A DNA stretch of 64,000 nucleotides from Warburgia ugandensis (lineage: Eukaryota; Streptophyta; Magnoliopsida; Canellales; Canellaceae), in assembly GCA_035236585.1 (NCBI GenBank), contig CP141128.1:31664684-31728683 (forward strand), read 5' to 3'. A program made the translations under genes and the position numbers. The notes below the pieces were generated by a model. That model was not told the DNA's origin, made no database searches, and saw only the letters and a list, made by a program, of their open reading frames with translations. Positions 1-64,000 of the stretch are shown here, piece by piece; positions within the stretch are counted from its first letter, which is position 1, and each line of letters begins with the position of its first letter.

Positions 1-564
1 AAATTTGAAGGCTCGATTGGTTCGGATTCATGGATGGCTTTAAAAGCTTCCTTGGCTTGAGTGGCTTTTATGGTTTGGCTTGAATTCCTTAGCTTGCCAC
101 CCTTTTTCATGGCTTATATGGCTAAAGTGGCTTCCATGCAAAGGTGGTGGGAATGCATGGCTTACTTCATGGGCCTACTTTGGCCATCTTTAGCTCCTTT
201 AATCACATATATTATTGGTCCACAAGATGATCTTGGCCTTTTGTTTATGTTAAAGTGATGATTTTGAGGCTTGAACTTGATCTTTTGATCTTGATCTTCA
301 ATTTCATCCTGATCGATCTCAGTCATTGAATCAACATCTTACTTCTTAAAAATTTAAAAATCCTAATTAAATATTAGAAAAACATGATTAATCACATAAT
401 TACCTTAGAATAACTTCTGGACCTATAAAATATCAAACTTTTGGGTTATTAGTTTAAAAATGCATGTGTTATGAATTTTGGTCCACAAACACTCATTTAC
501 CCCTATAAATTGTAACACATGGGTACTAATTAGGTGATTTTTATGGAAAATAAAACACTTATCA
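1..564 (-). repeat. 3' LTR of the left OTA-type element (cut by window edge)
   Basis: Matches 4455-5052 over its length, for example the shared stretches around CCTTAGCTTGCCACC and GGCTTATATGGCTAA. The LTR terminus is at 564, immediately followed by the polypurine tract. The small open frame at 61-258 is a chance frame across GGCTT-rich repeats and has no coding features. Confidence 0.8.
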
Positions 565-1980
565 AACCCCCAACCAGAATTTTTCTAGTCCTAAGCAAAT
601 CATGCAAAAAAATCATTTTACAAAAATAAATACAAGGTGCCACTTTTGTATGTACTTATGATTGCATTTAGCATATGCAACAAGCCCTTAAACCCCTATG
701 TTATCCCTAGTAGACGAGTTAGGTCTCGTGAGGATTTGTAGGGAATATACCCTCAAGTATACTCTTATAAATGAAGCTCTAAGATAAAGATTAAACATAT
801 TTCTCTCATTATGTGACCAGATTCAACAAAGCTAATACATAAATTTTTGAAGAGACAAAGGAAAGTGATCCTTAAGAGTGGATGCTATCATCAAGAATAG
901 TAGGGTTATTTTACCTTAATTCCTTTCTTTTTCTCCTTTTCAAGGCTATTTCCACTTAAGATCCACATGTCTTTAATTGGGATGAAACATAGGCTTGGAT
1001 AAGAGTTATGAAAAGAAGGGTATAAGGATTTCAAAGGTTCAAAATTGAGTAGAGGTCTCTAATGAATATTTATTAGCACACCTTTTGGTTACGTTGAAGT
1101 GAATTTTCTTTGTATTCTTGTGTTTCACTTTTTTCTCTTCTTTTTTTGATACTTTTGTCTCTTTCTTTTCTTCTTTTTCTTTTGGCTTCTTTGAAAGAAA
1201 GACTACTAATTTTGTTAGTTTTTTTACTTTTTTTCATCTTTTAAACCTTTCTACTAACTCTACTCATTTTGAAAATGTGTAATGGATGTTATTTTATTTG
1301 TTTTTCTAGGTTAAAGTGATTGAGGTTAAGAAAGAAAGGATTTATAGTAGGCTCAAAGGGCTAACTAGTGGTAGATATATTGGGTAGGCTTTATGCCTTT
1401 GGATTGAACAAGAATGAGCTATCACTCCTATTTATTCTTGATAGTTAGCCAAATAAAGATAGTAGGATCACACTAAGTTATGCACAATGAAGAACTTGTG
1501 GAATTACTTATAACTGTCTTGAAAGAAGATAACCTCTAAACTCACTGGGTTATAGGTCTCCACTGATTTTCCTCAGGGTCTCTAAATCATACATCTCTAT
1601 TAATCTTGACTATGTACTGTGTGTAAATGGTTCTTAAGAATTAACTTTCATAAAATGCTTCAATACATGAATAATATGCAAAACTAATCGTATACACTCC
1701 CATTAAGAGGTGAAGACATTAGAACTACTAAATTCTAAACATCTAGTTCTGATTATAGTCAGGGAACTCTTCCAAAAGTATTTTTCTTTTTTTTGGAAAA
1801 GCTTAAGAAAATTCAAAATCCCTATATGCATCTACACCGCTCAACCTGAATGAAACGTGGGATCCTATTTAGAAAGATGTAGAAGATGGATATTTTAAAA
1901 ACATCTAAGGTGCTTCTGGGAGAGCGCTATGTTTTACATCTTTAACTAGACAATGATGAGTGTAATGACGGTAATCTATA
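565..1980 (-). other. Post-pol non-coding region of the left OTA-type element
   Basis: No gene is seen. On the minus strand two blocks (1531-1570 and 1351-1395) match element E at 16204-16240 and 16443-16491. Shared words include CAGTGGAGACCTATAAC, CATAAAGCCTACCCA and ACCACTAGTTAGCC. Order and orientation are the same as in E, so the two elements share an ancestral 3' non-coding region even though their LTRs differ. A pyrimidine-rich stretch lies at about 1120-1190. Confidence 0.65.
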
Positions 1981-2822
1981 AGGGTTCCTGGAGTGGTAAC
2001 CTAAGGTAGGTCATGATACTGAGGTGTCTCTAATAGTATCTCATCAATATTAGGATTAGGCATCTCTAGGAAAGGTGTTAACCTTTGGCCATTGAATATT
2101 TTCATTTCTCCATCCTTCTCATTCTCAATGGCCTCATGAGGATTGACTATGAGTACTATATAAGGTCCGATCAATCTAGATCTAAGTTTCCTTGCAAAGA
2201 TATGCAATCTTGAGTTATACAATTAGACCTTTTGTCTAGGTGTGAAGGATTTTCTTAAGATTTGGCTATCATGTTCAACCTTCATCTAGTCTTTTGTATG
2301 ATCATGTCGAGTCATATGCATATTTCCTCAATTCTTCAACTCATTGAGTTGGAGTTTTTGGTGTGTCCTAGTGTAATCTAAGTCAAAATTGAGCTTTTTA
2401 ATAGCCCAATATGCTTTGTGCTCTAACTCTACCAGTAAGTGGCAAGCCTTTCCATAGACTAGGTAGTAAGGTGACATTCCTATAGGAGTTTTATATGCTG
2501 TACAATAAGCCTACAAAGCATTGTTGAGTCTCATATACTAGTCTTTCCTACTTGGATTGACTGTCTTCTCTAGAATTCGCATTATCTACCTATTGGATAC
2601 TTCTACTTGGCCACTGGTCTGGGGTAGCCATCTTGTGGTTGACACCATACTTTTTCATTAAATTCTTCTTTTAAGAATTTTACCACAACTTTGTGGTCAT
2701 TGATTTTGCAGGGTACAACCTCCACCCAATTAGACACGTAGTGTACTCCCACTAGGATGTAAAGATTTCCAAAAGAATTAGGGAAAGGTCTCATGAAATC
2801 TATGCCTCAAATTTGATTACTT
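1981..2822 (-). pseudogene. Integrase fossil of OTA-type Ty3/gypsy element
   Basis: Two minus-strand stretches resemble plant Ty3/gypsy integrase. The one at 2603-2794 has the catalytic-core start (PFPNSFGNLYIL, then HYVSNWVE, normally DYVSKWVE). The one at 2001-2222 has the C-terminal region (KLRSRLIGPY, normally KLRSRWSGPF; then NGQRLTPFLE). Their order fits one minus-strand pol. The reading frame is broken and upstream reverse transcriptase and RNase H are not seen next to it. Recognisable pol similarity stops at about 2822. This is a dead copy with no expected activity. Confidence 0.75.
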
Positions 2823-4439
2823 TTCTACTAAATAAGAAGAAAAATAATGAAATCTATCTACAAGTAAACTAGAAAAAGAAGTGAAAGAAATTAGTAACAA
2901 CAATGAAAGGAAAACTATCCAATTAACATACATGTGACCATGGAATGGTATTCATGATTCATTGGATAAGAGTAAATTTAGTCAACTAATTTGGAAACCT
3001 AAGCATGCAATCTATTTCTAATATTAGCTAAGTTATCTAAAAATCTAAGTGGACTCTCGAGAGATCAAGTAAACATGATTGAATAGTGCCAGAAATTAAC
3101 ATACACCATTCATGCAAAGAAATTCCAGCAGTAAGAAAATTGAAACATTCAATGAGTATGACATGTAAAACATGGAATCAATCACTTCTAATGCATTCAA
3201 ACATTCAAGAAAAAAGTTAATTTTCTGCTGGACACAAACATGAATTGAAAATTCCAACTAATCTCATTGAATCACATCCAAAAAGTCATCAACAACACTC
3301 CATACATGTAGTCCAAATTTGAAACTTAAATCATATTACAATGATGTTGACATAATCTTAATTACTCCTCAATTACAAGCCAAATTGTTCTTCAATTTTT
3401 CCAACATTCACTCATGATCTAGTATTCTTTAAATCAAAGGAGAATCCTATGCAAAACTAAGGCAACAATCCAATGGAACATAAGCAACCAAAGCTGGAAA
3501 ATCAAGAGGGCTAAAAGAGAATAAAGATGTAATGAAAGACAAAGAACAAAACTAGATTCAAGATGACTTCCCTTGGAAGTCACTCCAAAGGAAAACCAGT
3601 CTTGAATCTCAATTTAAAATAAAGGAAAGCTAAAGAAAAAATAAGGCAAAATAACATGGAAAAAAAGTAAATTCCAACAAAGGCTAACCAACCTTCAAAG
3701 TTGAATCAAAACTTCAAAAATCCTAGGTTGAACACTTGAGAAAGAAGCATAAACATTGGAAGTTTGTAGAAGCACCCAAAGACTTCACAAAACCACAAGC
3801 AAAAGGAGAAAAATTGGCTAGAAGGAAGTGGGCATCTCCTTCCTATGGAGGAAATGTCTTTTCCTACGGTGAAAAGAGTGTGTTTTGTTTGGATTTTTGT
3901 TGGTTTTATAAGACTTATCCTATTTTTCCTCGGGTAACCCAATACTAAGGTGTGGCAGAGGTTAAACAGTGTTAAATTAAATGGCAAGGATGGTGGAAAA
4001 GAATGGACATCGAATAGGAAAGTGGGGGGAGTAAGTTGGCTGTCTTAAGAAGGGGGTAGGTGGGAGACGCCACCTTTTTAGGAAGGGGTGTCGGCCCCCT
4101 TCCAAAACCATTGAAGGCTCGTTTTTGTAGGAAAGTGAGTGAGAATAGGTTACAAAATAGGAGGGATGTTTTAGGTGGAAAATTTTTGTTTGTTGGGCAG
4201 TTTCGTAAGAGGTGTAAGGAGTTAGAGTTTTGAAAATTCGTAGTGTATATTCAGGGTGAGGTGGAAATTAAGGAAAAAGTGGGGAAAAGAGAGAAAAACA
4301 CTAAAAATTGGCTGCTCTTATCCCATTGGACCACATGCCATATTATTCTAATATATTTTTCCTTAATTATCTTCAAAACAACTCATGGGTAACTCTTTTG
4401 AATCTACTCCTATCCTAGCCTTCCATTTAGCTTAGCTTG
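2823..4439. other. Unassigned AT-rich DNA, probably LTR or leader of the left element
   Basis: No coding similarity was found on either strand; overlapping short frames around 3706-3987 lie opposite each other and look like chance. The segment lies between the integrase fossil and the part of the right LTR that can be aligned to 1-564. Because the left LTR is cut by the window edge, the true inner limit of the right LTR cannot be set, and much of this stretch may be LTR. I looked for a PBS on the minus strand and saw none that I trust. Confidence 0.35.
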
Positions 4440-5052
4440 ATGGCTTAGATGACTAACTTTGAAGGCTCCATTGGCTAAGCATCATGGCTGGCTTAGCAAT
4501 CTTCCTTGGCTTGTTTTCTTGGCTTCAACCATTGGCTTGAGTAGCTTAAATGGTTTGGCTTGAATTCCTTAGCTTGCCACCTTCTTTCATGGCTTATATG
4601 GCTAAGGTGGCTTAAGTGGCTTCCATGCAAAGGTGATCAAAATGTATGGCTTACTTCATGGACCCACTTTGGCCATATTTAGCTCCTTTAATCTCATCTA
4701 TTATTGGTCCACAAGATGATCTTGGCCTTTGGTTTTTATTTAAGTGATGATTTTGAGGCTTTGACTCAATCTTTTGATCTTGATCAATTTCATCCCCATT
4801 GATCTCGGCCGTTGGATCATCATCTTACTTCCTACAAAAGTGAAAAATCCTAATTAAATCCTAGAAAAACATAATTAATTACATACTTACCTTGGATTAT
4901 CTTCTAGACCTACAAAATAACAAAATTTTGCATTATTAGGTCAAAAAGTGCATGTGTTATGAATCTTGGTCTAAAAACCTAATTTACTCCTATAAGTTGT
5001 AACACATGGGGAACTAATTGGGTGCTTTTTATGCAAAATTAAACAATTATCA
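4440..5052 (-). repeat. 5' LTR (alignable part) of the left OTA-type element
   Basis: Direct repeat of 1-564, ending ...ACAATTATCA at 5052. GGCTT-rich words such as CTTGGCTT and TGGCTTA are scattered through 4430-4625, as in the left copy. The LTR probably continues further left than the alignable part. Confidence 0.75.
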
Positions 5053-6759
5053 TGGGGCATTGAATCCTTCTACATCTCCACATAGGCTAGATAAGCCTGG
5101 CATATGCTACACAAGAGATCAACTAGCTAAAATGATACTCGCATTAGAAGTATCCAATCTCCCTTGAAAGCATAGTGACTCTCCATCTAGTGCATATAAT
5201 GTTACATGCTTTTTCCTACAGTCAATTAGAACTTTGTTTTCATCCAACCAATCCATTCCCAAAATAATGTTAAAGTCCATCATACTTAGCATAATCAGGT
5301 TTGCATTCAAGCTCTTACCCAAGATAATCATCAGTACATCTTGAATGAACTCATGAACCACAACCAGTTCACCCCCTGGTGTACTAATCTTTAGCAAAAA
5401 ACCAATCTACACATCACAATGTTCAAAAATGAAGCAAAATGACCAGATCTAAATGAATGAGTAGATCGAAGATCAATGAGTATAGGAGCATATCTGTTAG
5501 CATTTAGAACAGTACCTTTCCACGATACTACTGGATGCACAAGCCTAGTTGGTAGTGAGTGTAATAACTTGCACCTGATTCCTGAGGCTTGACTCTGCTA
5601 TGATGCATAGCGTCACCATGGTGGTCCTACTCTTGAGACCCCTAAATATTCTCGTACAAAGTGGCTAGGCTGGCCACATACAGAATATTTACTAACTATG
5701 CCTGAACATAATTAACATGGACAGTGTTGTTAACATCTTTGACACACATCATGGTCACTATCCCTGCCTCTAGCCTAGACCATTGCTAGTCTTGTTGGCC
5801 ATGTGACTGTCCTCCTAATTGCAAACTTCTTCTTCTTAAATCCTCTTGATTCTAGTTTAGGGCACTGAATATGCCCATATCTCTACTAGAGTCCCTCAAC
5901 TCCTCTCTAAAATGGAACCATGTCCAATTCCCTCAAGGGATGGATCCATAAGAATTCACCTATCCTAGTAACAAAAAAACTTGACTTAAAATGATCCTAT
6001 ATTAAGAGCTAAATTGGCTAAAAGGATGGGGCATAATTGTTGTGGGGAACTTACATGGTCCAATGATCTTTATATGTTTTTCTAGTCATAATTCTAGGTA
6101 CTATTGCATGTAATGTAGTCCTAGCGGTTCTAAAACCGTTCATGATTGGTGAACCAGCAAATCTATAGCACTAGATATGAACTTGTAGGCCACCTTCTGT
6201 TATGAAGAGCACACACTAGGTGTGAATCTACACAACTTTCTTAGGCCTTGTATCATAGTCATGAACTCTAGTTCCATTCTCACCTATACAAGCAGAGGAA
6301 GGAACTTATCAATGAAGAAAACCTTGAAGTTGTCCTATGAGATAATATCACCACCCTTAATACAAATGTGGCTATTGTCACCTAACAATCCTCTCACACT
6401 CCCATCACTACAAATATCTTCTCATCATCAAATAACTGTGTCTCAGCTGCATTTGGTCGGTCCTTACCTAAGAACTTAGGAGTGATTTTCTCTCTCTAGT
6501 AGGTTGTCCAATCTAGGACGCTCATCATCTTGCAAAACAGAAGCCACGTCAGTACTTGCTACCCTAGCTGGCATCCATAATCTCTACCTCAACCTCTCTA
6601 GGAGAAGCTCAATGATCTCATCAGTTGCCTCACCCTGGGCCCTGTTGTGGCCCTGAGCCCTCCATCTACCCATCCAAAGGAGAAGGGAGACTTGTATAAC
6701 GTCTTTGTGGAGGCATCTATAAATAACCAATATTTAATGAGATAATAATCCAAACTAAG
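5053..6759 (-). pseudogene. Tekay/Del-type chromovirus gag-protease fossil
   Basis: On the minus strand, 5119-5397 reads as an aspartic-protease segment typical of Tekay/Del elements: STPGGELVVVHEF, then MDFNIILGMDWL and IDCRKKHVT. Further right, up to about 6700, lies the degraded gag part, ending with a charged N-terminal stretch near 6600-6675. The protease is cut at 5053 by the left OTA-type element. The gag side continues into a leader that is interrupted at 6760 by a solo LTR and resumes after 51711, reaching a PBS at 53452. The copy is broken by several frame interruptions plus two insertions. Confidence 0.7.
6755..6759. repeat. Target-site duplication CTAAG, left copy
   Basis: CTAAG directly precedes TGTAACATCC at 6760 and recurs directly after GTCGTTACA at 19409-19413. 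It also follows the LTR end in each later unit (for example 51707-51711). Confidence 0.8.
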
Positions 6760-9472
6760 TGTAACATCCCTAATTTTAAAAAATGAATTAAAGTAAAATT
6801 TTAGATTATCTCAAATTGGGATAAAAAGAGAATATCAAAATATCTAATATTTGAAGTTTTTATAAGTGCAAGTTTTATAGACATCAAATTAAGTGTTAAG
6901 ACATCTATATTTGGATTGTACTTGAAAAAATGATTCCAACAGCACTAAGTTTGAGAAAATTGGAGTTCAGACAAATAAATTGCTTAAATATGGGTTTAAT
7001 AGTCAAGAGATGTTGGAATTCCATCATTAGGGGTAGACCGTCCTTTTTTATTGATATTATGGTGTATAGAATATTAAAAACATAATAATTAACCTTTCTA
7101 AATAATTAAAAAGAAATTATTAAAATACTTAAAGGAGGGGGCCAGATTTGATAATGGCACCCCCACTTAAGCAAAAAATGAAAATAGATGTTGGTCTGTT
7201 TCCCAAACTCTATGAAAAAGAGGAAACCTGACAGGGGGAAGAAGAGAAGAAGAAGAAGAGGAAAGGATAAAAAATCCATCCACACCCAAGGAACAAGAGT
7301 TATGGGGGTTTTCGAACACCGGAGAAACAAAGCTCGTTGGCAACAATGGCTGTTCTTATCTCAAATCTGACCATCCATTTTATGATACACAAAGAGGGGA
7401 ACAAAACCCCTTTGATTTTTCCATGATCAGAGGAGGAACGACGTTGGAATTGGAGCCCAATAGCATGCATGGGAGCAGTTGCTGGAAAAATCCAAAATGT
7501 CTTCTTTGGCAACAATGGGGGAGTTGGGAACATTACATAGGTAAGATCCTTACTTAAATTCATTGTTTTGTCTTGATTGTTTATTATTTTGAGAGATTTC
7601 ATGTAGATCTAGGGTTTTGAGAGAAAACAGAGGAAAATGTGGATCTCACAGGTTAATGAAGATTGATTAGAACTCCAAGAATCTTTGCTTAAGTTCTGAT
7701 CATTGAATCCAATGCCATATACACTGATCTGAACCGTCAAATCATCTGAAGAAGATAGATCTGACGTTCTGAATGGGTTGTGACCATCAGATCACCTATA
7801 ATAGACATATTTAAACCTTAATTTCAGATATAACAACAAACCTTTACTAATTTCTCCACCTATTGTAAGGATTAATGACTGATCAGGGCTCTAACCACTC
7901 CATTAATGCTTTGATCATCCATTCAAGGTGGAGAGTGGTCCATTAAACATTGTACACCCTTAAATTAGCTAAATTTGGCCATTATGTTGAATATTAGCTG
8001 CTGGATCATTTGTAAGAGATAGATGATGTTAAATGGCAAATTAGATCAGTGATCTGTGTACTATTATGCTAGATCAGACTATTTAACTTTGTTGAATTCC
8101 TGATTTTTCAACAATTCAGACCATGTTGTCTCATTCTGTGATGATGAGTGACTGATTGGAGCTTTAGCCATTCCATTGGTATTCTAATCCCTGCTCCATG
8201 TCTTGTCATACATTGATCCCACCACATTCAAAGTTGGTAGTCCATGAACCACAGATTTGACCATTCACCAGTAGGATGTACTGGTTGACTGTCCAATCAG
8301 CTACTATTAGGATTCAAATAAGGAAATGTTTGATCAATGCCATTGTGTTCTTTAAACTTGGAATTGTCTCAAACTAAAGAAAATCTCAGATCAGAACACT
8401 AATCTAATAGATATGAATAACTAAAATGAAGTTATTGGTTAGATCGCAGTCATATACCGAAGATTGACTGTTTAGCATTGTTTATATGGAATTAAATGGA
8501 ATATGATCATCAAATTTCAGTTAGAATTGCTATTTAAAAGAGATTATACTGGTCTATGAAATTTAAGAAAGTTAGACCATTTAATCAGATCATATAAAGA
8601 TGTGATCATATCTTCCATGAATAACTTAGGAACAATAATAGTAAAACATCAGAATAGGCAAATGTGGCCTCAAGAGGATAAACTAATTAAAATAATTAAT
8701 CATGGATCAATGAGAGATTGTAAGTCTAATGGTTTTATGACCTTAAGATGGTTTGAACTATTAGACCATGAGATGAGTACAAATATAAGTTATGGATTTA
8801 TAATGGTATCATACTTAGAACTGATGTTGTGACCATCAACTTTATGCACAACATAGATTGACACGCAAGTTGATTTACGATGGATAGTGGATCGTAAAAG
8901 CTATGGAGAAAGGACAAACTGTCTTAAGAGGTAGGTAATTTGATATTGCCAATTTCAAATGATCTTGAAAATGAGAAAATGATTTGAGAACAATTTTAGG
9001 TTTTGAATTATTATACCAATGACATGATGCATATATATACGTGATGTGAGTGTCTATGATTTTCTTATAGATTCATGATTCTTCTTATGTTTCTTATATC
9101 TTACAAATGAAATGTGTGAATTAATAGCTGGTTTTAAATTCATATTGCAAACTTAATTTGGAAAGAATCATGAATTATTCAATTCAAAGTATTCAAATAC
9201 TTAATTTACTTATGCAACATGAGAAAATAGTGACTTGTATATGCAAGAACTCCTTATTTTGGAAAGAAAGCTTTAAAATGCATAGTTTTGTACAAGATAA
9301 GCATGTCATATGATACGGTTTTTAGGTATACGAATATGAAAATGACCTAGATTGGTTATTGAGCTATACTTTGAAAAGAATATTTGAGATATATAGTTTT
9401 GCATAAAGTATTCATACTGTTTTATATGATTTGAGAAGTATGATGGGATCTTTTGATGGTGATTACCCTATA

Positions 9473-10095
9473 AGGTCAGTCTGCCTACATGTGTTGCAAA
9501 GGGACTTCAGGTTAGTCTGCCTACATGTGTTGCAAAGGGAGCATAGGTTAGTCTTCCTGCATGTTTTGTGAAGGGACCTCAAGTTAGTCCTCCTGCATGT
9601 GTTGTAAAGGGACCTCAGGTTAGTCTGCCTGCATATGTTGCAAAGGGACCATAGGTTAGTTCACCTACATGTGTTGCAAAGCGACCTCAGGTTAGTCCCC
9701 TTGCATGTGTTACAAATGGACACTAGGTTAGTCTACCTGCATGTGTTGCAAAGGGACATTTGGTGATTTACTCTATGAGATTAGTCTGCCTACATGTGTT
9801 GCAAAGGGACACCAGGTTAGTTTGCCTACATGTGTTGTACAGGCACATTTGGAAACCCTATATGGTTAGTCCACCTGCATGTGTTGCAAAAGGACATTTG
9901 GCTGTTTACCCTATATGGTTAGTCTGCCTACATATGTTACAAAAGGACATTTGGTGATTTGCCCTATGTGGTTAGTCCACCCTCATGTGTTGCAAAGGAA
10001 CATATGGTTAGTCCGCCTGCATGTGTTGCAAAAGGACACTTGGTGATTTGCCCTATATGATGGTTGGTCTACCTGACATGTGTTGTCAAAAGACC
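9473..10095 (+). repeat. Minisatellite in solo LTR, unit 1 (about 15 copies, about 36 bp and longer variants)
   Basis: About fifteen degenerate copies of a unit built on GGTTAGTCTGCC, TACATGTGTTGC and AAAGGGAC. Copies are spaced about 33-53 bp; the longer ones carry an extra ATTTGGTGATTTACCCTAT-like stretch. The core holds the palindrome ACATGT. The long frame running through it (9760-9957) is a by-product of the periodicity. Confidence 0.9.
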
Positions 10096-10598
10096 TTTTG
10101 TGGTATTTTGTTTTACTATGGATGATATGTTTTTACATGATGAGCTGGTTATTTAAAACTATACTACATACAGTGGTTTAAAGTAATGACATGATACTTG
10201 ATTTGCAAGTATGATATAGAGTTTTGTTGGTGACATACATGTGTATATACATGCATATATGTGCTATAATGTATTCCATGAAATGATTTATGACAACATG
10301 ATTTTATTATTAGAAAAATCACTCTTCAAATCATTGTATGTGTATGCTGTGATTTTGGTTTTGTAGTATTGGGTTATTTACTGAGTAGTATACTCATCCT
10401 ACTATTTTTACTACAGATAAGTTCGAAAAGGATTAACAAGGAGATTAAGTTCTGGAAGACCACTTGTTGATTTAAGAGGATAAGTAATGAGGTACTTTAG
10501 AGTTTCATTAAGAAACTCAATTTCATTGATTATTAAATAGTCATTCGATATTGTATGTGATTTAATTGTAATTGGGCTATGGTGATAAGTCTTGGTGC

Positions 10599-10678
10599 AT
10601 GCATGTCATAAGTTATTTGAAAAGGAGACGGAGTCTCCATGCATGTCATAAGTTGTTTGAAAAGGAGACAGAGTCTCC
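10599..10678 (+). repeat. 40-bp tandem duplication with hairpin arms, unit 1
   Basis: Two adjacent 40-bp copies beginning ATGCATGTCATAAGTT. Each ends in a GGAGAC...GTCTCC inverted repeat with a 3-base loop, giving two hairpins 40 bp apart. Confidence 0.9.
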
Positions 10679-10842
10679 ATTTGTGTTTTAAATATAAACA
10701 AATATTTATCAGGTACTTCGTAATGACATGCATTAAATGTCTATTGTCCGAAAAACAAAAGAATCTCTGCCAGATTTTTAGTAGAAATAAGCACTCATTT
10801 TATCTTGAATCCTTGTTTTAAGAAAAGAAAAATGACACCAGG

Positions 10843-11498
10843 TGTTGAGTGTTCAATTTTGGTCAAAATACCCCTAATTTAGTGTTCAATTAGAGCATCT
10901 AGGCCATTAATTTCAAGATTTTACATAAAATATTCTGTTTTAGCTTTAATTGGCCATCCAACCGTTGAATTGCAAAATTGACAATCAGATGATCATCAAA
11001 GCTAATTAAATGAATAATGAATGGTTTAGATTGTGGTAATTGGGTCCTGTACATTGCAGATTGGTCAACTCAGGCATGGACGCTCTAGATCGAATCAAGG
11101 ATATTAGATGGAGATCAGATGAAGTTTCATGGAAATTAGATGGAATTCGAAGAGTCCTAGGACAGGACAAAGTTGAAGACTTGCAGAGTTTTAGCAAGTC
11201 TAGAATTCTAGTGGACCCCATTCTCTCTCTTATCTCTCTTTCTCCTCTCTTTTTCTCTCTTTTTCTCTCTTATCCCGCTCCTTTCTTTCCTCTCTCTCTT
11301 CTATCTCTTTGTCTCCTTCTCTTATCCCTCTCTCTTATACGTCTCTCCCTCTCTCTCTTCTATCTCTTTTTCTCCTTCTCTTATCCCTCTCTCCCTCTCT
11401 CTCTTTCAAAACACCCTTCTTCCTTCTCTAGGGGATGTTTTTTTTCCCTCTTAGGAAGGTGGGCTGGCCGGTACATTCTCCTCTCCACTCTCTCTCTC

Positions 11499-11571
<73 letters not shown>

Positions 11572-12707
11572 GCGCCCTTCTCCGTTTCACTCTCCCCCAC
11601 TTCTTTTTCCCTCACTTCCTCTTCCCTTACTCTTCTCACCCTCCCTTCTCTATTTTTTTCCCTCTTCCTCTTCGGTTGTGCTAGCCGGCCATAGGTGCGT
11701 GACACACCACAGCTTGGCCGGCAAATAAACCCACCTAACTCCCTTCCTTTCTCCTTCCCGCATCTCTCTACTTCTCCCTCCATTTCTCCTTCAATGCACA
11801 ACAACCTCCCTCGTCTTCTCTCTCTCCTGATCGCTTTCTCATCCTCTTCTTTCCCACTTTCTTTCCCAACTGGTGTCGCCTGCACCCTTCATCTCCGGCC
11901 AAAGTCCCTCCTTCCAGCCAATAACCAGGCAACCTAGCTCACTTTTCTTCTCCTGTCTGCTCGATCTAGACCACTGCACGGTCCTGGGGAAGAAAACCCA
12001 GAACGGGTTTTCTCTCATCTCTTTTCCTCTCCCTCATTCTTCTTCTTCTCCTCTTTTCTTCCCCCTTCTCTGATTTCCACAGTCACTGGACGGCCATGGG
12101 AGAGAAAACCCAGAACGGGTTTTCTCCCCATCTTCCTTCTTCCCTCTCTCTTCCTCTCCTCCTTTTCTTCTTCTTCTTCTTCTTCCTCTTTTCCTCCCTC
12201 CTTCTTCCTTCTTCCTCCTCTTCTGGTTTTCATCGTTTTCCTGGTTTTTTTCGTTAAAAACCAGAAACCCCCAAAATTACACATCTGCCCCTCGCAGATC
12301 TCAGGAATTACCAATCTGTCCCCAGTTTAATTCCTCTTCTGTCCCAGGGAAAATTCCATCTGTGTCCCCGATTTAATTCTAACTGTGTCCTCACTTTAAT
12401 TACATCTATGTCCCGATTTTGTTTTATTAACATTTTGACTATTCAGGGACAGTGCAATCCAAGACCAGCTTATCCAGGACGCTTTTTGGTTTTGTTTTTT
12501 GTTTTCTTTGAAATAAATAATTGTGAACACTGGAACAATTGAATAAATCTGGATTTTAGTTTATTTGTAGTATATTCTTTGTTTTTATTCTTTTAGTTGA
12601 ATTTTATTTAAAACTCCATCATTTTAAATCAAGTCCTTATGGGATCAACCCGTACTTGCATAAGCTACACTACAATAACCCGTGCACTTGCAGTTAAACA
12701 ATCAACA
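10843..12707 (+). repeat. E copy 1, 5' LTR (1,865 bp)
   Basis: Starts TGTTGAGTG, ends CAATCAACA. About 370 bp of ordinary sequence is followed by about 1 kb of very pyrimidine-rich DNA (about 11218-12250). That block contains a (TC)n run, three GGCCGG words (about 11465, 11687, 11717) and two hairpins of form GAAAACCC-AGAAC-GGGTTTTC (11991-12013 and 12102-12126). The tail holds about five phased CTGTGTCCC-like words (12316-12415). Frames rich in Leu/Ser or Arg/Glu here come from the TC repeat. Confidence 0.9.
11488..11567. repeat. (TC)n microsatellite, E1 5' LTR
   Basis: About 80 bp of TC dinucleotides with one early interruption. Confidence 0.95.
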
Positions 12708-12713
12708 AGTTTT

Positions 12714-12731
12714 TGGCGCCGTTGCCGGGGA
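12714..12731 (+). promoter_or_regulatory. Primer-binding site, tRNA-Asp(GUC)
   Basis: TGGCGCCGTTGCCGGGGA is the exact complement of the last 18 nt of plant tRNA-Asp(GUC) including CCA. It lies 6 bp inside the 5' LTR. This primer is known from Athila/Calypso-type elements. The corresponding site in copies 2-4 matches less well. Confidence 0.9.
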
Positions 12732-13904
12732 CTTGCAATGCAATTTTTATAAAATTTAATTAAAAATCCAAAAAAAATATAAAAAAGTTAGAAAAAAATA
12801 TAAAAAATCCAAACAAATTCAGAAAAATAAAAAATTAGGAATTGCATTTTAGGCATTCTTAGGTGCATCTTTAGGCATTTTTAATTGAATAACTACTTTA
12901 TTTCCTGAATTTGGTACTAATCATTATTTTTCTTTTTCAGGAAATTGGAGTGGAGCATCATCACTTAGATAGATTTTCCTTGATTTCATAGATTAGGAAT
13001 TTTTATTTTTGAGTGAATCTTGTAGTGAGGCCCTTTTGTAATTTGCATTTTCCATTTCAATTTTAAAGGGTTGTAATAATACAGGGCAAGTGTGGGATAA
13101 GGTGGCCCACACTTGATCTTCACCAGAAACCTCACTGTAAGTCTTCTCACTCACTCATTTATTTTATAGATTAGGGTTTGCATTTAGAATAATTTGCATT
13201 GGTTAGTAGTTAAATTGCATATAGAAAGCATTTGTTATAATTGTTGCATTTTAGGATTTTGCATTAGTTTTTTGTTTTTAATTACATTTTTAGGACACGT
13301 CTAACGCTTTAAGGTGAATTATATGTTGATCGAATTACAATGGTGTGTCAAAATTAATTAGTAAAGGCACCCTACCCCACAAGATCAAGGGTGGAATTCA
13401 TCACCACTCCTTGGCCCACCTAGATGATCACCTCAAGCGCACAACCCCACCATTCACTTTAAATTAAAATCAATTAAAAGAGACCTATAGGGTCATCACA
13501 TGCTCATAGGGCCCTCTTAATAGGACACGAATTACTGTCACTCCGGTTACTTTTGATCACTATGGTTATTGGGAGTTGTCTAATAGAGCCTCGCTCTTCC
13601 ACCACCTCTTGTCGATGTTTGTTGAGGTCTAAACACCTCCTTACATGAGGGTTGTATTAACTGCTTTGGTTAGAACCTAACTGGTAAGCAGTAGTCAACT
13701 CCTAAAGAGAGTAGGAGCGTTAGATCAAGCTAATTAAAAGCGTTGTCCTCACATAAAATCAAGAAAATCAAAATATTTATGCTTGTTAGCCTTAGGGGAT
13801 TGCTTGATTGTGTCCTTAATTATGCATCATTTTAGGCATTTAGTTTGTATCATTTAGGATAGTCTTCTAAAAAAAAAAGAAAGAAAGAGAGAAGACATGA
13901 TTAG
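12732..13904 (+). other. E copy 1 leader (5' UTR)
   Basis: About 1.2 kb between PBS and gag with no recognised gene. It starts AT-rich with TTAGGCATT-like words, then becomes mixed-composition (13370-13740) with several complementary-looking blocks. This is a typical place for packaging or dimerisation signals, but none can be assigned by eye. A GTAAGT word occurs at 13138; no use as a splice site is claimed. Confidence 0.6.
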
Positions 13905-15600
13905 TTGCACCTAATGAATAATTTAAACACTGATCCAAAGGGTAATTTACACCCTAGCATTAATAGAGAAGATGTTTCCTCATGGACGAACAATCCTCTC
14001 TTTAATGCTGATTATCCTCCACCTCTATTTCATGATGATATGTGTCAATGGAGGAATCATTCTCGACCACATGGAAATAGGAGAAAGGACCAACATAAAA
14101 CACATGAGAATAACCAAAATTCTTGTGGGAAGACACTAAGAGATTATTTATAGCCTAATTATACCAGCACACTTTCATGTATACTTTTACCTACAAATGC
14201 TGGTATGATTGACTTAAAGGTGGGAGTAATTCAATTACTTCCCAAATTCTATGGGTTGGATAGTGAGAGTCCTTACATGCATTTAAAAGAATTCAATGAA
14301 GTGTGCATGACTCAACATACACAAAACATCGACTTAAATATAGTAAGACTCAAACTATTTCTTTTTCTTCAAAGGAAAACGCTAAGATGTGGTTTCATTC
14401 AATGCCACCAGGTTCCATACGAACATGGGAAGATATGACTAGGAAGTTCTTGAATAAGTTCTTTCCTAGACATAAGACAATTGCTCTTCGTCAAAATATA
14501 GCGAATTTTACCCAGACGAATAATGAAACTTTCTATCAATGCTGGGAAAGATTTAAGGAATTATTGTTGACTTGTCCACATTATGGATACAAACTTTGGC
14601 ATATCATTAGCTTCTTTTATGAAGGACTTAAATCTAATATGCATCAATTTGTTAAAATGATGTGCAATGGTAATTTCTTAAATAAAGAACCTGAAGAAGC
14701 ACAAGAGCATTTGGAATGGTTGACAGAGAGTGCACAAACTTGGGCTGATTCAGAAAAAGTAGGTTTTTCAAGTGAGCCTAAGACCACCACCACATCCTTT
14801 AGGGGAGAAATATATGCTATGATTGAAAAAGATGATATAAAAATAGTATCCCTAGATAGAACAGTTGAGGCCATGGAAATGGAGAAAAGTCCCTCTAAGA
14901 AAGTCGAACAGGTGTGTGATATTTGTGAAAGTAATACACACCCCACTCAAGAATGTCCTATTGCTCTTGCATTTCAGGATGCTCTTCATGAATCGACACA
15001 TTCTTATGAGCAACATTTTTCCCCATCTTTAGAGACATATAATTTTAAATGGAGTAATCATTCCACTTTTAGAAATGAATATAAGGTTAATGCCTCACAG
15101 AAGTCCCAACATCAACCCTAACACCACAAAGGACCATTTGCTCATGGACCATACCTTCCTCCACATAAGAGGAAAGTGGAGGATAATTTCCATCAAGTCA
15201 TGCAATACCAGGAGAAGAAAATTTCTCAAATTAAAACCCAATTAAAAGAGAACACAAATTCCACAACTGAATTGAAGGACATGACGTCTCAAATGCTACA
15301 TACTATTAATAAAGAGGAATGTCCTATTCCACTAAATGAATATCTTGATGATATGGATGTAGGAGACAAGATTAATTCTTCATTTATAGACATGGAACAA
15401 ATAAAGGCTACCATTATTCATAATGGTAACATAATTGAGCAATGTGTACCTAAAAAGGCTGAAATAGTATCTAAGCGGTCGAAAAAGAGATGAATTTATT
15501 GATCAGGAAAATGTCACACCCACTAAGCAATATGACATCCTTGCTCCATTTCCAAAATGGCTACATCGAACTCCTACAATTGTCTCTAATTATGTGAAGT
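13905..15600 (+). pseudogene. E copy 1 gag fossil
   Basis: Segments in order: a charged N-terminal part (ending TLRDYL), a capsid-like part with GVIQLLPKFYGL and YMHLKEFNEVC, the gag core (WFHSMPPGSIRTWEDM, then LNKFFPRHKT), and a CX2CX4HX4C zinc knuckle, CDICESNTHPTQEC. A lysine/glutamate-rich tail follows (15176 onward). This matches the gag of Athila/Tat-type plant elements. The reading frame is broken in a few places, so it is a fossil. No pol follows. Confidence 0.85.
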
Positions 15601-17460
15601 AGCTTGAAGATAAATTTATCTTGCCTTGTGACAAAATGAAAAATTTTAAATAGCAAGATAAATTTATTCATGATTCCTTTTCAGAGGCTCGTCCAGCTCA
15701 TTTCGTATGGGACCCAGGGAAGTTTCGAACCCAGTAATGTTTTTCCTCTGAAAATTTTCATTTGAAAATAAAGTATATAGCATAGTTTTTACTTTCTTAT
15801 TTTTCTTTTTCAGATTTTTTTGTATATCTCTCAATTTTTTTGCGTTTCTCAATGCAATATCATCATCATACTTTTTAAACATTGAGGACAATGCTTCTGT
15901 CAGGTTGGGGGCTGTAGAATTCTAATAAATTCTAGTTTTTTTTTTAGGTGATTTCCTTGTTTTTCAAAACAAAAAAAAATTGAAAAAATTTAGGTCATTT
16001 CCTATACTATGATGAGAATTGGATTTTTTTGAAGTATAATCTGGATACATTAGCTTATTAATGGAATTGAATATGATTAATTCATCATTTTACTCATTTT
16101 CTAAAGAATTCCATGAAAGCAAAGTCTCAGATCACATTTGTACACGCAGTTGCATATAGATAGTCTAAATTGATAAGTGGCTATAACTTAGAAATTCTGA
16201 AGAAATTCAGTGGAGACCTATAACCTTAGTGAGTTTTAGAGTCATTCATCCATTTTGAGAGGTTATAAATGTTCAAAATTTTCTTCAGCGTACTTAAAGC
16301 AAATTGATCCCAAAATCTTAAATTTGGATAATTACCTGAATAATTAGAATATTACCTTCAAAATTCTTGAAGTTCATTGAATTTGATAGATTATAGGAAA
16401 CCTAGAAAATGATTTAGGCCATCTTTGTTATTAACCTAGAGACATAAAGCCTACCCAGAAGTATTTTTACCACTAGTTAGCCAAGTTGAGCCTTTCATAT
16501 AAAGCCATTTTTCTTTTATCACCCAAATTAACCTTTTACCCATATTAACCAAGTATAAATTATCAAGTACCCAATTTTCTTTGAAAAACAAGTTAGAGAT
16601 GAATGAAGGAATATCTTTCAGTTGCATATGAATGTATAAAGTGGATATGAAGAAAATAAATATTCTTCAAAGTGAGTCAAAAGTACTGAAATATAAAGAA
16701 AAGAGTCTGAAAAAAAAAGAAAAAAGGGTTTGAACAAGGCAAAGAAAAATAGAAAAAGAAATATTCACTTCATCAAAGAAAAGAAAGAATTGCCAATTTT
16801 AGTAGAAGACCTCTACTTATTTTTTGAAGAAACTTTGAATACCCTTATACCCTTTCTTTGGAACCCTGTCCTAAGCCTATGCTTTGTCCAAGTTAAAGAC
16901 CTATTGATTCTAGGATGACTATAGTCTTGATGAGAAAATGAATGGATAGGATCTAAAAGAGTGGTATTTCTAAATATTCAAAGGTAATGACATCTATTCC
17001 AAAGGGATCAACACAAGTAAATTCCTTATTAACTCCCGTTCTTCATGAGTATATGTGAGATATATTTGTTTTCATTGAGTCTTCTCACATAATCAAAAGA
17101 GAGATATGATTTGAATCCTCTATTTGAGAGATTTTATTTCGAGCATATGCCATTAGTAAGGATTGAGGTCAAAACATATTACAAATGGAGTTCAAAAGTT
17201 AAAAGACAACTTAGAGATAAAGATTACCCTATGTGTAACCGTACGCACACACTCACTCGAGATCCGAGCTTAAGTGGAATAGTTTTAACATATGGGTAGG
17301 GTTTTGAATTCTTCAGTCATCTCTATTAGTTTGCTAAATTTGATGGATTTATTGAAGATAATTCTCTCAGAAAACATGGAGATGACCTAAAAAATAAAAA
17401 ATTCTGAATTGAGTTTTTCCATGTTTTGCTAGGGATTAGCAAAATGCTGGTTGGGGTGTG
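15601..17460 (+). other. E copy 1 post-gag non-coding region
   Basis: No gene is seen. The motif ATTGAGGACAATG followed by GGTTGGGGGCTG (15881-15914) is the internal purine-rich block seen after pol in many OTA elements, so pol seems to have been lost between gag and this point. Blocks at 16204-16240 and 16443-16491 match the left element. An A-rich lysine-coding frame at 16730-16918 is probably not a gene. The polypurine tract is at 17449-17460. Confidence 0.65.
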
Positions 17461-18046
17461 TGTTAAGTGATCAATTTTGGTCAAAATACCCCTAATTTAG
17501 TGTTCAATTAGAGCATCTAGGCTATTAATTTCAAGATTTTACATAAAATATTCTGTTTTAGCTTTAATTGGCCATCCAACTGTTGAATTACAAAATTAAC
17601 AGTCAGATGATCATCAAAGCTAATTAAATGAATCATGAATGGTTTAGATTGTGCTCATTGCGTCTGTGCATTGCAGATCTATCAACTCGGCGTGGACTCT
17701 TGAGATCAAATCAAGGATATTAGACGAAGATCAAATGAAGTTTCATGGAAATCAGATGGAATTTGAAGAGCCCTAAGATAGGACAAAGTTGAAGACTTGC
17801 AGAGTTCTAGCAAGTCTAGAATTCTAGTGGACCCCATTCTCTCTCTTATCTCTCTTTCTCCTCTCTTTTTCTCTTATTCCTCTCCTTTCTTTTCTCTCTC
17901 TCTTTTATCTCTTTTTCTCCTTCTCTTATCCCTCTCTCCTATACGTCTCTCCATCTCTCTCTTTTAAAACACCCTTCTTCCTTCTCCAGGGGACATTTTT
18001 TTTCCCTCTTGGGAAGAGGGGCTGGCCGGCACATTCTCCTCTCCTC

Positions 18047-18098
<52 letters not shown>

Positions 18099-19261
18099 GC
18101 TCCCTTCTCCATTTTACTCTCCCCCTCTTCTTTTTCCCTCACTTCCTCTTCCCACTCTCCCCTCTCTATTTTTCTCCCTCTTCCTCTTCGGTTGTGCTAG
18201 TCGGCCATAGGTGCGTGACACACTACAGCCTGGCCGGCAAATAAACCCACCTAACTCCCTTCCTTCTCCTTCCTGCATCTCTCTACTTCTCCCTCCATTT
18301 CTCCTTCAATGCACGACAACCTCCCTCTTCTTCTCTCTCTCCTGATCGCTTTCTCATCCTCTTCTTCCCCACTTTCTTTCCCAACTGGTGTCACCTGCAC
18401 CCTTCATCTCCTGCCAAAGTCCCTCCTTCCAGCCAATACCCAGGCAACCCAGCTCCCTTTTCTTCTCCTGTCTGCTTGATCCATACCACCGCACAGTCCT
18501 GGGGAAGAAAAGCCAGAATGGGTTTTCTCCCAGCTCTTTTCCTCTCCCTCATTCTTCTTCTTCTCCTCTTTTCTTCCCCCTTCTCCGATTTCCACAGTCA
18601 CCGGACGGCCATGGGAGAGAAAACCCATTCTGGGTTTTCTCCCCATCTTCCTTCTTCCCTCTTTCTCTTTCTCTTCCTCTCCTCCTTTTCTTCTTCTTCT
18701 CCTTCCTCTTTTCCTCCCTCCTTCTTCCTCCTTCTCTTCCGGTTTTCATCGTTTTCCTGGTTTTTTTCGTTAAAAACCAGAAACCCCCAAAATTACACAT
18801 CTGCCCCCGGAAGATCTCAGGAATTACCGACATGTCCCCAGTTTAATTCCTCTTCTGTCCCAGGGGAAATTCCATCTGTGTCCTAGAAGAATTCCATCCG
18901 TGTCCCCGATTTAATTGCAACTGTGTCCTCACTTTAATTACATCTATGTCCCGATTTTGTTTTATTAACATTTTGACTATTCAGGGATAGTGCAATTCAA
19001 GGACAGTGCAATCCAAGACCAGCTTATCCAGGACGCATTTTAGTTTTATTTTCTGTTTTCTTTGGAATAAATAATTGTGAATATTGGAACAATTGAATAA
19101 ATCTGAATTTTAGTTTATTTGTAGTATATTCTTTGTTTTTATTCTTTTAGTTGAATTTTATTTAAAACTTCATCATTTTAAATCAAGTCCTCGTGGGATT
19201 GACCCGTACTTGCATAAGCTACACTACAATAGCCTGTGCACTTGCTGTTAAACAATCAACA
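17461..19261 (+). repeat. E copy 1, 3' LTR (1,801 bp)
   Basis: Starts TGTTAAGTG, ends CAATCAACA, and aligns to the 5' LTR throughout. It contains a perfect hairpin GAGAAAACCCA-TTC-TGGGTTTTCTC at 18617-18641, in the same place as the second 5' LTR hairpin but with a different loop. Confidence 0.9.
18051..18093. repeat. (CT)n microsatellite, E1 3' LTR
   Basis: About 43 bp, the shortest of the eight LTR copies. Confidence 0.95.
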
Positions 19262-19632
19262 CGGGTTTCCAAAGTGAATTTAAAAGAAAAGATTCTTCTG
19301 CTATTATTTTATTTTCAAAAGAAAAAAAAAGATTTTCAATAGAGATTGATCTCACTAAGTAAATGTCTTTTGTATTTAAAAAGTCTTATAAAAACCTAGG
19401 TCGTTACACTAAGACATGTACTTGGGTTTAGAACATAGTTTTCATAAGTGTTGACACTTGTAATCCTTCTGTGATTCTAGTTTTGAGCAGCATGGCATGT
19501 GCTCTTATACGAAAAACACTAACATTGTAAATTTTCTAAAATATTTATTTGATTTATTTGAAAAGCCATGAAAATTTTCTTATTTTTTGAAGATTTATTA
19601 GTGTGATATTATTAGACCATGAGATAACTTAG
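19262..19632 (+). other. Right flank of E copy 1 and unit seam
   Basis: 19262-19408 is the last part of the solo LTR. 19409-19613 begins with the CTAAG duplication and continues in the minus-strand Tekay leader. The last 20 bp (19613-19632) match neither single-copy flank as a whole and form the seam to unit 2. No gene. Confidence 0.8.
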
Positions 19633-20452
19633 AATAGGCAAATGTGGCCTCAAGAGGATAAACTAATTAAAATAATTAATCATGGATCAATGAGAGATTG
19701 TAAGTCTAATGGTTTTATGACCTTAAGATGGTCTGAACTATTAGACCATGAGATGAGTACAAATATAAGTTATGGATTTATAATGGTATCATACTTAGAA
19801 CTGATGTTGTGACCATCAACTTTATGCACAACATAGATTGACACGCAAGTTGATTTACGATGGATAGTGGATCGTAAAAGCTATGGAGAAAGGACAAACT
19901 GTCTTAAGAGGTAGGTAATTTGATATTGCCAATTTCAAATGATCTTGAAAATGAGAAAATGATTTGAGAACAATTTTAGGTTTTGAATTATTATACCAAT
20001 GACATGATGCATATATATACGTGATGTGAGTGTCTATGATTTTCTTATAGATTCATGATTCTTCTTATGTTTCTTATATCTTACAAATGAAGTGTGTGAA
20101 TTAATAGCTGGTTTTAAATTCATATTGCAAACTTAATTTGGAAAGAATCATGAATTATTCAATTCAAAGTATTCAAATACTTAATTTACTTATGCAACAT
20201 GAGAAAATAGTGATTTGTATATGCAAGAACTCCTTATTTTGGAAAGAAAGCTTTAAACTGCATAGTTTTGTACAAGATAAGCATGTCATATGATACGGTT
20301 TTTAGGTATACGAATATGAAAATGACCGAGATTGGTTATTGAGCTATACTTTGAAAAGAATATTTGAGATATATAGTTTTGCATAAAGTATTCATACTGT
20401 TTTATATGATTTGAGAAGTATGATGTGATCTTTTGATGGTGATTACCCTATA

Positions 20453-21075
20453 AGGTCAGTCTGCCTACATGTGTTGCAAAGGGACTTCAGGTTTGTCTGC
20501 CTACATGTGTTGCAAAGGGAGCATAGGTTAGTCTTCCTGCATGTGTTGTGAAGGGACCTCAGGTTAGTCCTCCTGCATGTGTTGTAAAGGGACCTCAGGT
20601 TAGTCTGCCTGCATATGTTGCAAAGGGACCATAGGTTAGTTCACCTACATGTGTTGCAAAGCGACCTCAGGTTAGTCCCCTTGCATGTGTTACAAATGGA
20701 CACTAGGTTAGTCTGCTTGCATGTGTTGCAAAGGGACATTTGGTGATTTACCCTATGAGATTAGTTTGCCTACATGTGTTGCAAAGGGACACCAGGTTAG
20801 TTTGCCTACATGTGTTGTACAGGCACATTTGGAAACCCTATATGGTTAGTCCACCTGCATGTGTTGCAAAAGGACATTTGGCTGTTTACCCTATATGGTT
20901 AGTCTGCCTACATATGTTACAAAAGGACATTTGGTGATTTGCCCTACGTGGTTAGTCCACCCTCATGTGTTGCAAAGGAACATATGGTTAGTCCGCCTGC
21001 ATGTGTTGCAAAAGGACACTTGGTGATTTGCCCTATATGATGGTTGGTCTACCTGACATGTGTTGTCAAAAGACC
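20453..21075 (+). repeat. Minisatellite in solo LTR, unit 2
   Basis: Same length and copy order as in unit 1, so the array has not changed copy number since amplification. Confidence 0.9.
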
Positions 21076-21578
21076 TTTTGTGGTATTTTGTTTTACTATG
21101 GATGATATGTTTTTACATGGTGAGCTGGTTATTTAAAACTATACTACATACAGTGGTTTAAAGTAATGACATGATACTTGATTTGCAAGTATGATATAGA
21201 GTTTTGTTGGTGACATACACGTGTATATACATGCATATATGTGCTATAATGTATTCCATGAAATGATTTATGACAACATGATTTTATTATTAGAAAAATC
21301 ACTCTTCAAATCATTGTATGTGTATGCTGTGATTTTGGTTTTGTAGTATTGGGTTATTTACTGAGTAGTATACTCATCCTACTATTTTTACTACAGATAA
21401 GTTCGAAAAGGATTAACAAGGAGATTAAGTTCTGGAAGACCACTTGTTGATTTAAGAGGATAAGTAATGAGGTACTTTAGAGTTTCATTAAGAAACTCAA
21501 TTTCATTGATTATTAAATAGTCATTCGATATTGTATGTGATTTAATTGTAATTGGGCTATGGTGATAAGTCTTGGTGC

Positions 21579-21658
21579 ATGCATGTCATAAGTTATTTGA
21601 AAAGGAGACGGAGTCTCCATGCATGTCATAAGTTGTTTGAAAAGGAGACGGAGTCTCC
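21579..21658 (+). repeat. 40-bp tandem duplication, unit 2
   Basis: Both hairpin words read GGAGACGGAGTCTCC here. Confidence 0.9.
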
Positions 21659-21822
21659 ATTTGTGTTTTAAATATAAACAAATATTTATCAGGTACTTCG
21701 TAATGACATGCATTAAATGTCTATTGTCCGAAAAACAAAAGAATCTCTGCCAGATTTTTAGTAGAAATAAGCACTCATTTTATCTTGAATCCTTGTTTTA
21801 AGAAAAGAAAAATGACACCAGG

Positions 21823-22453
21823 TGTTGAGTGTTCAATTTTGGTCAAAATACCCCTAATTTAGTATTCAATTAGAGCATCTAGGCCATTAATTTCAAGATT
21901 TTACATAAAATATTCTGTTTTAGCTTTAATTGGCCATCCAACCGTTGAATTGCAAAATTGACAATCAGATGATCATCAAAGCTAATTAAATGAATAATGA
22001 ATGGTTTAGATTGTGGTAATTGGGTCCTGTACATTGCAGATTGGTCAACTCAGGCATGGACGCTCTAGATCGAATCAAGGATATTAGATGGAGATCAGAT
22101 GAAGTTTCATGGAAATTAGATGGAATTCGAAGAGTCCTAGGACAGGACAAAGTTGAAGACTTGCAGAGTTTTAGCAAGTCTAGAATTCTAGTGGACCCCA
22201 TTCTCTCTCTTATCTCTCTTTCTCCTCTCTTTTTCTCTCTTATCCCGCTCCTTTCTTTCCTCTCTCTCTTCTATCTCTTTGTCTCCTTCTCTTATCCCTC
22301 TCTCTTATACGTCTCTCCCTCTCTCTCTTCTATCTCTTTTTCTCCTTCTCTTATCCCTCTCTCCCTCTCTCTCTTTCAAAACACCCTTCTTCCTTCTCTA
22401 GGGGAAGTTTTTTTTCCCTCTTAGGAAGGCGGGCTGGCCGGTACATTCTCCTC

Positions 22454-22543
<90 letters not shown>

Positions 22544-23690
22544 GCGCCCTTCTCCGTTTCACTCTCCCCCACTTCTTTTTCCCTCACTTCCTCTTCCCTT
22601 ACTCTTCTCACCCTCCCTTCTCTATTTTTTTCCCTCTTCCTCTTCGGTTGTGCTAGCCGGCCATAGGTGCGTGACACACCACAGCTTGGCCGGCAAATAA
22701 ACCCACCTAACTCCCTTCCTTTCTCCTTCCCGCATCTCTCTACTTCTCCCTCCATTTCTCCTTCAATGCACAACAACCTCCCTCGTCTTCTCTCTCTCCT
22801 GATCGCTTTCTCATCCTCTTCTTTCCCACTTTCTTTCCCAACTGGTGTCGCCTGCACCCTTCATCTCCGGCCAAAGTCCCTCCTTCCAGCCAATAACCAG
22901 GCAACCTAGCTCACTTTTCTTCTCCTGTCTGCTCGATCCAGACCACTGCACGGTCCTGGGGAAGAAAACCCAGAACGGGTTTTCTCTCATCTCTTTTCCT
23001 CTCCCTCATTCTTCTTCTTCTCCTCTTTTCTTCCCCCTTCTCTGATTTCCACAGTCACTGGACGGCCATGGGAGAGAAAACCCAGAACGGGTTTTCTCCC
23101 CATCTTCCTTCTTCCCTCTCTCTTCCTCTCTTCCTCTCCTCCTTTTCTTCTTCTTCTTCTTCTTCCTCTTTTCCTCCCTCCTTCTTCCTTCTTCCTCCTC
23201 TTCTGGTTTTCATCGTTTTCCTGGTTTTTTTCGTTAAAAACCAGAAACCCCCAAAATTACACATCTGCCCCTCGCAGATCTCAGGAATTACCAATCTGTC
23301 CCCAGTTTAATTCCTCTTCTGTCCCAAGGAAAATTCCATCTGTGTCCCCGATTTAATTCTAACTGTGTCCTCACTTTAATTACATCTATGTCCCGATTTT
23401 GTTTTATTAACATTTTGACTATTCAGGGACAAAGGTAATCCATGACCAAATTTTATCCAGGACGCTTTTTGGTTTTGTTTTTTGTTTTCTTTGGAATAAA
23501 TAATTGTGAACACTGGAACAATTGAATAAATCTGGATTTTAGTTTATTTGTAGTATATTCTTTGTTTTTATTCTTTTAGTTGAATTTTATTTAAAACTCC
23601 ATCATTTTAAATCAAGTCCTTATGGGATCAACCCGTACTTGCATAAGCTACACTACAATAACCCGTGCACTTGCAGTTAAACAATCAACA
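21823..23690 (+). repeat. E copy 2, 5' LTR
   Basis: 1,868 bp. Near-identical to the 5' LTR of copy 1 (one difference in the first 378 bp), with a dense patch of changes near 23.43-23.46 kb. Confidence 0.9.
22458..22538. repeat. (TC)n microsatellite, E2 5' LTR
   Basis: About 81 bp of uninterrupted TC. Confidence 0.95.
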
Positions 23691-24885
23691 AGTTTTTGAT
23701 ACCGTTGCCGGGGACTTGCAATGCAATTTTTATAAAATTTAATTAAAAATCCAAAAAAAATATAAAAAAGTTAGAAAAAAATATAAAAAATCCAAACAAA
23801 TTCAGAAAAATAAAAAATTAGTAATTGCATTTTAGGCATTCTTAGGTGCATCTTTAGGCATTTTTAATTGAATAACTACTTTATTTCCTGAATTTGGTAC
23901 TAATCATTATTTTTCTTTTTCAGGAAATTGGAGTGGAGCATCATCACTTAGATAGATTTTCCTTGATTTCATAGATTAGGAATTTTTATTTTTGAGTGAA
24001 TCTTGTAGTGAGGCCCTTTTGTAATTTGCATTTTCCATTTCAATTTTAAAGGGTTGTAATAATACAGGGCAAGTGTGGGATAAGGTGGCCCACACTTGAT
24101 CTTCACCAGAAACCTCACTGTAAGTCTTCTCACTCACTCATTTATTTTATAGATTAGGGTTTGCATTTAGAATAATTTGCCTTGGTTAGTAGTTAAATTG
24201 CATATAGAAAGCATTTGTTATAATTGTTGCATTTTAGGATTTTGCATTAGTTTTTTGTTTTTAATTACATTTTTAGGACACGTCTAACGCTTTAAGGTGA
24301 ATTATATGTTGATCGAATTACAATGGTGTGTCAAAATTAATTAGTAAAGGCACCCTACCCCACAAGATCAAGGGTGGAATTCATCACCACTCCTTGGCCC
24401 ACCTAGATGATCACCTCAAGCGCACAACCCCACCATTCACTTTAAATTAAAATCAATTAAAAGAGACCTATAGGGTCATCACATGCTCATAGGGCCCTCT
24501 TAATAGGACACGAATTACTGTCACTCCGGTTACTTTTGATCACTATGGTTATTGGGAGTTGTCTAATAGAGCCTCGCTCTTCCACCACCTCTTGTCGATG
24601 TTTGTTGAGGTCTAAACACCTCCTTACATGAGGGTTGTATTAATCGCTTTGGTTAGAACCTAGCGGTAGCGGTAGTCAACTCCTAAAGAGAGTAGGAGCG
24701 TTAGATCAAGCTAATTAAAAGCGTTGTCCTCACATAAAATCAAGAAAATCAAAATATTTATGCTTGTTAGCCTTAGGGGATTGCTTGATTGTGTCCTTAA
24801 TTATGCATCATTTTAGGCATTTAGTTTGTATCATTTAGGATAGTCTTCTAAAAAAAAAAGAAAGAAAGAGAGAAGACATGATTAG

Positions 24886-26585
24886 TTGCACCTAATGAAT
24901 AATTTAAACACTGATCCAAAGGGTAATTTACACCCTAGCATTAATAGAGAAGATGTTTCCTCATGGACGAACAATCCTCTCTTTAATGCTGATTATCCTC
25001 CACCTCTATTTCATGATGATATGTGTCAATGGAGGAATCATTCTCGACCACATGGAAATAGGAGAAAGGACCAACATAAAACACATGAGAATAACCAAAA
25101 TTCTTGTGGGAAGACACTAAGAGATTATTTATAGCCTAATTATACTAGCACACTTTCATGTATACTTTTACCTACAAATGCTGGTATGATTGACTTAAAG
25201 GTGGGAGTAATTCAATTACTTCCCAAATTCTATGGGTTGGATAGTGAGAGTCCTTACATGCATTTAAAAGAATTCAATGAAGTGTGCATGACTCAACATA
25301 CACAAAACATCGACTTAAATATAGTAAGACTCAAACTATTTCTTTTTCTTCAAAGGAAAACGCTAAGATGTGGTTTCATTCAATGCCACCAGGTTCCATA
25401 CGAACATGGGAAGATATGACTAGGAAGTTCTTGAATAAGTTCTTTCCTAGACATAAGACAATTGCTCTTCGTCAAAATATAGCGAATTTTACCCAGACGA
25501 ATAATGAAACTTTCTATCAATGCTGGGAAAGATTTAAGGAATTATTGTTGACTTGTCCACATTATGGATACAAACTTTGGCATATCATTAGCTTCTTTTA
25601 TGAAGGACTTAAATCTAATATGCATCAATTTGTTAAAATGATGTGCAATGGTAATTTCTTAAATAAAGAACCTGAAGAAGCACAAGAGCATTTGGAATGG
25701 TTGACAGAGAGTGCACAAACTTGGGCTGATTCAGAAAAAGTAGGTTTTTCAAGTGAGCCTAAGACCACCACCACATCCTTTAGGGGAGAAATATATGCTA
25801 TGATTGAAAAAGATGATATAAAAATAGTATCCCTAGATAGAACAGTTGAGGCCATGGAAATGGAGAAAAGTCCCTCTAAGAAAGACGAATGTGTGTGTGA
25901 TATTTGTGAAAGTAATACACACCCCACTCAAGAATGTCCTATTGCTCTTGCATTTCAGGATGCTCTTCATGAATCGACACATTCTTATGAGCAACATTTT
26001 TCCCCATCTTTAGAGACATATAATTTTAAATGGAGTAATCATTCCACTTTTAGAAATGAATATAAGGTTAATGCCTCACGAAGTCCCAACATCAACCCTA
26101 ACACCACAAAGGACCATTTGCTCATGGACCATACCTTCCTCCACATAAGAGGAAAGTGGAGGATAATTTCCATCAAGTCATGCAATACCAGGAGAAGAAA
26201 ATTTCTCAAATTAAAACCCAATTAAAAGAGAACACAAATTCCACAACTGAATTGAAGGACATGACGTCTCAAATGCTACATACTATTAATAAAGAGGAAT
26301 GTCCTATTCCACTAAATGAATATCTTGATGATATGGATGTAGGAGACAAGATTAATTCTTCATTTATAGACATGGAACAAATAAAGGCTACCATTATTCA
26401 TAATGGTAACATAATTGAGCAATGCCGAACCTAAAAAGGCTGAAATAGTATCTAAACTGGTCAGAAAAAGAGATGAATTTATTGATCAGGAAAATGTCAC
26501 ACCCACTAAGCAATATGACATCCTTGCTCCATTTCCAAAATGGCTACATCGAACTCCTACAATTGTCTCTAATTATGTGAAGTAG
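24886..26585 (+). pseudogene. E copy 2 gag fossil
   Basis: Same segments as copy 1, including a CX2CX4HX4C knuckle (CDICESNTHPTQEC) near 25.9 kb; a few frame breaks. Confidence 0.85.
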
Positions 26586-28446
26586 CTTGAAGATAAATTT
26601 ATCTTGCCTTGTGACAAAATGAAAAATTTTAAATAGCAAGATAAATTTATTCATGATTCCTTTTCAGAGGCTCGTCCAGCTCATTTCGTATGGGACCCAG
26701 GGAAGTTTCGAACCCAGTAATGTTTTTCCTCTGAAAATTTTCATTTGAAAATAAAGTATATAGCATAGTTTTTACTTTCTTATTTTTCTTTTTCAGATTT
26801 TTTTGTATATCTCTCAATTTTTTTGCGTTTCTCAATGCAATATCATCATCATACTTTTTAAACAATGAGGACAATGCTTCTGTCAGGTTGGGGGCTGTAG
26901 AATTCTAGTAAATTCTAGTTTTTTTTTTAGGTGATTTCCTTGTTTTTCAAAACAAAAAAACATTGAAAAAATTTAGGTCATTTCCTATACTATGATGAGA
27001 ATTGGATTTTTTTGAAGTATAATCTGGATACATTAGCTTATTAATGGAATTGAATATGATTAATTCATCATTTTACTCATTTTCTAAAGAATTCCATGAA
27101 AGCAAAGTCTCAGATCACATTTGTACACGCAGTTGCATATAGATAGTCTAAATTGATAAGTGGCTATAACTTAGAAATTCTGAAGAAATTCAGTGGAGAC
27201 CTATAACCTTAGTGAGTTTTAGAGTCATTCATCCATTTTGAGAGGTTATAAATGTTCAAAATTTTCTTCAGCGTACTTAAAGCAAATTGATCCCAAAATC
27301 TTAAATTTGGATAATTACCTGAATAATTAGAATATTACCTTCAAAATTCTTGAAGTTCATTGAATTTGATAGATTATAGGAAACCTAGAAAATGATTTAG
27401 GCCATCTTTGTTATTAACCTAGAGACATAAAGCCTACCCAGAAGTATTTTTACCACTAGTTAGCCAAGTTGAGCCTTTCATATAAAGCCATTTTTCTTTT
27501 ATCACCCAAATTAACCTTTTACCCATATTAACCAAGTATAAATTATCAAGTACCCAATTTTCTTTGAAAAACAAGTTAGAGATGAATGAAGGAATATCTT
27601 TCAGTTGCATATGAATGTATAAAGTGGATATGAAGAAAATAAATATTCTTCAAAGTGAGTCAAAAGTACTGAAATATAAAGAAAAGAGTCTGAAAAAAAA
27701 AGAAAAAAGGGTTTGAACAAGGCAAAGAAAAATAGAAAAAGAAATATTCACTTCATCAAAGAAAAGAAAGAATTGCCAATTTTAGTAGAAGACCTCTACT
27801 TATTTTTTGAAGAAACTTTGAATACCCTTATACCCTTTCTTTGGAACCCTGTCCTAAGCCTATGCTTTGTCCAAGTTAAAGACCTATTGATTCTAGGATG
27901 ACTATAGTCTTGATGAGAAAATGAATGGATAGGATCTAAAAGAGTGGTATTTCTAAATATTCAAAGGTAATGACATCTATTCCAAAGGGATCAACACAAG
28001 TAAATTCCTTATTAACTCCCGTTCTTCATGAGTATATGTGAGATATATTTGTTTTCATTGAGTCTTCTCACATAATCAAAAGAGAGATATGATTTGAATC
28101 CTCTATTTGAGAGATTTTATTTCTGAGCATATGCCATTAGTAAGGATTGAGGTCAAAACATATTTCAAATGGAGTTCAAAAGTTAAAAGTCTACTTAGAG
28201 ATAAAGATTATCCTATGTGTAAACTGTACGCACACACTCACTCTGAGATCTGAGCTTAAGTGGAATAGTTTTAACATATGGGTAGGGTTTTGAATTCTTC
28301 AGTCATCTCTATTAGTTTGCTAAATTTGATGGATTTATTGAAGATAATTCTCTCAGAAAACATGGAGATGACCTAAAAAATAAAAAATTTTGAGTTGATT
28401 TTTTGCATCTTTTGCTAGGGATTAGCAAAATGCTGGTTGGGGTGTG

Positions 28447-29034
28447 TGTTAAGTGATCAATTTTGGTCAAAATACCCCTAATTTAGTGTTCAATTAGAGC
28501 ATCTAGGCTATTAATTTCAAGATTTTACATAAAATATTCTGTTTTAGCTTTAATTGGCCATCCAACTGTTGAATTACAAAATTAACAGTCAGATGATCAT
28601 CAAAGCTAATTAAATGAATCATGAATGGTTTAGATTGTGCTCATTGCGTCCTGTGCATTGCAGATCTATCAACTCAGGCGTGGACTCTTCAGATCAAATC
28701 AAGGATATTAGACGAAGATCAAATGAAGTTTCATGGAAATCAGATGGAATTTGAAGAGCCCTAAGATAGGACAAAGTTGAAGACTTGCAGAGTTCTAGCA
28801 AGTCTAGAATTCTAGTGGACCCCATTCTCTCTCTTATCTCTCTTTCTCCTCTCTTTTTCTCTTATTCCTCTCCTTTCTTTTCTCTCTCTCTTTTATCTCT
28901 TTTTCTCCTTCTCTTATCCCTCTCTCCTATACGTCTCTCCATCTCTCTCTTTTAAAACACCCTTCTTCCTTCTCCAGGGGACATTTTTTTTCCCTCTTGG
29001 GAAGAGGGGCTGGCCGGCACATTCTCCTCTCCTC

Positions 29035-29108
<74 letters not shown>

Positions 29109-30271
29109 GCTCCCTTCTCCATTTTACTCTCCCCCTCTTCTTTTTCCCTCACTTCCTCTTCCCACTCTCCCCTCTCTATTTTTCTCCCTCTTCCTCTTCG
29201 GTTGTGCTAGTCGGCCATAGGTGCGTGACACACTACAGCCTGGCCGGCAAATAAACCCACCTAACTCCCTTCCTTCTCCTTCCTGCATCTCTCTACTTCT
29301 CCCTCCATTTCTCCTTCAACGCACGACAACCTCCCTCTTCTTCTCTCTCTCCTGATCGCTTTCTCATCCTCTTCTTCCCCAATTTCTTTCCCAACTGGTG
29401 TCACCTGCACCCTTCATCTCCTGCCAAAGTCCCTCCTTCCAGCTAATACCCAGGCAACCCAGCTCCCTTTTCTTCTCCTGTCTGCTTGATCCATACCACC
29501 GCACAGTCCTGGGGAAGAAAAGCCAGAATGGGTTTTCTCCCAGCTCTTTTCCTCTCCCTCATTCTTCTTCTTCTCCTCTTTTCTTCCCCCTTCTCCGATT
29601 TCCACAGTCACCGGACGGCCATGGGAGAGAAAACCCATTCTGGGTTTTCTCCCCATCTTCCTTCTTCCCTCTTTCTCTTCCTCTCCTCCTTTTCTTCTTC
29701 TTCTCCTTCCTCTTTTCCTCCCTCCTTCTTCCTTCTTCCTCCTTCTCTTCCGGTTTCATCGTTTTCCTGGTTTTTTTCGTTAAAAACCAGAAACCCCCAA
29801 AATTACACATCTGCCCCCGGAAGATCTCAGGAATTACCGACATGTCCCCAGTTTAATTCCTCTTCTGTCCCAGGGGAAATTCCATCTGTGTCCTAGAAGA
29901 ATTCCATCCGTGTCCCCGATTTAATTGCAACTGTGTCCTCACTTTAATTACATCTATGTCCCGATTTTGTTTTATTAACATTTTGACTATTCAGGGATAG
30001 TGCAATTCAAGGACAGTGCAATCCAAGACCAGCTTATCCAGGACGCATTTTAGTTTTATTTTCTTTTTTCTTTGGAATAAATAATTGTGAATATTGGAAC
30101 AATTGAATAAATCTGAATTTTAGTTTATTTGTAGTATATTCTTTGTTTTTATTCTTTTAGTTGAATTTTATTTAAAACTTCATCATTTTAAATCAAGTCC
30201 TCGTGGGATTGACCCGTACTTGCATAAGCTACACTACAATAGCCTGTGCACTTGCTGTTAAACAATCAACA
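28447..30271 (+). repeat. E copy 2, 3' LTR
   Basis: 1,825 bp, preceded by GGTTGGGGTGTG; TGTTAAGTG start and CAATCAACA end. Confidence 0.9.
29039..29103. repeat. (CT)n microsatellite, E2 3' LTR
   Basis: About 65 bp. Confidence 0.95.
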
Positions 30272-31461
30272 CGGGTTTCCAAAGTGAATTTAAAAGAAAA
30301 GATTCTTCTGCTATTATTTTATTTTCAAAAGAAAAATGAAGATTTTCAATAGAGATTGATCTCACTAAGTAAATGTCTTTTGTATTTAAAAAGTCTTATA
30401 AAAACCTAGGTCGTTACACTAAGACATGTACTTGGGTTTAGAACATAGTTTTCATAAGTGTTGACACTTGTAATCCTTCGTGATTCTAGTTTTGAGCAGC
30501 ATGGCATGTGCTCTTATACGAAAAACACTAACATTGTAAATTTTCTAAAATATTTATTTGATTTATTTGAAAAGCCATGAAAATTTTCTTATTTTTTGAA
30601 GATTTATTAGTGTGATATTATTAGACCATGAGATAACTTAGAATAGGCAAATGTGGCCTCAAGAGGATAAACTAATTAAAATAATTAATCATGGATCAAT
30701 GAGAGATTGTAAGTCTAATGGTTTTATGACCTTAAGATGGTCCGAACTATTAGACCATGAGATGAGTACAAATATAAGTTATGGATTTATAATGGTATCA
30801 TACTTAGAACTGATGTTGTGACCATCAACTTTATGCACAACATAGATTGACACGCAAGTTGATTTACGATGGATAGTGGATCGTAAAAGCTATGGAGAAA
30901 GGACAAACTGTCTTAAGAGGTAGGTAATTTGATATTGCCAATTTCAAATGATCTTGAAAATGAGAAAATGATTTGAGAACAATTTTAGGTTTTGAATTAT
31001 TATACCAATGACATGATGCATATATATACGTGATGTGAGTGTCTATGATTTTCTTATAGATTCATGATTCTTCTTATGTTTCTTATATCTTACAAATGAA
31101 GTGTGTGAATTAATAGCTGGTTTTAAATTCATATTGCAAACTTAATTTGGAAAGAATCATGAATTATTCAATTCAAAGTATTCAAATACTTAATTTACTT
31201 ATGCAACATGAGAAAATAGTGATTTGTATATGCAAGAACTCCTTATTTTGGAAAGAAAGCTTTAAACTGCATAGTTTTGTACAAGATAAGCATGTCATAT
31301 GATACGGTTTTTAGGTATACGAATATGAAAATGACCTAGATTGGTTATTGAGCTATACTTTGAAAAGAATATTTGAGATATATAGTTTTGCATAAAGTAT
31401 TCATACTGTTTTATATGATTTGAGAAGTATGATGTGATCTTTTGATGGTGATTACCCTATA

Positions 31462-32082
31462 AGGTCAGTCTGCCTACATGTGTTGCAAAGGGACTTCAGG
31501 TTTGTCTGCCTACATGTGTTGCAAAGGGAGCATAGGTTAGTCTTCCTGCATGTGTTGTGAAGGGACCTCAGGTTAGTCCTCCTGCATGTGTTGTAAAGGG
31601 ACCTCAGGTTAGTCTGCCTGCATATGTTGCAAAGGGACCATAGGTTAGTTCACCTACATGTGTTGCAAAGCGACCTCAGGTTAGTCCCCTTGCATGTGTT
31701 ACAAATGGACACTAGGTTAGTCTGCTTGCATGTGTTGCAAAGGGACATTTGGTGATTTACCCTATGAGATTAGTTTGCCTACATGTGTTGCAAAGGGACA
31801 CCGAGTTAGTTTGCCTACATGTGTTGTACGGGCACATTTGGAAACCCTATATGGTTAGTCCACCTGCATGTGTTGCAAAAGGACATTTGGCTGTTTACCC
31901 TATATGGTTAGTCTGCCTACATATGTTACAAAAGGACATTTGGTGATTTGCCCTACGTGGTTAGTCCACCCTCATGTGTTGCAAAGGAACATATGGTTAG
32001 TCCGCCTGCATGTGTTGCAAAAGGACACTTGGTGATTTGCCCTATATGATGGTTGGTCTACGACATGTGTTGTCAAAAGACC
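31462..32082 (+). repeat. Minisatellite in solo LTR, unit 3
   Basis: Same copy order. Several single differences from the other units fall in CAG or CTG words (for example around 31.80-31.83 kb). Confidence 0.9.
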
Positions 32083-32586
32083 TTTTGTGGTATTTTGTTT
32101 TACTATGGATGATATGTTTTTACATGATGAGCTGGTTATTTAAAACTATACTACATACGGTGGTTTAAAGTAATGACATGATACTTGATTTGCAAGTATG
32201 ATATAGAGTTTTGTTGGTGACATACACGTGTATATACATGCATATATGTGCTATAATGTATTCCATGAAATGATTTATGACAACATGATTTTATTATTAG
32301 AAAAATCACTCTTCAAATCATTGTATGTTTATTCTGTGATTTTGGTTTTGTAGTATTGGGTTATTTACTGAGTAGTATACTCATCCTACTATTTTTACTA
32401 CAGATAAGTTCGAAAAGGATTAACAAGGAGATTAAGTTCTGGAAGACCACTTGTTGATTTAAGAGGATAAGTAATGAGGTACTTTAGAGTTTCATTAAGA
32501 AACTCAATTTCATTGATTATTAAATAGTCATTCGATATTGTATGTGATTTAATTGTAATTGGGCTATGACTGATAAGTCTTGGTGC

Positions 32587-32666
32587 ATGCATGTCATAAG
32601 TTATTTGAAAAGGAGACGGAGTCTCCATGCATGTCATAAGTTGTTTGAAAAGGAGACGGAGTCTCC
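32587..32666 (+). repeat. 40-bp tandem duplication, unit 3
   Basis: Both hairpins as in unit 2; preceded by the unit 3/4-specific CTGATAAG variant. Confidence 0.9.
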
Positions 32667-32830
32667 ATTTGTGTTTTAAATATAAACAAATATTTATCAG
32701 GTACTTCGTAATGACATGCATTAAATGTCTATTGTCCGAAAAACAAAAGAATCTCTGCCAGATTTTTAGTAGAAATAAGCACTCATTTTATCTTGAATCC
32801 TTGTTTTAAGAAAAGAAAAATGACACCAGG

Positions 32831-33461
32831 TGTTGAGTGTTCAATTTTGGTCAAAATACCCCTAATTTAGTATTCAATTAGAGCATCTAGGCCATTAATT
32901 TCAAGATTTTACATAAAATATTCTGTTTTAGCTTTAATTGGCCATCCAACCGTTGAATTGCAAAATTGACAATCAGATGATCATCAAAGCTAATTAAATG
33001 AATAATGAATGGTTTAGATTGTGGTAATTGGGTCCTGTACATTGCAGATTGGTCAACTCGGGCATGGACGCTCTAGATCGAATCAAGGATATTAGATGGA
33101 GATCAGATGAAGTTTCATGGAAATTAGATGGAATTCGAAGAGTCCTAGGACAGGACAAAGTTGAAGACTTGCAGAGTTTTAGCAAGTCTAGAATTCTAGT
33201 GGACCCCATTCTCTCTCTTATCTCTCTTTCTCCTCTCTTTTTCTCTCTTATCCCGCTCCTTTCTTTCCTCTCTCTCTTCTATCTCTTTGTCTCCTTCTCT
33301 TATCCCTCTCTCTTATACGTCTCTCCCTCTCTCTCTTCTATCTCTTTTTCTCCTTCTCTTATCCCTCTCTCCCTCTCTCTCTTTCAAAACACCGTTCTTC
33401 CTTCTCTAGGGGAAGTATTTTTTCCCTCTTAGGAAGGCGGGCTGGCCGGTACATTCTCCTC

Positions 33462-33545
<84 letters not shown>

Positions 33546-34681
33546 GCGCCCTTCTCCGTTTCACTCTCCCCCACTTCTTTTTCCCTCACTTCCTCTTCCC
33601 TTACTCTTCTCACCCTCCCTTCTCTATTTTTTTCCCTCTTCCTCTTCGGTTGTGCTAGCCGGCCATAGGTGCGTGACACACCACAGCTTGGCCGGCAAAT
33701 AAACCCACCTAACTCCCTTCCTTTCTCCTTCCCGCATCTCTCTACTTCTCCCTCCATTTCTCCTTCAATGCACAACAACCTCCCTCGTCTTCTCTCTCTC
33801 CTGATCGCTTTCTCATCCTCTTCTTTCCCACTTTCTTTCCCAACTGGTGTCGCCTGCACCCTTCATCTCCGGCCAAAGTCCCTCCTTCCAGCCAATAACC
33901 AGGCAACCTAGCTCACTTTTCTTCTCCTGTCTGCTCGATCCAGACCACTGCACGGTCCTGGGGAAGAAAACCCAGAACGGGTTTTCTCTCATCTCTTTTC
34001 CTCTCCCTCATTCTTCTTCTTCTCCTCTTTTCTTCCCCCTTCTCTGATTTCCACAGTCACTGGACGGCCATGGGAGAGAAAACCCAGAACGGGTTTTCTC
34101 CCCATCTTCCTTCTTCCCTCTCTCTTCCTCTCCTCCTTTTCTTCTTCTTCTTCTCCTTCCTCTTTTCCTCCCTCCTTCTTCCTTCTTCCTCCTCTTCTGG
34201 TTTTCATCGTTTTCCTGGTTTTTTTCGTTAAAAACCAGAAACCCCCAAAATTACACATCTGCCCCTCGCAGATCTCAGGAATTACCAATCTGTCCCCAGT
34301 TTAATTCCTCTTCTGTCCCAAGGAAAATTCCATCTGTGTCCCCGATTTAATTCTAACTGTGTCCTCACTTTAATTACATCTATGTCCCGATTTTGTTTTA
34401 TTAACATTTTGACTATTCAGGGACAGTGCAATCCAAGACCAGCTTATCCAGGACGCTTTTTGGTTTTGTTTTTTGTTTTCTTTGGAATAAATAATTGTGA
34501 ACACTGGAACAATTGAATAAATCTGGATTTTAGTTTATTTGTAGTATATTCTTTGTTTTTATTCTTTTAGTTGAATTTTATTTAAAACTCCATCATTTTA
34601 AATCAAGTCCTTATGGGATCAACCCGTACTTGCATAAGCTACACTACAATAACCCGTGCACTTGCAGTTAAACAATCAACA
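32831..34681 (+). repeat. E copy 3, 5' LTR
   Basis: 1,851 bp; shares an early variant with copy 2 that copies 1 and 4 lack. Confidence 0.9.
33466..33540. repeat. (TC)n microsatellite, E3 5' LTR, interrupted
   Basis: About 75 bp with two G interruptions not seen in the other copies. Confidence 0.95.
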
Positions 34682-35878
34682 AGTTTTTGATACCGTTGCC
34701 GGGGACTTGCAATGCAATTTTTATAAAATTTAATTAAAAATCCAAAAAAAATATAAAAAAGTTAGAAAAAAATATAAAAGATCCAAACAAATTCAGAAAA
34801 ATAAAAAATTAGGAATTGCATTTTAGGCATTCTTAGGTGCATCTTTAGGCATTTTTAATTGAATAACTACTTTATTTCCTGAATTTGGTACTAATCATTA
34901 TTTTTCTTTTTCAGGAAATTGGAGTGGAGCATCATCACTTAGATAGATTTTCCTTGATTTCATAGATTAGGAATTTTTATTTTTGAGTGAATCTTGTAGT
35001 GAGGCCCTTTTGTAATTTGCATTTTCCATTTCAATTTTAAAGGGTTGTAATAATACAGGGCAAGTGTGGGATAAGGTGGCCCACACTTGATCTTCACCAG
35101 AAACCTCACTGTAAGTCTTCTCACTCACTCATTTATTTTATAGATTAGGGTTTGCATTTAGAATAATTTGCCTTGGTTAGTAGTTAAATTGCATATAGAA
35201 AGCATTTGTTATAATTGTTGCATTTTAGGATTTTGCATTAGTTTTTTGTTTTTAATTACATTTTTAGGACACGTCTAACGCTTTAAGGTGAATTATATGT
35301 TGATCGAATTACAATGGTGTGTCAAAATTAATTAGTAAAGGCACCCTACCCCACAAGATCAAGGGTGGAATTCATCACCACTCCTTGGCCCACCTAGATG
35401 ATCACCTCAAGCGCACAACCCCACCATTCACTTTAAATTAAAATCAATTAAAAGAGACCTATAGGGTCATCACATGCTCATAGGGCCCTCTTAATAGGAC
35501 ACGAATTACTGTCACTCCGGTTACTTTTGATCACTATGGTTATTGGGAGTTGTCTAATAGAGCCTCGCTCTTCCACCACCTCTTGTCGATGTTTGTTGAG
35601 GTCTAAACACCTCCTTACATGAGGGTTGTATTAACTGCTTTGGTTAGAACCTAACTGGTAAGCAGTAGTCAACTCCTAAAGAGAGTAGGAGCGTTAGATC
35701 AAGCTAATTAAAAGCGTTGTCCTCACATAAAATCAAGAAAATCAAAATATTTATGCTTGTTAGCCTTAGGGGATTGCTTGATTGTGTCCTTAATTATGCA
35801 TCATTTTAGGCATTTAGTTTGTATCATTTAGGATAGTCTTCTAAAAAAAAAAGAAAGAAAGAGAGAAGACATGATTAG

Positions 35879-37578
35879 TTGCACCTAATGAATAATTTAA
35901 ACACTGATCCAAAGGGTAATTTACACCCTAGCATTAATAGAGAAGATGTTTCCTCATGGACGAACAATCCTCTCTTTAATGCTGATTATCCTCCACCTCT
36001 ATTTCATGATGATATGTGTCAATGGAGGAATCATTCTCGACCACATGGAAATAGGAGAAAGGACCAACATAAAACACATGAGAATAACCAAAATTCTTGT
36101 GGGAAGACACTAAGAGATTATTTATAGCCTAATTATACTAGCACACTTTCATGTATACTTTTACCTACAAATGCTGGTATGATTGACTTAAAGGTGGGAG
36201 TAATTCAATTACTTCCCAAATTCTATGGGTTGGATAGTGAGAGTCCTTACATGCATTTAAAAGAATTCAATGAAGTGTGCATGACTCAACATACACAAAA
36301 CATCGACTTAAATATAGTAAGACTCAAACTATTTCTTTTTCTTCAAAGGAAAACGCTAAGATGTGGTTTCATTCAATGCCACCAGGTTCCATACGAACAT
36401 GGGAAGATATGACTAGGAAGTTCTTGAATAAGTTCTTTCCTAGACATAAGACAATTGCTCTTCGTCAAAATATAGCGAATTTTACCCAGACGAATAATGA
36501 AACTTTCTATCAATGCTGGGAAAGATTTAAGGAATTATTGTTGACTTGTCCACATTATGGATACAAACTTTGGCATATCATTAGCTTCTTTTATGAAGGA
36601 CTTAAATCTAATATGCATCAATTTGTTAAAATGATGTGCAATGGTAATTTCTTAAATAAAGAACCTCAAGAAGCACAAGAGCATTTGGAATGGTTGACAG
36701 AGAGTGCACAAACTTGGGCTGATTCAGAAAAAGTAGGTTTTTCAAGTGAGCCTAAGACCACCACCACATCCTTTAGGGGAGAAATATATGCTATGATTGA
36801 AAAAGATGATATAAAAATAGTATCCCTAGATAGAACAGTTGAGGCCATGGAAATGGAGAAAAGTCCCTCTAAGAAAGTCGAACAGGTGTGTGATATTTGT
36901 GAAAGTAATACACACCCCACTCAAGAATGTCCTATTGCTCTTGCATTTCAGGATGCTCTTCATGAATCGACACATTCTTATGAGCAACATTTTTCCCCAT
37001 CTTTAGAGACATATAATTTTAAATGGAGTAATCATTCCACTTTTAGAAATGAATATAAGGTTAATGCCTCACAGAAGTCCCAACATCAACCCTAACACCA
37101 CAAAGGACCATTTGCTCATGGACCATACCTTCCTCCACATAAGAGGAAAGTGGAGGATAATTTCCATCAAGTCATGCAATACCAGGAGAAGAAAATTTCT
37201 CAAATTAAAACCCAATTAAAAGAGAACACAAATTCCACAACTGAATTGAAGGACATGACGTCTCAAATGCTACATACTATTAATAAAGAGGAATGTCCTA
37301 TTCCACTAAATGAATATCTTGATGATATGGATGTAGGAGACAAGATTAATTCTTCATTTATAGACATGGAACAAATAAAGGCTACCATTATTCATAATGG
37401 TAACATAATTGAGCAATCTGAACCTAAAAAGGCTGAAATAGTATCTAAACTGGTCAGAAAAAGAGATGAATTTATTGATCAGGAAAATGTCACACCCACT
37501 AAGCAATATGACATCCTTGCTCCATTTCCAAAATGGCTACATCGAACTCCTACAATTGTCTCTAATTATGTGAAGTAG
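35879..37578 (+). pseudogene. E copy 3 gag fossil
   Basis: Same segments as copy 1. The lysine-rich tail can be read as one open stretch at 37150-37578; earlier parts are broken. Confidence 0.85.
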
Positions 37579-39439
37579 CTTGAAGATAAATTTATCTTGC
37601 CTTGTGACAAAATGAAAAATTTTAAATAGCAAGATAAATTTATTCATGATTCCTTTTCAGAGGCTCGTCCAGCTCATTTCGTATGGGACCCAGGGAAGTT
37701 TCGAACCCAGTAATGTTTTTCCTCTGAAAATTTTCATTTGAAAATAAAGTATATAGCATAGTTTTTACTTTCTTATTTTTCTTTTTCAGATTTTTTTGTA
37801 TATCTCTCAATTTTTTTGCGTTTCTCAATGCAATATCATCATCATACTTTTTAAACAATGAGGACAATGCTTCTGTCAGGTTGGGGGCTGTAGAATTCTA
37901 GTAAATTCTAGTTTTTTTTTTAGGTGATTTCCTTGTTTTTCAAAACAAAAAAACATTGAAAAAATTTAGGTCATTTCCTATACTATGATGAGAATTGGAT
38001 TTTTTTGAAGTATAATCTGGATACATTAGCTTATTAATGGAATTGAATATGATTAATTCATCATTTTACTCATTTTCTAAAGAATTCCATGAAAGCAAAG
38101 TCTCAGATCACATTTGTACACATGATTGCATATAGATAGTCTAAATTGATAAGTGGCTATAACTTAGAAATTCTGAAGAAATTCGGTGGAGACCTATAAC
38201 CTTAGTGAGTTTTAGAGTCATTCATCCATTTTGAGAGGTTATAAATGTTCAAAATTTTCTTCAGCGTACTTAAAGCAAATTGATCCCAAAATCTTAAATT
38301 TGGATAATTACCTGAATAATTAGAATATTACCTTCAAAATTCTTGAAGTTCATTGAATTTGATAGATTATAGGAAACCTAGAAAATGATTTAGGCCATCT
38401 TTGTTATTAACCTAGAGACATAAAGCCTACCCAGAAGTATTTTTACCACTAGTTAGCCAAGTTGAGCCTTTCATATAAAGCCATTTTTCTTTTATCACCC
38501 AAATTAACCTTTTACCCATATTAACCAAGTATAAATTATCAAGTACCCAATTTTCTTTGAAAAACAAGTTAGAGATGAATGAAGGAATATCTTTCAGTTG
38601 CATATGAATGTATAAAGTGGATATGAAGAAAATAAATATTCTTCAAAGTGAGTCAAAAATCTTGAAATATAAAGAAAAGAGTCTGAAAAAAAAAGAAAAA
38701 AGGGTTTGAACAAGGCAAAGAAAAATAGAAAAAGAAATATTCACTTCATCAAAGAAAAGAAAGAATTGCCAATTTTAGTAGAAGACCTCTACTTATTTTT
38801 TGAAGAAACTTTGAATACCCTTATACCCTTTCTTTGGAACCCTGTCCTAAGCCTATGCTTTGTCCAAGTTAAAGACCTATTGATTCTAGGATGACTATAG
38901 TCTTGATGAGAAAATGAATGGATAGGATCTAAAAGAGTGGTATTTCTAAATATTCAAAGGTAATGACATCTATTCCAAAGGGATCAACACAAGTAAATTC
39001 CTTATTAACTCCCGTTCTTCATGAGTATATGTGAGATATATTTGTTTTCATTGAGTCTTCTCACATAATCAAAAGAGAGATATGATTTGAATCCTCTATT
39101 TGAGAGATTTTATTTCTGAGCATATGCCATTAGTAAGGATTGAGGTCAAAACATATTTCAAATGGAGTTCAAAAGTTAAAAGTCTACTTAGAGATAAAGA
39201 TTATCCTATGTGTAAACTGTACGCACACACTCACTCTGAGATCTGAGCTTAAGTGGAATAGTTTTAACATATGGGTAGGGTTTTGAATTCTTCAGTCATC
39301 TCTATTAGTTTGCTAAATTTGATGGATTTATTGAAGATAATTCTCTCAGAAAACACGGAGATGACCTAAAAAATAAAAAATTTTGAGTTGATTTTTTGCA
39401 TCTTTTGCTAGGGATTAGCAAAATGCTGGTTGGGGTGTG

Positions 39440-40027
39440 TGTTAAGTGATCAATTTTGGTCAAAATACCCCTAATTTAGTGTTCAATTAGAGCATCTAGG
39501 CCATTAATTTCAAGATTTTACATAAAATACTCTGTTTTAGCTTTAATTGGCCATCCAACTGTTGAATTACAAAATTAACAGTCAGATGATCATCAAAGCT
39601 AATTAAATGAATCATGAATGGTTTAGATTGTGCTCATTGCGTCCTGTGCATTGCAGATCTATCGACTCAGGCGTGGACTCTTCTGATCAAATCAAGGATA
39701 TTAGACGAAGATCAAATGAAGTTTCATGGAAATCAGATGGAATTTGAAGAGCCCTAAGATAGGACAAAGTTGAAGACTTGCAGAGTTCTAGCAAGTCTAG
39801 AATTCTAGTGGACCCCATTCTCTCTCTTATCTCTCTTTCTCCTCTCTTTTTCTCTTATTCCTCTCCTTTCTTTTCTCTCTCTCTTTTATCTCTTTTTCTC
39901 CTTCTCTTATCCCTCTCTCCTATACGTCTCTCCATCTCTCTCTTTTAAAACACCCTTCTTCCTTCTCCAGGGGACATTTTTTTTCCCTCTTGGGAAGAGG
40001 GGCTGGCCGGCACATTCTCCTCTCCTC

Positions 40028-40107
<80 letters not shown>

Positions 40108-41269
40108 GCTCCCTTCTCCATTTTACTCTCCCCCTCTTCTTTTTCCCTCACTTCCTCTTCCCACTCTCCCCTCTCTATTTTTCTCCCTCTTCCTCTTCGG
40201 TTGTGCTAGTCGGCCATAGGTGCGTGACACACTACAGCCTGGCCGGCAAATAAACCCACCTAACTCCCTTCCTTCTCCTTCCTGCATCTCTCTACTTCTC
40301 CCTCCATTTCTCCTTCAACGCACGACAACCTCCCTCTTCTTCTCTCTCTCCTGATCGCTTTCTCATCCTCTTCTTCCCCAATTTTTTCCCAACTGGTGTC
40401 ACCTGCACCCTTCATCTCCTGCCAAAGTCCCTCCTTCCAGCCAATACCCAGGCAACCCAGCTCCCTTTTCTTCTCCTGTCTGCTTGATCCAGACCACCGC
40501 ACGGTCCTGGGGAAGAAAAGCCAGAATGGGTTTTCTCCCAGCTCTTTTCCTCTCCCTCATTCTTCTTCTTCTCCTCTTTTCTTCCCCCTTCTCCGATTTC
40601 CACAGTCACCGGACGGCCATGGGAGGGAAAACCCATTCTGGGTTTTCTCCCCATCTTCCTTCTTCCCTCTTTCTCTTCCTCTCCTCCTTTTCTTCTTCTT
40701 CTCCTTCCTCTTTTCCTCCCTCCTTCTTCCTTCTTCCTCCTTCTCTTCCGGTTTCATCGTTTTCCTAGTTTTTTTCGTTAAAAACCAGAAACCCCCAAAA
40801 TTACACATCTGCCCCTGGAAGATCTCAGGAATTACCGACATGTCCCCAGTTTAATTCCTCTTCTGTCCCAGGGGAAATTCCATCTGTGTCCTAGAAGAAT
40901 TCCATCCGTGTCCCCGATTTAATTGCAACTGTGTCCTCACTTTAATTACATCTATGTCCCGATTTTGTTTTATTAACATTTTGACTATTCAGGGATAGTG
41001 CAATTCAAGGACAGTGCAATCCAAGACCAGCTTATCCAGGACGCATTTTAGTTTTATTTTCTTTTTTCTTTGGAATAAATAATTGTGAATATTGGAACAA
41101 TTGAATAAATCTGAATTTTAGTTTATTTGTAGTATATTCTTTGTTTTTATTCTTTTAGTTGAATTTTATTTAAAACTTCATCATTTTAAATCAAGTCCTC
41201 GTGGGATTGACCCGTACTTGCATAAGCTACACTACAATAGCCTGTGCACTTGCTGTTAAACAATCAACA
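39440..41269 (+). repeat. E copy 3, 3' LTR
   Basis: 1,830 bp. At one early position it shares the 5'-LTR-type base with the unit 4 3' LTR, against units 1-2. Confidence 0.9.
40032..40102. repeat. (CT)n microsatellite, E3 3' LTR
   Basis: About 71 bp. Confidence 0.95.
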
Positions 41270-42460
41270 CGGGTTTCCAAAGTGAATTTAAAAGAAAAGA
41301 TTCTTCTGCTATTATTTTATTTTCAAAAGAAAAAAAAAGATTTTCAATAGAGATTGATCTCACTAAGTAAATGTCTTTTGTATTTAAAAAGTCTTATAAA
41401 AACCTAGGTCGTTACACTAAGACATGTACTTGGGTTTAGAACATAGTTTTCATAAGTGTTGACACTTGTAATCCTTCTGTGATTCTAGTTTTGAGCAGCA
41501 TGGCATGTGCTCTTATACGAAAAACACTAACATTGTAAATTTTCTAAAATATTTATTTGATTTATTTGAAAAGCCATGAAAATTTTCTTATTTTTTGAAG
41601 ATTTATTAGTGTGATATTATTAGACCATGAGATAACTTAGAATAGGCAAATGTGGCCTCAAGAGGATAAACTAATTAAAATAATTAATCATGGATCAATG
41701 AGAGATTGTAAGTCTAATGGTTTTATGACCTTAAGATGGTCTGAACTATTAGACCATGAGATGAGTACAAATATAAGTTATGGATTTATAATGGTATCAT
41801 ACTTAGAACTGATGTTGTGACCATCAACTTTATGCACAACATAGATTGACACGCAAGTTGATTTACGATGGATAGTGGATCGTAAAAGCTATGGAGAAAG
41901 GACAAACTGTCTTAAGAGGTAGGTAATTTGATATTGCCAATTTCAAATGATCTTGAAAATGAGAAAATGATTTGAGAACAATTTTAGGTTTTGAATTATT
42001 ATACCAATGACATGATGCATATATATACGTGATGTGAGTGTCTATGATTTTCTTATAGATTCATGATTCTTCTTATGTTTCTTATATCTTACAAATGAAG
42101 TGTGTGAATTAATAGCTGGTTTTAAATTCATATTGCAAACTTAATTTGGAAAGAATCATGAATTATTCAATTCAAAGTATTCAAATACTTAATTTACTTA
42201 TGCAACATGAGAAAATAGTGATTTGTATATGCAAGAACTCCTTATTTTGGAAAGAAAGCTTTAAACTGCATAGTTTTGTACAAGATAAGCATGTCATATG
42301 ATACGGTTTTTAGGTATACGAATATGAAAATGACCTAGATTGGTTATTGAGCTATACTTTGAAAAGAATATTTGAGATATATAGTTTTGCATAAAGTATT
42401 CATACTGTTTTATATGATTTGAGAAGTATGATGTGATCTTTTGATGGTGATTACCCTATA

Positions 42461-43083
42461 AGGTCAGACTGCCTACATGTGTTGCAAAGGGACTTCAGGT
42501 TAGTCCACCTACATGTGTTACAAAGGGAGCATAGGTTAGTCTTCCTGCATGTGTTGTGGAGGGACCTCAGGTTAGTCCTCCTGCATGTGTTGTAAAGGGA
42601 CCTCAGGTTAGTCTGCCTGCATATGTTGCAAAGGGACCATAGGTTAGTTCACCTACATGTGTTGCAAAGCGACCTCAGGTTAGTCCCCTTGCATGTGTTA
42701 CAAATGGACACTAGGTTAGTCTGCTTGCATGTGTTGCAAAGGGACATTTGGTGATTTACCCTATGAGATTAGTTTGCCTACATGTGTTGCAAAGGGACAC
42801 CAGGTTAGTTTGCCTACATGTGTTGTACAGGCACATTTGGAAACCCTATATGGTTAGTCCACCTGCATGTGTTGCAAAAGGACATTTGGCTGTTTACCCT
42901 ATATGGTTAGTCTGCCTACATATGTTACAAAAGGACATTTGGTGATTTGCCCTACGTGGTTAGTCCACCCTCATGTGTTGCAAAGGAACATATGGTTAGT
43001 CCGCCTGCATGTGTTGCAAAAGGACACTTGGTGATTTGCCCTATATGATGGTTGGTCTACCTGACATGTGTTGTCAAAAGACC
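42461..43083 (+). repeat. Minisatellite in solo LTR, unit 4
   Basis: Same copy order. The second copy (about 42.50 kb) reads as a different variant from that in units 2-3. Confidence 0.9.
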
Positions 43084-43587
43084 TTTTGTGGTATTTTGTT
43101 TTACTATGGATGATATGTTTTTACATGATGAGCTGGTTATTTAAAACTATACTACATACAGTGGTTTAAAGTAATGACATGATACTTGATTTGCAAGTAT
43201 GATATAGAGTTTTGTTGGTGACATACACGTGTATATACATGCATATATGTGCTATAATGTATTCCATGAAATGATTTATGACAACATGATTTTATTATTA
43301 GAAAAATCACTCTTCAAATCATTGTATGTGTATGCTGTGATTTTGGTTTTGTAGTATTGGGTTATTTACTGAGTAGTATACTCATCCTACTATTTTTACT
43401 ACAGATAAGTTCGAAAAGGATTAACAAGGAGATTAAGTTCTGGAAGACCACTTGTTGATTTAAGAGGATAAGTAATGAGGTACTTTAGAGTTTCATTAAG
43501 AAACTCAATTTCATTGATTATTAAATAGTCATTCGATATTGTATGTGATTTAATTGTAATTGGGCTATGACTGATAAGTCTTGGTGC

Positions 43588-43667
43588 ATGCATGTCATAA
43601 GTTATTTGAAAAGGAGACGGAGTCTCCATGCATGTCATAAGTTGTTTGAAAAGGAGACGGAGTCTCC
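43588..43667 (+). repeat. 40-bp tandem duplication, unit 4
   Basis: Identical in form to the unit 3 copy. Confidence 0.9.
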
Positions 43668-43831
43668 ATTTGTGTTTTAAATATAAACAAATATTTATCA
43701 GGTACTTCGTAATGACATGCATTAAATGTCTATTGTCCGAAAAACAAAAGAATCTCTGCCAGATTTTTAGTAGAAATAAGCACTCATTTTATCTTGAATC
43801 CTTGTTTTAAGAAAAGAAAAATGACACCAGG

Positions 43832-44469
43832 TGTTGAGTGTTCAATTTTGGTCAAAATACCCCTAATTTAGTGTTCAATTAGAGCATCTAGGCCATTAAT
43901 TTCAAGATTTTACATAAAATATTCTGTTTTAGCTTTAATTGGCCATCCAACCGTTGAATTGCAAAATTGACAATCAGATGATCATCAAAGCTAATTAAAT
44001 GAATAATGAATGGTTTAGATTGTGGTAATTGGGTCCTGTACATTGCAGATTGGTCAACTCAGGCATGGACGCTCTAGATCGAATCAAGGATATTAGATGG
44101 AGATCAGATGAAGTTTCATGGAAATTAGATGGAATTCGAAGAGTCCTAGGACAGGACAAAGTTGAAGACTTGCAGAGTTTTAGCAAGTCTAGAATTCTAG
44201 TGGACCCCATTCTCTCTCTTATCTCACTTATCTCTCTTTCTCCTCTCTTTTTCTCTCTTATCCCGCTCCTTTCTTTCCTCTCTCTCTTCTATCTCTTTGT
44301 CTCCTTCTCTTATCCCTCTCTCTTATACGTCTCTCCCTCTCTCTCTTCTATCTCTTTTTCTCCTTCTCTTATCCCTCTCTCCCTCTCTCTCTTTCAAAAC
44401 ACCCTTCTTCCTTCTCTAGGGAAGTTTTTTTCCCTCTTAGGAAGGCGGGCTGGCCGGTACATTCTCCTC

Positions 44470-44563
<94 letters not shown>

Positions 44564-45702
44564 GCGCCCTTCTCCGTTTCACTCTCCCCCACTTCTTTTT
44601 CCCTCACTTCCTCTTCCCTTACTCTTCTCACCCTCCCTTCTCTATTTTTTCCCTCTTCCTCTTCGGTTGTGCTAGCCGGCCATAGGTGCGTGACACACCA
44701 CAGCTTGGCCGGCAAATAAACCCACCTAACTCCCTTCCTTTCTCCTTCCCGCATCTCTCTACTTCTCCCTCCATTTCTCCTTAAATGCACAACAACCTCC
44801 CTCGTCTTCTCTCTCTCTGATCGCTTTCTCATCCTCTTCTTTCCCACTTTTTTCCCAACCGGTGTCGCTTTGCACCCTTCATCTCCGGCCAAAGTCCCTC
44901 CTTCCAGCCAATAACCGGGCAACCTAGCTCACTTTTCTTCTCCCGTTCGCTCGATCCACCACCGCACCTTGCACGGTCCTGGGGAAGAAAACCCAGAACG
45001 GGTTTTCTCTCATCTCTTTTCCTCTCCCTCATTCTTCTTCTTCTCCTCTTTTCTTCCCCCTTCTCTGATTTCCACAGTCACTGGACGGCCATGGGAGAGA
45101 AAACCCAGAACGGGTTTTCTCCCCATCTTCCTTCTTCCCTCTCTCTTCCTCTCCTCCTTTTCTTCTTCTTCTTCTCCTTCCTCTTTTCCTCCCTCCTTCT
45201 TCCTTCTTCCTCCTCTTCTGGTTTTCATCGTTTTCCTGGTTTTTTTCGTTAAAAACCAGAAACCCCCGAAATTACACATCTGCCCCTCGTAGATCTCAGG
45301 AATTACCAATCTGTCCCCAGTTTAATTCCTCTTCTGTCCCAGGGAAAATTCCATCTGTGTCCCCGATTTAATTCTAACTGTGTCCTCACTTTAATTACAT
45401 CTATGTCCCGATTTTGTTTTATTAACATTTTGACTATTTAGGGACAGTGCAATCCAAGACCAGCTTATCCAGGACGCTTTTTGGTTTTGTTTTTTGTTTT
45501 CTTTGGAATAAATAATTGTGAACACTGGAACAATTGAATAAATCTGGATTTTAGTTTATTTGTAGTATATTCTTTGTTTTTATTCTTTTAGTTGAATTTT
45601 ATTTAAAACTCCATCATTTTAAATCAAGTCCTTATGGGATCAACCCGTACTTGCATAAGCTACACTACAATAACCCGTGCACTTGCAGTTAAACAATCAA
45701 CA
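43832..45702 (+). repeat. E copy 4, 5' LTR
   Basis: 1,871 bp; holds the densest run of unit-specific differences in the window (about 44.81-44.98 kb), largely at CAG/CTG words. Confidence 0.9.
44474..44558. repeat. (TC)n microsatellite, E4 5' LTR
   Basis: About 85 bp, the longest of the eight. Confidence 0.95.
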
Positions 45703-46899
45703 AGTTTTTGATACCGTTGCCGGGGACTTGCAATGCAATTTTTATAAAATTTAATTAAAAATCCAAAAAAAATATAAAAAAGTTAGAAAAAAATATAAAA
45801 AATCCAAACAAATTCAGAAAAATAAAAAATTAGGAATTGCATTTTAGGCATTCTTAGGTGCATCTTTAGGCATTTTTAATTGAATAACTACTTTATTTCC
45901 TGAATTTGGTACTAATCATTATTTTTCTTTTTCAGGAAATTGGAGTGGAGCATCATCACTTAGATAGATTTTCCTTGATTTCATAGATTAGGAATTTTTA
46001 TTTTTGAGTGAATCTTGTAGTGAGGCCCTTTTGTAATTTGCATTTTCCATTTCAATTTTAAAGGGTTGTAATAATACAGGGCAAGTGTGGGATAAGGTGG
46101 CCCACACTTGATCTTCACCAGAAACCTCACTGTAAGTCTTCTCACTCACTCATTTATTTTATAGATTAGGGTTTGCATTTAGAATAATTTGCATTGGTTA
46201 GTAGTTAAATTGCATATAGAAAGCATTTGTTATAATTGTTGCATTTTAGGATTTTGCATTAGTTTTTTGTTTTTAATTACATTTTTAGGACACGTCTAAC
46301 GCTTTAAGGTGAATTATATGTTGATCGAATTACCATGGTGTGTGAAAATTAATTAGTAAAGGCACCCTACCCCACAAGATCAAGGGTGGAATTCATCACC
46401 ACTCCTTGGCCCACCTAGATGATCACCTCAAGCGCACAACCCCACCATTCACTTTAAATTAAAATCAATTAAAAGAGACCTATAGGGTCATCACATGCTC
46501 ATAGGGCCCTCTTAATAGGACACGAATTACTGTCACTCCGGTTACTTTTGATCACTATGGTTATTGGGAGTTGTCTAATAGAGCCTCGCTCTTCCACCAC
46601 CTCCTGTCGATGTTTGTTGAGGTCTAAACACCTCCTTACATGAGGGTTGTATTAACTGCTTTGGTTAGAACCTAACTGGTAAGCAGTAGTCAACTCCTAA
46701 AGAGAGTAGGAGCGTTAGATCAAGCTAATTAAAAGCGTTGTCCTCACATAAAATCAAGAAAATCAAAATATTTATGCTTGTTAGCCTTAGGGGATTGCTT
46801 GATTGTGTCCTTAATTATGCATCATTTTAGGCATTTAGTTTGTATCATTTAGGATAGTCTTCTAAAAAAAAAAGAAAGAAAGAGAGAAGACATGATTAG

Positions 46900-48599
46900 T
46901 TGCACCTAATGAATAATTTAAACACTGATCCAAAGGGTAATTTACACCCTAGCATTAATAGAGAAGATGTTTCCTCATGGACGAACAATCCTCTCTTTAA
47001 TGCTGATTATCCTCCACCTCTATTTCATGATGATATGTGTCAATGGAGGAATCATTCTCGACCACATGGAAATAGGAGAAAGGACCAACATAAAACACAT
47101 GAGAATAACCAAAATTCTTGTGGGAAGACACTAAGAGATTATTTATAGCCTAATTATACTAGCACACTTTCATGTATACTTTTACCTACAAATGCTGGTA
47201 TGATTGACTTAAAGGTGGGAGTAATTCAATTACTTCCCAAATTCTATGGGTTGGATAGTGAGAGTCCTTACATGCATTTAAAAGAATTCAATGAAGTGTG
47301 CATGACTCAACATACACAAAACATCGACTTAAATATAGTAAGACTCAAACTATTTCTTTTTCTTCAAAGGAAAACGCTAAGATGTGGTTTCATTCAATGC
47401 CACCAGGTTCCATACGAACATGGGAAGATATGACTAGGAAGTTCTTGAATAAGTTCTTTCCTAGACATAAGACAATTGCTCTTCGTCAAAATATAGCGAA
47501 TTTTACCCAGACGAATAATGAAACTTTCTATCAATGCTGGGAAAGATTTAAGGAATTATTGTTGACTTGTCCACATTATGGATACAAACTTTGGCATATC
47601 ATTAGCTTCTTTTATGAAGGACTTAAATCTAATATGCATCAATTTGTTAAAATGATGTGCAATGGTAATTTCTTAAATAAAGAACCTGAAGAAGCACAAG
47701 AGCATTTGGAATGGTTGACAGAGAGTGCACAAACTTGGGCTGATTCAGAAAAAGTAGGTTTTTCAAGTGAGCCTAAGACCACCACCACATCCTTTAGGGG
47801 AGAAATATATGCTATGATTGAAAAAGATGATATAAAAATAGTATCCCTAGATAGAACAGTTGAGGCCATGGAAATGGAGAAAAGTCCCTCTAAGAAAGTC
47901 GAACAGGTGTGTGATATTTGTGAAAGTAATACACACCCCACTCAAGCATGTCCTATTGCTCTTGCATTTCAGGATGCTCTTCATGAATCGACACATTCTT
48001 ATGAGCAACATTTTTCCCCATCTTTAGAGACATATAATTTTAAATGGAGTAATCATTCCACTTTTAGAAATGAATATAAGGTTAATGCCTCACAGAAGTC
48101 CCAACATCAACCCTAACACCACAAAGGACCATTTGCTCATGGACCATACCTTCCTCCACATAAGAGGAAAGTGGAGGATAATTTCCATCAAGTCATGCAA
48201 TACCAGGAGAAGAAAATTTCTCAAATTAAAACCCAATTAAAAGAGAACACAAATTCCACAACTGAATTGAAGGACATGACGTCTCAAATGCTACATACTA
48301 TTAATAAAGAGGAATGTCCTATTCCACTAAATGAATATCTTGATGATATGGATGTAGGAGACAAGATTAATTCTTCATTTATAGACATGGAACAAATAAA
48401 GGCTACCATTATTCATAATGGTAACATAATTGAGCAATTTGAACCTAAAAAGGCTGAAATAGTATCTAAACTGGTCAGAAAAAGAGATGAATTTATTGAT
48501 CAGGAAAATGTCACACCCACTAAGCAATATGACATCCTTGCTCCATTTCCAAAATGGCTACATCGAACTCCTACAATTGTCTCTAATTATGTGAAGTAG
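46900..48599 (+). pseudogene. E copy 4 gag fossil
   Basis: Same segments as copy 1, with the zinc-knuckle region near 47.9 kb; tail open at 48171-48599; upstream parts broken. Confidence 0.85.
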
Positions 48600-49758
48600 C
48601 TTGAAGATAAATTTATCTTGCCTTGTGATAAAATGAAAAATTTATCTTACCTTCAAAATTCTTGAAGTTCATTGAATTTGATATATTATAGGAAACCTAG
48701 AAAATGATTTAGGCCATCTTTGTTATTAACCTAGAGACATAAAGCCTACCCAGAAGTATTTTTACCACTAGTTAGCCAAGTTGAGCCTTTCATATAAAGC
48801 CATTTTTCTTTTATCACCCAAATTAACCTTTTACCCATATTAACCAAGTATAAATTATCAAGTACCCAATTTTCTTTGAAAAACAAGTTAGAGATGAATG
48901 AAGGAATATCTTTCAGTTGAATATGAATGTATAAAGTGGATATGAAGAAAATAAATATTCTTCAAAGTGAGTCAAAAGTACTGAAATATAAAGAAAAGAG
49001 TCTGAAAAAAAAAGAAAAAAGGGTTTGAACAAGGCAAAGAAAAATAGAAAAAGAAATATTCACTTCATCAAAGAAAAGAAAGAATTGCCAATTTTAGTAG
49101 AAGACCTCTACTTATTTTTTGAAGAAACTTTGAATACCCTTATACCCTTTCTTTGGAACCCTGTCCTAAGCCTATGCTTTGTCCAAGTTAAAGACCTATT
49201 GATTCTAGGATGACTATAGTCTTGATGAGAAAATGAATGGATAGGATCTAAAAGAGTGGTATTTCTAAATATTCAAAGGTAATGACATCTATTCCAAAGG
49301 GATCAACACAAGTAAATTCCTTATTAACTCCCGTTCTTCATGAGTATATGTGAGATATATTTGTTTTCATTAAGTCTTCCCACATAATCAAAAGAGAGAT
49401 ATGATTTGAATCCTCTATTTGAGAGATTTTATTTCTGAGCATATGCCATTAGTAAGGATTGAGGTCAAAACATATTTCAAATGGAGTTCAAAAGTTAAAA
49501 GTCTACTTAGAGATAAAGATTATCCTATGTGTAAACTGTACGCACACACTCACTCTGAGATCTGAGCTTAAGTGGAATAGTTTAAACATATGGGTAGGGT
49601 TTTGAATTCTTCAGTCATCTCTATTAGTTTGCTAAATTTGATGGATTTATTGAAGATAATTCTCTCAGAAAACATGGAGATGACCTAAAAAATAAAAAAT
49701 TTTGAGTTGATTTTTTGCATCTTTTGCTAGGGATTAGCAAAATGCTGGTTGGGGTGTG

Positions 49759-50347
49759 TGTTAAGTGATCAATTTTGGTCAAAATACCCCTAATTTAGTG
49801 TTCAATTAGAGCATCTAGGCCATTAATTTCAAGATTTTACATAAAATATTCTGTTTTAGCTTTAATTGGCCATCCAACCGTTGAATTACAAAATTAACAG
49901 TCAGATGATCATCAAAGCTAATTAAATGAATCATGAATGGTTTAGATTGTGCTCATTGCGTCCTGTGCATTGCAGATCTGTCAACTCAGGCGTGGACTCT
50001 TCAGATCAAATCAAGGATATTAGACGAAGATCAAATGAAGTTTCATGGAAATCAGATGGAATTTGAAGAGCCCTAAGATAGGACAAAGTTGAAGACTTGC
50101 AGAGTTCTAGCAAGTCTAGAATTCTAGTGGACCCCATTCTCTCTCTTATCTCTCTTATCTCTCTTTCTCCTCTTTTTTTCTCTTATTCCTCTCCTTTCTT
50201 TTCTCTCTCTCTTTTATCTCTTTTTCTCCTTCTCTTATCCCTCTCTCCTATACGTCTCTCCATCTCTCTCTTTTAAAACACCCTTCTTCCTTCTCCAGGG
50301 GACATTTTTTTTCCCTCTTGGGAAGAGGGGCTGGCCGGCACATTCTC

Positions 50348-50434
<87 letters not shown>

Positions 50435-51559
50435 GCTCCCTTCTCCATTTTACTCTCCCCCTCTTCTTTTTCCCTCACTTCCTCTTCCCACTCTCCCCTC
50501 TCTATTTTTCTCCCTCTTCCTCTTCGGTTGTGCTAGTCGGCCATAGGTGCGTGACACACTACAGCCTGGCCGGCAAATAAACCCACCTAACTCCCTTCCT
50601 TCTCCTTCCTGCATCTCTCTACTTCTCCCTCCATTTCTCCTTCAACGCACGACAACCTCCCTCTTCTTCTCTCTCTCCTGATCGCTTTCTCATCCTCTTC
50701 TTCCCCACTTTCTTTCCCAACTGGTGTCACCTGCACCCTTCATCTCCTGCCAAAGTCCCTCCTTCCAGCCAATACCCAGGCAACCCAGCTCCCTTTTCTT
50801 CTCCTGTCTGCTTGATCCAGACCACCGCACGGTCCTGGGGAAGAAAAGCCAGAATGGGTTTTCTCCCATCTCTTTTCCTCTCCCTCATTCTTCTTCTTCT
50901 CCTCTTTTCTTCCCCCTTCTCCGATTTCCACAGTCACCGGACGGCCATGGGATCTCCCCATCTTCCTTCTTCCCTCTTATCTTCCTCTCCTCCTTCCTCT
51001 TTTCCTCCCTCCTTCTTCCTTCTTCCTCCTTCTCTTCCGGTTTTCATCGTTTTCCTGGTTTTTTTCGTTAAAAACCAGAAACCCCCAAAATTACACATCT
51101 GCCCCTGGAAGATCTCAGGAATTACCAACATGTCCCCAGTTTAATTCCTCTTCTGTCCCAGGGGAAATTCCATCTGTTTCCTAGAAGAATTCCATCTGTG
51201 TCCCCGATTTAATTGCAACTGTGTCCTCACTTTAATTACATCTATGTCCCGGTTTTGTTTTATTAACATTTTGACTATTCAGGGATAGTGCAATTCAGGG
51301 ACAGTGCAATCCAAGACCAGCTTATCCAGGACGCATTTTAGTTTTATTTTCTGTTTTCTTTGGAATAAATAATTGTGAATATTGGAACAATTGAATAAAT
51401 CTGAATTTTAGTTTATTTGTAGTATATTCTTTGTTTTTATTCTTTTAGTTGAATTTTATTTAAAACTTCATCATTTTAAATCAAGTCCTCGTGGGATTGA
51501 CCCGTACTTGCATAAGCTACACTACAATAGCCTGTGCACTTGCTGTTAAACAATCAACA
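49759..51559 (+). repeat. E copy 4, 3' LTR
   Basis: 1,801 bp, preceded by GGTTGGGGTGTG; carries some 5'-LTR-type bases near its start. Confidence 0.9.
50353..50429. repeat. (CT)n microsatellite, E4 3' LTR
   Basis: About 77 bp. Confidence 0.95.
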
Positions 51560-51711
51560 CGGGTTTCCAAAGTGAATTTAAAAGAAAAGATTCTTCTGCT
51601 ATTATTTTATTTTCAAAAGAAAAAAAAAGATTTTCAATAGAGATTGATCTCACTAAGTAAATGTCTTTTGTATTTAAAAAGTCTTATAAAAACCTAGGTC
51701 GTTACACTAAG

Positions 51712-53451
51712 ACATGTACTTGGGTTTAGAACATAGTTTTCATAAGTGTTGACACTTGTAATCCTTCTGTGATTCTAGTTTTGAGCAGCATGGCATGTGC
51801 TCTTATACGAAAAACACTAACATTGTAAATTTTCTAAAATATTTATTTGATTTATTTGAAAAGCCATGAAAATTTTCTTATTTTTTGAAGATTTATTAGT
51901 GTGATATTATATAAATATTTTTGTGAAACACAGCTCCTTGGGTTGGGAATTACATCCTAAAACCTCTACATAGAAGTAAAATAAAGATCTAACCTAAATG
52001 GAGTTAGAAGCACATGTCATAGGCTCTTGTTGGTCACAAGTAGAATTAAACATCTATCAAATATAAACATAGTGTCCATTGAAGTCTTATAACTATTCTT
52101 GTGTCAATAAAAGTAAGATATATGCATCCCAAAATGAATTTCCTAAACATGAAATCTACCAAATAAGTTCACAAAGGGTATCTTTATCATACATCCTAGA
52201 ATAGGTCGATGACTTCACTTTGTTATTCTCCTTTGCACTAAGTCTCCTTGGAAATATCACTTGAAATGTTGGTTATAGGGGTAAGCATATCAACTGCTTA
52301 TGTTGAAGAAAACTAATACAAGCCTGCTCGCTGAAAATAAGGCAAGCATACTATAATATATCAATAAGTAACAAAGTATAAGGTTTGAGTTCATGAAATA
52401 AAGTGAGAATATGTGAGAAGTCAATCACAGGAAAAGACTATCAAATGCAAGTCATGCAATCCCAATGGACAATAAGCCATTGATTTAGTTAACCATATGT
52501 AATCCATAGATCATGTGCACAATCCACCATCAAATAGAGTATGAAAACTTATGTCCATGTCTCAGTAGAAAAATTGATTAATCAGATTTAGAAATCATAT
52601 AGTCCTAGCATAAGGGATAGGTTTAGATTATTGAGAGTGATTAGCATGTTGGAAATTTTCCTTTCAGTAAGTTGTCTCGTGAATAACTCATGGTCTATAA
52701 CTCATTAGACCTCATGTCGGCACCCAACTACATTAAAGTAGTTCCCTATGGAAAGCTACTTCTACTACCTACCATCTCCATTGTAAGGCTGGTATTAATA
52801 TGATCTCAGAGGTTAGTGGCCAATCACACCTCCTAGCATAGGGCCTCTAAGTCTTACAATTGTGCGTAGCATGGTTGCTTCAAGTCGTACAACTACCCCA
52901 AGCATTCTTGCTGATATATATAGAAATATCACACACATACCTCTATATTTAGATGGTTTTAGCCCTACGAATAACTTAAATAGCACTAACTGGGGTTAAT
53001 TCTATAATTTGTAGGTTCGAGCACAAATTAAAAAAGGGTAATTTGATAATTCTAACCCTAAAGAAGAGTAAGACTACTTTCTAAGCTACACTAGGTCCCA
53101 TACATGCTAAATATAAAGTTCATGAGTTTTGATTGCGAATTGGGTAGCATTATCAAAGTTAGAGCAATAAGAAACCTCCCATGCACAATTCCCATTCAAG
53201 AAAGGCTGATTTTATAAGAAATTGGGTGACAGAACTTCTGATGCTTGCGTGAAGCTATCCAACACCTTTGGAAGCTTCTAAGGAAACCTCAAATCACATA
53301 CATTGGAATCATATACGACAAAATCTTCTCTAAACTACAACAAGTCAAAAGATCAGGGCTCCCATAATGACTTCTTGTGACATCCTTATGACTCGTTCTC
53401 TTAACATTGATACATTTGATTTCCTAGTACATTTGGTTGTGACTAGTTTAG
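51712..53451 (-). other. Leader of the minus-strand Tekay-type element
   Basis: No gene is seen. It links the PBS at 53452 with the gag fossil that ends at 6759; the original continuity was broken by the solo LTR insertion and the later array. The first 200 bp are also present after each E copy. Words such as GGTTAGTGGCCAATCACACC and CCTAGCATAGGG (about 52.81-52.85 kb) resemble motifs in the Tekay LTR (about 54.40 kb) and near 61.84 kb, so part of this stretch may itself be LTR-derived. Confidence 0.55.
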
Positions 53452-53463
53452 GATCTGATACCA
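53452..53463 (-). promoter_or_regulatory. Primer-binding site, initiator tRNA-Met type
   Basis: On the minus strand this reads TGGTATCAGATC, close to the TGGTATCAGAGC expected for initiator tRNA-Met, and it lies 4 bp inside an LTR end (53468). It marks the LTR to its right as the 5' LTR of the minus-strand element whose gag lies to the left. Confidence 0.75.
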
Positions 53464-55095
53464 ACTATGATGTCCTAGGATTTTATAAATAGATTTTCTA
53501 AAATATTTTTGAAATTGGTCAGGATCGATCGTTGAATTCTTTTTTTTTTACTCTACATGTAATAATAGATTTTAAACTACTTCTTTTAGCCCAAGTACAT
53601 CAAACGAACCTCCACAATACATTTCAAAATAATAGTTCATATTTTCCAGCTAGTCAAGACCTACTTGTCATAGCCCAAATACTACTAATTTAAATCACAA
53701 TATAAAGTTCAAATGATATAATTTATTACAAATTGACTAAATTCTTCAAATGAAGTAAATCTATTCCTAGTTTTTTAGACTTTAAAACTCCATGTTTACT
53801 CAATGCATCAATCCTAGCTTTTTTCTTCTACCCTTTGCCTATAGGGTGGTTTGGTGATTAATGTAAATTACCCAATAGAGAATTTAAAACTAGAAAAAAA
53901 ACTCTAAAAGTCATGCTATGCAAGTTTTTAAATTTGAAAGTGTATATATGTACTATTAAACAAGTCATCATCAAATTGTGATAGTTCGATTCATATCGAA
54001 TAGTTCAATAACAATCAAAATAACATAATATTGGATCATACAAATAATCTCCAAGGCATATAAAATATTAGTCAAATTCAATCTACATCCACTGAATGAT
54101 TAATTTGTTAATCAATCCATTCAATGATCAATTTATAAATGAGTGGAGAATATCATCTTGCCACAAGTACTGGTCAATATTCTTGAGAATGACTGACATG
54201 TCAGCCCATGTCCAAACAAAATAGAAGGTCAACTATGCACATAGTGAAACTAAAGTCTCAATTTGTGCTCTCAATTGGTACCACACTAACTACACCGACT
54301 ACATGGGCCAGCCAGATCAAACCAAATACAAGAGGAGTCCTCCCATGCAACTTACTCTTGTTAAATAAGCCTACCATAGGCTAGTACCTAGTAAGAAGTC
54401 AGTGGCCAACTAACTTCTTAGCATAGCAACTGTGGGGATTTTTCATAAAATCCTTGAGCTAGCATCAACTCATAAGAGTCTCTTAATTTCTTATTAAAAT
54501 TCAATTGCACAATAGTGTGAAATCATATAAAACACATACTAACAAGTAATACAAACCTATTGTTCTTGTTAATACCAAAATGGAGTATAAACCATAAGGT
54601 TAATCAAAAGAATGCCAATAGATCAATATATAGAATCAAAATACTTTTACACTAAACCAAAATGTGAGTATGTACAATTTCTTGATAATCAAACAAAAAG
54701 AATGGTATTATTATACATCATAAAAGCAAAATAAATCAATTCCAAGGGAATTATATGTACGCATGTGCTTATCATATGATACCCACTCTTAAACTAGTCA
54801 CAAAGTCAGAGTATATGATTTTATAATTATTTAGAAACATAAAGATCACTGAAAATGAATGTAAGTGTATTCTGTCATAATTTTCAAAATCAACTCCATT
54901 TCAAGTAGTGACTAATATTAATTTCATATACAATCATACTCTATTTTAATTTTAGAATATGATTTAGAAGGTCAAATTATAATATACAATTTATCCTTTT
55001 AGAGTACAAATATACATAGTAATACTTAATATACGGGATGTTGGATTATTGCATGGTAACCTTATCATTTATCAAATTTATGGGTGCCCATGCAT

Positions 55096-55114
55096 CTTAT
55101 TATTATTATTATTA
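55096..55114. repeat. (TTA)n microsatellite
   Basis: About six TTA units within the Tekay LTR. Confidence 0.9.
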
Positions 55115-57673
55115 CATGTCTTATGTAAGATGAATTAATGCTTAATTAGTTAATAATTAAACCCATATATGGTTTAACACTCAAGTACACAAGCATAATT
55201 TAAATTCCAAATTTCCCATATACTGTTTTAGATATACTGCGACAAGGTAATTCTTGACATCTAACATGTTAATGCATCATATGATTTTCCTTTTGAGCTT
55301 GTGTTGCTCAATTTATAAGGTACCAAAACCCGACTTGAAACACCATGCACCTAGGCACCACGTTCTACACTATGTGCTTGAATGTGGTTTGATGCCAAAT
55401 ATTCGTGATCCTAGCCAAGATTCCAAAATCATACACATGGTTAATTCTAGGTAGATCAGTACTATCGAGTGCCTATATTCATGCATCTACTTCTTGTTAG
55501 TTCATCAACACATGTAATGATGTGCAACTAACATGATCATAGCACCATACCATAGATTTTATTCAGTATGGTATGGCTCCATGTTCAACATGCCATGGAC
55601 TGGTTGGATTATTTGGTGCTTAGGACATCAACAACCAATCACCACTACATCTCTTATATAATAAATTATGTAAAAAGAATTGAATTCAATGAAACTTTAT
55701 GTTACTTTATGTTGGCATTTAGTATTTAGTGTAAAATGTCTTATCATTTGAATTTTTTTTTCTTTGCATGCATTTGACTAATGATTAGCATAATAGAACC
55801 CAACTAGAATGCTATGCGTCAATGCCCACCCCTTCTACTATAAACTCAAGAACTGTAGCTTATTATCTTTCATAGGATTGAGTGTAATCTAATTCAATGG
55901 GTTGTATTTTAAATTAGCATCCTAAACATAAGATGCATGAGTTCTTACTAATTCGATTTCACATCTAGGAGGTACTAAGTATAATATGTGTCCAAATTAT
56001 ATAATTAGAAGAAAGACCTTTTTATATAAATATTCATCCATATAAATTAGTTTGTAGGAAAAATCAAGATGATTAAATTGATGGTAAAGAAGATGCCAAA
56101 AAAAAAATAAAAAAAATTGAATTTACTAAAAATGCTGGATGCATAACAGGAATAAGGATATTCATTCCTTTACATCCAAACATCGATGCCTTACATACAT
56201 TCATACCTTGATTCTTAATTGAATAAAAACTCGTATGTAGTATACAACATCCTCATTTGTAACAATGAATACTAGTCAATCATAACCAAGGTAGGAAATT
56301 TATGGGATAGTGCACAACATCATGATTTAAAATAAATTATTTCTATAAGATGTCTATGTGCATACAATTTGATTTATGCAAGCATTCCTATCTTTCTTGA
56401 GTAAGGACATTAATTAAATTAAAATTATAAAAATAATCAGAGTATATCATTGAAAAAGCTAATCATCTAATCATTGAAGTTTTTTAGTTTTAGAAAAGAA
56501 AACTAAGAACTAGTCATGTGTCTCCTACCAAATTTAAAAAAAATCAAAAGAAAAAAAATTGGTCTCATTATTTATTCTTGGATTCTATGTCAATTCTTCA
56601 AATCAAGATACTCAATTTAAATAACCATCATATGCTTATCATCTATCAAATCATCAAGCACATATACACTCGGATCTAAGGAAATTCAATACAATTTCAT
56701 CCATAAAAAAATTTGACAAGGATTGGTAACTTTTTTTTATATAAAAGAAAATTGTAATCTAGTTCAAGATCCCCTACCTCAAAATGTTATAATCACTGCA
56801 TTGATTCATATTTTTCACTTTTCCAAGATTTTGACAATCCGCACTTTTAGTTGGTTTTGGAATTTCTCTTTTCTTTTCTTTTTCCTCGCACTTTTCCATA
56901 GTCTTCTTCTTCTCTATGAATGGCTCAAAGGTGTATCTTTTCAACTCTTAAGTCATCATGAATTCCCTTTTTATAATATTGTTTCCATCATAATTCTTCA
57001 TATGTTTTTGTAACATTGTCTCCCTTTAATTAACTTATGCATTTTTCCAGCCTTTCTATTTTTTTTTTTATCACATGATCCATTGCCATATGGCAATCTG
57101 TCATTAGACCACATTTCAATAGTTATTTCAACCTTTCAAATGTATATATTTCTAGCCCTTAGATTATCATCTAAGGAGGTTTATTCATCATGTTTTTTTA
57201 CTTCAATTTCCATGCATTTTCAATCCTCTTTCACTCTAATTACCATGTGAATTCTACCAAATGTCTTGCTATGTGGTTACACCCCATTGAGTCACATAAG
57301 CATCTAGGTTTTCATATCTTTACTATACATATTTTATAGTCATTAAGTAATCATTTAATGGCCCTCCTTGTTCTAACGATTTTCACTTTCATAACTTTGC
57401 TAATTTTATTATAAAAAGTCATCATCTTTGTGACTTGAAGCCTAATCTCCTTGTCATGGAGTTAACTTAGAAACCACCTAGCTATTCTAAGGTTTAGTTG
57501 TCGAACCTTACCAAGTTAATATATTGATAAGTCCATAGCATTAATTAATAAACCTGTTATATAAAATATTCTAACTAGCTAAGTTAGCTAAAAGCTTTTT
57601 AACTTAATTTGACACACTCCACACATGCACACATATTTTAAATGATGGGTTGATTAAAATATTACCTTTTTAA

Positions 57674-57697
57674 ATATATATATATATATATATATAT
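57674..57697. repeat. (AT)n microsatellite
   Basis: About twelve AT units just inside the LTR end. Confidence 0.95.
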
Positions 57698-57708
57698 GAG
57701 ATGTTACA

Positions 57709-57724
57709 ATCTTCCCTCCTTTTA
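57709..57724 (-). promoter_or_regulatory. Polypurine tract of Tekay-type element
   Basis: On the minus strand, AAAAGGAGGGAAGA lies directly before the LTR start TGTAACATC, as expected for a plus-strand primer site. Confidence 0.8.
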
Positions 57725-59440
57725 GGAATTTTGTCCTTAAAATCCTATTATTGAACTTTTGCTATATATCATAAAACATATAAGGAAAACTACTTTTCAT
57801 ATCTTCCTCAATTTCCTAAGTAGCTTCCTCAATAGAATGATATTTCCATAGAAATTTGACCAAATGAATTGTCTTATTCCTTAGAGTCTTTTCTTGGTAA
57901 TCCAAAATCCTTAGAGGTCTTGTTTCATATGTCAAGTCTGGCTATAGTTCCATAGGTATTTGATCAAGAATATCCATTGTATCAGGGATGTACTTCCTCA
58001 ACATCGACACATGGAATACATTATATGCATCTGACAACTGAGGTGGTATTTCTTAAAGATATGCAACCTTCCAGGTCCTCTCCCATATATGAAATGGTCC
58101 AATAAACCTTGGACTCAACTTCCTTATCACTCCAAATCTTATTACTCCTTTTATTGGTGAGACTTTAAGGAATACATGATCTCCAACCTCAAACTCGAGA
58201 TCATGGTGTCTTTGCTCTATATAACTCTTCTGTCTACTTTGTGCTATCAACAATCTCTTCTTAAGTAGCCTGACCTTTTCGGCACATTGCTCTATCAATT
58301 TGATCTCTACAAACTGTCTCTCTCCAACATCATTCCAACAGGTAGGCATCTTGCACAGTCATCTGTACAATGCTTCATATGGGGCATGCCTATACTAGAA
58401 TGATAACTATTATCATAAGCAAACTTGATCAGAGGCAACTATTCATCTCAGTTACCCTTGCAATCTATAGCACAAGTTCGTAGCATGTCCTTAAGTGTCT
58501 AAATCATCCTCTCTATCTGTCCATTAGTCTATGGATGGAGTGTTGAACTAAATCTTGTAGTGTGCATAGTCCATGTACACTCTAACCAAAGTGTGATGTG
58601 AAATGACTATCTCTGTTAGATATGATAGTCAAAGGAGCTCCATGTAGACTCACTATCTCCTTAATGTAAAATTTTTCCAAACTTTCTAACAACCGCCTCT
58701 ATCTTACTGGTAGGAGGCATACTGATTTGGTCAATCTATCCACAATGATCCAAATCATGTCATGCCTGTTAGAGGTTCTTGGTACTCCCACCTCAAAGTC
58801 ATCGTGATGTGATCTCACTTCCATTCCAAAAGTTTTAGAGTCTGTAGAAGTCCTGCTAGCCTCTGATGCTCTACCTTTACCTATTGACAAGTAAGACATC
58901 TAGCTACACAATCTCTAATATCCTTCTTCATCCCATTCCACCAAGAACTCCATTTTAGATCCTAATACATCTTGGTACCACCAAAATGAATGGCGTACTT
59001 TGATGTATGTGCTTCCTTTAACAATTCTTACCTTAGACATTTGGTAGGAGGTACTACCAATCTACCATGAAATCTTATGCTCCCATCTGCTTCTTTATTG
59101 AAGCCATTACTACCCATCAAGGCTTGTGTCTCCTCACAATCCTTCAATGCTTGGAGAATTTGATATATAAACAATGATTTCACTAATATGTTTGTCAACA
59201 CTCCATGAGACTTTCAATTTAGAGCATCTGTGACCACATTCCCCTTCCCAGGGTGATATAGAATTGAAAAGTCATAGTCTTTCAAGTATTCTAACCACCG
59301 GTGTTGTCTTGTGCTAAGGTCACTTTGTGTGAATATATACTTTAGACTTTTGAGATTTGTGTACACTTCAAACTTTTCTCCACAGAGATAGTGTCACAAA
59401 ATCTTAAGTGCAAACACTGCCGCTGCCAACTCTAAATTGT
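57725..59440 (-). pseudogene. Tekay/Del-type pol fossil (RNase H to integrase)
   Basis: Minus-strand order from right to left: RNase H-like region at about 59240-59440, integrase core near 58699-58899 (WIIVDRLTKS), and integrase C-terminal region at 58053-58349 (QSRQKSYIEQRHHDLEF, then GDHVFLKVSP and KLSPRFIGPF). These are hallmark Tekay/Del motifs. About 345 bp separates this part from the LTR, where a chromodomain would be expected but is not clear by eye. The frame is broken several times, and the upstream side is cut near 59440 by an unrelated plus-strand fragment. Confidence 0.8.
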
Positions 59441-60860
59441 GTGTTGGAAAATTTACTTCATGTGTCTTCAGTTGTCTGCAAAGGAGGAAACTATTCCATG
59501 AATAAGAAGGGTAACATGAATGTTGAGATAGCTTCCCTACCTAGAAAAGTAAAGGCCAAGAAAATAGGGAAAGCTAACTATAAGAAGGTTAAACATGTAT
59601 GTGGTATTTGTTTAAGTATGACAAACCCTACTCAGGAATGCCCTATAATTTCATCATTACAAGGTGTTTCATAATGGAAAAATGTCTTTATAAATGACCA
59701 TTTTTCCCATATTCTGTGACAAACAACCCCAATTGGAGAAATTACCCCAACTTCAGTTGGCAAAATGGATCAAATGCTTACATCCACACCAAGCCCTCTT
59801 TAAACCCAACCATGGACCACCTGCTCCTGGACCATATATGCCTCCACCTAAGAGGTCAGCTATGGCTAATCATTAGCAGCTCATGCAAAGCTGGTAAAGG
59901 AAATAATGCTCAACTTGGAGCATCTATGAGTGATATGAAATGCACGTTCACATAATTCATGGAAAGCTTGGAAAAAGGAAAATTTCCTACCCAACCACAA
60001 GAAAGCCTTAAAGGTGCACAAGTAGCTACAAGGAGTTCTTTGAGCTTGAACATAGAAAAAACTAATTTAGTGACCACTCTTCAAATGCAAAGATGCTTCA
60101 AAAGAATGGTCCCACTAAAGCTGAGGAGACTCCTCTGGCTAAGGAAAAGCTTACCATTGAGGATACTGCAGAGAAACCTCACCCTCCCACTTTCCTCTCC
60201 ACAATGGCTATGTCAAGTTCCTAATGTAGCTTCAAATGATAAGATCTTAGATATTTTTAAGCAAGTCATGTTCAACATTTCTATCTTGGATTATCATCCA
60301 ACACATTCTTTCATAGGCTATGTTTTTGAAAGACGTTTGCACTGTCAAACAAAAGTTAAATATGCACTGGAAGGCTTTCTTGATCGAACAAGTTATTTTG
60401 ATCCCTCATCATCACACACTACCTAAATATAAAGATCCATGTTGCGCAACTTTCACTTTTATAATTAGAAACTACAAGATAAATCAAGCTTTTCTTGGTT
60501 TTTTATCTAGTATAAATCTACTGTTGTACTTGGTATATAAGCAGCTAGGCATGTGAGAACTTAAACCAACTGCCATGAGCCTCAAACTAACTAATAGATC
60601 TATCAAAATACCAAGAGGGATAGTAAAAGATATACTTGTCCAAGTCGAACAATTTTACTTTCTAAAAGAATTTTTAGTTTTGGACAGAGAGCTAGTGTTG
60701 AATGAATGGAGCAATAATTATTAGGATACCATTTTTAGTCACATACAATGCCTTATTTAGTTGACAGAATGGTGTGTTGAAGCTAACTTTTGAAAAGATG
60801 ACACTAGATGAGATGACCCGGGTTTTTGTAATACATTTTTTAAAGGTAGGGCACCCTTAA
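59441..60860 (+). pseudogene. OTA-type gag-protease fragment
   Basis: The plus strand carries a knuckle-like motif CGICLSMTNPTQEC (59408-59674 frame), where Asn stands at the usual His, close in wording to the E knuckle. Further on comes a protease-proximal part (FLKDVCTVKQKLN, then INLLLYLVYKQLG in 60320-60556). These match gag and protease of Athila/Tat-type elements, a different member from E. No LTR is visible at either end, so this is an isolated fragment with several breaks. Confidence 0.7.
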
Positions 60861-63028
60861 TAGTAAAAAAAAATTGCAAAACAAAGCAGTGAAAATTCTT
60901 TTCTTTAGAACTTTTTTTGTAAACTCCAAGTTGTCACTTCATACATAACATAGGTAGAATTTTGTACAAGATAGAATTCCATTGAAGGAATATAGTTTTA
61001 TTAAATTCTAGAATCCATCCAGTGGTTCATAGTACAGCCTGAGTATCAGTAAAATACTTGTCCAAATTACATAATCCAAATTTCAAAGATCACCATACAA
61101 TAAAAACTCTCAATATAATACAATGCTCTCAAATAAAAATATATGTCTTCAAGGGATATACCTTGATTGATTATTCTTCCAAGTCTTCTTAAATCTAAAT
61201 CTCCCAATTCTGCTTCTCTGTATCTAAGATATTGTAAACATTCAAACATTTACAATATCTCAACAAGCTATGCTTGGTAGGGGATTCAATAGGCATAATA
61301 ATTTGACAGTATAATCCTAATACTTCATAATCCCATTATTCATACTCATAGATCAATCTCTTTACTTTGTCATATATGTACATCCTTACACATATATACT
61401 GTATATGTCGTGTATATATGGTCAAAACAGTTAAAAACATTTAATATCTCAAATATCAATAGTCACACTCAGACATACTAAGTTGATCAATCATCCAGAC
61501 TCTATAAGAAAATACTCCCTCATTTGGGCAGTATCTTCACACTTAGCCATATTGAGTTGATAAAACATCTAGACTCTGCTGGGAAAATACTCCCTTATTT
61601 GGCATCTCATTATGCCCTGCATTATAATGCAAAATACTCAAAGGACTACTATGCTATAGTCTAATCCATACTAACATGCTTGGATGATAGCTTTCATACT
61701 CCACAGATACCAAATGAGAAAAATCATCTATGTCATGTCTATATGGGGAGATAGACCATCATAGTGGTGGCCTTCCCATAATTGTCCCACCTAACATTTT
61801 GCCTCTCTTTGGGCACAGTATCATCATATATATCACATTTTAGAGAGTAGGTGGCCAAATCCTCGTAACCCTCCTAGCATAGTATCCCTAGGCATACACC
61901 CATTTAAAACAAAAACCACAAGCCTCTTTGCTTGCATATAAAGTATTCTTTTACTTATCATATGTCTTGTCTATTTATATCATCATCCTCATATTTTGGT
62001 ATTCTTATACTGAGGATAGGATTTCACTTCAAACTTAGGGATCATCATTTACAATGAATGATGCCCATGTTCATATAAGTTTAGGAATCACCATTCTATA
62101 TGAATGATTCCCATGTATTGATTTTTATACTTATCAAACAATTTGTCTGTTTATCTAGGGCTAGATTACCTTCTAGTTCCCTATTCACTTAGGGTTTTCA
62201 TCAATTCTAACTTAACGATTTCATATGTGTTTTGGTTGGATCATATGGGTTTTCAATGAATTTAATACAAGTATTTACATTATACTTGTCAACATTTCTA
62301 GACATAAGATCACATATTCAACATGTATTTCTCATGTAGATGCATTCATAAAATCCTCCTACCTTCAAGTAGTGATTCATCTCTTCAAATCTTCCATTAT
62401 TCTGATTGACGTATGAAATCTGTAAATCCATACATAGTGTTAATATTTATACAATCTGAATAATCTTATATTTTTTGTCCTATCTATATCCTTTGTCTAA
62501 TCTTGTCCTTTGATATAAAGGATCTAGATCTTGTGTCCTATCATGATCTATCTTCCTCAGATAGTATTGATCAATAGATCTGACAGTTAGAATGATCTTC
62601 TAATCTTTCAAATCTAAGTATTTTCTATTCTAAGTCTTTGTGTATTCCTTTCTTTGATCTTGATCTTTCATAGATCCTTTGATCACCAATTTATACTTGT
62701 TGATAAAGATCAAGGGCTTAGACCTTCTATCATGTAGTTCTTCTTTGATCTAAGTTCAGTTGTTTGATCATCCCTAAGGAGGATGATCTTAGTTCTCTTC
62801 CTTGAATCATATTTGATCAAGGGTTTAGATCATCTATTCTATTTTATCTAAATTGCAAGCAGTATATATATATAATACATCAAAAAGTATTTATTTCTTT
62901 TATTGTTCTTGATCATTCAAGATCCCATAGATCTTGTTTGATCATCCTTATCTTACTTATAATTTTTATTAGGGTTAGATAATTTACTAACCTTTTATGC
63001 TCTTATTATTATTCAATTAGTTAATGTT
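60861..63028 (-). other. AT-rich region resembling a minus-strand Tekay LTR
   Basis: No gene is seen. Minus-strand words such as GAGGAAGATAGATC (about 62.55 kb) parallel GAAGAAGATAGATCTGA in the solo LTR (about 7.75 kb). The block near 61.85-61.88 kb (CCTCCTAGCATAG) parallels 52.84 kb and 54.42 kb. Neither LTR tip is found, so the call is tentative. Many GATCTT/GATCAT words occur at 62500-62960. Confidence 0.4.
61466..61612. repeat. Imperfect tandem pair of about 72 bp
   Basis: Two adjacent copies share GTTGAT, CCAGACTCT or CTAGACTCT, AAAATACTCCCT and ATTTGG in the same order. Confidence 0.75.
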
Positions 63029-64000
63029 TGTAACAACCCCAATTTTTATGAATATAATTAAATTATTAAAAATTAAAAGTTAAAATTTTAAAAGTGGAAC
63101 TAGAACTTTGAGTTCTAGGAAAATTCATTTTTATAAAAATAAAATAAAGACTTAAAAACTTGGATATTTTTTATGTACTAAAAAATTGATCAGAATGACT
63201 GTAAGTACGTCAAATTCTAAGTTTAAATGAAAAATCCTAAATTTTCTCCATTTTTATGAATAAAAGGGTAAAATGGTAATTTTACTCATAACTGAGACCT
63301 AAGACATCAAAATTTTGAATGTACTTAGAAACACAAGTCCAACTTCACTAAGTACACTCAATTTTGAGCTCAGAAGAATAAAATGAATTTTTCTCCATAA
63401 AAGGCTAACATGGTCTTTCCACACCTCCGTGGGGTCCACAAGGGGCCCACAAAGGGATCCAATGGCCAAAAAACATGTCATCATGAGTCAAACCACTACT
63501 AGCTGCTAGTGGAGAAGGAGGTGGTAGTGCGAATCCAATGACAATTTAATAATAAAAAGAAATCAAACATGATAATTACAAGTAATCATGGCAAATTCAA
63601 AAATCTCTATAAATAGCTCATAAAATTCCCAAAAGTTTTTCTAATGTTCTTCATGAGGTCCCCTATAATGCCCTAAAATCCTAGCTCCAAAATCCTCCCC
63701 TACCTCCCCCAATTCTTCCTTCTTTCTCTCTTTCTCTCTTATTCTCTGTGAGCGTGTCCCCAGACGACCCCATGTCTGCATAGGGAGCATCCAGGGACGC
63801 GTCATGCCCGATGAACCAGGGTTTTCACTTGTAAAACCCTAATCCAATTAGCCATCATAGTTGAGCAATTAAATTCCAATCTCCACCGTTGGATCCGGTT
63901 AGATAGGGGTGATCCACAAAAACCCTTTAGTTTCATGATGATCCACCTCATGAATCGTTGGGAAATCCCAAACAAAGAACAACTCTGGTACTGGTTATTG
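63029..64000 (+). mobile_element. Start of a plus-strand Tekay-like LTR, right part outside window
   Basis: TGTAACAACCCC at 63029 has the form of the Tekay LTR start (compare TGTAACATCCC at 6760). AT-rich U3-like sequence follows, then a TATA box and a C-rich stretch with CACCGTTGGATC (about 63.88 kb), a word common in plant LTRs. The end and internal region lie beyond 64000, so whether it is solo or full-length cannot be told. Confidence 0.55.
63608..63615 (+). promoter_or_regulatory. TATA box of the right-edge LTR
   Basis: CTATAAATAG about 580 bp after the LTR start, followed by a C-rich region; typical spacing for an LTR promoter. Confidence 0.55.

Follow-up and report, generated by a model that had tools for sequence, protein, structure and literature searches.

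Probable in-place origin of a four-unit 11-kb tandem array of nested retroelement sequence in Warburgia ugandensis

How does a large tandem repeat begin? The origins of such repeats are often inferred from arrays that are old and homogenised. The window, i.e. the whole stretch of 64,000 nucleotides analysed here (Warburgia ugandensis contig CP141128.1; positions below are counted from its first base), raises the question in an array of few units. Self-BLAST and alignment identify four head-to-tail units in direct orientation spanning 8651 to 51910, with copy number as assembled:

8651 to 19630, plus strand: U1, 10,980 bp, with an 18-bp joint at its end
19631 to 30639, plus strand: U2, 11,009 bp, with an 18-bp joint at its end
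30640 to 41638, plus strand: U3, 10,999 bp, with an 18-bp joint at its end
41639 to 51910, plus strand: U4, 10,272 bp, without 702 internal bases and without the terminal 18 bp

The original prediction described the same four head-to-tail units, placing their start at 8653, two bases away from the start found here. It also held that every unit has the same partial solo LTR, the same inserted element and the same 0.2-kb flank, and this agrees with the content common to all units: part of the LTR that we call D, the element E, and a 204-bp piece of the host repeat H. The term “macrosatellite”, which it used for the array, is not retained, as macrosatellites and satellites are normally long arrays of many more units, usually tens or more, and here there are four. 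The array is consistent with the early birth of a satellite.

The likeness among the four units is far beyond chance. Raw pairwise differences in the alignment amount to 0.52-1.01% (57-103 mismatches over 10,197-10,956 compared sites), with 150 variable columns in total. The 702 bases absent from U4, and from U4 only, correspond to 15647-16348 of U1, the deletion falling at 48643/48644. Sites were filtered out if they fell in tandem-repeat tracts, lay 8 columns or fewer from a gap, or had another variable site no more than 5 columns away. This left 50 sites (33 transitions and 17 transversions), and differences confined to a single unit after filtering number 13 in U1, 4 in U2, 7 in U3 and 18 in U4. 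Outside the array, no match of more than 91% identity was seen in the assembly among the best candidates, which were those scored, for the portion of the unit that was searched (window 8151-9350, 10000-11000, 15500-17450, 51500-52700 and 51560-51906). It is very improbable that the array is an assembly artefact, i.e. one or two true copies falsely repeated, or a wrong copy number. The units are about 99% identical, their number is taken from the assembly, and odd short clusters of differences set one unit apart; however, a false repeat should give identical copies or two haplotypes, whereas each unit carries changes of its own, the deletion is private to U4, and shared changes tend to follow an order along the unit.

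The units are made of three repeats, one nested within another:

6240 to 6743, plus strand: H to the left of D, colinear with its relative L037
6755 to 6759, plus strand: left target-site duplication of D, CTAAG
6760 to 10842, plus strand: D solo LTR, 5' part, as far as the insertion of E, starting TGTAACATCCC...; U1 begins inside it at 8651
10843 to 12707, plus strand: 5' LTR of E (U1 copy)
12708 to 17460, plus strand: interior of E (U1 copy), with a primer-binding motif at 12714
14300 to 15118, plus strand: gag open frame of E (Retrotrans_gag, PF03732, E 3.5e-19)
17461 to 19261, plus strand: 3' LTR of E (U1 copy)
19262 to 19408, plus strand: D LTR, 3' end, following E (copy in U1; outer copy at 51560-51706)
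19409 to 19612, plus strand: 204-bp H piece on the right-hand side of every unit (copy in U1; outer copy at 51707-51910)
51707 to 51711, plus strand: right target-site duplication of D, CTAAG
51911 to 52909, plus strand: H beyond the right edge of the array

D, which runs from 6760 to 51706, is a complete solo LTR with TG...CA ends, a perfect 5-bp CTAAG duplication and no internal region. The older repeat that received it is H, and the empty D site is present in the H relative L037. E lies in turn within D, being missing at its insertion site in all three D copies displayed. The units carry the 3' part of D, split by E. Pfam searches of twenty open frames, half of them taken from relatives and half from the right flank, gave no domain that could be tied to H and identify its lineage, and a known primer-binding motif had no match within the window. 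Two further observations are a gag match in relative L031 and an SH3_Tf2-1 match at 58056-58358 on the minus strand, the latter not linked to H.

E is flanked by an imperfect target-site duplication (CCAGG before, CGGGT after). Its primer-binding motif is presumably of the tRNA-Asp type; a three-base change in this site is common to U2-U4, and a tRNA scan found no tRNA. With its LTRs and gag domain, E can be compared with the TR-GAG type (gag-only non-autonomous elements), where pol was judged from the list of open reading frames and the three interior frames scanned: there are no other long open frames in E, and Pfam found no pol domain in those three frames. E long predates the array: its LTRs differ by about 7% (K2P 0.068-0.078), against a raw divergence of 0.5-1.0% among the units.

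Both outer edges of the array continue the sequence of the families in which they lie. On the left, D relatives run uninterrupted across 8651 in 10 of 11 distinct places, nothing having aligned at this point in the remaining one, L033, and local DNA folding at this breakpoint is unremarkable (z -0.68). On the right, relatives of the dispersed repeat H are unbroken across 51910, L013-L016 being examples. Since neither end of the unit is the end of an element, transposition of a composite is ruled out. The original prediction had likewise placed both boundaries inside repeats and at no element end, though its “Tekay leader” on the right found no confirmation. Its reading that a pre-existing nested composite was copied, and not transposed, is borne out by a single derived joint and by insertions of D and E that predate the duplication. 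Direct head-to-tail copies, continuous outer edges and one new joint at every internal boundary together characterise a tandem (segmental) duplication.

The joint, together with its putative templates, is located as follows:

19613 to 19630, plus strand: joint U1/U2, 18 bp, missing from both edges of the array
30622 to 30639, plus strand: joint U2/U3, 18 bp, identical
41621 to 41638, plus strand: joint U3/U4, 18 bp, identical
8759 to 8774, plus strand: probable joint template 1, 16 bases, of which the first 3 are microhomologous to the right-hand end
8621 to 8629, plus strand: possible joint template 2, 9 bases, with a chance of about 7%

In the assembly the joint occurs in these three places, all within the array, and nowhere else with up to 3 mismatches; a reversed control gave no hits. 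That it is ancestral D sequence is ruled out by this distribution and by the D relatives, uninterrupted in 10 of 11 distinct places. Thirteen of its bases match 8759-8774, or 16 when the microhomology is counted, and a 13-base match within 300 bp arose for 1 of 20,000 random 13-mers and 3 of 20,000 shuffled fillers. This segment probably served as a template, and 8621-8629 may have been a second one. Template 1 provides what is expected of templated end joining or microhomology-mediated replication, i.e. a nearby source of filler together with microhomology, and we infer template switching at the joint, by Pol theta end joining or by microhomology-mediated break-induced replication.

The first duplication might instead have come from recombination between LTRs or other long repeats, as in retroelement arrays that share LTRs. 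In such arrays a single LTR is common to adjacent copies, as it is between neighbours in Cassandra, and the units finish where LTRs finish; the units here do not join at LTRs. The present units are rich in repeats, and plants do contain tandem arrays of retroelements, those of Cassandra (PMC7215508) among them, which is a likeness to ours. However, the unit ends lie in D and H with no long shared sequence at the joint, each unit keeps both E LTRs and their flanks, and the 18 joint bases are found at neither edge. The joint sequence contradicts such a first step, which we regard as scarcely credible.

How two units became four can be approached through the changes that they share. When polarised with outgroups, these tend to group U2, U3 and U4 on the left and U1, U2 and U3 on the right, which is what two unequal crossovers predict. 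Polarisation was by the sister LTR for LTR sites and by one relative only (L053/L054) for sites in the interior of E. Of the 50 filtered sites, 19 are shared and could be used, 24 are private, 3 lack an outgroup, 3 show a third state and 1 has a split outgroup. Two crossovers fit 16 of the 19 shared-derived events, where the best single tree accounts for 11, and 589 of 20,000 permutations reach 16 (p 0.029); adding the clustered three-base change in the primer-binding site of E gives 17 of 20 (301 of 20,000 permutations). Without filtering, 119 of 148 two-state columns were polarised, the rest lacking an outgroup (18), showing a third state (6) or having a split outgroup (5), two three-state columns being left out and neighbouring columns of one grouping merged; here 21 of 27 events fit, with 2 more fitting no grouping (371 of 10,000 permutations, p 0.037). 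The positions of U1-only and U4-only differences also diverge (Mann-Whitney p 0.0086 filtered, 0.0033 unclustered), with p 0.061 over all 150 variable columns. The best-fit crossovers are bracketed by alignment columns 4,127-4,749 and 4,608-8,939, and gene conversion or repeat mutation is needed to account for the filtered misfits at columns 5575, 9765 and 10517. A step from two units to four by doubling of the pair is unsupported, as the alternating pattern U1=U3, U2=U4 appears in 0 of 150 variable columns. Overall, the pattern constitutes moderate evidence that the middle units are mosaics of the outer ones.

All four units could also have arisen in one step, by rolling circle, by re-insertion of an excised circle or by repeated break-induced replication, the patchwork being due to later gene conversion. 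An identical joint at three places is equally expected under such amplification, the sites that do not fit hint at some conversion, and the ordering of shared changes reaches only moderate significance; yet one-step amplification predicts no left/right order of shared derived changes, and an order is seen, if more weakly without filtering. Re-insertion of a circle elsewhere is unlikely because both edges continue family sequence, and we consider one-step amplification as a whole rather unlikely.

A young tandem duplication in place, by a single repair or replication accident followed by homologous unequal crossovers, is in our view the very probable explanation. D, now a solo LTR, inserted into H, and a few million years ago E entered D. 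A single accident of repair or replication would then have linked a point 204 bp into H to the middle of D, leaving two units of 11 kb and, between them, a templated joint of 18 bp. Homologous unequal crossover between units would have added the two middle ones as mosaics of the outer pair. That crossovers took place, and how many, is inferred. We regard the units as passive passengers and claim no function for them. More tentatively, and with rather less than even confidence, we suggest that this may be a satellite born no more than a few hundred thousand years ago, in which nested insertion, template-switch duplication and two bracketable crossovers can all be read.

Parts of this history have counterparts elsewhere. 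For the yeast CUP1 arrays, passages of Zhao et al. 2014 (PMC4232551) attribute the first duplication to joining without long homology, name unequal crossover among the ways in which an existing array changes length, and give a divergence of 0.5% between repeats. The homology-poor first joint and later unequal crossover are alike; CUP1 differs in its gene-carrying units of 1.2-2 kb and joint repeats of at most 3 bp, as against the 18-bp filler found here and units in which no gene was found beyond element remnants. In maize, CRM1TR and CRM4TR are proposed, in passages of Sharma et al. 2013 (PMC3648361), to have originated in LTR-retroelement sequence by illegitimate recombination and to have grown by homologous exchange, gene conversion being preferred and unequal exchange not excluded. 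These too are retroelement-derived tandem repeats with an illegitimate start and homologous growth, but their monomers are the LTR-UTR segment of one element and lie in or near centromeres, whereas ours combines three repeats in one 11-kb composite that is present four times. The Sobo satellite of wild potato, as cited in PMC3648361, is similar in having a large, partly LTR-like monomer (4.7 kb) at one chromosomal site, but at about 360 kb it would hold roughly 75 copies by division of those figures, compared with four here.

The array illustrates clearly, though in an ordinary way, how a large tandem repeat can begin, and it shows no new mechanism. The first joint and its flanks are still legible from one sequence, and the order of later exchanges less firmly so; the standard model, of an illegitimate first duplication followed by unequal crossover, is therefore testable in different individuals through one joint of 26 bases. 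If the proposed history is true, copy number should vary among living plants, with this single joint common to all.

Self-comparison of the window reveals an ~11-kb sequence in four adjacent direct copies at 8651-51910, bearing out the original prediction of four head-to-tail units of about this size (here U1 to U4). The window lies at 31.66-31.73 Mb of contig C3 (94.0 Mb), in an assembly of 1.12 Gb and 14 contigs whose repeats look plant-like. Raw differences between units range from 0.52% (U2-U3, 57 of 10,952 sites) to 1.01% (U1-U4, 103 of 10,209 sites). After removal of variable sites that are near gaps, in tandem-repeat tracts or clustered, 50 variable sites are left in 8,015 alignment columns, giving inter-unit K2P distances of 0.0019-0.0044, with 33 transitions versus 17 transversions. 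U4 alone lacks 702 bases from the interior of E, an LTR element (at 48643/48644, equivalent to U1 15647-16348); because relatives of E retain those bases, this gap is a deletion in U4. Differences also bunch in short stretches that mostly separate U1 from the rest (U1 coordinates 17181-17423 and 15444-15480) or U2 from the rest (13661-13690); these may reflect conversion by a different copy of E, a complex mutational event or an assembly error confined to the spot. As the source of the array itself, mis-assembly would hardly produce four units that each have their own changes, an excess of transitions, a 702-bp deletion confined to one unit, and a mosaic of shared changes that is partly ordered. 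The count of four rests on the assembled sequence, and the true copy number could differ from it.

The unit carries parts of a nest of repeats. The outermost is H, an older host repeat, into which the LTR D is inserted. D extends from TGTAACATCCC at 6760 to GTTACA (last base 51706) and has CTAAG on either side. In an H relative on contig C14 (L037), H is unbroken, with a single CTAAG and without D. Together these features identify D as a complete solo LTR within H. The name Tekay, earlier proposed for H, could not be confirmed. A further copy of the H repeat, in the same orientation, lies some 9-10 kb beyond the left end of the window (L035:670-1820), and the D LTR contains an internal array of roughly 36-bp repeats (9473-10090), which D relatives match in several registers. 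D is in turn interrupted by E, whose LTRs span 10843-12707 and 17461-19261 in U1. E contains a Retrotrans_gag frame (E-value 3.5e-19) and, directly after the first LTR, a primer-binding motif that we take to be of tRNA-Asp type. The insertion site of E is uninterrupted in all three D copies inspected, and its target-site duplication is imperfect (CCAGG before, CGGGT after). Among the matches listed, the 3′ interior of E has at least 36 further places at 88-91% identity, at least 31 of which cover nearly the whole query; judging by these matches, E is a common family in the assembly.

Of the relatives of D at 11 distinct places, 10 are unbroken across 8651 and one has no alignment there. Relatives of H are likewise unbroken across 51910, and both outer edges of the array are therefore ancestral. 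All three inner boundaries have one and the same sequence, running from the end of H through 18 new bases (the joint) into mid-D. The joint plus eight D bases occurs at three places in the assembly, all in the array (up to 3 mismatches), and a reversed control at none. A segment of the 18-base joint, 13 bases long or 16 when microhomology is counted, recurs at 8759-8774, which is 108 bases in from the left breakpoint. Among random 13-mers, 1 of 20,000 does as well, and among shuffled fillers, 3 of 20,000. The other five joint bases fall within a 9-base match at 8621-8629, and because chance gives such a match in 1,383 of 20,000 trials, a second template switch is suggested at most. Such templated fillers are characteristic of Pol theta end joining and of microhomology-mediated break-induced replication, either of which may have formed the joint; the sequence is compatible with both alike.

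In unequal crossover, a new middle unit would combine the left part of the right-hand unit with the right part of the left-hand unit, so that left parts of U2-U4 would share changes without U1, and right parts of U1-U3 without U4. U1-only difference sites do lie left of U4-only sites (Mann-Whitney p 0.0086 filtered, 0.0033 unclustered, 0.061 for all sites). Outgroups (relatives of D, the sister LTR or a single relative of E) polarised 19 filtered shared events: four in U2, U3 and U4, seven in U1, U2 and U3, four in U2 and U3, and four in U1 and U2. Two crossovers explain 16 of the 19, a fit reached by 589 of 20,000 permutations (p 0.029), versus 11 for the best single tree; the misfits are alignment columns 5575, 9765 and 10517. 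The clearest single marker is a three-base change in the E primer-binding site, common to U2-U4, where U1 retains GGCGCC (U1 12716-12718 and equivalent places). Counting this clustered change as one event gives 17 of 20 (301 of 20,000 permutations), and in the unfiltered set the figure is 21 of 27, with two additional events that fall into other groupings (371 of 10,000 permutations reach 21). Sites peculiar to one unit are commoner in the outer units, which hold 31 of the 42 that pass the filter (p 0.003) and 42 of the 67 derived private events counted without it. Copying of a pair as a block has no support, the expected alternating pattern being found in 0 of 150 variable columns. Overall, these patterns lend moderate support to growth from two to four units in steps, by unequal crossover accompanied by some gene conversion.

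The two E LTRs differ within each unit by K2P 0.068-0.078, roughly 7- to 40-fold more than the units differ from each other, depending on site choice and independently of rate. With a rate taken from rice work, 1.3e-8 substitutions per site per year, E would have inserted about 2.6-3.0 million years ago. The inter-unit age would be about 0.07-0.17 million years from filtered distances, or up to about 0.4 million years from raw differences, these being lower bounds because units exchange sequence.

Outside the array, a ~520-bp direct repeat lies to its left (52-564 and 4532-5052, 85% identity), with related sequence some 11-21 kb outside the window on that side (L034). To the right is a frame that probably belongs to the remains of another Ty3-type element:

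58056-58358, minus strand, frame matching SH3_Tf2-1 (E-value 1.8e-10)

A literature search covering mainly openly accessible papers found no description of this locus or of a composite 11-kb unit built in this way. In mechanism, the array most resembles CUP1 of yeast, for which PMC4232551 proposes a first duplicate made by joining that needed no long homology. PMC3648361 documents tandem repeats of retroelement origin in maize and cites Sobo of potato as another; the general route from transposon to satellite is reviewed in PMC12628747 and PMC9659126. The array is a new example of an already known kind of system, and its value is mainly that the steps are still largely legible.
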